In this document: in pieces, positions 1-64,000 of the stretch
How the letters are laid out: each line of letters opens with the position of its first letter
How positions within the stretch are numbered: the first letter of the stretch is position 1
DNA from: Mesorhizobium sp. RMAD-H1
Lineage (GTDB): Bacteria > Pseudomonadota > Alphaproteobacteria > Rhizobiales > Rhizobiaceae
Reading direction: 5' to 3'
NCBI RefSeq assembly: GCF_014191375.1
Contig: NZ_JACHWN010000005.1
Span: forward strand, 62,001 to 126,000
DNA: 64,000 nt
Translations under genes and position numbers: made by a program
Notes under the pieces: model-generated
The model's input: the letters and a program-made list of their open reading frames with translations, nothing else
Database searches by the model: none
Told to the model about the DNA's origin: nothing

Positions 1-2
1 TG

Positions 3-182
3 TTCCCGATGTTGATGAAGATCATGAAGAAGCTGGAGAAGGCCGGCATTTCGGAGAGGGGCGACAGCGATGCTGCTCGCCTACAGGAACATTTTCAGGC
101 GCGATTGGTTTCTATCGGTCCCGCTTTTTCTGTCTCATGCGCATGTCGCCAGGGTGAGAAGGCCGGGAACCAAACGCAATGA
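3..182 (+). CDS. Possible 3' end of a hypothetical gene (partial)
   Basis: An open frame enters from the left edge and stops at 180-182. Its first part (FPMLMKIMKKLEKAGISERG, then an acidic stretch) looks protein-like, but the second half becomes Cys-rich and non-descript, and a stress-type promoter (86-110) lies inside it. No family is recognised. It could equally be non-coding 5' sequence of the gene at 213. Confidence 0.2.
   Translation, partial: FPMLMKIMKKLEKAGISERGDSDAARLQEHFQARLVSIGPAFSVSCACRQGEKAGNQTQ
86..110 (+). promoter_or_regulatory. EcfG-type promoter for the gene at 213
   Basis: GGAAC at 86-90, 16-nt spacer, GGTT at 107-110. This matches the alphaproteobacterial general stress promoter (GGAAC-N16/17-cGTT). 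Expected start near 117, leaving a leader of about 95 nt before the ATG at 213. Confidence 0.6.
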
Positions 183-212
183 AGTCGGATGCGTTTTCGT
201 CAGGAGAGATCA

Positions 213-488
213 ATGAGCGAATCGAAAACCACCACCGATCATGAAACCATCCGCAAATGGGCCGAGGCGCGGGATGGCCATCCCGCCCGGGTCAAGACCT
301 CGGGTCCCGGCGGGATACTCAGAATCGATTTCGGCGAGCCGGAGGAAAGCCTGGAAGAGATTTCATGGGACGAATTCTTCAAGATCTTCGACGACAACGA
401 TCTGGCCTTTCTCTATCAGGACACCGCATCGGGCGGCGGCAAGAGCCGCTTCAACAAATTCATCGAACGCGGCTCCGAACACCGGTAA
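213..488 (+). CDS. Small hypothetical protein, conserved rhizobial type
   Basis: Encodes 91 residues, acidic, with no signal peptide or membrane segment. The centre carries GGILRIDFGEPEESLEEI followed by SWDEFFKIFDDNDLAFLYQD, a pattern I recognise from small rhizobial proteins of unknown function that databases sometimes mislabel as glucan branching enzyme. It is far too short for that enzyme. The ATG at 213 is preferred over the one at 189 because AGGAGA lies 6-7 nt before it. It has its own stress-type promoter and a hairpin terminator, so it is a single-gene unit, probably induced with the neighbouring stress genes. Function unknown. Confidence 0.75.
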   Translation: MSESKTTTDHETIRKWAEARDGHPARVKTSGPGGILRIDFGEPEESLEEISWDEFFKIFDDNDLAFLYQDTASGGGKSRFNKFIERGSEHR

Positions 489-514
489 CGGCGCCTCCCG
501 GCGCCGCCTTTTCT
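489..514 (+). terminator. Rho-independent terminator after the gene at 213
   Basis: A 7-bp GC stem CGGCGCC/GGCGCCG (489-495 and 500-506) with a 4-nt loop is followed by CCTTTTCTC. It sits directly after the stop at 488. Confidence 0.65.
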
Positions 515-520
515 CATACA

Positions 521-937
521 TCACGGATCGCTGTATCCGAGCGCCCTGACGCGGAGCTGCGCCGTGCCGGGATCGGAATTGAAGAAGAAGGCGCCGCGCC
601 GCGTCGAATTCCGGGGAATATAATCGAACTCGATCTCGGCGGTTTCGACGGTCGCTCCATTGCGCTCCAGAACGCCGCTCATCCGCACGGCCTCGGCCGT
701 CTCGCTTCCCTGATTGGTGACGGTGACCGGAACGCGGAACGCATCGCCCACCCGTTCGGTCCTGCCGATCTCATAGGCGAAGCGCGGCGGATCGGATGAA
801 ACGAAAAGCGCCTGGTAAAGAAGGAAGCCCAGCAATCCCAGGATGGCCAGTGCAGAGATCGCGCCCAGCACCCATTCGACGGGATGGGCCGTTCCCTCCT
901 TGACCACCGCCTCCTGCCTCCCGGTTTCTTTCGCCAT
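521..937 (-). CDS. TIGR02588 family protein, single-pass membrane anchor
   Basis: Encodes 138 residues. One transmembrane helix lies near residues 20-42 (VEWVLGAISALAILGLLGFLLYQ), followed by an Ig-like beta-rich domain containing VPVTVTNQGSETAEAVRMSG. This is the TIGR02588 pattern, a family usually encoded next to TIGR02587 membrane proteins, as here. The ATG at 937 is chosen because AGGAAAGG precedes it; an upstream GTG at 967 lacks this. It is the last gene of a three-gene leftward operon and starts 38 nt after the TIGR02587 stop. Function unknown; the domain probably faces the periplasm. Confidence 0.85.
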   Translation of the reverse strand: MAKETGRQEAVVKEGTAHPVEWVLGAISALAILGLLGFLLYQALFVSSDPPRFAYEIGRTERVGDAFRVPVTVTNQGSETAEAVRMSGVLERNGATVETAEIEFDYIPRNSTRRGAFFFNSDPGTAQLRVRALGYSDP

Positions 938-974
938 ATCCAGCCTTTCCTGCCCGTTGCGTTCCACACCATGA

Positions 975-1847
975 TCAAAGGATCAGCCGCGCCGCCGCCG
1001 CGCCCACCGACGACGGGAAGGCCAGCACGATCATCGCCATGACCGCCTGCCCGAACGTCAGATCGTCGGTGCGGCCGAAAATCCAGAGAACGAAGAGGCT
1101 CACGCCCGCTGCGATCACATAGCCCGGCAGGGTGAAGCGGATGAGCGCGCTCCACCACGGCGTCTGCGGCGAGAGCTCCGTGCCTCCCTGGAAGCCGAGG
1201 GCGAACACGAAGCCGTGCATGACGGCGAGCGAGAGCAGGACGAGCGCGATCGCATACCACTGCGTCATCCGATAGGAGATGAGCATGGGTTCCTCGGTCG
1301 GTGCGATGTTGAAGCCCAGGAAGAGGGCGCCCACGCCCATCAGGAACAATTCGCTTCCATAGGAATCTTCCCGCTGCTGGTCCGGCTCGTTGGAAGCCGC
1401 CACGAACTGGCTGCGCGCGAGCAGCGCGCCTATGCCCGCCGGGATCGTCTGTAGGGCGATCGTGCCTGCGATCTCCGTTGCAGCCATATCGAAACTGATG
1501 GCCCTGAAGAGGATCAGCACCGTCGCGCTGGTAATGACGCCGATACCGAGCGCAAAGACGGCATCGAGGATAATGTCCGGCCAGGATGGGCTGTGCCGGA
1601 ACCCGATGCGATGCGACAGCCCGATGAGGAGCGGAAACGAAAGGGCCATCAGCACCGCCAGCCGGACCGGCTCGGCGTAAAAGCCGAGCCACCACATCTC
1701 CATCGTCATCAGCATCGGCAGCGAAAAGATCAGCGCGCCGCCCACCGCCCGTCCGCTGTCCTTGAAAAGCTTACCGGTGGAGGAGCGCATCTGCCTTTTG
1801 CCGGCAGACGAACCGGATATTCCCTTCCCTTTTCCATTGCCGCTCAT
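975..1847 (-). CDS. TIGR02587 family integral membrane protein
   Basis: Encodes 290 residues with about seven hydrophobic segments, for example ALIFSLPMLMTMEMWWLGFY near the N terminus and ALIRFTLPGYVIAAGVSLFV near the end. The basic N-terminal tail is cytoplasmic-looking. It matches the TIGR02587 family, almost always paired with TIGR02588. Start at 1847 (ATG with CAGGTGA upstream) is preferred over a TTG at 1877. It is the middle gene of the operon 2206-521, driven by the stress-type promoter at 2259-2283. The biochemical role of this pair is not known. Confidence 0.85.
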   Translation of the reverse strand: MSGNGKGKGISGSSAGKRQMRSSTGKLFKDSGRAVGGALIFSLPMLMTMEMWWLGFYAEPVRLAVLMALSFPLLIGLSHRIGFRHSPSWPDIILDAVFALGIGVITSATVLILFRAISFDMAATEIAGTIALQTIPAGIGALLARSQFVAASNEPDQQREDSYGSELFLMGVGALFLGFNIAPTEEPMLISYRMTQWYAIALVLLSLAVMHGFVFALGFQGGTELSPQTPWWSALIRFTLPGYVIAAGVSLFVLWIFGRTDDLTFGQAVMAMIVLAFPSSVGAAAARLIL

Positions 1848-1873
1848 CGGTTCACCTGATTCCCGTTCAGCGC

Positions 1874-2206
1874 TCAATTGTCCTGGGGCTGATCAGGTAC
1901 GGTGCCGGGCGGGATGACGGGCGTCTTGCCGGTATCGGGAGGGGGGATGTCCGATTCGGTGTCTCCCGTGGGCGGTGGCTTCAATACGCCCTTGCAGCGT
2001 TCCAGCCGCTTCGCCAGATCTTCGCGGGTCTCGCCCTGCTCTGCGTCCTTCTGCCCCCCCTCCGGCTGCGCCCGGCATTCCGGCGGAATTTCTCCGCTGT
2101 CCTTCCGGTCCTGGCCGCCCGTCCCGTTGTCCTGGGCAATAGCGGGCAGCGATGTGCAGGCAAGCAGCGATATGCCGAGCAAAGCGATGATTGTTCGATT
2201 GGGCAT
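1874..2206 (-). CDS. Secreted hypothetical protein, Pro/Asp-rich
   Basis: Encodes 110 residues. A clear signal peptide (MPNRTIIALLGISLLACTSLPAIAQ) should be cleaved after AIA. The mature part is short, hydrophilic and low-complexity: IPPECRAQPEGGQKDAEQ, one further Cys, then a Pro/Thr/Asp-rich tail. The two Cys could form a disulfide. GAGG before the ATG at 2206 fixes the start. It is first in the operon with the TIGR02587/88 pair. No family recognised. Confidence 0.7.
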   Translation of the reverse strand: MPNRTIIALLGISLLACTSLPAIAQDNGTGGQDRKDSGEIPPECRAQPEGGQKDAEQGETREDLAKRLERCKGVLKPPPTGDTESDIPPPDTGKTPVIPPGTVPDQPQDN

Positions 2207-2258
2207 GGAGACCTCGCTTTCGTCGCCGCAGCGTTTCCCGCTGCTATTCCATGCACAT

Positions 2259-2283
2259 AACGCCCGGGCTTCATTCCTGTTCC
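2259..2283 (-). promoter_or_regulatory. EcfG-type promoter for the 2206-521 operon
   Basis: On the minus strand: GGAAC (2283-2279), 16-nt spacer, CGTT (2262-2259). An exact consensus match placed about 50 nt upstream of the ATG at 2206. It is back to back with the promoter at 2300-2324. Confidence 0.75.
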
Positions 2284-2299
2284 TCCACTGCGGCGCGCG

Positions 2300-2324
2300 G
2301 GAACATGTCGGGTTCTGCATTGTT
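2300..2324 (+). promoter_or_regulatory. EcfG-type promoter for the MDR-Gfo/Idh operon
   Basis: GGAAC (2300-2304), 16-nt spacer, TGTT (2321-2324). It is divergent from the promoter at 2259-2283. The leader to the ATG at 2348 would be short, about 15-20 nt. Confidence 0.65.
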
Positions 2325-2347
2325 CGACGGTTTCGAAGCAGAAGGGG

Positions 2348-3361
2348 ATGATCATGACGCTGAACAAGCCAATGAAGCTCGAAACGCTTTCACCGGTGCG
2401 CATGATGAACGCCGCCGTCGTCACCGGACCGGGTGAATTGCGCATCGAAACCGTTGCGTTGCCCGAACCGGCGGCCGGCCAGGTGCGCGTGAAGCTGCAA
2501 GGATGCGGGGTATGCGCCTCGAACCTGGTGCCATGGGCCGGGCCGGAATGGATGCAGTTTCCGACGGAGCCCGGCGGCCTCGGCCATGAAGGCTGGGGGA
2601 TCATCGATGCCGTCGGTCCGGATGTAGATACGGTCAAGGAAGGGGACCGGGTCGCCGCCCTGTTCTATCACAGCTATGCCGAATACGATATCGGCGATGC
2701 CGAGGCCGTCGTGAAAATACCGCCCGAAATGGCCGATCAGCCTTTCCCCGGCGAACCGCTCGGCTGCGCGATGAACATCTTCCACCGCAGCGACATCCAG
2801 CCCGGCCAGGTCGTGGCCATTGTCGGCGCCGGTTTCATCGGCGCGCTGCTCTGCCGTCTCATCACCCGGGCTGGCGCCGATGTGATCGCCCTTTCCCGCC
2901 GGGGCTTCGCCCTTGACATGGCGAAGCGGATGGGCGCCAGCGAGACGATCGCACTTGACGACCATCATGCCGTCATCGACCGGGTGAAGACGTTGACGGG
3001 CGGCCTCTTCTGCGACCGGGTCATCGAGGCGACAGGCAAGCAATGGCCGCTCGATCTCGCCGCCGAGATCACGCGGGAGCGCGGCCGGCTGATCATCGCC
3101 GGCTATCACCAGGACGGCGCCCGGCAGGTCAACATGCAGCTCTGGAACTGGCGCGGGCTCGACGTCATCAATGCCCATGAACGCGATCGCGCCATCTATA
3201 TCCAGGGCATGCGCGAGGCGGCCGAAGCGGTGGCTGCCGGGATGCTCGACCCCCTGCCGCTTTACACCCATCATTTTCCCCTGTCGCGCCTCGACGAAGC
3301 GCTCAATGCGACGAGGGACCGCCCAGAAGGTTTCATGAAAGCCCTGGTGATGATGCAATGA
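2348..3361 (+). CDS. Zinc-type medium-chain dehydrogenase (MDR family)
   Basis: Encodes 337 residues. An N-terminal GroES-like domain contains the catalytic-zinc region (GCGVCASN near residues 52-59, then GLGHEGWG near 78-85), followed by a Rossmann domain with VAIVGAGFIGALLCRL near residues 156-171. The four-Cys structural zinc lobe is absent, so it is a reduced MDR. It probably oxidises or reduces a polyol, sugar or similar alcohol with NAD(P). GAAGGGG precedes tandem ATGs at 2348 and 2354. Its stop overlaps the next start (ATGA), so the two dehydrogenases are coupled and likely act on the same compound. Substrate unknown. Confidence 0.85.
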   Translation: MIMTLNKPMKLETLSPVRMMNAAVVTGPGELRIETVALPEPAAGQVRVKLQGCGVCASNLVPWAGPEWMQFPTEPGGLGHEGWGIIDAVGPDVDTVKEGDRVAALFYHSYAEYDIGDAEAVVKIPPEMADQPFPGEPLGCAMNIFHRSDIQPGQVVAIVGAGFIGALLCRLITRAGADVIALSRRGFALDMAKRMGASETIALDDHHAVIDRVKTLTGGLFCDRVIEATGKQWPLDLAAEITRERGRLIIAGYHQDGARQVNMQLWNWRGLDVINAHERDRAIYIQGMREAAEAVAAGMLDPLPLYTHHFPLSRLDEALNATRDRPEGFMKALVMMQ

Positions 3362-4383
3362 CGGTACTCGACCAGATGCAGAGATCGAACGCCACGCTCA
3401 AGCGGCCGAGGCTCGGCTTCCTCGGCGTGGGATGGATCGGCCGCCAGCGCATGGAAACGGTCCTGGCCTCGGGCTATGCCGAAGCGGCGGCGATCGCCGA
3501 CCCGTCGCCGGAAATGACAGCCGCCGCCAAGGAAATGGCGCCCTATGCGGAAACGGTTTCGTCGCTCGACGAATTGCTCGAGATCGGTCTCGACGGTGTG
3601 GTGATCGCGACGCCGAGCGCCTTGCATGCCGCGCAATCGATCGAAGCCCTGAAGCGCGGCGTGGCGGTGTTCTGCCAGAAACCGCTCGGCCGCACGGCCA
3701 CGGAGGTCGAGGAAGTGGTGAGAACGGCTCGCGAGGCGGACCGGCTGCTGGGCGTGGACCTCTCCTACCGCTTCACCGAGGCGATGCGATGCGTACGCGA
3801 CAGCATCCAGAGCGGCGAGATCGGGCCTGTCCATGCGGCGGAACTCGTCTTCCACAACGCCTATGGGCCGGACAAGCCATGGTTCTACCAGCCGGAACTG
3901 TCTGGCGGCGGCTGCGTCATGGATTTAGGCATCCATCTCGTCGACCTCGCCCTGTGGGCGCTGGATTTTCCCGCCGTCGCGCAGGTTTCCGGCAATCTCT
4001 TCTCGGAAGGCGAGCGCCTTGGCGCAAATCCCGAGCGGGTCGAGGATCATGCGGTGGCGACGCTTGAATTGGAGACGGGCGCGGTGGCGCGCCTCGCCTG
4101 CTCCTGGCGGCTCCACGCCGGATGCGACGCGGACATCTCGGCCACCTTCTATGGGCGGAACGGCGCCCTCTGCTTCTCGAATGTCGGCGGCTCCTTCTAT
4201 GATTTCAAAGCCGAACGGTTCACCGGCACGAGCCGGCAGACGCTGATCAGCCCGCCCGATGCCTGGGGAGGAGTGGCGGCCGTGGACTGGGCGCGACGGC
4301 TCGCGGCCGGCTCCGGCTTTTCGGCCGCGGCCGAGGACTATGTGAAGGTCGCAGCCGTTCTCGACCGCATCTACGGGCGTTAG
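3358..4383 (+). CDS. Gfo/Idh/MocA family oxidoreductase
   Basis: Encodes 341 residues. The N-terminal Rossmann fold has GFLGVGWIGRQRM near residue 21. The family signature is present as QKPLG (near 108) and the substrate-side helix carries GGCVMDLGIHLVD near residue 182, with the His expected to act in catalysis. The family oxidises or reduces cyclitols and sugars with NAD(P). The start overlaps the MDR stop by 4 nt, so the pair forms a stress-promoter-driven operon of two dehydrogenases. I cannot name the substrate; interconversion of an inositol- or sugar-derived compound is a reasonable guess. Confidence 0.85.
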   Translation: MTVLDQMQRSNATLKRPRLGFLGVGWIGRQRMETVLASGYAEAAAIADPSPEMTAAAKEMAPYAETVSSLDELLEIGLDGVVIATPSALHAAQSIEALKRGVAVFCQKPLGRTATEVEEVVRTAREADRLLGVDLSYRFTEAMRCVRDSIQSGEIGPVHAAELVFHNAYGPDKPWFYQPELSGGGCVMDLGIHLVDLALWALDFPAVAQVSGNLFSEGERLGANPERVEDHAVATLELETGAVARLACSWRLHAGCDADISATFYGRNGALCFSNVGGSFYDFKAERFTGTSRQTLISPPDAWGGVAAVDWARRLAAGSGFSAAAEDYVKVAAVLDRIYGR

Positions 4384-4396
4384 AGCACGCAGTATT

Positions 4397-5482
4397 TCAG
4401 GCGATGTGATTGTTCCCCGGGCGCTCGAGCCAGCGCAGCACGACCGCCTCCTCGGGATGGAGCCCTTCCGGCGGCTTGCGCATGTGGCGGCGGATCGCCC
4501 CAAGCTCGCCGGCGAGCCGGCCATCGCTCCACGCCGCCATGACCGAGGGGTGGATATAGCATTGGCGGCAGATGGTGCGGGTATTGCCGAGCTTTGCGGC
4601 GACCTGGTCGATGACGGTGTTCATCACCCGGGCGCGCTCGCGTTTGGTCTCCGGCACCTCCGTCTCCGCAAAAAGGCCGGCCGCCCGCACCGTGCCGCCC
4701 CAGGTCCTGAAATGCTTGGAGCTGAAGGAGGTGCCGGCTACCTCACGGATATATTCGTTGACGTCCTGCGATACGACGGAGCGGCGCTTCCCCTCGTCAT
4801 CGAGATATTGGAAAAGCCGCTGGTCCGGCAGGTCCTGCAGGGCCCGTATCACCCTTGCGATGCGGCGGTCGGTGATCCTGAGCTTCCACTCCTTTCCCGA
4901 TTTCCCGCTGAACTGCAGCCGGAGCGTCGAGCCCTCCAGCTCCACATGCTGCTCGCGCAAGGTGGTGAGGCCGAAACTGTTGTTCTCCCTGGCATAGGAC
5001 GGATTGCCGATGCGGATCATGGCGCGGTCGAGCAGCCATACGATCGAGGCGAGCACACGCTCGCGCGGCACGCCATGCCGGCGCAGGTCGCGGTCCACCT
5101 GCGCGCGCAGCTTGGGCAGCGACCGGGCGAAGGCGGTGAGGCTCGCGAATTTCACCTCGTCACGATAGAGGGTCCAGCGGGGGTGGTAGCGATATTGCTT
5201 GCGGCCGCGGGCATCACGGCCTGTCGCCTGGATGTGGCCATTGTCGGCAGGGGAAATCCAGACATCGGTCCAGGCCGGCGGAATAGCGAGGCTTCTTATG
5301 CGCTGCAGCGTTTCCTCGTCGGTCACCTTGCCGCCGCCGGCCCGAACATACCAGAAGCCTCTTCCGGCCCGACGACGCCGGATTCCCGGCTCCGTGTCGC
5401 TGCAATAGACGAGGGAAGCGGCCCGCGCTGTCGCCTCGGCGTCCACATATTCATTCTCCCCGATTTCCGGTGCCTTGAGCAC
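4397..5482 (-). CDS. DNA topoisomerase IB (eukaryotic/poxvirus type)
   Basis: Relaxes supercoiled DNA through a 3'-phosphotyrosine. Encodes 361 residues. The N-terminal domain has GRKQYRYHP (near 93-101). The catalytic domain shows the expected residues: Arg157 in RIGNPSYARENNSFGL, the Lys region FSGKSGKEW (191-199), Arg259 in SSKHFRTWGGT and Tyr309 in CRQCYIHPSV. The GTG at 5482 is chosen because GGAGGG precedes it at good spacing; a more upstream ATG at 5566 would add a non-conserved tail and overlap the promoter. It has its own stress-type promoter (5519-5543) and converges on the Gfo/Idh gene. Family membership is firm; a stress or DNA-repair role is inferred from context. Confidence 0.92.
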   Translation of the reverse strand: MLKAPEIGENEYVDAEATARAASLVYCSDTEPGIRRRRAGRGFWYVRAGGGKVTDEETLQRIRSLAIPPAWTDVWISPADNGHIQATGRDARGRKQYRYHPRWTLYRDEVKFASLTAFARSLPKLRAQVDRDLRRHGVPRERVLASIVWLLDRAMIRIGNPSYARENNSFGLTTLREQHVELEGSTLRLQFSGKSGKEWKLRITDRRIARVIRALQDLPDQRLFQYLDDEGKRRSVVSQDVNEYIREVAGTSFSSKHFRTWGGTVRAAGLFAETEVPETKRERARVMNTVIDQVAAKLGNTRTICRQCYIHPSVMAAWSDGRLAGELGAIRRHMRKPPEGLHPEEAVVLRWLERPGNNHIA

Positions 5483-5518
5483 GATACCCTCCGAAGCTGA
5501 AGCTGCCGCAAGGAAGCA

Positions 5519-5543
5519 AACGGACGATGATGCAACCGGTTCC
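5519..5543 (-). promoter_or_regulatory. EcfG-type promoter for topoisomerase IB
   Basis: Minus strand GGAAC (5543-5539), 16-nt spacer, CGTT (5522-5519). Exact match, about 37 nt upstream of the GTG at 5482. It supports that start over the ATG at 5566. Confidence 0.75.
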
Positions 5544-5559
5544 ACGGACGGCGAAAACG

Positions 5560-5585
5560 GGAACATAGGGAGCCGCCGGCGCGTT
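5560..5585 (+). promoter_or_regulatory. EcfG-type promoter for the 5614-6477 operon
   Basis: GGAAC (5560-5564), 17-nt spacer, CGTT (5582-5585). Exact match and divergent from 5519-5543. Start expected near 5592, some 20 nt before the ATG at 5614. Confidence 0.75.
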
Positions 5586-5613
5586 GACCCGGCAAACGAA
5601 GGGGAATCAAGCG

Positions 5614-5919
5614 ATGACGGAAATCACACATGAGGAAATCGAAGGCCGACTGATCGCCCAGCGCGAGATACTGGGCTTCATGCTTGCGCTGCTGGCCCGG
5701 CGGGAAGATGTGGGCGAGCCGTTCTGGAACGCGCTGGAGGAAAGGGCGACGTTCCAGAACCAGCAGGAGGATCCAGGCGTTCTGCCGACACGCGCCTTCG
5801 CCGCGGAAGCCGCCATGATGCGCGAGTTCAGGCTGATCTTGGACGAAGCCCGGGCACGGTTCAACGAGGCCAAGGGGAAAGACCGGAACCATTCGCAGCC
5901 GCCCGAATTAGAGGAATAA
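5614..5919 (+). CDS. Hypothetical protein, helical
   Basis: Encodes 101 residues, charged and predicted mostly alpha-helical by eye (EEIEGRLIAQREILGFMLAL and AAMMREFRLILDEARARFNE). No signal peptide or membrane segment. An AGGGG lies upstream of the ATG at 5614, which falls just downstream of the stress promoter, while the alternative start at 5584 would overlap that promoter. First of a three-gene unit with the DUF427 gene and the small membrane protein. No family recognised. Confidence 0.65.
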   Translation: MTEITHEEIEGRLIAQREILGFMLALLARREDVGEPFWNALEERATFQNQQEDPGVLPTRAFAAEAAMMREFRLILDEARARFNEAKGKDRNHSQPPELEE

Positions 5920-5949
5920 CCGCGCCGGCAAAGATTGGAGGGCCGCAAA

Positions 5950-6300
5950 ATGACAGACACCCAAACAACCGACAGGATGACGATAAGGGCTCATGACGGG
6001 CCTGTGACGGTGCGCTATCTCGATGTGGTGATCGCCTCGACACGGCGCGCCAGGGAACTGCACGAGCCCGGTCACGACCCGGTCCTCTACATCCCGTTCG
6101 ACGACATCTATTTCGTCCATCTCGAGAAAAGCGCCAAACGGACCGAATGCCCGCGGAAGGGAATCGCCAGCTATTGGCGGATCCTCGCGCAAGGGCATGC
6201 CGCGGAGGACGCGGTGTTGACCTACGACGATCCCAATCCGAGCGTTGCTTCGCTCAAGGGCTATGCCGCCTTCGACGCATCGAAAGTGAGTTTCGAATGA
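5950..6300 (+). CDS. DUF427 domain protein
   Basis: Encodes 116 residues covering one DUF427 domain: VTVRYLDVVIASTRRARELHE, then DPVLYIPFDDIYFVHLEKS, ECPRKGIASYWRI and NPSVASLKGYAAFDASKV. The order of a beta sheet, the Pro-x-Asp-Asp turn and the Cys-Pro-x-Lys-Gly segment are typical. The family is a small beta-sandwich of unknown function, cytoplasmic. The start at 5950 follows GGAGGG. It lies 30 nt after the 5614 gene and 21 nt before the small membrane protein, so it is probably in one stress-induced transcript. Confidence 0.9.
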   Translation: MTDTQTTDRMTIRAHDGPVTVRYLDVVIASTRRARELHEPGHDPVLYIPFDDIYFVHLEKSAKRTECPRKGIASYWRILAQGHAAEDAVLTYDDPNPSVASLKGYAAFDASKVSFE

Positions 6301-6321
6301 AACCAGCGGTGGGAGAGGATT

Positions 6322-6477
6322 ATGCCTGAAAACTTTCTGTGGTTCCTCATCGTGGCGGGCGGGCCCGTTCTCCTCGGCGCGCTGATCGCCTATGGCATGA
6401 TGAAGACGCGAAGGCTGAGGCGCGACGAGCGGGAAGCCCGTGACCGCGCAACCCGAAAACTATACGGAGACGAGTAG
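6322..6477 (+). CDS. Small single-pass membrane protein, 51 residues
   Basis: A short reading frame following GGGAGAGG at good spacing. It encodes one transmembrane helix (residues 5-26, FLWFLIVAGGPVLLGALIAY) followed by a highly basic/acidic cytoplasmic tail (KTRRLRRDEREARDRATRKL). The positive-inside rule places the tail in the cytoplasm. Last gene of the 5614-6477 unit. Similar tiny helix-plus-charged-tail proteins are common in rhizobial stress loci; the function is unknown. Confidence 0.7.
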   Translation: MPENFLWFLIVAGGPVLLGALIAYGMMKTRRLRRDEREARDRATRKLYGDE

Positions 6478-6504
6478 CGCCGCATGCCGGGGGCGGCCCA
6501 GCGC

Positions 6505-6831
6505 TCACATCTGCAGGGGCTTCACCACATTGGGATCGATCCGGCCGTGGAGCACCGCACGCGGGCCCTGCGCCGGAAACGCGCCGCTTTCGTCTTCGAT
6601 CACCGTGTAGAGCTTGTCTTCGCGAAACGCGCTCCACATCCGGGTCGAGGCATCATCGATGAGGGCTGCGTCGATCTCGAGGAAATCCTTTTCCGCCTCT
6701 GATGCAACCAGCCGCGCGTCGGCCGCCGACCGCGCCCGCACCACCACCTCGCCCTGATAAGGGGAATTGTCCCAGCGCGGATCGTTGGGTTCCGCGATCG
6801 GGACCAGCCGGAAGATTTTCAACTGTTCCAT
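6505..6831 (-). CDS. Hypothetical protein
   Basis: Encodes 108 residues. It begins with MEQLKIFRLVPIAEPNDPRW and contains VVRARSAADARLVASEAEKD, resembling small rhizobial proteins of unknown function with an alpha/beta fold. No signal peptide. The ATG at 6831 (GGATGGGACA before it) is preferred over 6930, because the longer form would read through its promoter at 6871-6895. It lies just downstream of udgX on the same strand but has its own stress-type promoter inside the udgX 3' end. Confidence 0.7.
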   Translation of the reverse strand: MEQLKIFRLVPIAEPNDPRWDNSPYQGEVVVRARSAADARLVASEAEKDFLEIDAALIDDASTRMWSAFREDKLYTVIEDESGAFPAQGPRAVLHGRIDPNVVKPLQM

Positions 6832-6868
6832 TGTCCCATCCGATTTGCCGGTATGAATGACCGGATAT

Positions 6869-7561
6869 TCAACGGCGTCCTGCACCGTTTGTTCCGGTCC
6901 TACGCCCGTCCGCGGCCTTTGCGTCTTCATGCACGAATTCCGCCGCTGTCCTCAAATCACGGACGAAGAGCTCACGCTGGAGGGCCATGTCGTCGCGCAC
7001 GCGCAGGAGATAGGAAGGGTGGACCGTGAGCAGCAGGGCTTGGTTTTCCATGAAAGGAAGGATGGCGCCCCTGTCACGCATGACCTTGAACTTGCGTGGC
7101 GCGATCGAGTTGGCCGCCGTGGCGCCCAGCGCGACGATCAGCCGTGGGCGGACAAGCTCCAGTTCGCCATTGAGCCACCACCGGCAGGCCTGGATCTCGC
7201 CCGCGTTGGGCCGCTGGTGCATGCGCCGCTTCCCCCGCAGCCGGAATTTGAAATGCTTGACCGCATTGGTCACGTAGCATTCCGATCTGTCGATACCAGC
7301 CTCTTCCAGGCATTTGTTGAAGATGTTGCCGGCAGGCCCGACGAAGGGAGCGCCGGCAAGATCCTCCTTGTCGCCGGGCTGTTCGCCGATGAAGAAGATC
7401 GACGCGTCAGGCGATCCCTCTCCGAACACCGTCTGGGTGGCGTTGCGGTAGAGATCGCAACGGGTGCAGTGCTCCGCCTGGCGGGCCATTTCCCGGAGCT
7501 TCTTTTCGGGCGTGCCGCCATGCAATTGGGCGGCGGCGCTTATCGGTTCCTTGTCGAGCAA
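6869..7561 (-). CDS. udgX: Uracil-DNA glycosylase, UdgX type
   Basis: Removes or traps uracil in DNA. Encodes 230 residues if it starts at the TTG at 7561. Seen: CTRC (Cys32, Cys35) for an iron-sulfur site, motif A GEQPGD (59-64), the UdgX loop KRRMHQRP with His115, a later Cys in QACRWW, and motif B HPSYLLR (181-187). In UdgX the His of the KRRIH-type loop forms a covalent bond with the abasic sugar, which separates it from family 4/5 UDGs. The TTG has AAGGA at 7-nt spacing and lies below a stress-type promoter (7597-7621); the ATG at 7660 lies upstream of that promoter and would add a poor tail. Fe-S ligands beyond the CTRC pair are uncertain. Confidence 0.88.
   Translation of the reverse strand: MLDKEPISAAAQLHGGTPEKKLREMARQAEHCTRCDLYRNATQTVFGEGSPDASIFFIGEQPGDKEDLAGAPFVGPAGNIFNKCLEEAGIDRSECYVTNAVKHFKFRLRGKRRMHQRPNAGEIQACRWWLNGELELVRPRLIVALGATAANSIAPRKFKVMRDRGAILPFMENQALLLTVHPSYLLRVRDDMALQRELFVRDLRTAAEFVHEDAKAADGRRTGTNGAGRR
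6871..6895 (-). promoter_or_regulatory. EcfG-type promoter for the gene at 6831, inside udgX
   Basis: Minus strand GGAAC (6895-6891), 16-nt spacer, CGTT (6874-6871). Exact match, contained in the last codons of udgX, about 40 nt before the ATG at 6831. Confidence 0.7.
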
Positions 7562-7596
7562 GACAAGTTCCTTTCGAACCAGAAACGACAAAACAA

Positions 7597-7621
7597 AACC
7601 CGCTCTGCGCGAGATCGTTCC
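7597..7621 (-). promoter_or_regulatory. EcfG-type promoter for udgX
   Basis: Minus strand GGAAC (7621-7617), 16-nt spacer, GGTT (7600-7597). Start expected near 7590, which leaves the TTG at 7561 as the first good start codon. Confidence 0.65.
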
Positions 7622-7697
7622 AAAGCCGGCGGCCGCGCCAACCCGTGACGCGGCCGCCAAACCGATCGTCCCTTCAACGAAGGGAATCGACGTGAGC

Positions 7698-8321
7698 TTA
7701 CTGTGCCGACGGGTTAGGTGTCGCCGGCGCCGGTGCGGCCGGGTTGCCTTCCTTGGTTCCGTCGGTCGTATTGCCCGGCATCGTCTCGTCCTGCTTGTTC
7801 CTGTTGGCCTTATCAGGATCGGCGATGCCGCCCGTATACATCTCGGACCGTTCGAAGGCCGGCGCGCGGTTCAATTCCTCCTTGCTCACGCCACTGGCCA
7901 CGAACCAGCGATCGCCATCGGCCTGGGTTGCAAGCTGAAGCCGGTCGAAACCAACCGCGACATCCTTCTCGCCAATGCCGAGGAAACCGCCGACACCGAT
8001 CACGGCCGCCTGGGCGACGCCGTTCTGGCCGATGACGATATCGTTGATATCGCCGATCCTGTTGGCCTCGTTGCCGGATCCGTCATAGACGGGTTGTCCG
8101 ATCACACCGGAGGCGAGCACCTTGCCGTCAACCGCACTGAAATTCTGATCAGCGGGGACTTTCGGCGTGACCTCCGGCGGATACTGGAAGACCGTGCTGG
8201 TCTGTGCCGGCGGTTCGGGTTGCGCCTGCGGCGTCGTCTGATTGGTGTCGGTCGACTGGGCAAACGACACCGTCGACAGCATGGCTATTGCCGCTGCACT
8301 TCCTAAAAGTCGTTTAAGCAT
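7698..8321 (-). CDS. Exported PRC-barrel domain protein
   Basis: Encodes 207 residues. Signal peptide MLKRLLGSAAAIAMLSTVSFA is followed by a Pro/Gln/Thr-rich linker and a PRC-barrel domain (ASGVIGQPVYDGSGNEANRI, then GDINDIVIGQNG and IGVGGFLGIGEKDVAVGF). The tail is Pro/Ala/Asn-rich and disordered. PRC-barrel proteins of this type are periplasmic or envelope proteins common in rhizobial stress regulons; the ligand is unknown. Start at 8321 follows AAGGAGA. Single-gene unit, divergent from the gene at 8546. Confidence 0.9.
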   Translation of the reverse strand: MLKRLLGSAAAIAMLSTVSFAQSTDTNQTTPQAQPEPPAQTSTVFQYPPEVTPKVPADQNFSAVDGKVLASGVIGQPVYDGSGNEANRIGDINDIVIGQNGVAQAAVIGVGGFLGIGEKDVAVGFDRLQLATQADGDRWFVASGVSKEELNRAPAFERSEMYTGGIADPDKANRNKQDETMPGNTTDGTKEGNPAAPAPATPNPSAQ

Positions 8322-8379
8322 GGCAAGTCTCCTTTCTATCGGTCTTTCCAACCGAAGCCTTCGCTCCATCAGCCTTGGT

Positions 8380-8405
8380 AACGAAACAGGCCAGTCAATC
8401 GTTCC
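8380..8405 (-). promoter_or_regulatory. EcfG-type promoter for the PRC-barrel gene
   Basis: Minus strand GGAAC (8405-8401), 17-nt spacer, CGTT (8383-8380). Exact match, about 60 nt upstream of the ATG at 8321. Confidence 0.75.
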
Positions 8406-8439
8406 CGAAATATTCCCCCGGCATTCGGATGAAATAACC

Positions 8440-8464
8440 GGAACTTTGCCAGATGCCGGGGGTT
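8440..8464 (+). promoter_or_regulatory. EcfG-type promoter for the gene at 8546
   Basis: GGAAC (8440-8444), 16-nt spacer, GGTT (8461-8464). Divergent partner of 8380-8405; leader of about 75 nt. Confidence 0.65.
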
Positions 8465-8545
8465 AGACAGCCGTCACAACGAGGTCAGAAAAGCAGGGCC
8501 GGCGCCGATTGCCAGCAAGCAGCGGGCTGCCCGTGAGGAGCCATC

Positions 8546-8743
8546 ATGGACGCGGAAAAATGGAATAGGAAAAAGCTCGAAGAGCTGAACGACATGTCGC
8601 GGCAGCAGACGGAAATCTATCTGCGCCGCTCCTCGATCGGATTTCTGGAATGCGCAATCAACCTCATGGCCACGCATATGCCGCTCAAAGACGTCGCCGA
8701 AATATTGGAAGCCGAGGCCAGATCGATCAAGGAACTGGGCTAG
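8546..8743 (+). CDS. Small hypothetical helical protein, 65 residues
   Basis: Encodes 65 residues, nearly all helical by eye: EKWNRKKLEELNDMSRQQTE, then a hydrophobic middle (SIGFLECAINLMATHMP) and LKDVAEILEAEARSIKEL. No signal peptide. GAGGAG upstream of the ATG at good spacing fixes the start. Own stress-type promoter. No family recognised; the single hydrophobic face suggests a dimer or a partner protein. Confidence 0.65.
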   Translation: MDAEKWNRKKLEELNDMSRQQTEIYLRRSSIGFLECAINLMATHMPLKDVAEILEAEARSIKELG

Positions 8744-9193
<450 letters not shown>

Positions 9194-9220
9194 TCATCCA
9201 CATCGAAACCGGAGCCGGCT

Positions 9221-10660
9221 TTAGCCGGCTACCGTATACGCATCGTCCTCGATGCGCGGGCAATCCGGTATCGTTTTGGAGAACCCGCAAGGCGCCTTTC
9301 TCAGCGCTTCAAGGAACGTGGTCTGCCACCAGCGCGCATCCGTGCGCCTGATGCGCTCCAACAGCCGCTGGTGGCGTTCTCTCCGCTCCTGCAGCGGCAT
9401 GGTGGCCGCCCGCTTCATCGCAGCCGCGATCTCGCCCGCATCATAAGGATTGACAATGAGCGCTTCGCGAAGCTGCTCGGCGGCACCGGCAAATTTCGAC
9501 AGGACCAGCACACCGGGATCGCCCGGGTGCTGAGCGGCTACATATTCCTTCGCCACGAGATTCATGCCGTCGCGCAGGGGCGTGATCAGCCCGATGCGGC
9601 TGGCGCGGAAAAGACAGGCGAGCTTGTCGCGCGGGATACTGCGATTGATATACTGGACCGGCGACCAGTTGAACTCGGCATATTTTCCGTTGACCGCACC
9701 CGCCAATTGCTCGAGCTCGGCCTTGATCTCGGTATAGGCCGGAACGTCCTCACGTGATGGGGAAGCGATCTGCAGATATTCGGCACATCCCCGATATTCG
9801 GGATAGGTATTCAGGAATTCCAGGAAGGCCCTGGTGCGATCGGGAAGCCCTTTCGAATAATCGAGCCGATCGGCCGAGATCATCTGGATGCGCCCCAGCA
9901 CATCGCGCCGCATCCGCTCCAGCTCCACCGCGTCGTCTACCTTCTCCGCCATTTCAGCGAATTGCGCCACGTCGATGCCGATGGGGAATGCGCCGATCCG
10001 GATGGTGCGGCCGGACGCCCTGATGAGATCGTCGGAGATGAACTCCACATCCGAATTTTCCACGAGATAGAAGCGGAAATTTTCCAGGTCCCTGCTCGTC
10101 TGAAAGCCGATCAGATCGAAGTCCAGAAGGCAGTTGCGCAGCCATTCATGCCGCGGCACGGCCGAGAAGATTTCGGCGGACGGAAAAGGGATATGCAGAA
10201 AAAACCCCATCTTGTGGTTGCTTCCAAGCTTGCGTAGTTCGCGGGCAACGCCGATCAGGTGATAATCGTGAACCCAGATGAGATCGTCCTTCTTCAGCTC
10301 GGGAAAGGCGATCCGGGCGAACCGCCTGTTGACGGCCGCATAGGCCTGCGCGAAATCCTCGTTGAACTCTATGAGGTCGAGACGGTAGTGGAACGAAGGC
10401 CACAGCACCCTGTTGGAAAAGCCGAGATAATAGTTCTCATGTTCCTCTTGCGTCAGCGAAAAGGTAAGCGTCGTTACCGTTTTGTGATCCCTGCGGCGGG
10501 CCGCCGGATATTCATCGTCGCTGCTGACGCAGCCGTTCCAGCCCACCCATAGACCTCCGCCCCGCCTCAGCGCATCGGCTATGCCGACTGCCAATCCACC
10601 GATCTGCGTTTTCTCGCCGATTTCGGCGACACGATTCGATATGATGACCAGACGCTCCAC
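9221..10660 (-). CDS. otsA: Trehalose-6-phosphate synthase (UDP-forming)
   Basis: Transfers glucose from UDP-glucose to glucose-6-phosphate, giving trehalose-6-phosphate, in the cytoplasm. Encodes 479 residues, the usual length of GT20 OtsA. Seen: GGLAVG near 22-27 (UDP-glucose loop), WVHDYHL near 133, GFFLHIPFPSAEIF near 155, SADRLDYSKGLPDR (donor-binding Arg and Lys) and TPLRDGMNLVAKEYVAAQ. GTG start at 10660 with AGGTG upstream. No trehalose-phosphatase (otsB) is adjacent. A near-consensus stress promoter lies upstream; trehalose synthesis under EcfG control is well established in rhizobia and relatives. Confidence 0.95.
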   Translation of the reverse strand: MERLVIISNRVAEIGEKTQIGGLAVGIADALRRGGGLWVGWNGCVSSDDEYPAARRRDHKTVTTLTFSLTQEEHENYYLGFSNRVLWPSFHYRLDLIEFNEDFAQAYAAVNRRFARIAFPELKKDDLIWVHDYHLIGVARELRKLGSNHKMGFFLHIPFPSAEIFSAVPRHEWLRNCLLDFDLIGFQTSRDLENFRFYLVENSDVEFISDDLIRASGRTIRIGAFPIGIDVAQFAEMAEKVDDAVELERMRRDVLGRIQMISADRLDYSKGLPDRTRAFLEFLNTYPEYRGCAEYLQIASPSREDVPAYTEIKAELEQLAGAVNGKYAEFNWSPVQYINRSIPRDKLACLFRASRIGLITPLRDGMNLVAKEYVAAQHPGDPGVLVLSKFAGAAEQLREALIVNPYDAGEIAAAMKRAATMPLQERRERHQRLLERIRRTDARWWQTTFLEALRKAPCGFSKTIPDCPRIEDDAYTVAG

Positions 10661-10695
10661 GACACCTGCTTTCGAATGAACCCTCGGGGTTCATT

Positions 10696-10720
10696 AACTC
10701 TTGCGGGCCGAAGCAGTTCC
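10696..10720 (-). promoter_or_regulatory. EcfG-type promoter for otsA
   Basis: Minus strand GGAAC (10720-10716), 16-nt spacer, AGTT (10699-10696). The first -10 base differs from consensus, but the GTT core is kept. About 35 nt upstream of the GTG. Confidence 0.6.
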
Positions 10721-10778
10721 GGAAGAAAGAAGAAAAACATGCAGCTCGCGGGACGATCCCGTGCACCGCGGGGCACCC

Positions 10779-11507
10779 TCAACGGGCGCCGAGGACCATC
10801 TCGCGCAACCAGCGCAGAAGCAGAAAATCATAGGCCTGCTGGCATTCGCGGGTGTTCAAGGCGTGATCGGCGCCCTCGATCACACGGGAGGTGAGCGAAC
10901 GGGCGTAGAGAAAGGCCGCGCGATAGCTGGCGATGACAGTGAAGGGAATGATCTCGTCATTCTCGGACGAGACGATCAGGACATCGCCCTTAAACGAGCG
11001 ACAGTTGCGCAGCGCCCTGTTTTCCTCGGCCGGGATGATCGACGAGCGGTAACGGGCGAGATCCTCCCGATCCAGAGCCGCCTTGGGGACATCCCAGTTC
11101 TGGTCCCTGTAAAGAGCCGGCGCCCGCAGGGCCAGCCAGCGGACCGGTCGCTGCGAGGTCAGGATGGAGGCCAGATAGCCGCCATAGCTGCTGCCGACGA
11201 CGGCGATCGAATCCGGATCGACGGAGGGATGCGACGCCAGCACGTCGTAGGCGGCAAGGACATCGCCGAGATTGTCGCCCCTCGTCACCGACGGCAACTG
11301 CGAGCGCGTCCCGGCATGGCCGCGCATGTCGAAGGTGAAGCAGATGCAGCCGAGAGCAGCTATATCCTGCGCGCGCTCCATGTCGCGCTCCTGGCTGCCG
11401 GCCCAGCCGTGCAGGAAAAGAATGCCGGGTGTTCCCGTCTTCGGCAGGGCAAAGGTGCCGAGAATCTCCTCATGATTCACTCCTATCGAGACCTGTCTGC
11501 TAAACAT
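10779..11507 (-). CDS. Alpha/beta hydrolase
   Basis: Encodes 242 residues. It has the oxyanion segment LHGWAGSQ (32-39), nucleophile elbow GSSYGG with Ser107, acid Asp184 in SENDEIIP and His215 in GADHAL, a complete Ser-Asp-His triad. Likely a cytoplasmic esterase, thioesterase or acyl-peptidase-like enzyme; no signal peptide. Its ATG overlaps the stop of the DUF3182 gene, so the two are translationally coupled and probably act together. Confidence 0.85.
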   Translation of the reverse strand: MFSRQVSIGVNHEEILGTFALPKTGTPGILFLHGWAGSQERDMERAQDIAALGCICFTFDMRGHAGTRSQLPSVTRGDNLGDVLAAYDVLASHPSVDPDSIAVVGSSYGGYLASILTSQRPVRWLALRAPALYRDQNWDVPKAALDREDLARYRSSIIPAEENRALRNCRSFKGDVLIVSSENDEIIPFTVIASYRAAFLYARSLTSRVIEGADHALNTRECQQAYDFLLLRWLREMVLGAR

Positions 11508-12591
11508 GATATCGTGCCTCCAATCTTGCGTATTTCGTCATTGGTCCTTCCTGTGGATCCTCCCCTGCAAAGCAAACCAGATCGGCCCGGGTGGCGGGCT
11601 CCGTGCGGCCGAACACCTCGTATGACGCGGCCTCGACAGCGGCGAGCGACGGCTTCTCCTTGAAAGCCTCGAGGGCGAGAAGCTCGGCACTGCTGGCGCC
11701 TCCCAGCCGCCAGGACTGTTCCAGCACACCGATCTTCCGCTTGCCCCGGCTATCCGTCCCGACGAGGACGTCATAGTTCTTCCGCGAGGCGACCAGCTTC
11801 AGGACATCGTGCGCGAGGTCGTCATAGAGCTTCCCGGCCAGGACGATGCGCGTCGCCGCCGCATCCTTTAGCCAGCCCGTCAAAGCGGACCAGCCGCCGC
11901 GTACGGCGCAGAAGCGCGTCCCGCCATAGGCCGGCTGGTTATGGTTGTTGGTGGTCATCCTCTGGGTACCGAAATAGGAAATGCAGATATCGTCGAGGAT
12001 CACCTGACCGACGCTGTAGGTCATGGCCTCCTCCATGTCTTCCTCCACGACGTAACCTCCCGCCAGGCTCGCCGGCTCCAGAAGATCGAGGAAGCCATAG
12101 AGGGCCATCCTGTCGGCGATCACCATCTGGCCACGGCCTCCGTCGGCGAGCGCCGACTTGACCCGGATGCGGCCCTTCGCCAGCAGATCCTCGGCGGCGC
12201 GGATCAGGTCCTTCGTGGTGAAGACCGAGAAGCCCTCCAGCACAATTTTTTCCAGCTGTGCGCCCAATCCGTGCTGCCAGTTCGCCGGTGCATGGGCAGC
12301 GTCCGCCACCAGCGGATGGGAGATGACTTTCGTCGCCATGAAAGCATTCGGCACGATGCCGCCGAAGAGATCATGACAATTGAAAGCGGCCCGGTCGCCA
12401 ATACCGTCTTCCAGCGCTATCGTTTCGAGCGGGACGTAGTAGCAGTCGGCCATCGTCCCGAACGCAGCAGGCAGCGCTGCCTCCAGAAAGGTGCAGCCCT
12501 TCAACTCTGCGATCTTGCGGCCGAGACTGGCCAATGTGGCAAGCTTGTGGGACGGGTGATCGCCCGCATAAGCAAGAACGACGTTTCTCAT
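11500..12591 (-). CDS. DUF3182 family protein, ATP-grasp-like
   Basis: Encodes 363 residues. It opens with VVLAYAGDHPSHKLATLASLG, then shows FFxT-like segments FSVFTTKDLIRAAEDLLAKG, RIRVKSALADGGRGQMVI and YVVEEDMEEAMTYSVGQVIL. The Lys-then-Gly-rich-loop-then-EED order looks like an ATP-grasp ligase fold, which I infer rather than know for this family. If so it would ligate a carboxylate to an amine. First gene of the pair with the hydrolase. A degenerate stress-type promoter (GGAAC at 12658-12654, then 16 nt, GCTT) is the only candidate seen. Confidence 0.8.
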   Translation of the reverse strand: MRNVVLAYAGDHPSHKLATLASLGRKIAELKGCTFLEAALPAAFGTMADCYYVPLETIALEDGIGDRAAFNCHDLFGGIVPNAFMATKVISHPLVADAAHAPANWQHGLGAQLEKIVLEGFSVFTTKDLIRAAEDLLAKGRIRVKSALADGGRGQMVIADRMALYGFLDLLEPASLAGGYVVEEDMEEAMTYSVGQVILDDICISYFGTQRMTTNNHNQPAYGGTRFCAVRGGWSALTGWLKDAAATRIVLAGKLYDDLAHDVLKLVASRKNYDVLVGTDSRGKRKIGVLEQSWRLGGASSAELLALEAFKEKPSLAAVEAASYEVFGRTEPATRADLVCFAGEDPQEGPMTKYARLEARYHV

Positions 12592-12703
12592 GGCAACTCC
12601 ATGGATCGAGCCTGTCGCTAACCGTCAAATCACAAGCCGGTTGCGGGATGTTTGTTCCCACGGTCCCGTTGCGGCGCGTCCGCCCGATGAATTTGCCGAC
12701 AGA

Positions 12704-12729
12704 GGAACGCTTCGCGGGGACGAGGCGTT
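12704..12729 (+). promoter_or_regulatory. EcfG-type promoter for the lipoprotein gene
   Basis: GGAAC (12704-12708), 17-nt spacer, CGTT (12726-12729). Exact match; start expected near 12736, ATG at 12773. Confidence 0.75.
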
Positions 12730-12772
12730 AGGAATGGCAGAACAGGCCCTTGCACTTCGCCGGGAGATGGAC

Positions 12773-12979
12773 ATGAAGCCGACCACCGTTGCCGTTCTTA
12801 CCCTCTTGCTCGCCCTTGCCGCCTGCAACAACGAGGAACAGGACCGCACAATGGACAATACGACGGAGCCCGATCCCAAGGTACGGACCGACAAGACCCC
12901 GGATACGGGAACAGGCGGGCCTGTGCCGGAGACGCCCACGGACGACGATCAGCAGAAGATGCGCAGTCCGTCCGACTGA
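12773..12979 (+). CDS. Small lipoprotein, 68 residues
   Basis: Encodes 68 residues. The signal sequence MKPTTVAVLTLLLALAAC ends in a lipobox (LALA-C), so the mature protein starts at a lipidated Cys and has 51 residues, acidic and Thr/Pro/Asp-rich, low complexity. Envelope location is expected. CGGGAGA before the ATG. It resembles entericidin-like or small rhizobial stress lipoproteins only in layout. Own exact stress promoter. No defined function. Confidence 0.75.
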   Translation: MKPTTVAVLTLLLALAACNNEEQDRTMDNTTEPDPKVRTDKTPDTGTGGPVPETPTDDDQQKMRSPSD

Positions 12980-13025
12980 TATTGTTTCGCCGGATCTGCT
13001 CCGGCTACAAAAAAGCCGCCGAGGC

Positions 13026-13050
13026 GGAACCTAGAACCTTCGGTGACGTT
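13026..13050 (+). promoter_or_regulatory. EcfG-type promoter for the sigma factor gene (autoregulation)
   Basis: GGAAC (13026-13030), 16-nt spacer, CGTT (13047-13050). Exact match, 47 nt before the ATG at 13097, implying that this sigma factor or a paralogue activates its own gene. Confidence 0.75.
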
Positions 13051-13096
13051 TCCCCCCGATCAAAAATAAATTCTCTTGATCTTACAGGAGCGTCCA

Positions 13097-13654
13097 ATGC
13101 AAGCCGTCAGTGAGCGCCAGCCGGATCATGTTGTAAACGATTTAAAAGATCAGATGGCGTCTATCCTGCCTGCGCTGAGAGCTTTTTCCCGCACGTTCTT
13201 CAAAAATCCTGACGACGCCGACGATCTAGTTCAAGAAACACTTAGAAAAGCTTTGGGAAGTCTTCATCAGTTTACTCCAGGAACAAGCATGAAATCATGG
13301 TTGTTCACTATAATGCGCAATACTTACAATACAGCAGTGAGACTAAAGCTAAGAGAGGTGACCGGATCAGAGCGCTGTATTTCCGAAAACTGCAGTACAA
13401 GCGCAAATCAGGAATGGGTGTCGCGTGCCAGGGAATTGCAGGATGCGCTGCACGAAATCCATCCGGAGATGCGCGAGGTGATCATCCTGGTTTCCGTCAT
13501 GGGGAGCAGCTATGAGGAAGCTGCCGAAATCTGCGGCTGTGCGATCGGAACCATCAAGAGCCGATTGAACCGTGGAAAAGCCCAGCTTCTCGAAAAGCTC
13601 GGGGAGGAGAACCGCCATTCCGTGCTGGAGACGCCGCAGCAGGGAAGGTTCTGA
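13097..13654 (+). CDS. ecfG: ECF sigma factor, EcfG (general stress) class
   Basis: Directs RNA polymerase to stress promoters. Encodes 185 residues. Sigma-2 has LRAFSRTFFKNPDDADDLVQ and the region 2.4-like MKSWLFTIMRNTYN; sigma-4 has MGSSYEEAAEICGCAIGTIK followed by SRLNRG. The SYEEAAEICGC-GTIKSR segment is characteristic of EcfG (ECF15). AGGAG precedes the ATG at 13097. In alphaproteobacteria EcfG is held by NepR, which is sequestered by phosphorylated PhyR; neither phyR nor a HWE kinase is in the window. The 5' half is clearly AT-richer than its neighbours (43% GC over 13141-13320 by hand count), and it is not in the usual nepR-ecfG operon, so it may be a secondary, acquired copy. Confidence 0.9.
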   Translation: MQAVSERQPDHVVNDLKDQMASILPALRAFSRTFFKNPDDADDLVQETLRKALGSLHQFTPGTSMKSWLFTIMRNTYNTAVRLKLREVTGSERCISENCSTSANQEWVSRARELQDALHEIHPEMREVIILVSVMGSSYEEAAEICGCAIGTIKSRLNRGKAQLLEKLGEENRHSVLETPQQGRF

Positions 13655-13670
13655 AGGAAGCGGCCTCTGC

Positions 13671-13874
13671 TTACTTCCTCTCTTTATCGTCTCCTTTCTC
13701 TTTCTGCTTTTCGAGCTGCCGAACCAGCTGGAACTGCAACTGTTCCCATAAACGCCGGGTTTCGGCGGGCACCGGAATTGCGTCAATATACTCGCCGAAG
13801 CGGCGCAGCTCCTCATCGAGCTCGTTGAACGACGTTGCGCCCTCGCCGTCGGTTTTTTGTTCTTTTTGCTTCAT
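13671..13874 (-). CDS. Candidate NepR-like anti-sigma factor
   Basis: Encodes 67 residues, very charged, no membrane segment. The core FNELDEELRRFGEYIDAIPV followed by PAETRRLWEQLQ fits the NepR layout: an LR pair, nine residues, P-[IV]-P, five residues, then L-x3-L. NepR binds and inhibits EcfG-type sigma factors. The gene is tail to tail with the sigma gene, only 16 nt between stops, and has its own stress-type promoter, as expected for negative feedback. Start at 13874 follows AGGGAG; an ATG at 13940 is in frame but lies upstream of the promoter. Assignment rests on a short remembered pattern, so it is a hypothesis. The Lys/Glu-rich tail is longer than in typical NepR. Confidence 0.55.
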   Translation of the reverse strand: MKQKEQKTDGEGATSFNELDEELRRFGEYIDAIPVPAETRRLWEQLQFQLVRQLEKQKEKGDDKERK

Positions 13875-14011
13875 GCGACGCGCTCCCTTTCCATCAACGC
13901 CCCTTCCAACAAATCCGGGATTGGCATGTTCCTGAAACATTCCGCGGCATGCGCAATAATGGCATGCGCATCGAACAAGCCCTCGGGCCTGCGCTCAGCC
14001 AGCAAGGTCAT
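13871..14011 (-). CDS. Possible small gene overlapping the NepR-like start
   Basis: A 46-residue frame (MTLLAERRPEGLFDAHAIIA, then HAAECFRNMPIPDLLEGALM) with GGGGGA nine bases before its ATG and an ATGA overlap with the NepR-like gene. It could be a coupled upstream gene, but the NepR-like promoter lies inside it and no family is recognised. It may be chance. Confidence 0.25.
   Translation of the reverse strand: MTLLAERRPEGLFDAHAIIAHAAECFRNMPIPDLLEGALMERERVA
13908..13932 (-). promoter_or_regulatory. EcfG-type promoter for the NepR-like gene
   Basis: Minus strand GGAAC (13932-13928), 16-nt spacer, TGTT (13911-13908), about 34 nt before the ATG at 13874. Confidence 0.65.
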
Positions 14012-14103
14012 ATGGATCATTCCCCCGAAGCCCGTAGAAGCATAACGCCTACGGCTTTCCAATTTGCAAACACCACAGGCTGCCGGATCGCGTGTCGCCC
14101 ACA

Positions 14104-14128
14104 GGAACAATCCCCGGATGAAACGGTT
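14104..14128 (+). promoter_or_regulatory. EcfG-type promoter for the 14168-14852 operon
   Basis: GGAAC (14104-14108), 16-nt spacer, GGTT (14125-14128); start expected near 14135, then GTG at 14168. Confidence 0.65.
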
Positions 14129-14167
14129 AGTCGTCCACGTACAAATGGATTGAGGAGCTACAGGATC

Positions 14168-14332
14168 GTGACCCAACTCGAAGCTTTTCTGTATGTGATG
14201 GGGATCGGGCTGGCTATATGCGCATTTCTGGGGGTCGGCATCCTCGTCCTTTACCTGAATTCACCGGACAAACCGAAAGTGCAGGCCGTCCCGCCGAAGG
14301 GCGAGCGCAGGCCGGCGGAAGTTTCAGCATAG
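14168..14332 (+). CDS. Small single-pass membrane protein, 54 residues
   Basis: GTG start with GGAG about 10 nt upstream. One transmembrane helix (residues 5-30, EAFLYVMGIGLAICAFLGVG then ILVLYL) and a short Pro/Lys-rich tail. It ends 10 nt before the DUF892 gene, with which it should share the stress promoter. Function unknown. Confidence 0.6.
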   Translation: MTQLEAFLYVMGIGLAICAFLGVGILVLYLNSPDKPKVQAVPPKGERRPAEVSA

Positions 14333-14342
14333 GAGCCGAGCG

Positions 14343-14852
14343 ATGGCACGTTCCGACATTCTGATCAATTACTGGCTCCGGGATGCACATGCGATGGAGG
14401 AACAGGCCATCACGATGCTGAACGGCCAATTGCTGCGGCTGGAAAACTATCCCGAACTGAGTTCGCGGATCAAAGACCATGTCGAGGAGACGAAAAGGCA
14501 CGCCGAGCTCATTCGCGGCTGCCTGGAACGGCGCGGAGCAGGGCCTTCGACGGTCAAGGACACGACCGGCAAGCTTATGGCCATGGCGCAATCCCTGGGC
14601 GGCATATGGGTGAACGACGAGGTGGTGAAGGGCTCGCTCGCCAGCTACACCTTCGAGCAGATGGAGATCGCCAGCTACCGCATATTGATTGCGGCGACGG
14701 ATTACGTCGGCGACCTCGCCACCAGAAAGATCTGCGAAGAGATCCTCAAAGAGGAAGAAGCCATGGCCGGATGGCTGGCCGAGAATTTCTCCCCGACCGT
14801 CAAGCAGTTTCTCCAGCGAGATCAGGTGGCGTCGGAAGAAGCCAAGCGCTAG
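14343..14852 (+). CDS. Ferritin-like DUF892 (YciE-type) protein
   Basis: Encodes 169 residues forming a four-helix bundle: WLRDAHAMEEQAITMLNGQL, HVEETKRHAELIRGCLERRG, SYTFEQMEIASYRILIAATD and KICEEILKEEEAMAGWLAEN. Glu/His pairs (EETKRH, EQMEIASY) sit where a di-iron site is expected. DUF892 proteins are stress-induced in many bacteria and thought to protect against oxidative or osmotic stress; the chemistry is unproven. Start has AGGAG at good spacing. Second gene of the 14168 unit; its stop overlaps the convergent DUF2189 gene by 4 nt. Confidence 0.9.
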   Translation: MARSDILINYWLRDAHAMEEQAITMLNGQLLRLENYPELSSRIKDHVEETKRHAELIRGCLERRGAGPSTVKDTTGKLMAMAQSLGGIWVNDEVVKGSLASYTFEQMEIASYRILIAATDYVGDLATRKICEEILKEEEAMAGWLAENFSPTVKQFLQRDQVASEEAKR

Positions 14853-15691
14853 GACCTGGCCACGGCTCTCTCAGCCCGCCTTGCCTGCATGGACGCATTC
14901 GGCTCCACGACGCGGCGATAAAGGTGCCATGTCGCATGGCCGAGCACCGGAATCACGATTGCCAAGCCGGCGAACAGGGTGACGAAGCCCACCACCAGCA
15001 GACCTGCAACGATCAGCCCCCAAAGCAGCATGGCGACAGGATTGACCAGAACGGAACGGATCGAGGTCACGATCGCCGGGAATGCGCCGACATCGCGATC
15101 GAGCAGCAGGGGGAATGTGACGACGCTGGTGCACAGCACCACCAAGGCAAAGCCGAAGCCGATGAGATTGCCCCAAAGGATGAGGCGCAGCCCCTCTTGC
15201 GTGGTGAAGACCTGACTGATGAATTCGCCGATCGTCCGGGGGACCGCGGCGCCGAACAAGTTCTGGTAGAGCGCCTGCGCGGTGAGAAGCCAGGCGATGA
15301 AAATGGCAAAAAGCAGGATACCAACGGCCATGACGGAGGGAATGGCCGGAGAGCGCACCACGTCGAAGGCATGCCGCCAGGACGTATCGAGCCCCAACTC
15401 CCGCCGGCGGCTGATCTCGTAAAGGCCGATCGCCGCAAGCGGGCCGAGCAGCGCGAAGCCGGACATCAGAGGATAGAGGAGCGGCAGCGTGTTGGCGCCC
15501 GATGTCCAGCGGGCGATGACGAGGCCGGCGACGGGATATATCAGGCAGAGAAAGACGTAATGGGAAGGCTTTTCCCAGAAATCATCGAAACCCTGGCGAA
15601 GGGCGGCGGCGACATCCGAAACGCCGATCCGGCGCACCTCCGGATAGACGGGGGCTTCACTTGCACCGGCAATGACATGAAATTGGGCCAT
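14849..15691 (-). CDS. DUF2189 integral membrane protein
   Basis: Encodes 280 residues. A short cytoplasmic start contains RRIGVSDVAAALRQGFDDFW, the DUF2189 signature, followed by about six transmembrane segments (YVFLCLIYPVAGLVIARWTS, YPLMSGFALLGPLAAIGLYE, AVGILLFAIFIAWLLTAQAL and others). The family is common in alphaproteobacteria and has no assigned role. The ATG at 15691 follows CGGAGA; the open frame upstream of it is not protein-like. No EcfG-type promoter was found for it. Confidence 0.88.
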   Translation of the reverse strand: MAQFHVIAGASEAPVYPEVRRIGVSDVAAALRQGFDDFWEKPSHYVFLCLIYPVAGLVIARWTSGANTLPLLYPLMSGFALLGPLAAIGLYEISRRRELGLDTSWRHAFDVVRSPAIPSVMAVGILLFAIFIAWLLTAQALYQNLFGAAVPRTIGEFISQVFTTQEGLRLILWGNLIGFGFALVVLCTSVVTFPLLLDRDVGAFPAIVTSIRSVLVNPVAMLLWGLIVAGLLVVGFVTLFAGLAIVIPVLGHATWHLYRRVVEPNASMQARRAERAVARS

Positions 15692-15933
15692 GACTGCTTC
15701 TCCGGGTTTGCTGTCGCATCGGCCGGAAAGGAGGACCTGTTTCCGGAAGAAACGATGCGAAGACTGACACCTACAGCCTGGTGCATCCTGGGAAGGCACG
15801 GCTGCAGAATACAGAACGGAAGGCCACCAATGGCACCCATGCGTCAGCCCGGAGCCATGGGACCGAAACCTGCACGTGGGACAAGGATACGACAAATGGC
15901 CGCGTTTTGCCAGTAACGAGCTTGGGAGACGAA

Positions 15934-15969
15934 AAACGCGGGACTTCCTTGGCCGGAAATCCCGCGTTT
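15934..15969 (-). terminator. Terminator at the end of the sugar transporter operon
   Basis: A 10-bp stem (AAACGCGGGA at 15934-15943, TCCCGCGTTT at 15960-15969) with a loop that can itself pair. On the minus strand it ends in a T-rich tract. It lies 22 nt after the stop of the binding-protein gene. The rest of 15692-15990 shows nothing else. Confidence 0.7.
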
Positions 15970-15990
15970 CTGTCATAGCCGGCAATCAGA

Positions 15991-16938
15991 TCAGAACGGC
16001 GAATCCGGGAAATAGAATTCGTTGGCGTTCTCCTTGGTGATCAGCGTGGCATCCAGGATATAGTTGCCGCGGATCGGCACCTGATCGTAGAAATTGGCCG
16101 CCGTCAGCTCCATGGCGGTGGCGATCATCGCCGGCGGGTAGAGCACGTCGACCGGGATCATGCTGTCGCCATCGGCAACACGCTTGATCATCTCCTTCAT
16201 GCCGGCGCCGCCGACCACGAACTTGATATCCTTGCGGTCGGCCTGCCGGATGGCCTCGAGAACGCCGACGGCCATGTCGTCATCCTGGCACCAGACGGCA
16301 TCGATTTTCTTATACTTGGCGAGATAGTCCTGCATCACCTTGAAGGCATCGTCGCGCGACCAATTGCCGAACTGCCGGTCGAGCACATTGATCTCGGTGC
16401 CCTTGATCGCCTCGTCGAAGCCCTTCTGACGCTCCTCGTCGATGACGATGGGCAGACCGCGGATGACGACAATATCGCCCTTGCCGCCGAGCTCCTTCTT
16501 GATGTACTCGCCGGCGACGCGGCCGAGCTCCGGATTGTTGCCGGCGACATAGAGATCCTGGATCGTCTGATCGGACAATGCCCGGTCGACGACGGTGACG
16601 AAGATGCCCTTTTCCTTCACCTGCCGGATGGGGTCGGTCAGCTCGTCGGAATTATGCGGCAGGGTGACGAGCGCATCCATGCCCTGCGCGCTCAGATCCT
16701 CCAGCGCATTGGCCTGGGATGCACCGTCGGGCGAGGTCTTCACCGTGATCTTCAGCCCGGGATAGCGGGCTTCCAGCGCCTTTTTCGCCCGTTCGGCATG
16801 ATAGACCACGCCGCCGGTCCAGCCATGGTCGGCGGCCGGAATGGAAACGGCGATATTGACTTCCTTGTCCTGCGCCTGCACCCCCGTGGCCACCGACGCA
16901 AGCGCGAAGGCCGCCAAACCCATCAAAATGCGTTTCAT
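15991..16938 (-). CDS. Sugar ABC transporter substrate-binding protein (ribose type)
   Basis: Periplasmic binding protein of the RbsB/PBP1 class, 315 residues. Signal peptide MKRILMGLAAFALASVATGVQA; mature part starts QDKEVNIAVSIPAADHGWTG. Typical segments: TLPHNSDELTDPIRQVKEKG, VAGNNPELGRVAGEY and VWCQDDDMAVGVLEAI. Ligand unknown, probably a pentose, hexose or polyol. GGGAGAGACAG precedes the ATG. Last gene of the operon, separated from its permease gene by 158 nt holding a palindromic repeat. Confidence 0.93.
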   Translation of the reverse strand: MKRILMGLAAFALASVATGVQAQDKEVNIAVSIPAADHGWTGGVVYHAERAKKALEARYPGLKITVKTSPDGASQANALEDLSAQGMDALVTLPHNSDELTDPIRQVKEKGIFVTVVDRALSDQTIQDLYVAGNNPELGRVAGEYIKKELGGKGDIVVIRGLPIVIDEERQKGFDEAIKGTEINVLDRQFGNWSRDDAFKVMQDYLAKYKKIDAVWCQDDDMAVGVLEAIRQADRKDIKFVVGGAGMKEMIKRVADGDSMIPVDVLYPPAMIATAMELTAANFYDQVPIRGNYILDATLITKENANEFYFPDSPF

Positions 16939-16950
16939 CTGTCTCTCCCT

Positions 16951-16996
16951 AGAGCATGACCCGAAAGCTGAGAGGCGTTTCGGATGCGGTCATGCG
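16951..16996. repeat. Rhizobial intergenic palindromic repeat
   Basis: Starts AGAGCATGACCCGAAA and ends TTTCGGATGCGGTCATGC, forming an imperfect palindrome of about 46 nt. It resembles the short mosaic palindromes scattered in Rhizobium and Agrobacterium intergenic DNA. It lies between the permease and binding-protein genes of one operon, so the transcript would carry the hairpin, possibly stabilising or separating the two messages. Confidence 0.6.
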
Positions 16997-17096
16997 GCTT
17001 TTTGATAAGGGCCTCTCTGACGAATGGCGGCCGGCCCCTTCGCCGCCTCTCCTCCACGACGTCCGCCGGAAACCGATCCGGCGGCCGCACTCGTAC

Positions 17097-18095
17097 TCAC
17101 CGTCGCCCGAGCGAGCGCTGGATCAGCATGGCGATGATGATGATCGCCCCCTGAACGGCCCCGATGAGATATTCGCTGACGAGATCGGAAAGCACCATGA
17201 TGTTGCCGACCATCTCCAGTATCAGCGCGCCGCAGATGGTGCCCCATATGCGCCCGACCCCGCCGCGCAGGGCGGTGCCGCCGATGACCACCGCCGTGAT
17301 CGCCTGCAGCTCCCACAAAAGACCGGTCGTCGGCGTGGCTGCCCCCAGACGGGGCACATAGACCAGCACCGCAACAGCGACGCAAAGGCCCTGGATGACA
17401 TAGGTCAACGTGCGCACCCGGTTGACGGAGATGCCGGAATAGCGCGCCACCTCCTCGTTGGAGCCCACCGCCGTGACATGACGGCCGAAGCGGGTCCTGT
17501 AGAAGACGAAGGCGCCGAGCAGCGCCACCACCAGGATGACGATGACGGGAACCGGCACGCCGAATACATCGCTGAAATAGACCGGCCGGTAGGCCGCGCG
17601 CAGCTCCTGCGACTTGATGGCGATGGAACCGCCCTCCGCCAGATAGATCGTCAGCGCGCGGAAGATGCCCATCGTGCCGAGCGTCACGATGAAGGGCTCG
17701 ATCCGGCCCAATGTGGTTATCAGCCCGTTGGCGAGCCCGCAGAGGGCACCGATTGCAAGCGCCAAAAGCATGGCGGCGGCGATCATCCCCACATCGCTCG
17801 CGATCACGCCGGTGTTGAGGAAGAGGATCATCGTGCCGGCGACGAAGGCCGACATGGAGCCCACGGAAAGGTCTAGCCCGCCCGCGGAAATGACGAAAGT
17901 CGCGCCCACCGCGATGATGGCGATGAAGGCGCTGCGGGTGACGACATTGAGCAGATTGTCGACCCCGACGAAATTCGGATTGACCAAGGCGCCGAACACG
18001 AACAGCACCGCCAGCGCCACGAAGGGCGCAACGGCCCGCAGATCGATATCACCCAGGGATCGTCTGGGACTTTGCGCTGCCGTCGTGTTGCTCAT
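17097..18095 (-). CDS. Sugar ABC transporter permease (RbsC type)
   Basis: Inner-membrane permease, 332 residues, about ten transmembrane segments. It contains the family loop DLSVGSMSAFVAGTMILF, TLGTMGIFRALTIYLAEGGS and the C-terminal ATAVVIGGTALRGGVGR-type segment seen here as ITAVVIGGTALRGGVGRIWG. The start at 18095 overlaps the ATPase stop by ATGA; the open frame further upstream is antisense noise. Partner of the ATPase at 18092-19648 and binding protein at 15991. Confidence 0.93.
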   Translation of the reverse strand: MSNTTAAQSPRRSLGDIDLRAVAPFVALAVLFVFGALVNPNFVGVDNLLNVVTRSAFIAIIAVGATFVISAGGLDLSVGSMSAFVAGTMILFLNTGVIASDVGMIAAAMLLALAIGALCGLANGLITTLGRIEPFIVTLGTMGIFRALTIYLAEGGSIAIKSQELRAAYRPVYFSDVFGVPVPVIVILVVALLGAFVFYRTRFGRHVTAVGSNEEVARYSGISVNRVRTLTYVIQGLCVAVAVLVYVPRLGAATPTTGLLWELQAITAVVIGGTALRGGVGRIWGTICGALILEMVGNIMVLSDLVSEYLIGAVQGAIIIIAMLIQRSLGRR

Positions 18096-19648
18096 GCACT
18101 TTCCGCCACCAGGGCGGCCTCCCTCATTGTTGCGCCGGTTGCAAGCACGACGATTTCCGCTTCCGTCATATGCTCGCCCGAAACCTCCCCGGCGATCTCC
18201 CCATTGCGCATGACGATGATGCGGTCGCAAATGCCGATCAGCTCCGGCATTTCCGACGAGATGACGATAACGGCCTTTCCCTCGGCTGCAAGACCATTGA
18301 TGAATTTATAGATCTGCTCCTTGGTGCCGATGTCGATGCCGCGCGTCGGCTCGTCGATGACGACGATCTCCGGACCGAGCAGCATCATCTTGGCGAGCAG
18401 CAGCTTCTGCTGGTTGCCGCCCGAGAGCTGGCCGGCGGTGAGATCCCGGTTGCGCGTGCGGATATCGAAATCCCGAACCGCCCGGTCGAGCGCCTCATCC
18501 TCGCGCTTGCGGTCGACAACCAAGCCGCGCACGAAGCGGTCGAGGCCCGCGAGGGTGAGATTGACCTTCAGATTTTGCCCAAGCAGCAGGCCCTTGCCCT
18601 TGCGATCCTCGGAGAGGTAGACGATGCCCGCCTGCATGCTCTCCTTGACGTTGCCGAAATGCACCGGACGGCCATGAAGGCGAACAGTGCCGTGCGCCGG
18701 CTTGAGCCCCAGTATCCCTTCCAGCAATTCGGTCCGTCCCGCGCCAACCAGCCCGGCGAAGCCCAGGATCTCGCCGCGCTTCAGCGAAAAGCCCGCATTC
18801 CTGACAAAGCCCGGCACGCTCATGTTCTCGACCTCGAGAACGGTTTCGCCGGTCTTCGCTTCGGCACGGTCAGGATAGAGCTTCGACACATCGCGTCCGA
18901 CCATCAGGCGGGCCATGTCCACCGGCTGGAGATCGGCCGCCTCATAGGTGCCGACCAGTTGTCCATCGCGCAGGACCGTGATGCGGTCGGCAATGGTCTT
19001 CACTTCGGGCAGCCGGTGGGAAATATAGAGGATCGCCGCATCCTTCCCCTTGATCGCCGCGATGACCTTGAGCAAAGCCTCGGTCTCGACCGGGGTGAGC
19101 GAAGCGGTCGGCTCGTCGAAAATGACTATTCTGTGCGGAACGAGCAAGGCGCGGGCGATCTGGACGAGCTGGCGCTGGGCGATCGACAGACGGTTGACCA
19201 CCGTTGCCGGATCGATATCGGCGCCTAGATCGAGAACGGCGCGGTGCGCGCCCTCAGCCATGGTCCGCTCGTCGAGCACCAGCCCCTTGCGCAGCTCACG
19301 CCCGAGATAGATGTTCTGCGCCACCGTCAGATCGGGTGCCAACAGGATCTCCTGATGGACGAGGACTATGCCGTGCTTTTCGGCATCGACCGGGCCGGTG
19401 AAGGTGATCTTCTCGCCGTTCACCCGCAAAGTGCCTTTCGAAGGCGCGAGATGGCCGGAAAGGATCTTCATCAGGGTGGATTTGCCGGCCCCGTTCTCGC
19501 CGATGATGGCGTGCACCTCCCCCCGCTTCAGCTCAAGGCCGATATCTCGCAGCACCTCGACAGGCCCGAAGGACTTCGAAATGCCTGTCGCTTCGAGCAG
19601 GATGCTGCCGGCGGCCTCCGCCGGCGCAGGGGAAGGGTTTTCGCTCAT
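18092..19648 (-). CDS. Sugar ABC transporter ATPase, two nucleotide domains (RbsA type)
   Basis: Encodes 518 residues with duplicated ABC domains. N-terminal domain: Walker [13 protein letters not shown], then Walker B IVIFDEPTASLT. C-terminal domain: LSGGNQQKLLLAKMMLLGPE and VIDEPTRGIDIGTK; its Walker A is degenerate (AGLVGAGRTEL), as usual in RbsA/MglA. Powers sugar import through the permease at 17097. The ATG at 19648 overlaps the stop of the Gfo/Idh gene (ATGA) and is preferred over 19663. Confidence 0.93.
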   Translation of the reverse strand: MSENPSPAPAEAAGSILLEATGISKSFGPVEVLRDIGLELKRGEVHAIIGENGAGKSTLMKILSGHLAPSKGTLRVNGEKITFTGPVDAEKHGIVLVHQEILLAPDLTVAQNIYLGRELRKGLVLDERTMAEGAHRAVLDLGADIDPATVVNRLSIAQRQLVQIARALLVPHRIVIFDEPTASLTPVETEALLKVIAAIKGKDAAILYISHRLPEVKTIADRITVLRDGQLVGTYEAADLQPVDMARLMVGRDVSKLYPDRAEAKTGETVLEVENMSVPGFVRNAGFSLKRGEILGFAGLVGAGRTELLEGILGLKPAHGTVRLHGRPVHFGNVKESMQAGIVYLSEDRKGKGLLLGQNLKVNLTLAGLDRFVRGLVVDRKREDEALDRAVRDFDIRTRNRDLTAGQLSGGNQQKLLLAKMMLLGPEIVVIDEPTRGIDIGTKEQIYKFINGLAAEGKAVIVISSEMPELIGICDRIIVMRNGEIAGEVSGEHMTEAEIVVLATGATMREAALVAESA

Positions 19649-20820
19649 CCGACCTTGATCCATTGATTGCTGGCCCTCGAAGAGGCGACGGCGGCTTCGA
19701 TAAACTGCATGCCGGCGAGCCCGTCCCTGACGGTCGGGAAGATGACGTCATCATCCGGCTTCTCGCCCTTGCGGGCGGCCTGGATGGCGCGGGCGGCCTC
19801 GGCATAGATATTGGCGAAGCCTTCGAGATAGCCTTCCGGGTGCCCGGCCGGAACGCGGGTGACCCGCGCGGCTTGCGGCCAGGCACCCGCGCCCCCGCGC
19901 GTAAGCAGTTGCTTTGGCTCGCCGAAGCGGGTGAACCAGAGATAGTTCGGATCGGCCTGCGTCCATTCGAGCCCGCCCCTGGTGCCATAGACGCGCAGCT
20001 TCAGCCCGTTTTCGTTCCCGACCGCGACCTGGCTTGCCCAGAGCATGCCCCTGGCGCCGCCCTTGAAGCGCATGAGTATCTGCACATCGTCGTCCAGCTG
20101 CCTGCCCTCGACGAAGGTGGTGAGCTGCGCCAGGAGCTCGTCGAGCTCAAGCCCGGTGACGAAGCAGGCGAGGTTATAAGCGTGGGTGCCTATATCACCG
20201 ATGCAGCCGCCGGCGCCGGAGCGCTTGGGATCGGTGCGCCACTCGGCCTGCTTGCTGCCGGTGCTTTCCGCCCGCTCGGTCAGCCAGTCCTGCGGATATT
20301 CGGCCTGGACCAGCCGGATTTCGCCGAGTTCCCCTTTTTCCACCATGGCGCGGGCCTGGCGGATCATGGGATAGCCGGTATAGTTATGGGTGACGGCAAA
20401 GACCTTGCCCGTTTTATCGACGAGATCGACAAGCTCCTTCGCCTCCTCGACATTGAGCGTCAGCGGCTTGTCGCAGATGACGTGGATGCCCGCCTCGAGG
20501 AATGCCTTCGCCGCCGGCGCATGCATATGGTTGGGCGTGACGATGGCGACCGCCTCTATACCGTCGGGCCGCGCGGCCTCGGCCTTCGCCATCTCCTCGA
20601 AGGAGCCATAGGCGCGGTCGGGCGCGATGCCGAGCTCGAGCGCTGACGCCCTCGCCCGCTGCGGGTCGGAGGAAAGCGCGCCCGCGACCAGCTCATACTG
20701 ATCATCGATGCGCGAGGCGATGCGGTGCACCGCGCCGATGAAGGCGCCCTGGCCGCCGCCGACCATGCCGAGGCGGATGCGTTCCGCGCCCTGTTCCTGC
20801 CTGCTTGCTTCAATCGTCAT
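19645..20820 (-). CDS. Gfo/Idh/MocA family dehydrogenase
   Basis: Encodes 391 residues. Rossmann motif GMVGGGQGAFIGAVHRIASR; CDKPLT (the EKP-type motif); GGCIGDIGTHAYNLACFVTG with the likely catalytic Asp/His. Cytoplasmic NAD(P)-linked oxidation or reduction of a sugar or cyclitol. It is set between a sugar-phosphate isomerase-like gene (12 nt upstream) and the second ABC transporter (4-nt overlap), so it probably acts on the sugar that transporter imports. Substrate not assignable from sequence. Confidence 0.9.
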   Translation of the reverse strand: MTIEASRQEQGAERIRLGMVGGGQGAFIGAVHRIASRIDDQYELVAGALSSDPQRARASALELGIAPDRAYGSFEEMAKAEAARPDGIEAVAIVTPNHMHAPAAKAFLEAGIHVICDKPLTLNVEEAKELVDLVDKTGKVFAVTHNYTGYPMIRQARAMVEKGELGEIRLVQAEYPQDWLTERAESTGSKQAEWRTDPKRSGAGGCIGDIGTHAYNLACFVTGLELDELLAQLTTFVEGRQLDDDVQILMRFKGGARGMLWASQVAVGNENGLKLRVYGTRGGLEWTQADPNYLWFTRFGEPKQLLTRGGAGAWPQAARVTRVPAGHPEGYLEGFANIYAEAARAIQAARKGEKPDDDVIFPTVRDGLAGMQFIEAAVASSRASNQWIKVG

Positions 20821-20831
20821 GTCCCACCCCT

Positions 20832-21887
20832 TTACTTCAGCCCGAGCATCTTGCGGTTGGCGGCATCATCGGTGCCGGCGCCGGCGAAATCATCGAATGC
20901 GTGCTCGGTGACGCGGATGATATGGGCGTTGATGAATTCCGCGCCCTCGCGCGCGCCGTCTTCCGGATGCTTCAATGCGCACTCCCATTCGAGCACGGCC
21001 CAGCTGCCATAGTCATAGGCGGTGAGCTTGGAGAAGATCGCGCCGAAATCGACCTGGCCGTCGCCCAGCGAACGGAAACGCCCCGCGCGGTTCACCCAGC
21101 TCTGGAAGCCGCCATAGACGCCTTGGCGGCCCGTCGGGTTGAACTCGGCGTCCTTCACATGGAAGGCTTTGATCCGCTCGTGATAGATGTCGATATAGTC
21201 GAGATAATCGAGCTGCTGCAGCACGAAATGCGAGGGATCATAGAGCAGGTTCGCCCGGGCATGGTTCTTCACGCGATCGAGGAACATCTCATAGGAGATG
21301 CCGTCATGCAGGTCCTCGCCGGGATGGATCTCGTAGCAGATATCGACACCGTTCTCGTCCGCATAGTCGAGGATCGGGCGCCAGCGCCGCGCCAGTTCGT
21401 CGAAGGCCGTCTCGACAAGCCCCGCCGGGCGCTGCGGCCAGGGATAGACATAGGGCCAGGCGAGCGCGCCGGAGAAGGTGGCGTGCGCCGTCAAGCCCAG
21501 ATGTTTCGACGCGCGGATGGCGCGTTTGACCTGGTCGATCGCCCATTCGGTGCGGGCCTGCGGGTTGCCACGAACTTCAGGCGCGGCGAAACCGTCGAAA
21601 GCGATGTCATAGGCGGGATGGACGGCGACGAGCTGGCCCTGCAGATGCGTGGAAAGCTCCGTGATCTCGAGGCCGTGTTCGGCCGCGATGCCCTTGATCT
21701 CATCGCAATAATCCTTGGAGTCGGATGCTTTCTTCAGGTCGAAAAGGCGGGCATCCCATGAGGGGATCTGCACGCCCTTATAGCCCAGCGACGCCGCCCA
21801 TTTGCAGATGGAATCGAATGAATTGAAAGGTGCGGCATCTCCTGCGAACTGCGCCAGGAAAATAGCCGGTCCTTTGATTGTCTTCAT
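20832..21887 (-). CDS. Sugar phosphate isomerase/epimerase (AP endonuclease 2-like TIM barrel)
   Basis: Encodes 351 residues of the xylose-isomerase-like TIM barrel superfamily. Metal-site segments are visible: ICYEIHPGEDLHDG (Glu, His), NLLYDPSHFVLQQLDYLDYI (Asp, His), IKAFHVKDAEF (His) and VLEWECALKHPEDG (Glu). It likely isomerises, epimerises or dehydrates a keto-sugar or inosose in step with the adjacent Gfo/Idh enzyme. The ATG at 21887 follows AAGGAG. Same operon as the xyl transporter. Confidence 0.88.
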   Translation of the reverse strand: MKTIKGPAIFLAQFAGDAAPFNSFDSICKWAASLGYKGVQIPSWDARLFDLKKASDSKDYCDEIKGIAAEHGLEITELSTHLQGQLVAVHPAYDIAFDGFAAPEVRGNPQARTEWAIDQVKRAIRASKHLGLTAHATFSGALAWPYVYPWPQRPAGLVETAFDELARRWRPILDYADENGVDICYEIHPGEDLHDGISYEMFLDRVKNHARANLLYDPSHFVLQQLDYLDYIDIYHERIKAFHVKDAEFNPTGRQGVYGGFQSWVNRAGRFRSLGDGQVDFGAIFSKLTAYDYGSWAVLEWECALKHPEDGAREGAEFINAHIIRVTEHAFDDFAGAGTDDAANRKMLGLK

Positions 21888-21931
21888 GATCTTCTCCTTA
21901 TCGATCTGCAATCTGGCTGGCGTGAGCGGGA

Positions 21932-22708
21932 TCAGACATTCATCGCGCCGGGCCCGGGAACGGCGCCCGGCGGGCATTTGCCAAGGATGATCATCCCCAG
22001 CACCTCGTCCTCCGTCACGTCCTCGACCCGTGCGGTGCCGACGACGCGGCCGTTCTTCATGACGACCACGCGGTCGGCGAGATGAAAGACGTCATGGATG
22101 TCGTGGCTGATGAGGAAGATGCCGATGCCTTCGCTCTTCAGCTGCTGGATCAATTCACCGACCTGCGCCGTCTCCTGCGGCCCGAGCGCGGCCGTCGGCT
22201 CGTCCATGATCAGGATGCGGGCGTTGAACAGGATGGCGCGGGCGATCGCCACCGACTGGCGCTGGCCGCCGGAAAGCGCCTTCACCGGGTCCTTGAAGCG
22301 CTGGAAGCGCGGATTGAGGCGGCCCATCACCTCGCGCGCCTTGGCCTCCATCGCCACATCGTCGAGCGTACCCCAGGGCGTCATGATCTCGCGGCCGAGA
22401 TAGAGATTGGCGGCGGTATCGACATTATCGGCGAGCGCCAGTGTCTGGTAGATCGTCTCGATACCATAGGCCTTGGCATCGCGCGGATTGTTGATGACGG
22501 CCTCGTCGCCGTTTATCCGGATCATGCCGCTGTCGCGCCTGTAGGCACCGGACAGAATCTTGATCAGCGTCGACTTACCCGCGCCATTGTGGCCGAGAAG
22601 GGCGACCACCTCTCCCGCACGAAGATCGGCGGAGGCGTCGTCGACGGCGCGGATGCCGCCGAAGGCGATCGAGATGTTGTTCATCTCCACGAGCGGCACG
22701 GTGCTCAT
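21932..22708 (-). CDS. xylG: D-xylose ABC transporter ATPase
   Basis: Encodes 258 residues, one ABC domain: Walker [13 protein letters not shown], signature [14 protein letters not shown], Walker [14 protein letters not shown]. coli XylG has two domains, but the single-domain form is usual in rhizobia. Pairs with XylH (18 nt upstream) and XylF. GGGAGGAGACT precedes the ATG at 22708. Drives import of D-xylose or a related pentose. Confidence 0.88.
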
Positions 22709-22725
22709 AGTCTCCTCCCAGGCAT

Positions 22726-24045
22726 TCAAGATACGCGGCGACGATAGATGGTATCAAGCCATACGGCGATGACCAGCACGATACCGACCACGATGTTCTG
22801 CAGCGGCGTGTCGAGGCCGAGAAGCACCATGCCCGACGACAAGGACTGCATCATCAGCGCGCCGAGCATGGCGCCGGCGATCGTGCCGACACCGCCGGCA
22901 AGCGACGTGCCGCCGATGACGGCCGCAGCAATGGTCAGGAGCTCGTCGAGCGTGCCCTGCGCATTGGTGGCCGCATTGAGGCGGGCGGTGGAAATGGCGG
23001 CCGAAACGGCGCAGAGGACGCCCATCAGCATGAAGATCTTCGTGATCACCCATTTGGTGTTGATGCCGGCCAGCTCGGCCGCTTCCGGATTGCCGCCGAG
23101 CGCGAAGACATAGCGGCCGAACCGCGTGCGCGTGGTCAGGAATGTCATCACGATACCGACCGCGACCGCGATGAGCACGGGGATGGCGATGCCATGCGCG
23201 ATGAAGAGGCCGCCTTCGGGAACCTGGATATTGTGCTCCTCCGCATACCGCCTGACGATGGCGGCAGGCCAGGGATAGGCATTGGCGATGGCGACGGCGC
23301 CAAGAACCAGCGCGCTGCCGACGGCCGCCAGCAGAACTTCAGCCCATATCGGGCGACGCGGAAAATTGAAGCGCTTGCGCTGCCGCCGCGCATTGACGAT
23401 GTAGCCGACGATGCCAAGACAGGCGACGATGGCGACGACCCAGCTCCATGTCGCGCCGATCGAGCCCGAGGGGCCGCCGCCCATCAGGCGAAAGGTGGCG
23501 TCCATCGGCGCGACGGTGCGCCCCGACGTGACCCACCAAGCGGCACCACGCCAGACGAGCAGACCGCCGAGTGTGACGATGAAGGAGGGGACGCCGAGAA
23601 AGGCGATGATGAAGCCCTGCAGGCCGCCGATCGCGGCGCCGACAGCAATGCCGATCGCGAGGGTGACGATCCAGGTGGCGGGATTGCCGAAGCCCAGCAC
23701 CTGCGGCAACAATTCCGTCTGCGTCACACCCATGATCATGCCGACGAAGCCGAGGATGGATCCGACGGAGAGATCGATATTGCGGGTGACGATAACCAGA
23801 ACCATGCCGGTCGCCATGACGGCGATCGATGCCGTCTGCACCGACAGGTTCCAGAGATTGCGCGGCGTCAGGAACAGCCCGCCGGAAAACACATCGAAGA
23901 TGATCCAGATGACCAGCATGGCGAAGATCATGCCAAGGAGACGGGTGTCAAGCTCCGTCGCCTTGAAGAACCGCGCAATGATGCCAAGTTCAGCCGCTCG
24001 AGCCCCGTCGGTCGAGTTGGACCCAGTGCTCGCAATATCGCTCAT
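22726..24045 (-). CDS. xylH: D-xylose ABC transporter permease
   Basis: Encodes 439 residues, longer than RbsC, in keeping with XylH. About 11-12 transmembrane segments; family loops [38 protein letters not shown] and [20 protein letters not shown] large insert (around residues 210-285) holds basic KRFNFPRRP, then an external segment. Start at 24045 follows GGGAGGGG. Lies 70 nt after xylF. Confidence 0.9.
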
Positions 24046-24115
24046 GCTGCCCCTCCCACGGGCTGCGGACAATTCCGGGAAAGCGCCGCAGCGTCACCGC
24101 CGCGGCGCTCGCGTC

Positions 24116-25156
24116 TCAGTTACAGGCAGCCACGCTGCCGGAGGCGACGCCCTGGCAGACGACATCCTTCGTCACCCAGCCGGCATCGATGACGACATTG
24201 AGATTGTCCTTGGTGATCGGCACGGGCTTGAGGAAGATGGAATTCATCTCGACGCCCTTGGGGCCGCCGCTGAATTTCTGCACGCCCTCGATCTCCTCCA
24301 TCTTCGTGCCGTCGGCCAGTTGCGAAGCAATGTTCGCGGCATTCTTTCCGAGCTCCCGGCTGTCCTTCCAGACGGAGACGGTCTGCGTGCCGAGCGCGAT
24401 GCGGTTGAGCGCGGCAAAATCCGCATCCTGACCCGAGACGGGCACCGAACCGGCGAGACCCTGCGCGGAGAGCGCCGCGATCGCGCCGCCGGCCGTGCCG
24501 TCGTTGGAAGCCACGACCGCATCCACCTCATTGTTGTTGGCGGTCAGGATCTGCTCCATGTTCTTCTGCGCGTTGGCGGGCAGCCAGCCGTCGGTATAGG
24601 CCTCGCCGACATTCTTGATCTTGCCGGCATCGATCGCCTCCTTCAGGACTTCCATCTGCCCGGCAAACAGGAAATCGGCATTGGGATCGGCCGCATTGCC
24701 CTTGATGAAGGCGTAATTGCCCTCTGGCTGGACCTCGAAGACGCCGCGCGCCTGCATGCGGCCGACTTCCTTGTTGTCGAAGGTGATGTAGAAGGCATCC
24801 GGGTTCTCGATAAGCCGGTCATAGCCGACGACGGGAATGCCCTCGGCGACGGCCTTTTCGACGGCTGGGCCGATCGCGTCGGAATCCTGCGCCAGGATGA
24901 TCAGCGCGTTGGCGCCCTGCGCGATGAGGCTTTCCACATCGGTCAGCTGCTTTGCCGCCGAGGACTGCGCATCGGCCGAGATGTATTTATCGCCATTGGC
25001 CTCGAGCGCGGCCTTGATCGCCGCCTCGTCGGTCTTCCAGCGCTCCTCCTGGAAATTGGACCAGGAGACACCGATGACCTTGTTCTTGGCGAAAACGGGT
25101 CCCGCGAAAGACACGGCAAAGACCGCGCCCGCGAGAGCTGCTGCATACTTCTTCAT
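24116..25156 (-). CDS. xylF: D-xylose-binding periplasmic protein
   Basis: Encodes 346 residues. Signal peptide [20 protein letters not shown] followed by [20 protein letters not shown]. Strong XylF-like stretches: [60 protein letters not shown] and [20 protein letters not shown], closely matching E. coli XylF. First gene of an operon running to 15991. GGGGAGG before the ATG at 25156. Likely repressed by the divergent ROK regulator. Confidence 0.93.
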
Positions 25157-25191
25157 GACATTCCTCCCCAGTGCACGCGGCACTCTAAAAC

Positions 25192-25209
25192 ATGATCAGA
25201 GACGATCAT
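25192..25209. promoter_or_regulatory. Inverted repeat in the xylF-xylR divergent region
   Basis: ATGATC-N6-GATCAT, a perfect inverted repeat 36 nt upstream of xylF. A candidate operator for XylR or another regulator; it may also be part of a degenerate rhizobial palindrome. Confidence 0.4.
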
Positions 25210-25242
25210 CACCTGCCCCTCCATTGGCAGGTCGGCCTTTTA

Positions 25243-25257
25243 TTTCGAGGCTCGAAA
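25243..25257. promoter_or_regulatory. Perfect palindrome TTTCGAG-G-CTCGAAA, candidate XylR operator
   Basis: A 15-nt palindrome around one central base, midway between the divergent xylF and xylR starts and followed by an A-rich run. Position and symmetry fit a ROK repressor operator. Assignment is inferred. Confidence 0.5.
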
Positions 25258-25368
25258 AAAATAGTGACTAAAATTCCTTTCCATGTCAACATCGAAAGTG
25301 GAGAGCCTAAGTTGTTGCAGTGCAAGAGAAATTTTGCGCCGCAACGGAAAATGAGGGAGGAGAACGCC

Positions 25369-26613
25369 TTGGCTGGAGCGATCGCACGCTCGGACGATGT
25401 GCGCCGGCAGAACCGCAAGCTGGTTCTCACCGCGATCAGACGCAAGGGCGCGCTTTCCCGCACCGACCTGACGACGATGACCGGTTTGAGCGCCTCCACC
25501 GTTTCGGCGATCGCGACGGCGCTCATCTCCGAGGGGGTGCTGCTTGAGAGCCGTGATGCCGAGAATGGCGTCACACGCCGTGGGCGGCCGCAGGTCACCC
25601 TCATGCCCAACCCGGATATCGCCAAGGTCGGCGTCGTCAATCTCTCGCTCAACAGCATCACGGTGGCGCTTGTCGATTATGCGGGCGGCACTATCGACAG
25701 GCAGACCGCCGAACTTCCCACCTGGCCGGCGACCGGCAGCGGGCTGGCGACGGAGATCGGCGCCATGCTGCGCCGGCAGCTCAAGTCCAGCGCCGGCAGC
25801 GGCGGCAAGCTGATGCATATTTCCATGTCGGTCCAGGGCGTCACCGACGCGGCCGGGGAAAAGATGCTGTGGGCGCCGATCATCCGCGAGCGGAACATCG
25901 CCTTCGGCCCGGCGCTGGCGCAGGCCTTCGACGTGCCGGTATCGCTCGCCAATGACTGCACAATGCTCGCCGAGGCGCTGCGCTGGACCGATCCTGAGCA
26001 CTATGGCGGGGATTTCGCCGCGATCCTCTTGTCCTATGGCATCGGCATGGGGCTTTACCTGAAAGGCCAGCCCTTCTCCGGCTCCCATTCGTCGGCGGCG
26101 GAGTTCGGCCACATGGCGCATATTCCCTATGGGGCGCTCTGCCGCTGCGGCCGGCGCGGCTGCATCGAGGCCTATGCCGGGGATTACGCCATATGGCGCA
26201 ACGCCATGGGCATGCCGGATACGGCGCCGCCGGCCTTCAGCATCGACGCCACCGTCTTTGCCGAGCTTGCCGAGCGCGCCCGGGAGACGGCGGGTGTCGA
26301 GCGCGAGGCGTTCCACACCGCCGGGCGCGCCATCGGCTTCGGCCTCAACAACCTGTTCTCACTCATCGATCCCGTGCCGATCGCCTTCGTCGGGCCCGGC
26401 GCCAAGGTCTTCGACCTGATCGAGCCGGAAATCCGCAACGCCATTTCGGGCACCGCCGGCTGGGACGGCGCGCAGGAACTCAACATACGCTGCTATCCCG
26501 AGGAACACCCGCTGATCCTGCAGGGCTGCGCGATGACATCGCTTCTGCGGCTCGACGCGGATGTATTTTCGGGCGGGGAGACGCGCGGGCTCTCGCAGAC
26601 CAGCGCGGCATAG
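25369..26613 (+). CDS. xylR: ROK family repressor of xylose genes
   Basis: Encodes 414 residues from a TTG at 25369, which has GGGAGGAG before it; an ATG at 25351 is in frame and possible. Winged helix-turn-helix (about 12-70, [20 protein letters not shown] onward, with [16 protein letters not shown] as recognition region), then a sugar-kinase-like ROK domain with the zinc motif [21 protein letters not shown] shortened here as CRCGRRGC near residue 260. Divergent from xylF and 65 nt before xylA: the expected position for a D-xylose-responsive repressor of both units. Confidence 0.88.
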
Positions 26614-26677
26614 GGACAAGCATCGGGATCAACGGGCGGCGGGCCATCAAATCCAACAGCATAGGAGGAGCATCAGC

Positions 26678-27988
26678 ATGAGCACCGGTTTTTTCGGCGA
26701 CATCGGCAAGATCAGATATGAGGGGCCGGAGAGCACAAATCCCCTGGCCTATCGCTTCTACAACCCCGACGAGATCGTGCTGGGCAAACGGCTGGAGGAC
26801 CACCTGCGCTTTGCCGTCGCCTACTGGCATTCCTTCGTCTGGCCGGGCGGCGACCCGTTCGGCGGCCAGACCTTCGAGCGCCCGTGGTTCGCCGACACGA
26901 TGGAGGCGGCGAAGCTCAAGGCCGATGTGGCGTTCGAGATGTTCTCGCTGCTCGGAGCGCCCTATTTCTGCTTCCATGATGCCGATGTCCGGCCGGAGGG
27001 GGCGACATTTGCCGAAAGCGCCAGGCGGCTCAACGAAATAGCCGATTATTTCGCCGGCAAGATGGAGCAGACGGGCACGAAACTCCTGTGGGGCACGGCG
27101 AACCTCTTCTCCAACCGCCGCTACATGGCGGGAGCGGCAACCAATCCGGATCCCGACGTTTTCGCCTATGCGGCGGCGACCGTGAAGGCCTGCATTGACG
27201 TCACGCAGAAGCTCGGCGGCGAGAACTATGTGCTTTGGGGCGGCCGCGAGGGCTATGAGACCCTGCTCAACACCGACATGAAGCGCGAGCTCGACCAGAT
27301 GGGGCGCTTCCTCAGCCTCGTCGTCGATTACAAGCACAAGATCGGCTTCAAGGGCACGATCCTGATCGAGCCCAAGCCGCAGGAGCCGACCAAGCATCAG
27401 TATGATTACGATGCGGCGACGGTCTATGGTTTCCTCAAGCGTTTCGGGCTGGAAAGCGAAGTGAAGCTCAATCTCGAGCAGGGCCATGCCATCCTGGCCG
27501 GGCACTCTTTCGAGCACGAGCTTGCCACCGCGGCGGCGCTCGGCATCTTCGGCTCGATCGACATGAACCGCAACGACTACCAGTCGGGCTGGGATACGGA
27601 CCAGTTCCCCAACAATGCGGCGGAAGTGGCGCTCGCCTATTACGAAATCCTGAAGGCCGGAGGCTTCACCACGGGGGGCACCAATTTCGACGCCAAGCTG
27701 CGGCGCCAGTCGCTCGACCCCGAGGACCTGATCATCGCCCATATCGGCGGGATGGACACCTGCGCGCGCGGCCTGAAGGCGGCCGCCAAGATGCTCGAGG
27801 ACAAGGCGCTGGCCGACTTCGTATCAGAACGCTATGCCGGCTGGAACAGCGCCGAGGCCAAGGCGATGCTCGCCGGCGAACGCTCGCTGGACCAGATCGC
27901 CGCCCGCGTGGAAAAGGAAGGCATCGAGCCGAAGCCCCGCTCCGGCCGGCAGGAATATCTGGAAAACATCGTCAACCGCTACGTCTGA
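26678..27988 (+). CDS. xylA: Xylose isomerase
   Basis: Converts D-xylose to D-xylulose in the cytoplasm using two divalent metals. Encodes 436 residues, the proteobacterial class II length. Catalytic pair His100 and Asp103 in [13 protein letters not shown]; metal and substrate segments [54 protein letters not shown] and [14 protein letters not shown] precedes the ATG. Follows xylR on the same strand. A xylulokinase gene (xylB), often adjacent, is missing here. Confidence 0.97.
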
Positions 27989-28015
27989 TCTTCGGGAGAT
28001 AATTCCGGTCACAAT

Positions 28016-28042
28016 GGAGGGCCTGAATCTTTCAGGCTCTCC
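28016..28042 (+). terminator. Hairpin after xylA, probable terminator
   Basis: A 12-bp stem (28016-28027 with 28031-28042, one G-T pair) and a 3-nt loop, 28 nt after the xylA stop. There is no clear T-run after it. The remaining part of 27989-28330 shows no convincing gene or other signal. Confidence 0.5.
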
Positions 28043-28330
28043 GGACGGCCTCCCCAGAAAGATCGCTACCCCACGGTGGAAGGGCCATTCTGCAGACAGA
28101 ATGGATACATCGTTTCCATCGAAATACTCTAAACAAGACGCGGAATACCGCAATTCGGCGATCTGCGCCCCACTGAAAAGGCGCAGCATAAGCCCGTGCT
28201 ATCTTCAACAATCCATGCTTTCGCCTCTTGGAACGCCTTGGAGTGCTGAGGGAGCGCGTAATCCGCCGGGTTTCCCCTCCGACATCATATTAGCTTAACC
28301 TTTTATGCGCATTGTTACCCAAAATGGGGA

Positions 28331-30577
28331 ATGACTGAAACGCAAATGCAACGCCTGTCGAATGAGTCCGGCCACCGGCATTTCTTCCTGAAGACGGGCT
28401 TGCCGATCATTCTGGCAGCGGTCGCAGTGGCAATCGCCTTTTGCACACTCATCATCTGGTCCAGCCATGAAACCGATCAGGTGGCCATAGAGCGGCAGGA
28501 GCGTCTTGTCGCGCTGGTGGTCTCGCAGCTGAGAGCTTCGCTCGCCCACGATCAGGAGAGTGTGACCGTCTGGGACGATGCCGTGAAGGCCGTCAAGTCC
28601 GGTACCGCCGATCAGGAGTGGATCGACACCAATCTCGGGACATGGATGCACACCTATTTCGGCCATGACGGCGCCTATATTCTCGATCCGTTCGATCGGC
28701 CCGTCTATGCCTTTCTGGGTGGTGAAGTCGCGAAGCCGTCGGCCTATGACAAAATTGCATCCAGCGCGGAACCGCTGGTGAAAGCCCTGCGGGCAAAGTT
28801 GCGCGCTTCCGATACGACAGGCATCAACGACAAGATCCTCACGCCCGGTGAATCCGATCTCTCGGTAATCGCGGGCCATCCGGCCGTGATCAGCGTGAAG
28901 CCCATCGTTTCCGACACCGGCAAAATCAGGCAAACACCGGGATCGGAATATCTGCACGTCGCAGTGCGGTTCCTTGACGGCAGCTTTACGCAGGAACTGC
29001 AGAAGGATTACCTCTTCAAGGGACTGCGATTCTCCTGGCACAACGACAATTCATCCGACGAAGCGAGCTATGCGCTCAAATCCGTTTCGGGCAAGACCAT
29101 CGGCTATTTCATCTGGGAACCCTACCGCCCCGGCTCGTCGGTCCTCGATTCCATCATGCCGACCCTGATCGCCCTGCTCGCCGCGATATTGACCACCATC
29201 GCCGCGCTCGTCGCCATCCTTCACAAGCGGTCCATAAAGCTGCAGATGAGCGAGGCAAGGCTCCATCACCTGGCCCTGCATGATCCCTTGACCGGACTGC
29301 CGAACCGGACCCTCTTCAACGCCAGGCTCGATCAGGCCCTGGAACGGCTGAAACGCAGCAAAGGCAAGCTGGCGATCCTTTATCTCGATCTCGACCGGTT
29401 CAAGCAGGTCAATGACACGCTCGGCCATCCGGCCGGTGACGAGCTGATCCGCGAATTCGCCGAACGGCTGAAGAAGCTGGCGGGCGATACCAATACGATT
29501 TCGCGCATCGGCGGCGACGAGTTCACCATCATCGTTCCCGACTTGAAGCGGGTGAAGGATATCCATCATTTCTGCCAGCGCATCATCGACACCGTCAGGC
29601 ATCCTTTCGATCTTTACGGCAGCCAGGTCTTCGTGGGTGTCAGCATAGGCGTGGCCTTTGCTCCAGCCGACGGGCTGGAACGGACGGAACTGACCAGGAA
29701 AGCCGATGTCGCGCTTTACCATGCCAAAAGTACCGGCCGCAGCCGCTATGCGGTGTTCGGCAAGGACATGGACACGCTGCTGCAGGCCCGTCGCAATATC
29801 GAGCAGGACTTGCGGGCGGCCCTGCAGGCCGGCGACCAGATCCAAGTCTATTATCAGCCCATCTACTCGGCCACCAGCAGGAAGATAACCGGCGTAGAGG
29901 CCCTGCTGCGCTGGCAACATCCCACGAAGGGGTGGATTTCGCCTGATGTGTTCATCTCCATCGCCGAGGAAGCGGGGCTTATCGAAACCCTCGGCGAGAA
30001 GGTCTTGCGCGAGGCCTGTGCCGCCGCGAAGGCCTGGCCGCTCGGCACGATCGCGGTCAATGTTTCGGCCATCGAATTGCGGAACCCGAGCTATGCCAAA
30101 CGGGTGGCAAAGCTCCTTTCCTCACTCGGGATGGACCCGCACAGGCTGGAACTGGAGATGACCGAAAGCGCGCTGACCGACAGCCTGGGCCAATGCGAAG
30201 AGAATGTGAAGGCATTGCGCGAACTGGGCGTGCGCATCGCGCTCGATGATTTCGGGACGGGCTTCTCTTCGCTGAGCCGTCTCCAGCGGCTGGATGTGGA
30301 CCGCATAAAGATCGACCGCAGCTTCATAAAGGGGTTTGGTTCGACGAATGGCGACGAGGCCATTGTCCAGGCGATCGTTGAACTGGCGCGGGCCACGGCG
30401 CTGAAAACCACGGCCGAAGGCGTGGAGACAGACGAACAGGGAAAATGCCTGGAGCAGATAGGCTGCGACAATCTGCAGGGGTTCTTCCTCTCCCGCCCGC
30501 TGCCCGCCGGCGAGATCGACGCTCTTCTCGGCGCCGGCCCTTCCTCCCGTCTCGCAGAGGACGCAACCGCTCCGTAA
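28331..30577 (+). CDS. CHASE4-type GGDEF-EAL protein (c-di-GMP turnover)
   Basis: Membrane protein of 748 residues that should make and/or hydrolyse cyclic di-GMP. Helix 1 near residues 19-45, a periplasmic CHASE4-like sensor near 50-265, helix 2 near 270-295, GGDEF domain near 310-475 with intact GGDEF near residue 394, EAL domain near 490-740. The EAL active site looks complete: EALLRW, NVSAIELRNP, LELEMTES, LDDFGTGFSSL and KTTAEGVE. The inhibitory RxxD site five residues before GGDEF is absent (GDTN there), so product feedback is not expected. Start has only a weak GGGGA. Single-gene unit. Confidence 0.92.
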   Translation: MTETQMQRLSNESGHRHFFLKTGLPIILAAVAVAIAFCTLIIWSSHETDQVAIERQERLVALVVSQLRASLAHDQESVTVWDDAVKAVKSGTADQEWIDTNLGTWMHTYFGHDGAYILDPFDRPVYAFLGGEVAKPSAYDKIASSAEPLVKALRAKLRASDTTGINDKILTPGESDLSVIAGHPAVISVKPIVSDTGKIRQTPGSEYLHVAVRFLDGSFTQELQKDYLFKGLRFSWHNDNSSDEASYALKSVSGKTIGYFIWEPYRPGSSVLDSIMPTLIALLAAILTTIAALVAILHKRSIKLQMSEARLHHLALHDPLTGLPNRTLFNARLDQALERLKRSKGKLAILYLDLDRFKQVNDTLGHPAGDELIREFAERLKKLAGDTNTISRIGGDEFTIIVPDLKRVKDIHHFCQRIIDTVRHPFDLYGSQVFVGVSIGVAFAPADGLERTELTRKADVALYHAKSTGRSRYAVFGKDMDTLLQARRNIEQDLRAALQAGDQIQVYYQPIYSATSRKITGVEALLRWQHPTKGWISPDVFISIAEEAGLIETLGEKVLREACAAAKAWPLGTIAVNVSAIELRNPSYAKRVAKLLSSLGMDPHRLELEMTESALTDSLGQCEENVKALRELGVRIALDDFGTGFSSLSRLQRLDVDRIKIDRSFIKGFGSTNGDEAIVQAIVELARATALKTTAEGVETDEQGKCLEQIGCDNLQGFFLSRPLPAGEIDALLGAGPSSRLAEDATAP

Positions 30578-30596
30578 ACCGCGGGATGGCCTGGGT

Positions 30597-31094
30597 TCAG
30601 CCAGCCCTTTTCCGCGTGACCGTCTCTTCATAAGCGGCCTGCAATGTGGCCAGGACCGACGGGCCCGCGGCGGGCACGCCCAGATGAAGCGTCCGCAGCT
30701 CGGCCATGAAGTCCTCCCACATCGGCGGGCCGCCTTCTTCCAGAAGCTGCGCGCGGATCGACAATTCCTCCGAGACGGGCGTATGCCGGCGTCCCCACGC
30801 CGCCATCTGCGCCAGCAATGGCACGAGCTGGATGGCCGGCTCGGTCAGGCTGTAGATCGCCTTCTGCCGGTGGCTCGGATCATCCTGCCTGGTGAGCAAT
30901 CCTTTCTCGACCAACCGCTTCAGGCGGTCGGCGAGAATATTGGACGCGATCCCCTCCTCCGACTGGTTCAGCAACTCGCGATAATGGCGGCGATTGCCGA
31001 ACATGATGTCGCGAATGATGATCAGGCTCCAGCGGTCGCCCAGCACTTCCAGGGTCAGGTTGATCGGGCAGCCGGAGCGGTGCGCATTCTCCAT
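30597..31094 (-). CDS. HxlR family transcriptional regulator
   Basis: Encodes 165 residues. Winged helix of the HxlR type: CPINLTLEVLGDRWSLIIIR, then RHYRELLNQSEEGIASNILA and RLKRLVEKGLLTRQDDPSHR. The N-terminal Cys (near residue 9) is conserved in redox- or electrophile-sensing members. ATG at 31094 follows GGAG; 31151 is less likely. Divergent from the reductase-GST pair and probably regulates it through the direct repeats at 31118-31175. Confidence 0.9.
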   Translation of the reverse strand: MENAHRSGCPINLTLEVLGDRWSLIIIRDIMFGNRRHYRELLNQSEEGIASNILADRLKRLVEKGLLTRQDDPSHRQKAIYSLTEPAIQLVPLLAQMAAWGRRHTPVSEELSIRAQLLEEGGPPMWEDFMAELRTLHLGVPAAGPSVLATLQAAYEETVTRKRAG

Positions 31095-31117
31095 CGAACA
31101 ATTCTCCAACAAGACTG

Positions 31118-31175
31118 CTTGCAAAATAGGATCAGTTGCGCTACAAAGCAACCACTTGCAAAATGAAAGCAGTTG
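31118..31175. promoter_or_regulatory. Direct repeats, candidate HxlR operator
   Basis: CTTGCAAAAT-N7-CAGTTGC-like units begin at 31118 and 31155, 37 nt apart (the second reads CTTGCAAAATGAAAGCAGTT). They fill the space between the divergent HxlR and reductase genes. Each half also shows a weak TTGC/GCAA symmetry. Confidence 0.5.
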
Positions 31176-31193
31176 CAGCCAGAGGAGGAAGAG

Positions 31194-31772
31194 ATGGCGA
31201 AGCTGGTTCTATCGATGTTCATGAGTCTCGACGGCTATATCGAAAAACCGAATGGCGAATTCGCGCCGCCGGCCTGGTCGGACGATCTGAGCCGTCACTG
31301 GTCGGGCTATGCGCTCGAACGCGCCGGCCATCTCATCTATGGCCGTACCAATTTTCTCTTCAACAAGGGTTTCTGGAGCGCGGCCGACACCGATCCCGAA
31401 AGCCCCGCGGCCGGCATTCCCTATGCCGGCATCATGAACCGCCTGCCGAAGACGGTCTTTTCCACGACATTGACGGGTGATCCCGGCTGGAACGCCATGC
31501 TGGTGAAGGATGACATGGCGGGCGCGATCGCCCGGGCGAAAACGGAAGCGAAGGGGGATATCTACAGTTTCGGCGGCGCCGGTGTCGCCAACAGCCTCGT
31601 CGCGCTCGACCTTGTCGACGAATACCGGCTGATGGTGACGCCAGTGCTTTTCGGTGACGGAAAGCGGCTGTTCGCGGATGGGCGGCCCGAGATAAAGCTT
31701 ACGCTGATCGAGGCGAAGCCGCTCGATACGGGCGCGATCATCCTGCATTACCGGCGCGACCGGGCGATTTGA
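31194..31772 (+). CDS. Dihydrofolate reductase-like (RibD C-terminal) protein
   Basis: Encodes 192 residues of the RibD-C/DHFR-like fold: KLVLSMFMSLDGYIEKPNGE at the start, YALERAGHLIYGRTNF, then IYSFGGAGVANSLVALDLVD and YRLMVTPVLFGDGKRLF. Probably an NADPH-dependent reductase of unknown substrate; not a housekeeping DHFR. GAGGAGG before the ATG at 31194. First of two genes with the GST (10 nt gap), opposite an HxlR regulator, a common layout for small stress- or xenobiotic-response loci. Confidence 0.87.
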   Translation: MAKLVLSMFMSLDGYIEKPNGEFAPPAWSDDLSRHWSGYALERAGHLIYGRTNFLFNKGFWSAADTDPESPAAGIPYAGIMNRLPKTVFSTTLTGDPGWNAMLVKDDMAGAIARAKTEAKGDIYSFGGAGVANSLVALDLVDEYRLMVTPVLFGDGKRLFADGRPEIKLTLIEAKPLDTGAIILHYRRDRAI

Positions 31773-31782
31773 GGAGGCCGGC

Positions 31783-32442
31783 ATGACCCTGCAGTTCTAC
31801 GCCCATCCCTTCTCTTCCTACAGCCAGAAGGCACTCATCGCGCTTTACGAGAACGGCACGCCTTTCCAGTATCGCTTTCTCGGCCCAGAGGACGAAGGCA
31901 CGGTGGCTGAGTGGCAGGCGCTATGGCCGATCAAGCGCTTTCCCGTGCTCGTGGATGGCGACCGCACGGTGATGGAGGCAAGCATCATCATCGAATATCT
32001 CGGACTCCATCATCCCGGGCCAGTGCGGCTCATCCCCGAAGACGCGGACACCGCGCTCGACGTGCGGACGATGGACCGCTTCTTCGACAATTACATCATG
32101 ACCCCGCAGCAGAAGATCGTCTTCGACGCCATCCGCCCGGCAGAGGCGCGCGATGCCTATGGCGTCGAGGAAGCGCGGACCATGCTCGATGCGGCCTATC
32201 GCTGGCTCGACGGCAGGATGGCAGGGCGGGAATGGGCTTCCGGCGACGCCTTCAGCCTCGCCGACTGCGCCGCCGCGCCTGCGCTGTTCTATGCCGACTG
32301 GAGCCATCCGATCGGCGAGGAATTCGTGCATGTCCACGCCTATCGCCGGCGGCTTCTGGCGCGGCCGTCCTTTGCGCGGGCGGTGGACGAGGCCCGTCCC
32401 TATCGGCCGCTTTTTCCACTCGGAGCGCCTGATCGGGACTGA
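31783..32442 (+). CDS. Glutathione S-transferase family protein
   Basis: Encodes 219 residues. Thioredoxin-like N-terminal domain with [18 protein letters not shown] (Ser likely at the active site), the cis-Pro segment KRFPVLVDG and ESIIIEYL-like [15 protein letters not shown]-terminal helical domain with [17 protein letters not shown]. Conjugates or reduces electrophiles with glutathione. Second gene of the reductase-GST unit. Its 3' end overlaps the convergent cupin gene by 43 nt. Confidence 0.9.
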
Positions 32443-32954
32443 TCTCCCGCGCCGGCCGCACGCCGCCAGATGGCGACGAGCGGACCGTCCCTGCCTTCAA
32501 CCGGATCGGACTGCGGCAACGGGAGCCGTTCGATCCGCTCAAGATCCTGCTTCGAAGGCGGATCGCGGCGTATATCGGCATGCTGGCCCGGCGGATAAGC
32601 TCCGATCACCAGGAAATCGACGCCCGCATCGAGCCGGCAGTGCCCCGTACCGGCGGGAAGCACCAGCACATCGCCTGCCTCGACCGCCATTTCCCTTCCC
32701 TGCGGGCCGCCGATCAGGAGCCGCGCCCGGCCTGACGCGACGCCGAGGACCTCATGGCCTTCGGTGTGGTAATGGTGATAGGGAAAGACACCGTTGCGCC
32801 AGGTGCCGGTCCAGCCATTGCAGGTGAAGAGCACCTCGATATGGCCGGCAGCGTCGCCTTCCCCCTTCGCATGACCCCGATAGAGAAGAACCGGCAGGCG
32901 CGGATTGTTGGGCACGCTGCCGCCGGCCGCGAACATGAATGTCTCGGGTCCCAT
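32400..32954 (-). CDS. Cupin domain protein
   Basis: Encodes 184 residues. Cupin motif 1 [18 protein letters not shown] (metal ligands His-His-Glu-His spread over this segment) and motif 2 [16 protein letters not shown]. This single-domain cupin has an AGG-HSD-like arrangement seen in small metal-dependent dioxygenases or isomerases; no signal peptide. Start follows GGGAG. The last 14 codons overlap the GST gene antisense. Confidence 0.85.
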
Positions 32955-33200
32955 GAAAATCTCCCTCGTTTTCCGGCGTTAATGGCTATAATCGGCGACA
33001 GGTTCCCGCGATTTCCCGCAAACCGACCGTTCCTACCGGGGTGAAATTGCGGAAAAAACGTGGACAGTACATGTTTTTGGGGTTCTCACTAACCGGGAAC
33101 TCCGTCTAGTTACGCTGAACCGTTCCGGCATGTGCTCATGCCGCCTTTGCCTGGAATGATGCCTTTGCTCATTGAAGAGCCGGGAAACCGAGGGACGCCC

Positions 33201-34631
<1,431 letters not shown>

Positions 34632-34647
34632 GGGCCCTGCACAAATG

Positions 34648-34676
34648 CATCGGCCCGGTCGACGGGCCGATGTTTC
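34648..34676 (+). terminator. Rho-independent terminator after the AGCS gene
   Basis: Perfect 10-bp stem CATCGGCCCG/CGGGCCGATG with a 5-nt loop, followed by TTTC, 16 nt after the stop. Confidence 0.75.
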
Positions 34677-34689
34677 AAGGCTGAAAAGA

Positions 34690-34785
34690 TCAGCCGATCT
34701 TGATGACCGCCTTGGTCAATCCGCTCTTGTCATGCGCCCGGCGGGCGAGGTTCTCCGGCACGGCATCGATGCCGGTCCGGCGTCA
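34690..34785 (-). pseudogene. C-terminal remnant of an oxidoreductase
   Basis: On the minus strand the frame GIDAVPENLARRAHDKSGLT then KAVIKIG and a stop looks like the C terminus of a quinone-oxidoreductase/MDR-type protein. Reading upstream, the frame breaks near 34785, where another frame continues DLLVTPD, suggesting a frameshift, and no body of the gene remains. About 30 codons survive between the AGCS terminator and the acyltransferase gene. Confidence 0.45.
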
Positions 34786-34853
34786 CCAGGAGATCGAGCG
34801 GGCATTACCGGTGGCGTATTGAAGCCCTTGCCACCCATTGTCCGGGCCACGGT

Positions 34854-35951
34854 TCAGATGAGCGGCGAGACCGCGGCGGTGGAGGCGGGGCGCTTGAGGC
34901 CGAGACGGCGCAGGAACCAGTTGCCGACAGGCTTTTCGAACCAGCGGTAGGAGAGGACGGCCACGATCATGGTGGCGGCCATCGGGATCGGCAGAAAAGC
35001 GTAGAAATCGATGATACCGAGCGGCGCGACCAGTCTTTTCCAGACCAGGCCGAACATGAAGACCTCGACCACCGGGTGCCAGAGATAGATGCCGAAGGAG
35101 ACGGCCGCGAACGGCCGCAGGAAGCCGGGATAGACCGGGGTCTTCTGGTCATTGCGCTCGCAGACCGCGGCCAGGAACACCGCAATGCCCATGACGATGA
35201 CGCTGTAATAATAATCGACCTCGAGCTGCATCAATGTGCAGGAGGCCAGGATGATGAGCCAGGCCGGCCAGCGCGCCGTCAACCGCAGACGGCTGCGGGA
35301 GGCGAGCACGGCGATCAGCGCGCCGGCGATGAAATCAGCAAAAGCGCGCCAGGCGCCCCAGGTGTCCGCCGCCAGCCAATGCCTGCCCGGCATGATATGC
35401 AGCGCCAGCAGCATCTCCAGAAGGCCGATCCACAAAAGCAGGAGCACGACGAGCCCCTTCGCCCCGCCAACCCGGTTGGCGAAAAGGATCAACGGCAACA
35501 GGAGATAGGAGAACCATTCCGCCGACAGCGACCAGGAAACGAAATTGAATGTCAGTTCGTGCGAGAAACCCCACGCCTGGACAAGCAGCAGGTTGGGGAT
35601 GACCTCAGCCATGTCATAGCGTTCGGCGCCGCCGAAGGGGCGCAGGAACCCCATGTGATAGCCGATGCCGATCAGGAGAAAGAGGACGAAGGTGATGAGA
35701 TGCAGCGGATAAAGCCTGGCAAAACGCCGGAGTATGTAGGCGGTATAGCTGCGCCAGCCGGTTACCCTGTCGCCGTAGTGCAGGAAAATCAGGAAACCGG
35801 ATATGATGAAGAACATGTCGAGCAGCGGACGCAGGCGCTGCAGCCAGACGATCAGCCATTCCGTTCCCGGCGGTCCATTGAAGGAAAAATGGTAGAGCAT
35901 GATGAGGAGCGCGGCAATCAAACGCCAGAACTCGAACAGCCGGAAGTACAT
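34854..35951 (-). CDS. Acyltransferase 3 (OafA/YrhL type) membrane protein
   Basis: Encodes 365 residues with about ten transmembrane helices. Start MYFRLFEFWRLIAALLIMLY then HFSF (catalytic His), DMFFIISGFLIFLHYG and RRFARLYPLHLITFV are the family's signature segments. It O-acetylates or otherwise acylates surface polysaccharide or a lipid-linked sugar. Its downstream side has only the oxidoreductase remnant. Located next to dnaK, where dnaJ is found in many relatives. Confidence 0.92.
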   Translation of the reverse strand: MYFRLFEFWRLIAALLIMLYHFSFNGPPGTEWLIVWLQRLRPLLDMFFIISGFLIFLHYGDRVTGWRSYTAYILRRFARLYPLHLITFVLFLLIGIGYHMGFLRPFGGAERYDMAEVIPNLLLVQAWGFSHELTFNFVSWSLSAEWFSYLLLPLILFANRVGGAKGLVVLLLLWIGLLEMLLALHIMPGRHWLAADTWGAWRAFADFIAGALIAVLASRSRLRLTARWPAWLIILASCTLMQLEVDYYYSVIVMGIAVFLAAVCERNDQKTPVYPGFLRPFAAVSFGIYLWHPVVEVFMFGLVWKRLVAPLGIIDFYAFLPIPMAATMIVAVLSYRWFEKPVGNWFLRRLGLKRPASTAAVSPLI

Positions 35952-36008
35952 CGCTTCTCTTTTCGCCCGCTACCGATCCGGGCGAGTATACCCGGGATCG
36001 GTTAACAA

Positions 36009-36041
36009 CAAAAAAGCCCGGCGCTAAGGCCGGGCTTTTCC
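36009..36041 (-). terminator. Bidirectional terminator after dnaK
   Basis: GCCCGGC (36016-36022) and GCCGGGC (36029-36035) with a 6-nt loop, A-run on the left and TTTT on the right. It ends dnaK transcription 20 nt after the stop. Confidence 0.85.
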
Positions 36042-36060
36042 GTTTCCTGAAGCCTGCGCC

Positions 36061-37974
<1,914 letters not shown>

Positions 37975-38099
37975 TTTACATTTCTCCATTCAGCAGGCTG
38001 CCGGGACCTCTGCCGAGCATTCCATTCAGCAGCCCCTACCAGGGGTTTAAGACGGCACGTGGCCCCTTGGCCGAGAACCAGCACACCGTAACGCGGCGT

Positions 38100-38128
38100 A
38101 TATAAGAAGGGCAGTTTTTCACTGCAAG
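38100..38128 (-). promoter_or_regulatory. RpoH (sigma-32) heat-shock promoter for dnaK
   Basis: Minus strand CTTGCA (38128-38123), 16-nt spacer, CTTATAT (38106-38100). This is close to the alphaproteobacterial RpoH consensus. The expected leader to the ATG at 37974 is about 120 nt. Confidence 0.75.
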
Positions 38129-38190
38129 TCACAAGAGACGCACAAGCGCGGTAAAATCATGGGCCCGCTATGCGCCGCGAGCCTGCGCGA

Positions 38191-39177
38191 TCAGACTTCT
38201 TCCCAACCGCCGCTCTCGCCCGCCCTGTAGATTGCATCGATAAACCTTTGATTCGCAACAGAGCTCTCCAGCGGGAAGACCGGCACATCCTCCCCCTGCG
38301 CGGCACGGGCGAAACTCTGCGCCTGAAGCTGATAGTGGTTAACATCCTGAAAATTCCACTCCGTGGCCTGGGTGTGTCCGGCGTCGTTCAGCGTCACCCT
38401 GGCATGGCCGTATTTGCCCGTGTTGAACGGGGCGTGGACCTCGATGAACCCCTTGTCGCCATGGAAGACCATCGACTGGCGGCCGGCAAGCTGCGTGGCC
38501 ACGTAGAAGGAAAGATCGAAACCGTCGAATTCGGCCGTGACGCTGGCATAGCGGTCGGTGCCGAAATCCGGATCGCGCTCGACCACCGCACGCACGCGCC
38601 TGGGCTCCTGGCCGGTGGTCATCCGGGTGGCGACCGTCGGGTAGACGCCGATATCGGGCAATGCACCGCCGCCGAGCGCCACCTGGTTGCGCATGTTGCC
38701 CGGATCCCTGTTGAAATAGGTGAAGGCGCCCTGCACATGGCGAAGCGTGCCGATGGCGCCGGAGGCGATCAGCTCGCGCACCTTGATCCATTGCGGGTGG
38801 TAATAGACCATGAAGGCCTCGGCGATCAGCACGCCATGGGTGTCGCGCGCGCGGATCAGCGACGCGATCTCGCTCGCGTGCAGCGCGATGGGCTTTTCGC
38901 ACAGGACGTGCTTGCCCGCTTCGGCAGCCCTGAGCGCCCATTCCACATGCTGGGAGGTCGGCAGCGGAATATAGACGCCGTCGATGGTGTCGGAGGCGAG
39001 CAGTTCCTCGTAAGAACCGAAAGCATGGGCCAAGCCGAAACGGTCGGCAACGGCGCGCGCCCTGGCCGGATCGCGGCTGGCGATCGCCGTCACCACGCCA
39101 TTGTCGGAGGCGCACAGCGCCGGGATCACCAGCGTCACACCGATTTTCGCCGTCGAAAGAACACCCCAGCGGAACAT
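38191..39177 (-). CDS. Gfo/Idh/MocA family oxidoreductase
   Basis: Encodes 328 residues. Rossmann start [26 protein letters not shown] motif (near residue 95), [19 protein letters not shown] and [20 protein letters not shown] with the likely catalytic residues. This subgroup resembles glucose-fructose oxidoreductase-like or trans-1,2-dihydrobenzene-diol dehydrogenase-like enzymes; substrate unknown. GGGAG before the ATG at 39177. Lies between the dnaK promoter and the LysR gene, on the same strand as LysR with a 69-nt gap. Confidence 0.88.
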
Positions 39178-39246
39178 GGACCCACTCCCTTTTTGCGTTT
39201 GGGCGAACCTATCGGGCCGGCAGGTAAAAGAAAAGCCGGGCACGGA

Positions 39247-40128
39247 TCAGGATTTATAGAAATCGATGAAGGCACGCAGCACCGGACGCATCCGCCGGCG
39301 GCTCGGATAATAGAGGTAAAGGCCCGGGAAGGGCTGACACCAATCCTCCAGCACCCGGACAAGCCGACCATCCGCAACGGCTTCGGCTACCTGCACATCC
39401 AGCATGAAAGCGAGGGCGGCGCCCTGAAGCGCCGCCTCCAGCGCCAGCCTGTCGTCATTGACGATCAACGGGCCATCGACCGCTATTTCGAAGGTTTCGT
39501 CTCCCTTCTCCAATTCCCAGCGATAGATACGGCCCGAGGCGAAGCGATGACGCACACAGCGGTGATAGGTGAGATCCGCCGGATGCCTGGGAATGCCATG
39601 GCGCTCGAAATAGGAAGGCGCGGACACGATGGCGCCGCAAAGCTCCGGGCCGAACCGCACGGCGATCATGTCGCGCTCGAGGCTTTCATTGAGCCGCAAT
39701 CCGGCATCGAACCCTTCCGCGACGATATCGACGAAATGATCTTCCACGCATATGTCGAGCGTGACCTGGCTGTAGGTTTCACAGAACGCGCCAAGCCGCG
39801 GAGCCAACAGGAGATAGGCGAGCCGGGGCACGCTCAGCCGCAATGTGCCGGAAACCGTATCCTTCATGTCGACCGCGGCGCTGAGCGCCAGTTCAATTTC
39901 ACCGAGCGCCGGCGCAAGCCGTTCAAGAAGCCGCCTGCCCGCCTCGGTCGGCGCCACGCTGCGGGTGGTGCGGGCAAGGAGCGCCACGCCGAGGCTTTCC
40001 TCAAGGGCAGCCACCGCATGGCTGACGGCCGATGGCGCGATCTGCAATTCCCTGGCCGCTGCGCGGAAGCTGCCATGGGCAGCGACGGAGGCAAGAACGG
40101 CGAGTTGCGACAGCTGATTCCGGTTCAT
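39247..40128 (-). CDS. LysR family transcriptional regulator
   Basis: Encodes 293 residues. N-terminal helix-turn-helix LAVLASVAAHGSFRAAAREL then QIAPSAVSHAVAALEESLGV; C-terminal effector domain from about residue 90. Divergent from an aldo/keto reductase gene with a 95-nt shared region holding a T-N11-A inverted repeat, so it likely controls that gene and itself. Confidence 0.93.
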   Translation of the reverse strand: MNRNQLSQLAVLASVAAHGSFRAAARELQIAPSAVSHAVAALEESLGVALLARTTRSVAPTEAGRRLLERLAPALGEIELALSAAVDMKDTVSGTLRLSVPRLAYLLLAPRLGAFCETYSQVTLDICVEDHFVDIVAEGFDAGLRLNESLERDMIAVRFGPELCGAIVSAPSYFERHGIPRHPADLTYHRCVRHRFASGRIYRWELEKGDETFEIAVDGPLIVNDDRLALEAALQGAALAFMLDVQVAEAVADGRLVRVLEDWCQPFPGLYLYYPSRRRMRPVLRAFIDFYKS

Positions 40129-40129
40129 T

Positions 40130-40146
40130 ATTCTAAATTATAGAAT
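40130..40146. promoter_or_regulatory. LysR box between LysR and aldo/keto reductase genes
   Basis: ATTCTA-N5-TAGAAT, a perfect inverted repeat containing the T-N11-A LysR core, 2 nt upstream of the LysR start codon. A position suited to autorepression and divergent activation. Confidence 0.6.
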
Positions 40147-40223
40147 AGCCCGTAAAATTAAAACGCAATTATCGAACTGTCCGTTCAGTCCTATGTTCGG
40201 CGCTCCAGCAAAGGAGCATCCAC

Positions 40224-41219
<996 letters not shown>

Positions 41220-41239
41220 TCCGCCGGCAGGACGCTGCG

Positions 41240-41274
41240 AGGCCCCGCTTCGTCCTGAGCGGGGCCTTCCTTTC
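41240..41274 (+). terminator. Terminator after the aldo/keto reductase
   Basis: AGGCCCCGCT (41240-41249) pairs with AGCGGGGCCT (41258-41267), followed by TCCTTTC. Convergent with the yehW stop at 41281. Confidence 0.75.
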
Positions 41275-41280
41275 GGCCTA

Positions 41281-42039
41281 TCAGGCCGCCCGCGCCACGG
41301 AAAGCCCCATGCGGCGGGCGAGCATCCGCTCGACCGCCGAGAGCCCGTCATAGATCAACACGGCGAGCGCTCCCACGATCAGCCCGCCCTGGAGGACGAA
41401 GGCGAGATTGTTGGAGATGAGGCCGGCGATGATCACCTCGCCCAGCGTCTTTGCGGCGACCGTCGAGCCGATGGTGGCCGTAGCGAGGCTGATCACCACG
41501 GAAAGCCGGATGCCTGCCAGGATGACCGGCAGGGCGAGCGGGAGCTCCACCTTCAAAAGCCGCTGGCGCTCGTTCATGCCGACGCCCCTCGCCGCCTCGA
41601 CCACGGCGGGTGGCAGATTGGTGAGCCCGGTGAGCGCATTCTCGAAAATCGGCAGTAGCCCATAGAGAAACAGCGCGATCAGCGTCGGCTTCTCGCCGAA
41701 TCCGATGGCGGGAACCGCCAGCGCCAGCACGGCGACGGGCGGAAACGTCTGGCCGACATTGACGAGGCTGCGCGACAGCGGCAGAAACTCCGCACCGACG
41801 GGTCTGGTGACAAGGATCGCCAGAGCCAGGGCCACGGCCGTGGCGGCAAGCGTTGCGATGAAGACGATGCGCAGATGCTGGAGCGTGAGTGCCAGCAGAC
41901 TGCCCTGATTGTAGATCGCGGGCGCATTGTTCTGAGTCAGCGGCCTGAAGACGGGCTCAAACCAATCGGGCCTGACGAGAAAGGCGACCAGCAGAGCGAG
42001 CACGAAGAGCCGCAGCAGAACCGGCAGGGAAAGCCTCAT
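41281..42039 (-). CDS. yehW: Osmoprotectant-type ABC transporter permease
   Basis: Encodes 252 residues, about six transmembrane helices, with the permease EAA loop ARGVGMNERQRLLKVELPLA. Length and position match YehW, the short permease of YehZYXW-type glycine betaine/choline importers. Its ATG overlaps the yehX stop by 4 nt. Last gene of the operon. Confidence 0.85.
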   Translation of the reverse strand: MRLSLPVLLRLFVLALLVAFLVRPDWFEPVFRPLTQNNAPAIYNQGSLLALTLQHLRIVFIATLAATAVALALAILVTRPVGAEFLPLSRSLVNVGQTFPPVAVLALAVPAIGFGEKPTLIALFLYGLLPIFENALTGLTNLPPAVVEAARGVGMNERQRLLKVELPLALPVILAGIRLSVVISLATATIGSTVAAKTLGEVIIAGLISNNLAFVLQGGLIVGALAVLIYDGLSAVERMLARRMGLSVARAA

Positions 42040-42971
42040 GCCGGCCTCGCCGCGCGCCGGATCAGCCCCTCGACCGTGACGCGCCCGATCAGCTTGCCGT
42101 CCGCCTCGACGGGCAGCGCGGTGCGTCCCGACCAGAGCAATTCGGCAAGCGCATCGCGCTGCGTGGCCGATGCCGGCAGCGCCTCGCCCTCCGCCGTCCC
42201 CGGCTCCACCGCCTCGCGCACCTCGTTCAGCGACAACAGACGGAACGGCCGGTCGCCGGTGCCGATCAGCGTCTCGACAAAGGACGTGGCGGGCTTAGCC
42301 AGGATCTCGGCCGGGGTCGCATACTGGATCAGCCGGCCCTCATCCATGACGGCGATGCGGTTGCCGAGATGGATCGCCTCCTCCATGTCATGGGTGACGA
42401 GGATGATGGTGGTGCCGAACCGCTTCTGGATGGCAAGCAGATCCTCCTGCGCCTTGGCGCGGATCACCGGATCGAGCGCGCCGAAGGGCTCGTCCATCAG
42501 AAGGACATTCGGCTCCGCCGCGAGCGCGCGGGCGACGCCGACGCGCTGCTGCTGGCCGCCAGAGAGCTCATGCGGGTAGCGCGGGCCGAAGGTGGCGGGG
42601 TCGAGCTGAAACAGCGACAAGAGCTCGTCCACCCGCGTATCGATGCGGGCCTTCTCCCAGCCGAGCAGGACCGGCACGGTGGCGATGTTCTGTGCCACGG
42701 TGCGATGGGGAAAGAGCCCGTGCCCCTGAATGGCATAGCCGATATGACGGCGCAGCTCATAGGCCGGCACTGCGCGGTTGTCGCGCCCGTCGAGCCTGAT
42801 CTCCCCCGAAGTCGGCTCGACCAGACGGTTGATCATGCGCAACAGCGTCGTCTTGCCGGAGCCGGAGGTGCCGACAATCACGGTGACAGTGCGCGGCTCG
42901 ACGACAAACGACACGTCCTTGACGACTTCTGCTTCGCCATAGCGCTTGGTGATATTCTCGATCTCGATCAT
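42036..42971 (-). CDS. yehX: Osmoprotectant-type ABC transporter ATPase
   Basis: Encodes 311 residues. Walker A GTSGSGKTTLLRMI, signature LSGGQQQRVGVARALAAEPN, Walker B VLLMDEPFGALD, then a C-terminal CBS-like domain (RTALPVEADGKLIGRVTVEG) typical of ProV/OpuCA-type ATPases that sense ionic strength. Overlaps both neighbours by 4 nt (ATGA). Confidence 0.9.
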   Translation of the reverse strand: MIEIENITKRYGEAEVVKDVSFVVEPRTVTVIVGTSGSGKTTLLRMINRLVEPTSGEIRLDGRDNRAVPAYELRRHIGYAIQGHGLFPHRTVAQNIATVPVLLGWEKARIDTRVDELLSLFQLDPATFGPRYPHELSGGQQQRVGVARALAAEPNVLLMDEPFGALDPVIRAKAQEDLLAIQKRFGTTIILVTHDMEEAIHLGNRIAVMDEGRLIQYATPAEILAKPATSFVETLIGTGDRPFRLLSLNEVREAVEPGTAEGEALPASATQRDALAELLWSGRTALPVEADGKLIGRVTVEGLIRRAARPA

Positions 42972-44143
42972 GCGCTTTTGCCCTGGTTGCCGTTGAACGC
43001 GCTCATCTCCGTGAGAGCATCGAGAATGACGGCGGCCGCGAAGGCGAGCGCCACGGTCGGCACCGCGCCGAGCAGCACGAGGTCCATCGCCGTCTGGCCG
43101 ATCCCCTGGAAGACGAAGACCCCGAAACCACCGCCGCCGATCAGCGCCGCTATCGTTGCCAGCCCGATATTCTGCACCAGCACGATCCTGATCCCGGTGA
43201 GGATCACGGGAAAGGCGAGCGGGAATTCGATCGAGAACAGCCGCTGGCGGGCGGTCATGCCGACGCCGCGCGCCGCATCGTTCGCCGCCGGCGGCACGCC
43301 GGCGAGCCCGACCACCGTGTTGGCCACCACGGGCAGGAGCGAATAGAGGAAAAGCGCCACGAAGGCCGGCGCCGTGCCGATGCCGCGGATGCCGATTTCG
43401 GCAGCGCCCGGCACATGGGCCGCGATCCAGCCGAGCGGCGCGATAAGGATGCCGAAAAGCGCTATGGAGGGGATCGTCTGGATGATGTTGAGGACGTTGA
43501 GAACGCCATCCCGCAAAACCGGCACGCGATGGCAGAGGATGCCGAGCGGCACGCCCGCCAAGACGGCGGCGGCGAGCGAGCCGAGCGCCAGCGTCACATG
43601 CTTGGCGGCCTCAGCCCAGAAACTGTCGGCGCGGTTGGCATATTCCTTCAGGATCGAAAGACCGTTCCAGCTGCCTGAATAGAGGATGGCGGCGAGGGCG
43701 AGCGCCGCAAGGGCCAGAACGGCAATGCGCGCCGTCGGCCCGAGGCGCAGCCGCGTCAGGCTGTCGGCGGCGAGGAGCGCGAAGGCGAAGTTCAGAAGCC
43801 AGAAGCCGGAGGCCGGCGAGACGCGGGCATAGGTATTTTCAGGTGGTACAAGATGGGTCGCTGCCAGGCCGATGAGCAGCATCAGAGCGGCAAGTGCCGC
43901 AATGCTGGCGGCAAGACGCCAGGACAGGGGTGCGCGCAGGAGCGCGATGATCGTTGCTGCGGCGAGGACGAAAAGCAGCGTTACCGCCGCCCATGGAGGC
44001 AGGGCCTCCAGGATGGTGCGCCCCTCGCCCGGAACGATACGGTTGGCGCGAAAGGTGGCGAAGGGCGCGAGGAAGACGGCACTTGCCGCAATTGCGGCGA
44101 TGACGACGCCAAGCTTGTCGAGGCCGATGCGGTTTCCGCTCAT
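42968..44143 (-). CDS. yehY: Osmoprotectant-type ABC transporter permease, long form
   Basis: Encodes 391 residues, matching YehY in length. The N-terminal half (about 190 residues) carries extra transmembrane helices; the C-terminal half is the permease domain with GVPLGILCHRVPVLRDGVLN and ARGVGMTARQRLFSIEFPLA. Works with YehW as the second membrane subunit. Confidence 0.87.
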   Translation of the reverse strand: MSGNRIGLDKLGVVIAAIAASAVFLAPFATFRANRIVPGEGRTILEALPPWAAVTLLFVLAAATIIALLRAPLSWRLAASIAALAALMLLIGLAATHLVPPENTYARVSPASGFWLLNFAFALLAADSLTRLRLGPTARIAVLALAALALAAILYSGSWNGLSILKEYANRADSFWAEAAKHVTLALGSLAAAVLAGVPLGILCHRVPVLRDGVLNVLNIIQTIPSIALFGILIAPLGWIAAHVPGAAEIGIRGIGTAPAFVALFLYSLLPVVANTVVGLAGVPPAANDAARGVGMTARQRLFSIEFPLAFPVILTGIRIVLVQNIGLATIAALIGGGGFGVFVFQGIGQTAMDLVLLGAVPTVALAFAAAVILDALTEMSAFNGNQGKSA

Positions 44144-44202
44144 CGGACGCCCCCTCTCATCATCGCAACCGCAGCGCCATGCCGCGCGCCCTGTCCGTGC
44201 CC

Positions 44203-45126
44203 CTACTTCAGAAAGCCATTCTTCTTGAGGAAGTCCTCAGCCACGGCCTTTGCCGGCTCGCCGCCGACCTGCACCCGACCATTGAGATCCTGCAATGTGA
44301 CGAGATCGAGCTTTTCGAAGACCGGCTTCAGCAGCGTATCGATTTGCGGATATTTCTTCAGCGCCGCCTCGCGAACGATCGGCGCCGGCTGGTAGACGGG
44401 CTGGACGCCCTTGTCGTCCTCCAGCACGACGAGACCGGAAGGCGCGATGCCGCCATCGGTGCCATAAACCATGGCTGCATTGGCATTGTTGGTCTTGTTG
44501 GCGGCGGCGGCGATGGTGGCCGCCGTATCGCCGCCGGAAAGCGTGATGAGCTGATCGGGCTTCAGCGTGAAGCCGTAAGTCTTCTGAAAGGCGGGAAGGG
44601 CCGCGGCCGAATTGACGAATTCCGAAGAGGCGGCAAGCACGACCTCGCCGCCATCCGAGACATATTTGCCGAAATCGCTCAGCGTAACGAGCTTGTTCGG
44701 CTCGGCGACATCCTTGCGCATGGCGATCGCCCAGGTGTTGTTGGCGGGCGACGGCGTCAGCCAGACGATCTTGTTGGCGTCGTAGTCGAGCTTCTTGGCT
44801 TCCGCATAGGCCTTTGCGGCATCCTTCCAGACCGGATCGTCGGCCTTTTCGAAGAAAAAGGCGGCATTGCCGGTATATTCGGGATAGATGTCGATCTCGC
44901 CGGCGAGGAGCGCCTTGCGCACGACGGGCGTCGCACCGAGCTGGATGCGGTCGGTGGTCGGGATGTCGTTGGCGTTCAGCACGGCCAGGATGATGTTGCC
45001 GAGAACGCCGCCCTCCGTATCGATCTTGGAGGAGACCACGACCTGTGCGCTGGCGGCACCGACGGAAAGACCGATGGCCCAGGCGGCTCCCAGGACGGCA
45101 CTGAGAAAGATATTCCGGTAGGACAT
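44203..45126 (-). CDS. yehZ: Osmoprotectant-type ABC transporter substrate-binding protein
   Basis: Encodes 307 residues. Signal peptide MSYRNIFLSAVLGAAWAIGL through AASA, then QVVVSSKIDTEGGVLGNIIL, with IDIYPEYTGNAAFFFEKADD as the OpuAC-type motif. Probably binds glycine betaine, choline or a related compound; E. coli YehZ has low affinity, so the true ligand may differ. ATG at 45126 follows AGGGGA. First gene of yehZYXW. Confidence 0.87.
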   Translation of the reverse strand: MSYRNIFLSAVLGAAWAIGLSVGAASAQVVVSSKIDTEGGVLGNIILAVLNANDIPTTDRIQLGATPVVRKALLAGEIDIYPEYTGNAAFFFEKADDPVWKDAAKAYAEAKKLDYDANKIVWLTPSPANNTWAIAMRKDVAEPNKLVTLSDFGKYVSDGGEVVLAASSEFVNSAAALPAFQKTYGFTLKPDQLITLSGGDTAATIAAAANKTNNANAAMVYGTDGGIAPSGLVVLEDDKGVQPVYQPAPIVREAALKKYPQIDTLLKPVFEKLDLVTLQDLNGRVQVGGEPAKAVAEDFLKKNGFLK

Positions 45127-45322
45127 GTTCGTATTCCCCTTTTCGATGCCTGATGCATCTTTTCTATCATGGAATTCCGAACCGATCGGAGAACCATGTT
45201 CCAGAAACAAAACGGCTCAGGGAAAAGGAAACATTTATACGGGCAAAAAGAAAGTACCGATCACCCCACCCAACTGACAGAAGCTGACTCGGATCTGCTC
45301 CGAGGCATCCGCAGCCCCTCCT

Positions 45323-46159
45323 TCAGGACACTTTGAGATTACGGACGAAATCCGCCGCCTCATGCGCGTGAATGCGGGTGCAGCGGATCAGCTCGTCGAA
45401 ATGGCGCTGCATGGTGCGGATCGATTCGGCATTGTTGAGCACGAGATACATGCCGCCGACGAAGATCGCGGCGCGCTGCGAGCCGAAGACCGTATAGGGC
45501 ACGGAGAAACGCTCGCGCCCATCGAAAATGAACAGGCGCAACGACGGATAGAGCTCGTCGACGAGGTCTGCCATGTGCCGGAGCTGTTCGGCTCTCGCCG
45601 CGCGGGCAAGGCCGCTCCAGATGCCGCTGCCTTCCGCCAGCGCTTCGAGCGTCTGCCGGGGCATGCAGACTTCCATGTCGGTGCCGGGCTGGCGGTTATA
45701 GTCCAGCCGGAAGGCCGTCTCGCTCGTCTGACTCACCACACTCTGATGGGCCGCTGCCGCTTCATAGGCGATGGTCTGCGGCGTACGCAGCAGATCGGGG
45801 ATGCGCGAGGGCACGTAGCGTATCTTCGAGCCGGCCGCCTCGGCATGCCATTTCATCAGCAGCGTGACGTCGTAGCCGTCGCTCCCCTCCTCGATCTCGA
45901 GGCTCGGGCGCAGCTCCCCCATCAGCCCCTCGTCCTGCGAAAGGCCGAGCAGCCAGTCGAGCGAGACGGAATGGCGCTCGGCGATGTTGAGGAGCGTTTC
46001 GACGCGCGGCAGGCGCGGAGACGTGCCGGAGAGAAGCTGCGACAGGGCCGACCGGTCGATCCCGATCGCCCCGGCAAATGCGGACTGGCTCTCGCCCGAC
46101 CGGGCGACGAGCTCGATCAGCCGCTTGCGAAACAGTTCCGCCAGATCTCTTTTGTCCAT
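45323..46159 (-). CDS. XRE family transcriptional regulator
   Basis: Encodes 278 residues. N-terminal lambda-repressor-like helix-turn-helix (SGESQSAFAGAIGIDRSALS then QLLSG), followed by a ligand-like domain of about 190 residues resembling transcriptional regulators with a C-terminal sensor (MVLN-type segment IFVGGMYLVLNNAESIRTMQ). Start at 46159 sits 15 nt from a perfect inverted repeat, suggesting autorepression. Divergent from the desaturase gene. Target genes unknown. Confidence 0.85.
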   Translation of the reverse strand: MDKRDLAELFRKRLIELVARSGESQSAFAGAIGIDRSALSQLLSGTSPRLPRVETLLNIAERHSVSLDWLLGLSQDEGLMGELRPSLEIEEGSDGYDVTLLMKWHAEAAGSKIRYVPSRIPDLLRTPQTIAYEAAAAHQSVVSQTSETAFRLDYNRQPGTDMEVCMPRQTLEALAEGSGIWSGLARAARAEQLRHMADLVDELYPSLRLFIFDGRERFSVPYTVFGSQRAAIFVGGMYLVLNNAESIRTMQRHFDELIRCTRIHAHEAADFVRNLKVS

Positions 46160-46173
46160 CTTTATCCCGAATT

Positions 46174-46189
46174 GTTGATAATGATCAAC
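46174..46189. promoter_or_regulatory. Inverted repeat, candidate XRE operator
   Basis: GTTGAT-N4-ATCAAC, a perfect repeat directly upstream of the XRE gene and about 105 nt upstream of the divergent desaturase gene. Confidence 0.5.
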
Positions 46190-46294
46190 ATCTGCAGGAA
46201 ACGATTACCATATTCAACACTCAGTCACCATAGACTCGTTGCTCCCTTCCATCGGCAATGTGATTCTTGAGCCGGCAAATCGGGGCACACTGAT

Positions 46295-47347
46295 ATGAAT
46301 GGGAAATCTGCTCGTGAACGGGGCGTGCGCGCACGCCGCGCCAGATCATTTCGGGTCGAATGGCCGACGCTGGCGCTGATCGTCGGCTGCTACGCCTTCT
46401 GGCTCTTGGCCGGTACCTATCTCTTCCCCGTCATGCCGGCTCTCGCCATCGTCCTGATGGGCGTAGCGGTAGCGCTCCACTCGTCATTGCAGCATGAGGC
46501 GCTGCACGGGCACCCGACGCGCAGCGCCGGCATCAACGAAGCGCTGGTCTTCCTGCCGATCGGCCTGTTCTACCCTTACCGGCGCTACAAGCAGACGCAT
46601 CTGCAGCACCATGCCGACGAGCGGCTCACCGACCCCTACGACGATCCCGAAAGCTATTACCGGGCGCTCGCCGACTGGCAGAAGCTGCCTTCCTTCCTGA
46701 AAGCCCTCCTGCGGCTCAACAACACGCTTTTCGGGCGCGTCAGCATCGGCCCGGCGCTGATGGTCGCTGGCTTCTACATCTCCGAATGGAAGACTATCCG
46801 GGCGGGTGACCGGAAAATCCGCTCCGCCTGGCTGCTGCATCTCGCCGGTCTCCTCCCCGTCCTGCTGATCGTCTCCTTCGTCCTCGGCATGCCGATCTGG
46901 CTCTATCTCCTGACCTCGGCCTATCTCGGCCTCTCCATCATCGCCATCCGCACCTATTGCGAACACCAATGGTCGGAGCGGCCGGATGGGCGGACCATCA
47001 TCGTGGAGAAATCGATCCTGGCGCCGCTCTTCCTCAACAACAATCTGCATTTCGTGCATCACAAGCAGCCACGAGCGGCCTGGTACGAGCTGCCGGCGCT
47101 CTATCGCGCCAGACGCGAGGAATGGCAGCGCATGAATGAGGGCTATGTCTTCCGCAATTATTTCGAGGTGCTGCGTGCCTTTGCGGTCAGCGCCAAGGAA
47201 CCCGTCGTTCATCCCGCATGGCGGCGCGGCGAACCGGAAATTCAGCCCGAGACGATCTCCGATCAGGCCTTCCGTCCGCGCCGTTTCAGCATAAACATCC
47301 ATGGCGGCGCGACCGCGCCGATCCCGGCGGAGCCGAAGCACGAGTGA
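46295..47347 (+). CDS. Fatty acid desaturase family protein
   Basis: Membrane di-iron enzyme of 350 residues. Three His boxes are visible: LHSSLQHEALHGHP (His62, His67, His71, His73), THLQHHADE (His102, His105, His106) and NNLHFVHHKQP (near 250-257). Four transmembrane helices. Introduces a double bond or hydroxyl into an acyl chain or a related substrate. The stop overlaps the GTG of the next gene (GTGA), coupling it to the binding-protein-like product. Confidence 0.9.
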   Translation: MNGKSARERGVRARRARSFRVEWPTLALIVGCYAFWLLAGTYLFPVMPALAIVLMGVAVALHSSLQHEALHGHPTRSAGINEALVFLPIGLFYPYRRYKQTHLQHHADERLTDPYDDPESYYRALADWQKLPSFLKALLRLNNTLFGRVSIGPALMVAGFYISEWKTIRAGDRKIRSAWLLHLAGLLPVLLIVSFVLGMPIWLYLLTSAYLGLSIIAIRTYCEHQWSERPDGRTIIVEKSILAPLFLNNNLHFVHHKQPRAAWYELPALYRARREEWQRMNEGYVFRNYFEVLRAFAVSAKEPVVHPAWRRGEPEIQPETISDQAFRPRRFSINIHGGATAPIPAEPKHE

Positions 47348-48120
47348 GATATATCGCCGCCCTTCCCATGTATGACTGGCCGGAGCTGCGCGACGAGACG
47401 GATGCGCGCTGGGCGGCGATGCGCGACCAACTGCGCCGGCAGGGCATCGACGCACCCGAGGATCTCACGCGGCGCAATGGCGACATGCCCGCGGCTCCAG
47501 GTGGCATTCGCGACGAGAAGGGCAATGTCATCGCTGCCGACCCGGCGACCCTGCCTCCCGATGAACTCGACCTTGGCATGCTCTGGCGCCACCCGAACCT
47601 GCTGGTGGCCGAGGCCTGCTGGGGGCCGATGGAGCTGGGGTTGGGCTCCCATGTGAGCGTGGCCGGGCAAACCGATTATGACGGGATCGCCGGCGGCAGC
47701 GGGGTGTTCTATTCAAGCGTGATCGTCGCGCGCCGGGGCGAAGGGCAGCCGCTACCGCCTCCCGCCGATGGACGTGCCTGCCTCCCCATCGGCTTCTTCC
47801 ACGGCCGGCGGCTCGCCTTCAACGAGCATCAATCGCTTTCGGGCTATCTGGCGCTCGAACGCGATCTGAAAGCCACCAGGGCAAGTCTCGCCATTTTTGC
47901 GGACATGGTGCAGACCGGCGCGCATCGCGCCTCGATCCGAGCCGTTGCGGAGGGCCTGGCGGATGTCGCCGCCATCGATTGCAAGACCTGGGCGCTCGCG
48001 GAACGGTTCGAGCCGGCGGCGAGGGCGCTTCACCCCATCGGCTGGACGGCGCAGCGAAAGGGGCTGCCGCTGATCCACTCCAGGACACTGCAGATCAACG
48101 TAATCGTCCCTGCCCTCTAG
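47344..48120 (+). CDS. PhnD/SsuA-like substrate-binding protein without signal peptide
   Basis: Encodes 258 residues from a GTG overlapping the desaturase stop. Starts MRYIAALPMYDWPELRDETD with no signal sequence, then PNLLVAEACWGPMELGLGSH, YSSVIVARRGEGQPLPPPAD and FNEHQSLSGYLALERDLKAT. This is the pattern of the PhnD (phosphonate/phosphite-binding) superfamily, but a periplasmic transporter role is unlikely without export. It may be a cytoplasmic binding or enzyme derivative linked to the desaturase. Confidence 0.78.
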   Translation: MRYIAALPMYDWPELRDETDARWAAMRDQLRRQGIDAPEDLTRRNGDMPAAPGGIRDEKGNVIAADPATLPPDELDLGMLWRHPNLLVAEACWGPMELGLGSHVSVAGQTDYDGIAGGSGVFYSSVIVARRGEGQPLPPPADGRACLPIGFFHGRRLAFNEHQSLSGYLALERDLKATRASLAIFADMVQTGAHRASIRAVAEGLADVAAIDCKTWALAERFEPAARALHPIGWTAQRKGLPLIHSRTLQINVIVPAL

Positions 48121-48169
48121 GACACGAACCCGCAATCTTCTGACAGGCCTGGAGCGTCGGTCGGGGAAG

Positions 48170-49306
48170 CTATTTCCGGAAGCTCCCTGCGAAGAGGCGG
48201 TTGAGATCGGCGACGACGCTCGGCGCGCCCTCTCCACGCCGCAGTCCCTCGTTGAGACGATCGGAACCGGCCTCCTGAAACGCCATATAGCCATCATGGC
48301 GCGGGCGCAGCCAGGCGCCTTCCAGCGTGGGGCGGGTGGCGGTGTAGAAATCGTTCGTCATGGCGTTGACCGTCTCGTCTTCCCAGGCGCTGGCATGGCC
48401 CGGCTGGCCGCCGGCCGCGGCATAGGGGCCGCGCTGTACGTCACCGCTGGCGATCCAGTAGGCGAAATCGACGGCTTCGGCTTTCGCCCCGGAGAAAGCC
48501 GAGACGGCGATGCCGGTGCCGCCCAGCGCCGAACCGACCGGACCGGCAGCGCCGGCCGCAGGAATATCGGCAAAGCGGATCAAGGCGGGGCGGAAGCCCG
48601 ATATGGCGTAGTTGACATAGCCATAGATCAGCGGCGCACAGACGATGGGCGAATCCGCCTCCGCCATCCGCTCGAAAACCGCGATCGGGTCCATCTCGAA
48701 ACAGGCGGGATCGACCAGAGCAGCGATCTCGCGCAGCATCTCGAATATGGCGCATCCGTCCTCAATGCCGATGAGATCGCCCGGACCCTCAGCGGAACAT
48801 GGATGGCCGAGATTGCCGGCGAGCGTGAAAAAGCTCATCAGCGAATGGGGCGAACGCAGGGGCAGGAGCACGCGGCCCTGCCGCGCCAAGTCCAGCACCT
48901 CGCTCCACCGGGTGGGAGCAGCGGACAGCCGGTCCGGCCGCCAGGCCTGGACCTGCGTCGCCGCATCGATGGGAAAAGCCCATTGCCGGCCCTGCCAGTG
49001 ATAGCTCGGAAAGGAGTTTCCGACACTTCCCCCGGCCAGCGCGGCGAGATCGGCTTCGCGGCCGTCAATGTCGAGCGGCGTGAGACAGCCTTCCTCCGTG
49101 ATCTGGCCGACATGCGGATGATCGATGACGATCAGATCATAGGCTTTCGCCAGTTCCTCGACGGGAAAGCTCTCGAAATCCTGCAGCGAACGCTTGTGCC
49201 ATTCGATCGCGACGCCGGTCTTCTCCTGCCACAGGCGGGAGCAGGCGACCATCGGATCGTAGCCGCGCGGATGGCTCCAGGTCATGCCCTTCAAAACCCG
49301 GTTCAC
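48170..49306 (-). CDS. Extracellular solute-binding protein-like, lacking signal peptide
   Basis: Encodes 378 residues with the fold of family 1 solute-binding proteins: YDPMVACSRLWQEKTGVAIE, DLIVIDHPHVGQITEEGCLT, WAFPIDAATQVQAW and GGTGIAVSAFSGAKAEAVDF. It starts at a GTG overlapping the stop of the CoA-transferase gene (GTGA), and its N terminus (MNRVLKGMTWSHPRGYDP) is not a signal peptide. No ABC permease is nearby. Probably a cytoplasmic protein working with the CoA-transferase. Confidence 0.8.
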   Translation of the reverse strand: MNRVLKGMTWSHPRGYDPMVACSRLWQEKTGVAIEWHKRSLQDFESFPVEELAKAYDLIVIDHPHVGQITEEGCLTPLDIDGREADLAALAGGSVGNSFPSYHWQGRQWAFPIDAATQVQAWRPDRLSAAPTRWSEVLDLARQGRVLLPLRSPHSLMSFFTLAGNLGHPCSAEGPGDLIGIEDGCAIFEMLREIAALVDPACFEMDPIAVFERMAEADSPIVCAPLIYGYVNYAISGFRPALIRFADIPAAGAAGPVGSALGGTGIAVSAFSGAKAEAVDFAYWIASGDVQRGPYAAAGGQPGHASAWEDETVNAMTNDFYTATRPTLEGAWLRPRHDGYMAFQEAGSDRLNEGLRRGEGAPSVVADLNRLFAGSFRK

Positions 49307-50463
49307 AGGCCGAACTCCTCGCGGATTGCCGCGCTCTGCTCGCCGATTTTCGGCGCGGCGCGGGTGAAACTGGGCCTGACACCGTCGATCCTGAGCGGCG
49401 AACGGGTGGTGTGGATCGTGACGCCGTCATCCCGCCGCACCGTCTGCAGCATGTCGAGCACCTTGAAGCCCTGGCTTTCCATGAGCTCGTTCCAGTCGAG
49501 CACCTTGGCGCACCAGATATCGGGCGGCTCGAGGATGGCCAGCCATTCCTCGACCGTCCTGGTGGCGATCCTCGCCGCGATCTTCTCCTTGATCGCGTCG
49601 CGCTCGGTGAACCAGCTCTTCGGATCGTCGCGATAGGGGGCAAGCTCATCCATTTCGAGCAGGTCGGCGAGCTTCGATATCGGCGTCATGGCGATGGCGA
49701 GATAGCCGTCGGCGGCAGGATAGACGCCGTAGGGCGCCGCGAGATAGGCATGGGCGCTCCTGAACTGCGATCGTTTCGGCAGCCGCCGGCCATCGTTGAG
49801 ATGGGTGGTCAACACCTCGAACTGCAGGTCGATCAGCACTTCAAGCAGGCTCGTCTCGACATGGGCGCCCTTGCCGGTGACGCCACGGCGCACCAAAGCG
49901 GCCAGAATGCCCTGCGCCGCGGCAGCACCCGCCAGCATGTCGGCGATGGCGAGGCCGAAGGGCACCGGGCCCTGGGCCTCGTCGCCATTGAGCCACATCA
50001 CGCCGGAGCGCGACTGCGCCAGCAGGTCCTGCCCCGGACGCGTAACCCACGGCCCCTCCTCGCCATAGCCGCTGATCGACGCATAGACCAGGCGCGGGTT
50101 GATGCGGCTGACCGCCTCGTAATCGAGACCGAGGCGCCCGATGACGCCGGGGCGGAAATTCTGGATGAGGACGTCAGCCCGGGCGAGCAGCTTGCGCAGC
50201 GCCGCCAGATCGTCCGGATTCTTCAAATCGATCGCCAGGCTCTCCTTGGCCCGGTTGATGGCGTGGAAAATGGTGGAGTCGCCGCCGATCTCGGTATCGC
50301 TCAGGTAAAGCCGGCGCGAGAGATCGCCGCCGTCCGGCCGCTCGATCTTGATGACGCGAGCGCCGAGATCCATCAGGCGCAGCGAGCAATAGGGGCCGGA
50401 AAGGAACTGGCTCATGTCGATGACGAGGAGCCCCGCCAACGGCAATTCGGAATTATCAGTCAT
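49303..50463 (-). CDS. CaiB/BaiF family CoA-transferase (class III)
   Basis: Encodes 386 residues. LLVIDMSQFLSGPYCSLRLM then DLGARVIKIERPDGGDLSR is the N-terminal signature; the catalytic Asp lies in the ADMLAGAAAAQGILAALVRR helix region (GLAIADMLAG). Transfers CoA between carboxylic acids. ATG at 50463 has GGGAGGAG upstream but at long spacing; 50517 is an alternative. Coupled to the leaderless binding protein. Substrate unknown. Confidence 0.88.
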   Translation of the reverse strand: MTDNSELPLAGLLVIDMSQFLSGPYCSLRLMDLGARVIKIERPDGGDLSRRLYLSDTEIGGDSTIFHAINRAKESLAIDLKNPDDLAALRKLLARADVLIQNFRPGVIGRLGLDYEAVSRINPRLVYASISGYGEEGPWVTRPGQDLLAQSRSGVMWLNGDEAQGPVPFGLAIADMLAGAAAAQGILAALVRRGVTGKGAHVETSLLEVLIDLQFEVLTTHLNDGRRLPKRSQFRSAHAYLAAPYGVYPAADGYLAIAMTPISKLADLLEMDELAPYRDDPKSWFTERDAIKEKIAARIATRTVEEWLAILEPPDIWCAKVLDWNELMESQGFKVLDMLQTVRRDDGVTIHTTRSPLRIDGVRPSFTRAAPKIGEQSAAIREEFGL

Positions 50464-50639
50464 TTGGCTGGTCTTCTCCTCCCGGCCCCAATCTTCTTTT
50501 ATGAATAATATTTTCACATATGAGTTTTGTTGGCAAGAGCCGGAAGCGGCCCCCAGGAACTCCGGCCCACAGCAACGCGAATAGCCCCGCCCTGGAGAGG
50601 CGAGGCATGATCCGCGTTTCGAATAGGGATGGTCGGCGC

Positions 50640-51560
50640 CTAAAAAATCTTCTGGCCGAAGAGGCTGCCCATCAATTCCACGAGCAGATAGGCGCTCTTT
50701 CCCCGATCATCGAGGAAGGGATTGAGCTCGACGATATCGAGCGAGGTGACGAGGCCGCTGTCATAGAGCATTTCCATGGCGACATGCGTCTCGCGATAGG
50801 TGCCGCCGCCACGCACGGTGGTCCCGGTGCCCGGCGCTATATCAGGATCCAGGAAATCCGTGTCGAAGCTCAGATGCAGCAGTCCGCCGGCCCGCTTCAC
50901 CGTTTCGATGATGCGTTTCATCGCGGCGACGATGCCGTTCTCATCGATGAAGCGCATATCGAGGACGTTGACACCGGCTTTCGCCAGTTCAGCCCGCTCA
51001 TCCGCATCGACCGACCGGATGCCGCACATGAAGACATGTTCCGGCGCAACCGCGGGCCTGTCATCCGGCAATATGCCGGAAAAGCCGTCAGCGCCGCAGA
51101 AGAACGCCACGGACATGCCGTGCATGTTGCCGGAGGGCGAGGTGGCGGGCGTGTTGAAATCCGCATGGGCGTCCATCCAGAGGACGAAGAGCTTGCGGCC
51201 CTGCTCCTCGGCATGGCGCACAGCGCCGGCCACCGTTCCCATGGAAAGGCTGTGGTCGCCGCCGAGAAAGACCGGCAGCCGGCCCTCCTTCAGCGCCTCA
51301 TAGGCGGCGCGCTCCAGCGTCCGCGTCCAGCCGCCGATCAGGGCGGCATGTCTCGCCAATCCCGGCAGGCTGAAGCCCGCCATGTCTTCGGGCGCAAGAT
51401 TGCCCCGGTCTTCTACCTTGTGGCCAAGCTTTTCCAGCGCCGGCTGGATGCCGGCAAGGCGCAGCGCCGCGGGGCCCATGGCGCAGCCGAGCCGGCCGGC
51501 GCCTTCCTCGACAGGTGCACCCAGGAGAACGATATTCTTGTGGTCGATCCGGCTGATCAT
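50640..51560 (-). CDS. rocF: Arginase
   Basis: Hydrolyses arginine to ornithine and urea with two Mn ions. Encodes 306 residues. Metal motifs: GGDHSLSMG, WMDAHADFNTP with NMHGMSVAF, and SFDTDFLDPDIAPGTGT. ATG at 51560 gives the conserved start (IVLLGAPVEEGAGRLGCAMG); 51638 would add a non-conserved tail. Downstream of ornithine cyclodeaminase on the same strand (99-nt gap), so the pair converts arginine to proline. Likely Lrp-controlled. Confidence 0.95.
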   Translation of the reverse strand: MISRIDHKNIVLLGAPVEEGAGRLGCAMGPAALRLAGIQPALEKLGHKVEDRGNLAPEDMAGFSLPGLARHAALIGGWTRTLERAAYEALKEGRLPVFLGGDHSLSMGTVAGAVRHAEEQGRKLFVLWMDAHADFNTPATSPSGNMHGMSVAFFCGADGFSGILPDDRPAVAPEHVFMCGIRSVDADERAELAKAGVNVLDMRFIDENGIVAAMKRIIETVKRAGGLLHLSFDTDFLDPDIAPGTGTTVRGGGTYRETHVAMEMLYDSGLVTSLDIVELNPFLDDRGKSAYLLVELMGSLFGQKIF

Positions 51561-51659
51561 GTTTATCCCGCCCGCGCCTTCCGCCCGCATCCGGCGATCC
51601 TGTCGCGGAAGCAGGCCTTTCCTATCCGAACTATCCAAAATTTCCGTTGAGGCGCCGAC

Positions 51660-52715
51660 CTAAGACGTCAGCGCGGGAGCCGGACGTCCCGTCGTGGAAC
51701 CGTTCCCGGCGAGAAGACCGAAAAGGTCGCGCGGGTCGGCCGGCTCGGCAATCAGATCGATATCGGCATAGAAGCCCGTGCCCTGCACCTGATCACGGAA
51801 GAAGCGGAGGGCGGAAAAATCCTCCACCGCGAAGCCAACGGAATCGAAAAGCGTGATCTGCCTCGGCGACGTTCTTCCCGGCTTCTCGCCCGCAATGACC
51901 TGCCAGAGCTCCGTCACGGGATAATCCGCGTCGAGCTGCTGGATCTCGCCCTCGATCCGGGTCTGCGGCGGGAATTCGACGAAGATATCCGATTTCAGCA
52001 GGATATCGCGCTGCAATTCCGTCTTGCCCGGGCAATCGCCGCCGACCGCATTGATATGGACGCCTGCGCCGATCATGTTGTCGGAAAGAATGGTCGCGCG
52101 CCGCTTGTCGGCGGTGACGGTGGTGATGATATCCGCACCCATGACCGCCTCCTCGGCGCTTGTCGCTTGCGTGATGCGGATGCCGGATTCAGCCATGTTG
52201 CGCAGGAATTTCGGGTAGGCCGCCGGATCGACATCGAAGACGCGGAGCTCGCGGATACCCAGAATGGCCTTGAAGGCAAGCGCCTGGAACTCGGCCTGGG
52301 CACCGAGACCGATCAGCGCCATCGTTCGCGCGTCCTCACGGGCGAGATATTTCGCCGCCATCGCCGAGGTCGCCGCCGTGCGCAGCGCCGTGGCGATGGT
52401 CATCTCGGAGATGAATTCCGGATAACCGGTCGCGACATCGGCGAGCACGCCGAAGGCCGTCACCGTCTGCAATCCGTGGACAGGATTCTGCGGGTGGCCG
52501 TTGACATATTTGAAGCCGTAGAGATCGTGATCGGCCGTGGGCATCAGCTCGATGACGCCATTCTGGGAATGCGAGGCGACGCGCGGCGTCTTGTCGAACT
52601 GGTTCCACCGGATGAAATCCTGCTCGATATAGGTCACCAGCTTGCGGAAGAGATCCTCCAGACCGATCGATCCGACGAGATCGATCATATTCTGCGTCCC
52701 GACAAACTGAACCAT
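51660..52715 (-). CDS. ocd: Ornithine cyclodeaminase
   Basis: Converts ornithine to proline and ammonia with NAD. Encodes 351 residues. GFKYVNGHPQNP (substrate site), MALIGLGAQAEFQALAF (Rossmann loop) and HINAVGGDCPGKTELQRDIL (catalytic Asp region). ATG at 52715 follows GGAGGGCAGG. Forms the second step after arginase. Divergent from an Lrp-type regulator. Confidence 0.95.
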   Translation of the reverse strand: MVQFVGTQNMIDLVGSIGLEDLFRKLVTYIEQDFIRWNQFDKTPRVASHSQNGVIELMPTADHDLYGFKYVNGHPQNPVHGLQTVTAFGVLADVATGYPEFISEMTIATALRTAATSAMAAKYLAREDARTMALIGLGAQAEFQALAFKAILGIRELRVFDVDPAAYPKFLRNMAESGIRITQATSAEEAVMGADIITTVTADKRRATILSDNMIGAGVHINAVGGDCPGKTELQRDILLKSDIFVEFPPQTRIEGEIQQLDADYPVTELWQVIAGEKPGRTSPRQITLFDSVGFAVEDFSALRFFRDQVQGTGFYADIDLIAEPADPRDLFGLLAGNGSTTGRPAPALTS

Positions 52716-52854
52716 CGCGTCCTGCCCTCCATAAATTCCAATCATCACGATAGGGGGACGACGTTTTAAAAGAAATGCCAAACAGTTTTAAACTTCGGCA
52801 CCGTTTTGCTAATATTGCATAGCGAATTTGCGCATTTTCACAGGATGGCTGGCA

Positions 52855-53271
52855 ATGGACGATCTCGACGCCCGACTCATAGCAGCACTCAGGCAGGACG
52901 GGCGGGCGCCGCTTTCCAAACTGGCCGACATTCTTTCGGTCTCACGCGGGACGGTGCAGAACAGGCTCGACCGGCTCATCGCCAGCGGCGTCATTCTCGG
53001 CTTCACCGTGCGCGTCAAGGATATGGCGGGAGCCGAGCGTATCCGGGCGATCATGATGATCGAGGTGGTCGGCCGCAACACGCACCAGGTGGTCCAGAGC
53101 CTGAGGAAACTTCCCGAAATCCTCTCGCTCCATACGACCAACGGCGCCTGGGATCTCGTCGCCGAAATCGAGGTGGCAAGTCTCATCGATTTCGACCGGG
53201 TGCTCAATTCCATCCGGCTCATCGACGGCATCGCGCGATCCGAGACGAGCCTGCTGCTGGCGCCGGCGTGA
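52855..53271 (+). CDS. Lrp/AsnC family transcriptional regulator
   Basis: Encodes 138 residues. N-terminal helix-turn-helix DLDARLIAALRQDGRAPLSK then LADILSVSRGTVQNRLDRLI; C-terminal RAM domain with GAWDLVAEIEVASLIDFDRV. Divergent from ocd-rocF across a 139-nt region, matching the classic layout in which an Lrp-type activator senses arginine or ornithine and turns on the catabolic genes. ATG at 52855 rather than 52828, by family start. Confidence 0.92.
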   Translation: MDDLDARLIAALRQDGRAPLSKLADILSVSRGTVQNRLDRLIASGVILGFTVRVKDMAGAERIRAIMMIEVVGRNTHQVVQSLRKLPEILSLHTTNGAWDLVAEIEVASLIDFDRVLNSIRLIDGIARSETSLLLAPA

Positions 53272-53329
53272 CAGCACCCCAGACGTCCTTGCCCCTGTGG
53301 AAAGGTTGAGGCCTGGATTTCAAGGCATT

Positions 53330-53557
53330 TCAGCGGTTTAACAGAAGCGGCGTTTCAATGCTCCGGCGACAGGCATCGAGGTAATGGCGGCCTTGGGCGA
53401 CGGGGAAAAACATCGCAATTGCGTCATCATCGGGCTCCGACCCGAGTATCCATTCCGGACCATCGAAATCATACCCACCGTCTGATAGGCGGGCGCTGCA
53501 TCGCCGCTCCGGAACGGATCGTCGGATCAAGTCCGATGATGGCGCCAATGGGTGCAT
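53330..53557 (-). CDS. Small hypothetical protein divergent from sitA
   Basis: Encodes 75 residues with AAGGAG nine bases before its ATG at 53557. Starts MHPLAPSSDLIRRSVPERRC; the second half YDFDGPEWILGSEPDDDAIA then MFFPVAQGRHYLDACRRSIE is protein-like and acidic-to-amphipathic. The same frame stays open far upstream through antisense sitA sequence, which hides this gene. It shares the sitA regulatory region, so it may be metal-regulated. No family recognised. Confidence 0.5.
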   Translation of the reverse strand: MHPLAPSSDLIRRSVPERRCSARLSDGGYDFDGPEWILGSEPDDDAIAMFFPVAQGRHYLDACRRSIETPLLLNR

Positions 53558-53569
53558 GCCCGCCGCTCC

Positions 53570-53650
53570 TTTTTGCAAATAATTCCCAGTTGCATGTTTT
53601 GATAAAATATATAACCTTACAGTTAGGAATGAATTGCAGTTGCAAAAGCT
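53570..53650. promoter_or_regulatory. Metal-responsive operator candidates upstream of sitA
   Basis: Two TTGCA-based elements flank an AT-rich promoter-like stretch (GATAAAATATATAA): TTTGCAAAT-N7-GTTGCATG around 53572-53595 and ATTGCAGTTGCAAAAG at 53633-53648. Fur/Mur-type sites in rhizobial sit promoters are TGCAA-rich, so these are likely Mur/Fur boxes. The first also overlaps the leader of the divergent small gene. Confidence 0.5.
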
Positions 53651-53689
53651 CGCAACAGGCGGGCCGAAGTGGGAAAGGAAAGACTGGAC

Positions 53690-54595
53690 ATGTTCGACCG
53701 CATCAGACGCCAAATTCTTGCCGGTATTGCGGGGGTGCTGGCCTTGGGCCTCGCGCCGGGGGTTTCGCAGGCCCAGGACAAGTTCAAGGTGGTGACCACC
53801 TTCACCGTGATCGCCGACATGGCGAAAAACGTCGCGGGCGAGGCGGCCATCGTGGAATCGATCACCAAGCCCGGCGCCGAAATCCACAATTACCAGCCGA
53901 CGCCGCGCGATATCCTGAAGGCGCAGGATGCGCAGCTGATCCTGTGGAACGGGCTCAATCTGGAACGCTGGTTCGAGCGGTTCTTCCAGAATCTCGAAGG
54001 GGTTCCGGGTGTGGTGGTGACGGAAGGTATCGAGCCGATGGGCATCGCCGAAGGACCCTATACGGGAAAGCCCAACCCCCATGCATGGATGTCGCCCAGG
54101 AACGCGCTGATCTATGTCGACAATATCCGCGATGCCTTCGTCAAATACGATCCGGACAACGCCGCGACCTATGAGGCGAATGCGGAAGCCTACAAAAAGA
54201 AGATCACGGATGCGATCGGGCCGATCCAGGCAAGGCTCGAAACCATTCCCGAGGACAAACGTTGGCTGGTGACCAGTGAGGGTGCATTCAGCTATCTCGC
54301 CCGCGATTTCGGCCTGAAGGAGCTTTATCTCTGGCCAATCAACGCCGATCAGCAGGGCACGCCACAGCAGGTGCGCAAGGTGATCGACGCAGTGAAGGCC
54401 AACAATATCCCGGTCGTCTTCAGCGAAAGCACGGTATCGCCGAAGCCTGCGCAGCAGGTGGCGCGGGAGACCGGAGCGAGATATGGCGGCGAACTCTATG
54501 TGGATTCGCTCAGCGAGCCGGATGGCCCGGTCCCGACCTATATCGATCTTCTGCGCGTGACCTCCGACAGGATTGCAAAGGGATTGACCGAATGA
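53690..54595 (+). CDS. sitA: Manganese/iron ABC transporter binding protein
   Basis: Encodes 301 residues, cluster A-I metal-binding protein. Signal peptide ends near VSQAQ ([20 protein letters not shown] before it). Metal ligands expected in [10 protein letters not shown] (His), NPHAWMSP (His), a Glu in [10 protein letters not shown] and a C-terminal Asp in [11 protein letters not shown]. First gene of sitABCD; stop overlaps sitB by ATGA. ATG at 53690 follows AAAGGAA. Supplies Mn(II), perhaps Fe(II). Confidence 0.93.
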
Positions 54596-55494
54596 ATGCG
54601 CGGATAACGCCATTTGCCTCGCCCCCGCCCCATGCTGCCGGGGCGGGACTTGCCGTGCGGGATATCACGGTCACTTACCGCAACGGCCACACGGCGCTTC
54701 ATGACGCCAGCTTCGAGATACCGACGGGGACGATCAGCGCGCTCGTCGGCGTCAATGGCAGCGGGAAATCGACCCTCTTCAAGGCGGTCATGGGCTTCGT
54801 CCGCCCTTCGAAAGGGACGATCTCAATTCTCGGCCAGCCGGCATCCCAAGCGCTCAAGAAGAACGTGGTGGCCTATGTGCCGCAGAACGAGGATGTCGAC
54901 TGGAATTTCCCCGTCCTGGTCGAGGACGTCGTGATGATGGGCCGCTACGGCCACATGAACATGATGCGCATTCCGAAGGCACGGGACCACGAGGCAGTGG
55001 CGGCAGCGCTGGAGCGCGTGGGCATGGCCGATTTCCGCAAGCGGCAGATCGGCGAGCTCTCCGGCGGCCAGAAGAAGCGCGTCTTTCTCGCCCGCGCGCT
55101 GGCGCAGGACGGGCGCGTCATCCTGCTCGACGAGCCTTTCACCGGCGTCGACGTTAAAACGGAGGACGCGATCATCGCGCTGCTGCGGTCGTTGCGCGAC
55201 GAGGGCCGGGTGATGCTGGTTTCCACGCATAATCTCGGCAGCGTGCCAGAATTCTGCGACCGGACGATCCTCCTCAACCGGACCGTTCTCGCCCAGGGTC
55301 CGACGGCAAAGATCTTCACGCAGGAAAATCTGGAGAAAACCTTCGGCGGGGTGCTGCGCCATTTCGTCCTCGGCGGCCAGGCGGGAGAGCAGGGCGGATT
55401 CAATGTGCTCACCGATGACGAGCGGCCGCTCGTGCTCCATGGCGACAAGTTTGCTGCACGTGGGAGCCGCGACGGCGGAAAGGCGCGGGAATGA
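54592..55494 (+). CDS. sitB: Manganese/iron ABC transporter ATPase
   Basis: Encodes 300 residues. Walker [15 protein letters not shown], signature [20 protein letters not shown], Walker [13 protein letters not shown]. The 40-residue C-terminal extension is typical of SitB. Overlaps sitA and sitC by 4 nt each. Confidence 0.93.
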
Positions 55495-56351
55495 TGGCCT
55501 TTCTCCTCGAACCCTTCTCCTACGAATATATGATCAACGCCATGTGGGTCAGCGCGCTTGTCGGCGCCGTGTGCGCCTTTCTCTCCGCCTATCTTATGCT
55601 CAAGGGCTGGTCGCTGATCGGCGATGCGCTTTCGCATTCCATCGTGCCGGGGGTGGCCGGCGCGTATATGCTCGGCCTGCCCTTTGCGATCGGCGCCTTC
55701 TTCTCCGGCGCGCTCGCCGCCGGCGCCATGCTGTTCCTGAACCAGCGCACCCGGCTGAAGGAGGACGCCGTCATCGGACTGATCTTCACCTCCTTCTTCG
55801 GGCTGGGGCTGTTTATGATGTCGCTGTCGCCGGCTTCGGTGAATATCCAGACCATCATCCTCGGCAATATCCTCGCCATCACACCGGAGGATACGCTGCA
55901 GCTCGCCATCATCGGCTTCGTCTCGCTCGCCATACTCCTTTTCAAATGGAAGGACCTGATGGTGACCTTCTTCGACGAGAACCATGCCCGCTCCATCGGC
56001 CTCAATCCGTCACTCCTGAAGATCATCTTCTTCACGCTGCTCTCCGCCTGTACGGTCGCGGCGCTGCAGACAGTGGGGGCATTCCTGGTCATCGCCATGG
56101 TGGTCACACCCGGCGCCACCGCCTATCTCCTGACAGACCGTTTCCCCCGGCTGCTTGTCATCAGCGTGGCGATCGGCGCGGTGACCAGCCTTGCCGGAGC
56201 CTATTTCAGCTATTTTCTCGATGGCGCGACGGGCGGCATCATCGTCGTCCTGCAGACGCTTATCTTCCTCGCCGCCTTCTTCTTCGCGCCCAAGCACGGG
56301 ATGCTTGCGGCGCGCCGGCGCGCGGCGCAGGCGCTGGAGGGCGCACGATGA
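55491..56351 (+). CDS. sitC: Manganese/iron ABC transporter permease
   Basis: Encodes 286 residues, about eight transmembrane helices of the ABC-3 family: [20 protein letters not shown] near the start, [20 protein letters not shown] near the end. First of two permease subunits. ATGA overlap with sitD. Confidence 0.93.
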
Positions 56352-57223
56352 GCCTTTTCGACACCCTCATCCTGCCGTTTCAGTTCGAATTCATGCGCTA
56401 TGCGCTGGTGATTTCCGTGCTCGTAGCCGTTCCGACGGCGCTCCTCTCCTGCTTTCTGGTGCTCAAGGGCTGGTCCCTGATGGGAGACGCCATTTCGCAT
56501 GCGGTGTTTCCCGGCGTGGTCATCTCCTACATCGTCGGGATACCGTTCGCGATCGGCGCCTTCGCGGCGGGGATGATCTGCGCGCTTGCCACCGGCTTTC
56601 TGAAAGAGAACAGCCGCATCAAGCAGGATACGGTGATGGGCGTCGTCTTCTCCGGCATGTTCGGCCTGGGGCTCGTGCTCTACACCAAGATCCAGTCGGA
56701 CGTGCATCTCGATCATATTCTGTTCGGCGACATGCTGGGCATCGGTCTGCGGGACATTCTCGAAACCGGCATCATCGCCGCGATCACCGCCGGCATCATC
56801 GCCCTCAAATGGCGTGACCTGCTGCTCCACGCCTTCGATCCGGTGCAGGCGAAGGTGGTCGGCCTGCCGGTGCGGCTGCTGCATTACGGGCTGCTCGCGA
56901 TCCTGTCTCTGACCATCGTCGGCGCGCTGAAGGCAGTCGGCATCATCCTCGCCATCGCCATGCTGATCGCGCCGGGCGCCATCGCCTTTCTGCTGACACG
57001 CGCCTTCGGCCCGATGCTGGTGCTTTCGGTCGTCATCGCCGTGCTCGCATCTTTCCTCGGCGTCTATTTGAGCTTCTTCATCGACAGCGCGCCGGCGCCG
57101 ACGATCGTGCTCCTGATGACGATCGCCTTCATCGGCGCCTTCCTCTTTTCGAGCAGGAAGGCGGCCATGCGAAACCGGCAAACAGCGACTATATTGGGGG
57201 GCGGGGAACGGCCCCGGATTTGA
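56348..57223 (+). CDS. sitD: Manganese/iron ABC transporter permease
   Basis: Encodes 291 residues, same ABC-3 fold as SitC: FLVLKGWSLMGDAISHAVFP, GVVFSGMFGLGLVLYTKIQS and GIILAIAMLIAPGAIAFLLT. Last gene of sitABCD. The start at 56348 overlaps the sitC stop. Confidence 0.93.
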   Translation: MSLFDTLILPFQFEFMRYALVISVLVAVPTALLSCFLVLKGWSLMGDAISHAVFPGVVISYIVGIPFAIGAFAAGMICALATGFLKENSRIKQDTVMGVVFSGMFGLGLVLYTKIQSDVHLDHILFGDMLGIGLRDILETGIIAAITAGIIALKWRDLLLHAFDPVQAKVVGLPVRLLHYGLLAILSLTIVGALKAVGIILAIAMLIAPGAIAFLLTRAFGPMLVLSVVIAVLASFLGVYLSFFIDSAPAPTIVLLMTIAFIGAFLFSSRKAAMRNRQTATILGGGERPRI

Positions 57224-57298
57224 AAGCAAGGGCCGGAGTGTTCGGCTTTGCCGGTGGCGATAGAAAGGCTGACAAGAGCAATTGAAGGAACTGAAGCA

Positions 57299-58375
57299 AT
57301 GAACCTTGTCGCCAACTCCCACAAAATGACAGCCGCGGAGCAGGATCCGCGCTGGATGGCGCTCGTCCACCGCGACCCGGCCTTCGACGGAAAATTCGTC
57401 TATTCGGTCAAGACCACGGGCGTCTATTGCCGCCCGACCTGCCCGTCGCGCCTCGCCAAGCCTGAGAACATCGCCTTCCACGCCGATTGCGGGGAAGCCG
57501 AGAAGGCGGGCTTCCGGCCCTGCCTGCGCTGCCGGCCGAATGAGGCCTCGCTCGCCGAGCGGCATGCGGCTGTTATCGCCGAGGCGTGCCGCAGGATCGA
57601 GACGGCGGAGGAGCTGCCGGTCCTGGATGCACTTGCCAAGTCGGTGGGCATGAGCCCCTACCATTTCCACCGGCTTTTCAAAGCGATCACCGGGCTCACT
57701 CCAAAGGCCTACGGCGCGGCGCATCGCGCCCGCCGCATCCGCGACCAGCTCGCGCAGGGCAAGGGCAGCGTCACCGAGGCGATCTACGATGCCGGCTTCA
57801 ACTCGAGCAGCCGCTTTTATGAGACCTCAAACAAGGTGCTCGGCATGACCCCCAGCGCATTCCGCGCGGGCGGTGTGCAGGCGGAGATCAAATTCGCCGT
57901 GGCGCAATGCACGCTCGGCGCGATTGTCGTCGCAGCAAGCACGAAGGGCGTCTGCGCCATTCTCCTGGGCGACGACCCGGACGAGCTCGTGCGCGATCTG
58001 CAGGACCGGTTTCCCAAAGCCGATCTGATCGGCGGCGACCCGGAATTCGAGGCCCTGGTGGCGAAAGTGGTTGGTTTCGTCGAAGCGCCCGCCATAGGCC
58101 TCGATCTGCCGCTCGACGTGCGCGGCACGGCGTTCCAGGAGCGGGTCTGGCAGGCGCTGCGCGATATTCCGGCGGGCGAGACGGCGAGCTATACCGAGAT
58201 CGCCAGGCGCATTGGCGCGCCGAAGGCGGTGCGCGCCGTGGCGCAGGCCTGCGCCGCCAACAAGATCGCCGTGGCGATCCCCTGCCATCGCGTGGTGCGC
58301 CAGGACGGCGACCTCTCGGGCTATCGCTGGGGCGTGGAGCGCAAGCGCGCCCTGCTGCAGAGTGAGCGGGGGTAG
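57299..58375 (+). CDS. ada: Ada: DNA methyl-phosphotriester and O6-alkylguanine repair protein
   Basis: Repairs alkylated DNA and activates the adaptive response. Encodes 358 residues. N-terminal zinc domain with Cys44, Cys48, Cys75 and Cys78 (VYCRPTCPSR and CLRCRP); AraC-type helix-turn-helix (SVGMSPYHFHRLFKAITGLT); C-terminal methyltransferase with active Cys near 329 in AVAIPCHRVV. Full-length three-domain Ada. ATG at 57299 has AAGGAA upstream. Own Ada boxes were not evident. Confidence 0.96.
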   Translation: MNLVANSHKMTAAEQDPRWMALVHRDPAFDGKFVYSVKTTGVYCRPTCPSRLAKPENIAFHADCGEAEKAGFRPCLRCRPNEASLAERHAAVIAEACRRIETAEELPVLDALAKSVGMSPYHFHRLFKAITGLTPKAYGAAHRARRIRDQLAQGKGSVTEAIYDAGFNSSSRFYETSNKVLGMTPSAFRAGGVQAEIKFAVAQCTLGAIVVAASTKGVCAILLGDDPDELVRDLQDRFPKADLIGGDPEFEALVAKVVGFVEAPAIGLDLPLDVRGTAFQERVWQALRDIPAGETASYTEIARRIGAPKAVRAVAQACAANKIAVAIPCHRVVRQDGDLSGYRWGVERKRALLQSERG

Positions 58376-58422
58376 GCCAGCCGGGTCCCCGGTGCTTCGC
58401 ACCGTCCCGTCATTGGCTGGCC

Positions 58423-58449
58423 GTTCATCGTGCCACTGGCACGATGAAC
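58423..58449. terminator. Hairpin between ada and pheT, likely bidirectional terminator
   Basis: GTTCATCGTGCC and GGCACGATGAAC form a perfect 12-bp stem with a 3-nt ACT loop. It sits between convergent genes. Flanked by two smaller triloop hairpins (58390-58404 and 58450-58462). No long T-run. Confidence 0.5.
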
Positions 58450-58471
58450 CTGCCTCCGGCAGACCCGCCGC

Positions 58472-60877
58472 TCACCCCCGCAGCACGCCGCCCGTCTGCT
58501 TGCCGACACTTTCAACGATGCGCCTGGCGAGACCGTCGAGGTCCTCGTCGGTCAGCGTGCGCTCCTGCGGCTGGATCGACACCTCGATGGCGATCGACTT
58601 CCTGTCTTCGCCGAGCGACGGACCTTCGAAGATATCGAAGACCTGGATGCCCGAAATCAGCTTGCGGTCGGCGGCGCCGGCCGCGCGGATCACCGCTGCC
58701 GCCTCCACGGCCTTATCCACCACGAATGCGAAATCGCGGCGCACCGTCTGGAACGGCGAGAGCGTAAGCGGCGGCTTGGTGCGCGTCGCCTTCTGCTTCG
58801 GCTCGGGGATCGCATCGATGAACACCTCGAAGCCGCAGAGCGCGCCGCCCACATCGAGCGTTTCCAGCGTCTTCGGGTGGAACTCGCCGAAATGGCCGAG
58901 CACCACCTTCGGGCCAAGCTTGATCGTGCCGGAGCGGCCCGGATGATACCAGGAAGGACCGCCCGCCTCGATCTGCAGCTTGTCGACCGGCGCGCCGCAG
59001 GCTTCAAGAACCGCCAGAGCATCGGCCTTGGCGTCGAACACGTCCACGGCTCTCGCGTTGCCCGCCCAGTGCCGGCCGGCGCCATCGAGCTTGGCCGTGC
59101 CACGGCGCACGCCGGCGGCGACGCGGCGCTGCTTCTCGGGCGTGTCGCCCTCATAGGTGCCCGATACCTCGAACAGCGCCAGATCGTGAAAGCCGCGATC
59201 GGCATTCCTCTGCGCCGCCGCAAGCAGGCCCGGCAGGAGCGAGGGCCGCATGTCGGACATGTCGGCGGCGATCGGGTTGGCGAGCTTCAGCTCCGGCGCG
59301 CCGCCGCCGAAAGCCTCGGCATGGGCGGTGGGAATGAACGACCAGGTCACGGCCTCCATAAGCCCACGGGCCGCCAGCGCGCGCTTTGCGGCGCGGGTGC
59401 GGATCTGCAGCGTGGTCAGGATCTTGCCGTTGACCGCCGCATGGCTCGGCAGAGGCTGCGGCGCGATATTGTCGACGCCGTGGATGCGCATCACCTCCTC
59501 GACCAGATCGGCCTTGCCGTCGACATCGGGCCGCCAGGACGGCACGAGGACATTCACCACATCGCCATCGCCCTCCGGCTTGAAGCCGAGGCGCTTCAGG
59601 ATATCGAGGCTTTCCGATTTCGCCACATCGATGCCCGTCAGACGCTTCACCTCGGAAACCGGGAAAGGAACCTGCTTCGGCTGATGGCCGGCATAGCCGA
59701 CCACCTCCGTCTCCGCCGGCGTGCCGCCACAGAGATCGAGCACCATGCGGGTCGCCAGCTCCAGCCCCGGCACCATGAATTCGGGATCGGCGCCGCGCTC
59801 GAAGCGGTAGCGCGCATCCGTGATGATGCCGAGCTCGCGGCCCGTGCGGGCGATATTCTGCGGGTTCCAGAGCGCCGATTCGATCAGCACGTCGGTGGTC
59901 GCCTCATCGCAGCCGGAATGCTCGCCGCCCATGATGCCGGCGATCGATTCGACGCCATTATCGTCGACGATGACGCAGACCTCGCCATTGAGCTCGTATT
60001 CGCGCCCGTCGAGCGCCAGCACCGTCTCGCCTTCACGCGCGCGGCGCACCACGAGATCGCCCTTGACCTTGGCGGCGTCGAAGACATGCAGCGGGCGGCC
60101 CCGATCGAAGGTGATGTAGTTGGTGATATCGACCAGCGTGTTGATGGGCCTGAGGCCGATCGCCATCAGCCGCTGCTGCAGCCATTTCGGGCTCGGGCCG
60201 TTCTTCACGCCCCTGACCAGCCGCAGCGCGAAGCCGGGGCAGAGATCCGGCGCCTCGATCGTCAGCCTGACGGGCGTCGCCCCCTCACCCTTGACCGGGA
60301 CAACGGCGCCATCCTTCAGCTTGCCCAGACCCGCTGCCGCGAGGTCCCGCGCGATGCCGTAGACGCCGGTGGCGTCCGGCCGGTTCGGCGTCAGATTGAT
60401 CTCGATCACCGGATCGTCCAACCCGGCATAAGCGGCGAAGCTCGTCCCCACCGGCGCATCGGCCGGCAGGTCGATAATGCCCTTATGCTCGTCGGAGATC
60501 TCCAGCTCGCGCTCGGAGCACATCATGCCGTGGCTCTCGACGCCCCTGATCTTGCCGACGGCGAGCGTGACATCGATGCCCGGCACGTAGGTTCCGGGAG
60601 CCGCGAAAGCGCCGATCAGGCCGGCCCGCGCATTGGGCGCGCCGCAGACGACCTGGACGGGCTTGCCGTCGCCCGTATCGACGGAGAGCACCTGCAGCTT
60701 GTCGGCGTCGGGATGCCGCTCCGCCGTCAGCACCCTGGCAATTTTGAACGGCTTCAACGCCGATTTGTCGTCGACCGTCTCGACCTCGAGGCCGATCATG
60801 GTGAGCGTCTCGACGATCTCCTCGAGCGTGGCTTCCGTCTCGAGATGATCCTTGAGCCAGGAGAGTGTGAATTTCAT
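58472..60877 (-). CDS. pheT: Phenylalanyl-tRNA synthetase beta subunit
   Basis: Encodes 801 residues, the normal bacterial length. Starts [20 protein letters not shown]; tRNA-binding domain near residues 40-150, B3/B4 editing domain ([10 protein letters not shown]-like [20 protein letters not shown]), B5 domain and C-terminal FDX-ACB anticodon domain ([29 protein letters not shown]). Forms the alpha2beta2 enzyme with PheS. 17 nt after pheS in one operon. Confidence 0.98.
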
Positions 60878-60894
60878 GATGCTTTATCCCCTGT

Positions 60895-61977
60895 TCACGC
60901 GCTCAAACCGCCGAACAGCGTCGGCATGTCGAGCGGGCGGAAACCGTAATGTGAAAGCCAGCGCACGTCGGCGTCGAAGAAGGCGCGCAGGTCCGGCATG
61001 CCGTATTTCAGCATGGCGATGCGGTCGATGCCCATGCCCCAGGCGAAGCCCTGATATTCGTCCGGATCGAGGCCGCCGGAGCGCAGGACGTTGGGATGCA
61101 CCATGCCGCAGCCGAGGATCTCCATCCAGTCATTGCCTTCGCCGAACTTCACTTCGGTTCCCGAACGGTCGCACTGGATATCGACCTCCATCGACGGCTC
61201 GGTGAAGGGGAAGAAGGACGGGCGGAAGCGCATCTTCAGGGACGGCACCTCGAAGAACGCCTTGCAGAATTCCTCCAGAACCCACTTCATGTTGGCGACA
61301 TTGGCCTTTTTATCGATCACCAGCCCCTCGACCTGATGGAACATCGGCGAATGGGTCGCGTCGGAATCCATGCGGTAGGTCTTGCCGGGGATGACGATGC
61401 GGATCGGCGGCTTCTGCGTCTCCATGGTGCGGATCTGCACCGGGGAGGTGTGCGTGCGCAGAAGCTTGCGCTCGCCGTTCTCGTCGGGATTAAAAAAGAA
61501 TGTGTCATGCATTTCCCGCGCGGGGTGCCCTTCGGGGAAGTTCAGCGCGGTGAAATTATAATAATCCGTCTCGATATCCGGCCCCTCGGCGATGGCGAAG
61601 CCCATATCGGCGAAGATGGCGGTGATCTCGTCGATGACCTGACTGATCGGGTGGATACGCCCGCGCTCGGCGGGCGAGGCGCGCACCGGCAGGGTGACGT
61701 CCACCTTCTCCTTTTGCAGGCGGGCGGCGATCGCCACATCCCGCAGCTCCGCTTTGCGGGCGGCCAGCGCCTCGGTGATGCGGTTCTTCAGCCCGTTGAT
61801 GGCGGGGCCTTGCGTCTGGCGTTCTTCCGGCGACATGGCGCCGAGCGATTTCAGTTTCTCCGAAATCGAGCCTTTCTTGCCGAGGGCGGCGATGCGAACG
61901 GCCTCGATGGCCTGCTCGTCTTGCGCCTCGGCGATCTCGGCCAGAAGGGTCTGTTCCAGTTCAGCGATGTCGGACAT
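60895..61977 (-). CDS. pheS: Phenylalanyl-tRNA synthetase alpha subunit
   Basis: Charges tRNA-Phe. Encodes 360 residues. N-terminal coiled coil ([20 protein letters not shown]), then class II motifs: [20 protein letters not shown] (motif 1), [15 protein letters not shown] (motif 2) and [20 protein letters not shown] (motif 3). ATG at 61977 is the family start. A terminator-like hairpin (62019-62050) precedes it. Confidence 0.98.
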
Positions 61978-62018
61978 GGGAATCAGGTTCCGTGGATTTT
62001 TTGACGGGAAACAAGAGA

Positions 62019-62050
62019 AAACCCGCGCAGGCCCAAGCCAGCGCGGGTTT
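62019..62050 (-). terminator. Terminator/attenuator between rplT and pheS
   Basis: On the minus strand AAACCCGCGC pairs with GCGCGGGTTT across a 12-nt loop and is followed by a T-rich run. It may end the ribosomal-protein transcript and let some polymerase through to pheST. No Phe-rich leader peptide was seen. Confidence 0.65.
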
Positions 62051-62092
62051 CCCAAACAATAACCGGTCGAAGCTTTGGGAGAGGCGGCTGGC

Positions 62093-62494
62093 TTAGCGGA
62101 CAGCGCCTTCAAAAGCGTTCGGGGTCGTCTCTTTCAGATATTCCAGCGCCTTCTTGGCCGAAGCGACCAACGCGTTGAACGCCTCCGGCTCATGGATGGC
62201 GATGTCGGAAAGAACCTTGCGGTCCACTTCGATGCCGGCCTTGGAGAGACCGTCGATGAAACGGCCATAGGTCAGCCCCTGCTCGCGGACGGCAGCGTTG
62301 ATGCGCTGGATCCACAGGGCGCGGAAGGAGCGCTTGCGGTTCTTGCGGTCGCGATAGGCGTACTGCTTCGAACGATCGACGGCGGCCTTTGCGGCGCGGA
62401 TGGTGTTCTTGCGGCGGCCGTAGAAACCCTCGGCCTGCTTGAGAACCTTCTTGTGCTTGGCATGGGCGGTAACGCCCCGTTTTACGCGTGCCAT
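62093..62494 (-). CDS. rplT: 50S ribosomal protein L20
   Basis: Encodes 133 residues, slightly longer than the usual 118 because of a C-terminal extension ([20 protein letters not shown] onward). Conserved basic start [20 protein letters not shown] and [20 protein letters not shown]. 30 nt after rpmI. Confidence 0.98.
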
Positions 62495-62524
62495 GATATG
62501 ATCTCCTTAAAACTCGGGGTCGGC

Positions 62525-62725
62525 TCAGAGGCCGTTCGGCAGGAACTTCTTCACGATCTTGGCATCGGGTTCAGCGAGAACCATGGTGCCGCGAGCATCG
62601 CGAATGAACTTGTTCGAGCGCTTGATCATGCCATGGCGCTTGCCGGCGGCAGCGGCTCTGACCTTGCCGGAGGCAGTCAGCTTGAACCGCTTCTTGGCAG
62701 CGGATTTGGTCTTCATCTTGGGCAT
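62525..62725 (-). CDS. rpmI: 50S ribosomal protein L35
   Basis: Encodes 66 residues, the standard size. [20 protein letters not shown] start and [20 protein letters not shown] are conserved. AGAAGGAG precedes the ATG. The leader (62726-62966) carries two matching hairpin repeats. Confidence 0.98.
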
Positions 62726-62750
62726 TTTGCTTCTCCTTCTTGAGGTCCCC

Positions 62751-62825
62751 GTCGTTCCTTCGGAACTCCACGCCTCTTGCTATTTTGGCGTTTCCTGTCG
62801 TGCCTACGGCACTCCACGCCTCTTG
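62751..62825 (-). repeat. Tandem hairpin repeats in the rpmI leader
   Basis: Two 29-nt units (62751-62779 and 62797-62825) are identical except within a 5-bp hairpin: GTTCC-TTC-GGAAC in one, GTGCC-TAC-GGCAC in the other. The differing stem bases change in pairs, keeping the hairpin. The constant part is CTCCACGCCTCTTG. On the mRNA side they lie 26-100 nt before the rpmI start. Confidence 0.65.
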
Positions 62826-62966
62826 ATCTTGGCTGCTTCAGGCCGACCAAAGCCCGAAAAGCATGAAAAACCGCCACGGCATGCCCTGCCGGGCGGTTCG
62901 AACGCGGCCTTATAGGCATGAATGCCTGGAAAATGCAAGGGATGAATCGCGCCCTTGCCGCGCCTC

Positions 62967-63608
62967 TCAGTACAATCTGAACAGCACCGGCAGGACATGC
63001 GCTCCCTGCAGATATTCGATGAATTCGAAGAAGGGATAGGCGACGAAGAAGACCAGGCCGTCCATCAGCGTCCGATAGACCCTGTCCGGCCTGACGGTCA
63101 GCTCGGCACTGTCGCGGAAGAGCGAAAAGCGCGGGAAGAACCGCGGCACTTCGGCCAGATAAGCGCGATAGGGCTCGCCAAAGACCTTTTTCAGATATTC
63201 CTCTTCCGCGCGGATGACGACCAGAAATGCCAGATAGCAGAGGACGGCGAAGCCGAGCGCGATGATGAGGCTGCCGGTCAGCGCGCCGATGCCCGCCGCG
63301 CCCAGGGTGCTGAAGACATAAAGCGGATTGCGGGTGACGGAATAGGGGCCGTCGCGGACGATTTCCGCGCTCTTTCTGCCCCCGATATAAAGCGTGCACC
63401 ACATGCGCCCGACGATCGCCAGCACGATGAAGCTCAGTCCGACCGCCTCGATATATTCATGGATATCGTATTCCGGGATATCCATCACATCATTGTCGCC
63501 CCAGGCGGAGCCGACGAACAGCAGCGCCAGCAGCAGCAGCGTGATGATCAGCGCGATGACCACGCGCCTGCGCTGCTGGAACCGGCCCATATCACTTAAT
63601 GTACGCAT
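62967..63608 (-). CDS. ICMT/PEMT-like membrane methyltransferase
   Basis: Encodes 213 residues with about five transmembrane helices (VVIALIITLLLLALLFVGSA and others). The isoprenylcysteine/phospholipid methyltransferase signature is present as GPYSVTRNPLYVFSTLGAAG followed by RAEEEYLKKVFGEPYRAYLA, where RNP and the EE pair bind S-adenosylmethionine. Substrate unknown, likely a lipid or isoprenoid. ATG at 63608 (GGGGA upstream) or 63590. Lies between infC and rpmI. Confidence 0.85.
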   Translation of the reverse strand: MRTLSDMGRFQQRRRVVIALIITLLLLALLFVGSAWGDNDVMDIPEYDIHEYIEAVGLSFIVLAIVGRMWCTLYIGGRKSAEIVRDGPYSVTRNPLYVFSTLGAAGIGALTGSLIIALGFAVLCYLAFLVVIRAEEEYLKKVFGEPYRAYLAEVPRFFPRFSLFRDSAELTVRPDRVYRTLMDGLVFFVAYPFFEFIEYLQGAHVLPVLFRLY

Positions 63609-63703
63609 TGCCGAAATCCCCGCCGACAGGATGATGATTGCCGTCCTCTCGGCGCACTTCGTGGGCAATTTGTGGCCGAAACCGGCCGATCCCCAGCGGA
63701 CAA

Positions 63704-63733
63704 CAAAAAAAGCCGCCCGAAAGGCGGCTTTTC
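63704..63733 (-). terminator. Rho-independent terminator after infC
   Basis: GCCGCC and GGCGGC (63712-63717, 63723-63728) with a 5-nt loop, A-run on one side and TTTT on the other. Ends infC 23 nt after its stop, separating it from the methyltransferase gene. Confidence 0.85.
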
Positions 63734-63755
63734 AAGAACAGGCATGACGGCCGGA

Positions 63756-64000
63756 TCAGCGCGGCGCGAGGACCATCATCATCTGGCGGCCTTCGAGACG
63801 CGGCTCGGCCTCGACCTTGGCGATCTCGGCGGTGTCTTCCTTGACACGCTCCAGGAGCTTCATTCCCAGCTCCTGGTGGGCCATTTCGCGGCCGCGGAAA
63901 CGCAGCGTGATCTTGACCTTGTCGCCTTCCTCGAAGAAACGCCCGACGGCCTTCATCTTCACCTCGTAATCATGGGTGTCGATGTTCGGCCGCATCTTGA
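63756..64000 (-). CDS. infC: Translation initiation factor IF-3, C-terminal part (cut by the window edge)
   Basis: About 81 codons of the C-terminal domain are present: [20 protein letters not shown], then [20 protein letters not shown] and [18 protein letters not shown], the conserved IF-3 end that binds the 30S subunit. The start lies beyond position 64000. Confidence 0.97.

Follow-up and report, generated by a model that had tools for sequence, protein, structure and literature searches.

An accessory cluster of predicted EcfG-type promoters around a non-canonical EcfG sigma factor in Mesorhizobium sp. RMAD-H1

The window, a stretch of 64,000 nucleotides from Mesorhizobium sp. RMAD-H1, contains in its left part an EcfG-type sigma factor gene surrounded by small hypothetical genes and genes for known protein families, many of them behind a GGAAC...GTT motif (Table 1). 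Gene identities were taken from Pfam and NCBIfam scans, which bore out the names given in an earlier note on this DNA (topoisomerase IB, UdgX, PRC barrel, OtsA-like GT20, DUF892, sigma factor). The OtsA-like protein scored 541.6 bits, below the TIGR02400 cut-off of 564.85. Our home-made gene calling overlooked or misinterpreted some small genes and placed a false ORF over the DUF892 gene; coordinates were therefore corrected by hand, and the exact starts of small genes are uncertain.

Table 1. Genes and GGAAC...GTT sites in window positions 1 to 15,691
Feature	Position	Strand	Basis or remark
Additional site across left window edge	-18 to 6		
EcfG-type promoter GGTT, before 213-488	86..110	+	GGAAC and GTT retained in G001, G005
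u91, small hypothetical gene, 91 aa	213..488	+	no Pfam match
u138, hypothetical gene	521..937	-	Pfam scan
DUF2391 / TIGR02587 membrane protein	975..1745	-	
u110, small hypothetical gene	1874..2206	-	
EcfG-type promoter CGTT, 52 nt ahead of u110	2259..2283	-	pattern, congener conservation
EcfG-type promoter TGTT, 23-29 nt ahead of dehydrogenase	2300..2324	+	pattern, congener conservation
Zinc-type alcohol dehydrogenase	2354..3361	+	Pfam
GFO/IDH/MocA oxidoreductase	3358..4383	+	Pfam
Bacterial DNA topoisomerase IB	4397..5482	-	Pfam, scanned with longer start (4397-5566)
EcfG-type promoter CGTT, 36 nt ahead of topoisomerase IB	5519..5543	-	pattern, congener conservation
EcfG-type promoter CGTT, 28 nt ahead of 5614	5560..5585	+	pattern, congener conservation
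u101, hypothetical gene	5614..5919	+	
DUF427	5950..6300	+	Pfam
u108, hypothetical gene	6505..6831	-	
EcfG-type promoter CGTT, 39 nt ahead of u108	6871..6895	-	pattern, congener conservation
UdgX, longest ORF	6869..7660	-	Pfam/NCBIfam
Candidate EcfG-type promoter GGTT of udgX	7597..7621	-	
PRC-barrel protein	7698..8321	-	Pfam
EcfG-type promoter CGTT, 58 nt ahead of PRC gene	8380..8405	-	
EcfG-type promoter GGTT, ahead of u65	8440..8464	+	pattern, congener conservation
u65, hypothetical gene	8546..8743	+	
EcfG-type promoter GGTT, 36 nt ahead of u118	8776..8800	+	pattern, congener conservation
u118, hypothetical gene	8837..9193	+	
OtsA-like trehalose-6-phosphate synthase, GT20	9221..10660	-	Pfam/NCBIfam
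Intragenic site	10390-10414		antisense within otsA
EcfG-type promoter AGTT, 35 nt ahead of otsA	10696..10720	-	retained in G001, not G005
Alpha/beta hydrolase	10779..11507	-	Pfam
DUF3182	11500..12591	-	Pfam
EcfG-type promoter CGTT, ahead of lipoprotein-like gene	12704..12729	+	pattern, congener conservation
Small lipoprotein-like gene	12734..12979	+	by eye; start may be 12773
EcfG-type promoter CGTT, 46 nt ahead of sigma gene	13026..13050	+	pattern, congener conservation
Non-canonical EcfG-type sigma factor	13097..13654	+	Pfam, identity to core EcfG, tree
Intragenic site	13280-13305		within sigma gene
Weak candidate NepR-like anti-sigma	13671..13874	-	convergent to sigma gene
Intragenic site	13722-13746		within small convergent gene
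EcfG-type promoter TGTT, 33 nt ahead of candidate NepR-like gene	13908..13932	-	pattern, congener conservation
EcfG-type promoter GGTT, ahead of 14170-14332 and DUF892	14104..14128	+	pattern, congener conservation
Ferritin-like DUF892	14343..14852	+	Pfam
DUF2189 membrane protein	14849..15691	-	Pfam

Both strands were scanned with GGAAC-N17/18-GTT, which is equivalent to the GGAAC-N16/17-NGTT of the earlier note. In window positions 1 to 15,691, 18 matches start (CGTT 7, GGTT 6, TGTT 4, AGTT 1); without the three inside genes they are the 15 copies counted before (7/5/2/1). From 14,129 to 64,000, which includes the whole ~48 kb to the right of position 15,691, the scan gave no match. To the left, however, the extent of 1 to 15,691 given earlier proved too narrow: the cluster begins about 17 kb upstream of the window and reaches from -16.9k to 14.2k, so that the region is twice as long. 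GGAAC-N16/17-CGTT-type promoters stand ahead of its genes, as in an EcfG regulon, and about half of the promoter-placed sites carry GGTT, TGTT or AGTT in place of CGTT.

These 31 kb hold 29 matches versus one for the reversed pattern, and rearranging the letters of the two boxes in 89 other ways never gave more than 8. The signal is also specific for spacing, with 21 sites at 17 and 8 at 18, whereas the remaining spacings from 10 to 27 gave 0 to 4. The genome as a whole (5.14 Mb) has 275 matches versus 195 for the reversed pattern. Most isolated matches elsewhere are thus chance, as the idea of a cluster born of chance or base composition would have it, and density is the informative measure. 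By this measure, the island is the densest cluster of the genome (21 unique CGTT/GGTT places versus 1.04 expected, 20-fold), followed by the phyR-nepR-ecfG core locus. Permutation, spacing, density and conservation controls together make a chance origin of the cluster a negligible prospect, although a chance origin is still conceivable for individual sites, 7597-7621 for instance.

Two congeners that carry the island (G001 and G005) provided the conservation control. Promoter-placed sites were retained in 24 of 25 cases in one and 20 of 25 in the other, versus 0 of 4 and 1 of 4 for misplaced sites; 20 promoter-placed sites are common to all three island-bearing genomes. A site at -9174, unalignable in G005, was scored as misplaced here; with a start of its gene further downstream within the ORF it would count as promoter-placed. 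In both congeners the boxes are better conserved than spacer and flank. The site at 7597..7621 is the only promoter-placed one lost in both; if it is the udgX promoter, the gene starts at TTG 7561 or ATG 7489. At 42 nt ahead of DUF3182 lies GGAAC-N16-GCTT, which reads GGAAC...ACTT in both congeners.

The motif also accompanies two of the genes outside the island context. u118 and the PRC gene retain an EcfG-type promoter in G002 and G003, both of which lack the island sigma, and the u118 promoter was found at all four homologues scored. The core EcfG can therefore probably read these promoters. Upstream of homologues of several other island genes the motif was never found (e.g. GT1 0/16, GFO 0/9). 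This is what an internal position in an operon would lead one to expect, without proving it. A mapped promoter precedes the PRC-barrel gene SMb20522 of S. meliloti (PMC6180224). This is no evidence that the PRC gene of the window is its orthologue: pSymB of strain 1021 is absent among the 25 plasmid records matching the PRC protein of the window. A tblastn search of plasmids with u118 gave no match.

The sigma factor itself is, judged by its sequence, a diverged non-canonical paralogue. It is only 41% identical to the canonical EcfG of the genome; thus the earlier picture of an EcfG regulon packed beside its sigma gene stands for the packing but not for a canonical EcfG. Like the core EcfG it matches PF04542, PF08281 and PF22029 (PhyR_sigma2, 42.3 bits, cut-off 27), i. 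e. it has the sigma-70 regions 2 and 4 and the kinship to the PhyR sigma-like domain that characterise ECF15, and region 4 of both proteins shares EEAAEICGCA-GTIKSR. In a midpoint-rooted tree of 115 rows, made of EcfG-like hits only, with no outgroup and without R. etli EcfG2, it belongs to a well-supported side of 67 rows (98*), separate from the canonical NepR-linked EcfGs. In the two congeners the sigma protein is 97% and 95% identical while island DNA is ~84% and 76% identical, which suggests selection on the protein. The promoter of the sigma gene is retained in both.

The canonical PhyR-NepR-EcfG locus (ECF15; G000:C8:274-285k, core at C8:277.5k) resembles the island in having an EcfG-type sigma, GGAAC-N16/17-CGTT promoters and many sites around the sigma gene. 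Unlike it, the island lacks PhyR as well as any NepR that Pfam can detect; the only Pfam NepR of the whole genome lies at C8:277575, beside PhyR and EcfG. Whereas the canonical NepR gene lies upstream of the sigma gene, the gene preceding the island sigma encodes the small lipoprotein-like ORF, and the candidate anti-sigma is convergent. No Pfam family, PF18557 (NepR) included, matched this product of 13671-13874 even at E 10. A home-made NepR profile gave E 0.04 for it, 0.078 for its G001 counterpart and 5.9 for a segment of 40 residues from the G005 one. The hhalign probability was 78-81 to the set of convergent NepR-like proteins and 1 to canonical NepR; among 150 decoys two exceeded 10, both of which were also matched by the home-made profile. 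We regard the gene as a weak candidate for a NepR-like anti-sigma with an EcfG-type promoter of its own.

The sigma gene and the island are present in three of the six genomes of the genus. In G004 the site is exchanged between flanks common to relatives, and the DUF2189 gene, the right-hand neighbour common to G003 and G004, lies outside the variable segment. The term genomic island, used before, is thus justified by presence and absence among close relatives between common flanks, but it does not stand for a proven mobile element: no integrase or other mobility gene was found among the 40 island-region proteins scanned, which are all but a few small ORFs, and no tRNA in the window or the 42 kb upstream, the longest repeat between the island edges is 15 bp, and island GC is within the range of the surroundings. 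A plasmid origin is likewise unproven, with no repC found on the island contig C5 and the only RP-C of the genome on C7; the contigs may belong together. Since some close relatives have the island and others lack it, genes for stress tolerance may come and go together.

Site-rich surroundings of EcfG-like sigma genes are not confined to this genus. The island sigma was found in 74 of 297 genomes of the family, ~43 of them with the hit more than 100 kb inside a contig, as needed for a distant control stretch to exist. In the 30 analysed there were 7.1 sites per 20 kb around the sigma versus 1.0 at 75-95 kb distance, two of the sigma stretches (L142, L164) being shortened by a contig end. The sigma region was richer in 28 of the 30; L148 was opposite (5 versus 8) and L168 tied. 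The reversed pattern was also commoner near the sigma (1.76 per 20 kb versus a hand-summed ~0.73), and for 11 of 37 island proteins one or more of the distant control stretches also contained a homologue. Among 83 named sigma loci, the 29 with a PhyR or NepR match had 2.95 sites per 10 kb and the 54 without had 2.69 (reversed pattern 0.50 and 0.51), which does not support clustering as a peculiarity of non-canonical loci. Four sigma loci (L021, L040, L045, L051) lacked sites altogether. The expectation that EcfG targets are dispersed elsewhere agrees with pSymB of S. meliloti, where 1.68 Mb contain 42 CGTT-type sites versus 35 reversed, but not with the clustered core locus of our genome or with the equally site-rich PhyR- or NepR-matched loci.

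We think it likely that the island, of ~33 kb, serves the general stress response of Alphaproteobacteria as an accessory module, with a non-canonical EcfG, ~25 EcfG-type promoters and possibly a NepR-like anti-sigma, the genes of both regulators lying behind such promoters. From motif, positions, conservation, synteny and presence or absence, all directly observed, we infer a direction of control, an activity of the island sigma and a NepR-like function as follows. Upon stress, core EcfG would be released through PhyR and NepR at C8 and would switch on the island promoters, including that of the island sigma. The latter, which has almost the same -35-reading helix as the core EcfG, would add to or prolong island transcription until finally restrained by the NepR-like protein. 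In favour of this reading, RpoE2 of S. meliloti directly activates rpoE5 (SMb21484), the gene of its second ECF15 sigma (PMC6180224).

Possibly, though we consider it less likely than not, the island is just a dense patch of the core EcfG regulon and its sigma a passenger or nearly silent. The core locus forms a cluster too, and the u118 and PRC promoters persist without the island sigma. RpoE5 of S. meliloti seems to be such a copy: its overexpression yielded a single putative target (PMC6180224). This also speaks against the module reading, as does R. etli, where the EcfG1 motif precedes only 1 of 19 EcfG2-dependent units (PMC3892343); non-canonical EcfGs may hence read other promoters or few. 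A passenger, however, would hardly account for a sigma protein better conserved than the DNA around it, with its promoter retained in both congeners. Alternatively, island sigma and anti-sigma could serve the island and core EcfG the rest, as two regulons split by -10 differences. The grouping of sigma gene, candidate anti-sigma and promoters would suit this, as would the parallel R. etli EcfGs with partly separate regulons (PMC3892343, also PMC6180224). We nevertheless hold it to be unlikely: no island-specific -10 box is seen, CGTT and GGTT being split 19:20 outside the island (excess over reversed, counted by hand) versus 12:10 matches inside; the -35-reading residues of both sigmas are nearly the same; and u118 and PRC are promoted alike where the island sigma is missing.

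R. etli EcfG2, which is plasmid-borne, resembles the island sigma as a non-canonical EcfG without NepR or PhyR nearby; in contrast to our case, the consulted sections of PMC3892343 describe no island of targets, and 18 of 19 EcfG2-dependent units lack the EcfG1 motif. Like the island sigma gene, rpoE5 has a GGAAC promoter, and PMC6180224 mentions an unannotated RsiA-like ORF just downstream of it on the opposite strand. A convergent NepR-like ORF adjoins the sigma of L108, a record of S. meliloti without annotation that presumably contains rpoE5. The L108 sigma has 8 sites in 40 kb versus 29 in 31 kb in the island, and the near absence of targets of overexpressed RpoE5 is a further difference.

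The island suggests that stress genes, here for trehalose synthesis, DNA-maintenance proteins, a ferritin-like protein and a mechanosensitive channel, can be gained or lost as a unit yet remain wired to the stress switch of the host. A search limited to open-licence papers found no published EcfG island. Roughly every second completed genome of the Alphaproteobacteria has additional EcfG copies, an occurrence called not satisfactorily explained in PMC3892343; a copy amid ~25 EcfG-type promoters, absent with its island from three congeners, makes this question testable. More generally, non-canonical EcfGs of the Hyphomicrobiales could mark self-contained stress modules of a sigma, a convergent diverged NepR and mix-and-match EcfG-promoted genes, gained and lost as blocks; a large share of the general stress regulon of a species would then be an exchangeable cassette and not a dispersed core. 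We lean slightly against this generalisation, the more so as no more than 28 of the 115 tree rows showed a convergent NepR, with none found in 51. Some neighbours of the island sigma recur elsewhere: u138 and DUF2391 adjoin the sigma in 6 of the 30 relatives, and in Rhizobium sp. N621 (L107), whose sigma may not be an EcfG2 orthologue, a ferritin-like gene adjoins the sigma hit.

The best-supported view of the promoter cluster is that of an accessory general-stress module with a second sigma factor and possibly a restraining partner; through shared promoters it would be wired to the core EcfG. In a scan of both strands, 18 matches to GGAAC-N17/18-GTT were found within window positions 1-15,691 and none from 14,129 to 64,000. 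Three of the 18 fall inside genes; the 15 promoter-placed matches are those tallied in the earlier note (seven CGTT, five GGTT, two TGTT, one AGTT). The sites in the stretch which that note had taken as the island, 1-15,691, are thus real matches, but its left limit does not stand, as the cluster runs on for about 17 kb upstream of the window, which spans C5:62001-126000. The whole cluster holds 29 matches in 31 kb, the remaining 155 kb examined only 3. Within the cluster, the reversed pattern used as a control matched once, and each of 89 other box permutations at most 8 times. The two spacings of known GGAAC-N16/17-CGTT promoters gave 21 and 8 sites, whereas every other spacing between 10 and 27 gave 0-4.

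In the whole genome (5.14 Mb) the pattern matched 275 times and the reversed pattern 195 times (CGTT type, 108 versus 77; GGTT type, 79 versus 49). Density was ranked with 179 listed CGTT/GGTT matches at 172 unique places, 8 CGTT matches not being part of this set. Among the matches listed, the island is the densest place of the genome, with 21 places in 31 kb against 1.04 expected (Poisson 1.6e-20). The comparison of inside and outside density proposed in the earlier note, done here for GGAAC-spacer-CGTT/GGTT, puts the island 20-fold above expectation. It is followed by a place on C8 with 12, which contains the core phyR-nepR-ecfG locus, the second densest EcfG-promoter cluster among the matches listed, and by places on C10 and C1 with 7 each. 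Counted by strand, the island (0.6% of the genome) accounts for 22 CGTT/GGTT matches, compared with a genome-wide excess over the reversed pattern of 61; this share is rough, since chance matches of the island itself are still included.

Coordinates of the features in Mesorhizobium sp. RMAD-H1 and, in the last line, in the congener G004 (negative window positions lie upstream of the window start)
Feature	Window position	Contig position	Remark
Whole site cluster		C5:45.2k-76.1k	
Palindromic element GGAACG...CGTTCC	-14693 to -14666	C5:47307-47334	between two divergent genes
Promoter of glycosyltransferase/epimerase run	-18 to 6		
Site ahead of udgX	7597-7621		
GGAAC-N16-GCTT element ahead of DUF3182	12634-12658		minus strand
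Resident sigma gene	13097-13654		plus strand
Small ORF convergent to sigma	13671-13874		lies 16 nt past sigma stop codon
Promoter of small ORF	13908-13932		conserved
Core phyR-nepR-ecfG locus		C8:274.7k-284.8k	EcfG at C8:277751
End of left flank shared with G004	-18,017		
Exchanged site in G004 (L197)		G004:C4:146.4k-152.3k	5.9 kb

The window half of the island encodes dehydrogenases, topoisomerase IB, UdgX, an OtsA-like GT20 enzyme and an alpha/beta hydrolase, together with DUF2391, DUF427, a PRC barrel, DUF3182, the sigma factor and DUF892; some ten small genes match no Pfam family. In the upstream half are an MscS-type channel, an endonuclease/exonuclease/phosphatase, a lysylphosphatidylglycerol-synthase-like membrane protein, a FAD/Rieske oxidoreductase, PEBP, and a run of glycosyltransferase and sugar-nucleotide epimerase genes headed by a promoter of its own.

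Two congeners carry the island in collinear form, G001 at about 84% and G005 at about 76% DNA identity; 29 sites could be aligned in the former and 28 in the latter. Identity was 95% and 89% for the GGAAC letters and 94% and 91% for GTT, compared with 82% and 67% in the spacer and 73% and 60% in the flanking DNA. Both boxes were intact at 24 of 25 promoter-placed sites in G001 and at 20 of 25 in G005 (20 in both), but at none of the four misplaced sites in G001 and one of four in G005, where one of the four is unaligned. This retention of the boxes is strong evidence that the promoters are under selection. Only the site ahead of udgX was lost from both congeners among those placed as promoters. 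The palindromic element, which on either strand can be read as an EcfG-type promoter, is kept in both; the G005 copy is one base shorter with both readings intact. By coordinates, a like layout adjoins the sigma gene in the related stretch L107 (20505/20507) and lies near it in L108 from S. meliloti (21158/21160). The element preceding DUF3182, outside the searched pattern, reads ACTT in both congeners, so that GGAAC and CTT occur in all three genomes. This suggests that CTT is a -10 variant beyond the usual pattern.

The sigma gene was present in three of the six genomes of the genus. In G004, the right side resumes at DUF2189 after 5.9 kb of other DNA, which holds a partial match to the small gene u118 (residues 2-45); no site was found in the 50 kb taken. 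In G003, u118 and PRC lie directly beside DUF2189, each behind a site, and, distant GFO paralogues of the right flank aside, the 38-kb contig showed no further island gene. In G002 the same two genes, again each behind a site, adjoin the same right flank, with synteny readable up to the contig end 0.8 kb beyond them. Otherwise, searches of these three whole genomes with window 1-15,700 gave only scattered pieces (udgX, otsA, DUF892, core-sigma-like stretches). By this comparison, the island varies as a block whose place in the genome is fixed, and it overlaps an older, small stress locus. A scan of 40 proteins revealed no integrase; there was no tRNA in the window or the 42 kb before it and no flanking repeat above 15 bp, and repC sits on another contig. 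At the DUF892-DUF2189 junction, G001 (L101/L102) and the exchanged site of G004 carry a run of similar ORFs, absent from the window's genome, which by eye resemble terminal-oxidase subunits.

Which sigma factor reads these promoters? At least u118 and PRC keep their promoters where the island sigma is missing, which makes the core EcfG the probable reader. The island sigma shows both sigma regions, 2 and 4, and a PhyR_sigma2 match. It is 41% identical to the EcfG on C8, which comes after the one NepR that Pfam detects in this genome and is oriented divergently to PhyR; region 4, in the part reading the -35 box, is nearly identical between the two. In a tree of 115 sequences (midpoint root, no outgroup, R. 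etli EcfG2 not among them), the canonical EcfGs linked to NepR group together in 24 rows, 23 with NepR upstream (support 96). The island sigma falls on a different side of the tree, which comprises 67 rows (support 98) and includes, among others, secondary copies of S. meliloti (L108) and Rhizobium (L044, L048). Its nearest relatives found beyond the genus are at most 64% identical. The island sigma may itself be active, against two precedents: R. etli EcfG2 is largely independent, the EcfG1 motif occurring in a single one of its 19 units (PMC3892343), and S. meliloti RpoE5 has almost no targets (PMC6180224).

A restraining partner may be encoded next to it. Some loci of the non-canonical kind carry a small NepR-like ORF convergent to sigma; with a profile of canonical NepR only, such ORFs were found from E 7e-6 upward (e.g. 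L062, L042, L069), that of L108 at E 0.005. After iteration, the profile took in 43 small ORFs on the strand opposite a sigma and no further than 2.5 kb from it, some of them not immediately convergent; 28 of the 115 tree rows are labelled with a convergent NepR and 51 with none. The small ORF of the island has the position and orientation of the RsiA-like ORF described just downstream of RpoE5 on the other strand (PMC6180224). It has no Pfam match, and its NepR-profile match is weak (E 0.04; G001 copy 0.078; a 40-residue piece of the G005 copy 5.9). With hhalign, its probability was 78-81 to the convergent set and 1 to canonical NepR; of 150 decoys only two scored above 10, and the iterated profile matched these two as well. 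We regard it as a candidate NepR-like anti-sigma factor.

Close relatives of the island sigma occur in 74 of 297 family genomes. In 30 of these, 7.1 sites per 20 kb lay around sigma versus 1.0 in a stretch of the same contig at 75-95 kb distance; the count was higher near sigma in 28 genomes, tied in one and lower in one (Wilcoxon 6e-6). The reversed pattern was likewise commoner near sigma than far away (L136-L194). Homologues beside sigma in at least one genome were found for 28 of 37 island proteins, in distant stretches for 11. Three Stappia loci (L016-L018) have 14-15 sites in 20 kb and share homologues of DUF3182, the phosphatase, the hydrolase and several small unknowns. Elsewhere, 52 of 133 homologues of island genes had the motif within 250 nt upstream, versus 5 for the reversed pattern (u118 4/4, u72 7/9, PRC 5/6, GT1 0/16); DUF2391 scored 8/9, but the reversed pattern 4/9. 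A special role of the non-canonical sigmas is argued against by the equal site richness of named sigma loci with and without a PhyR or NepR match, and by four sigma loci with zero sites (L021, L040, L045, L051). S. meliloti pSymB has 42 CGTT-type sites, against 35 reversed, and these are widely spread, with no more than 4 in any 31 kb by eye. In Mesorhizobium, modules of this sort may lie on plasmids: on those such as NZ_CP033508.1 (236-239 kb), a sigma relative lies about 2.4 kb from a PRC-barrel gene.
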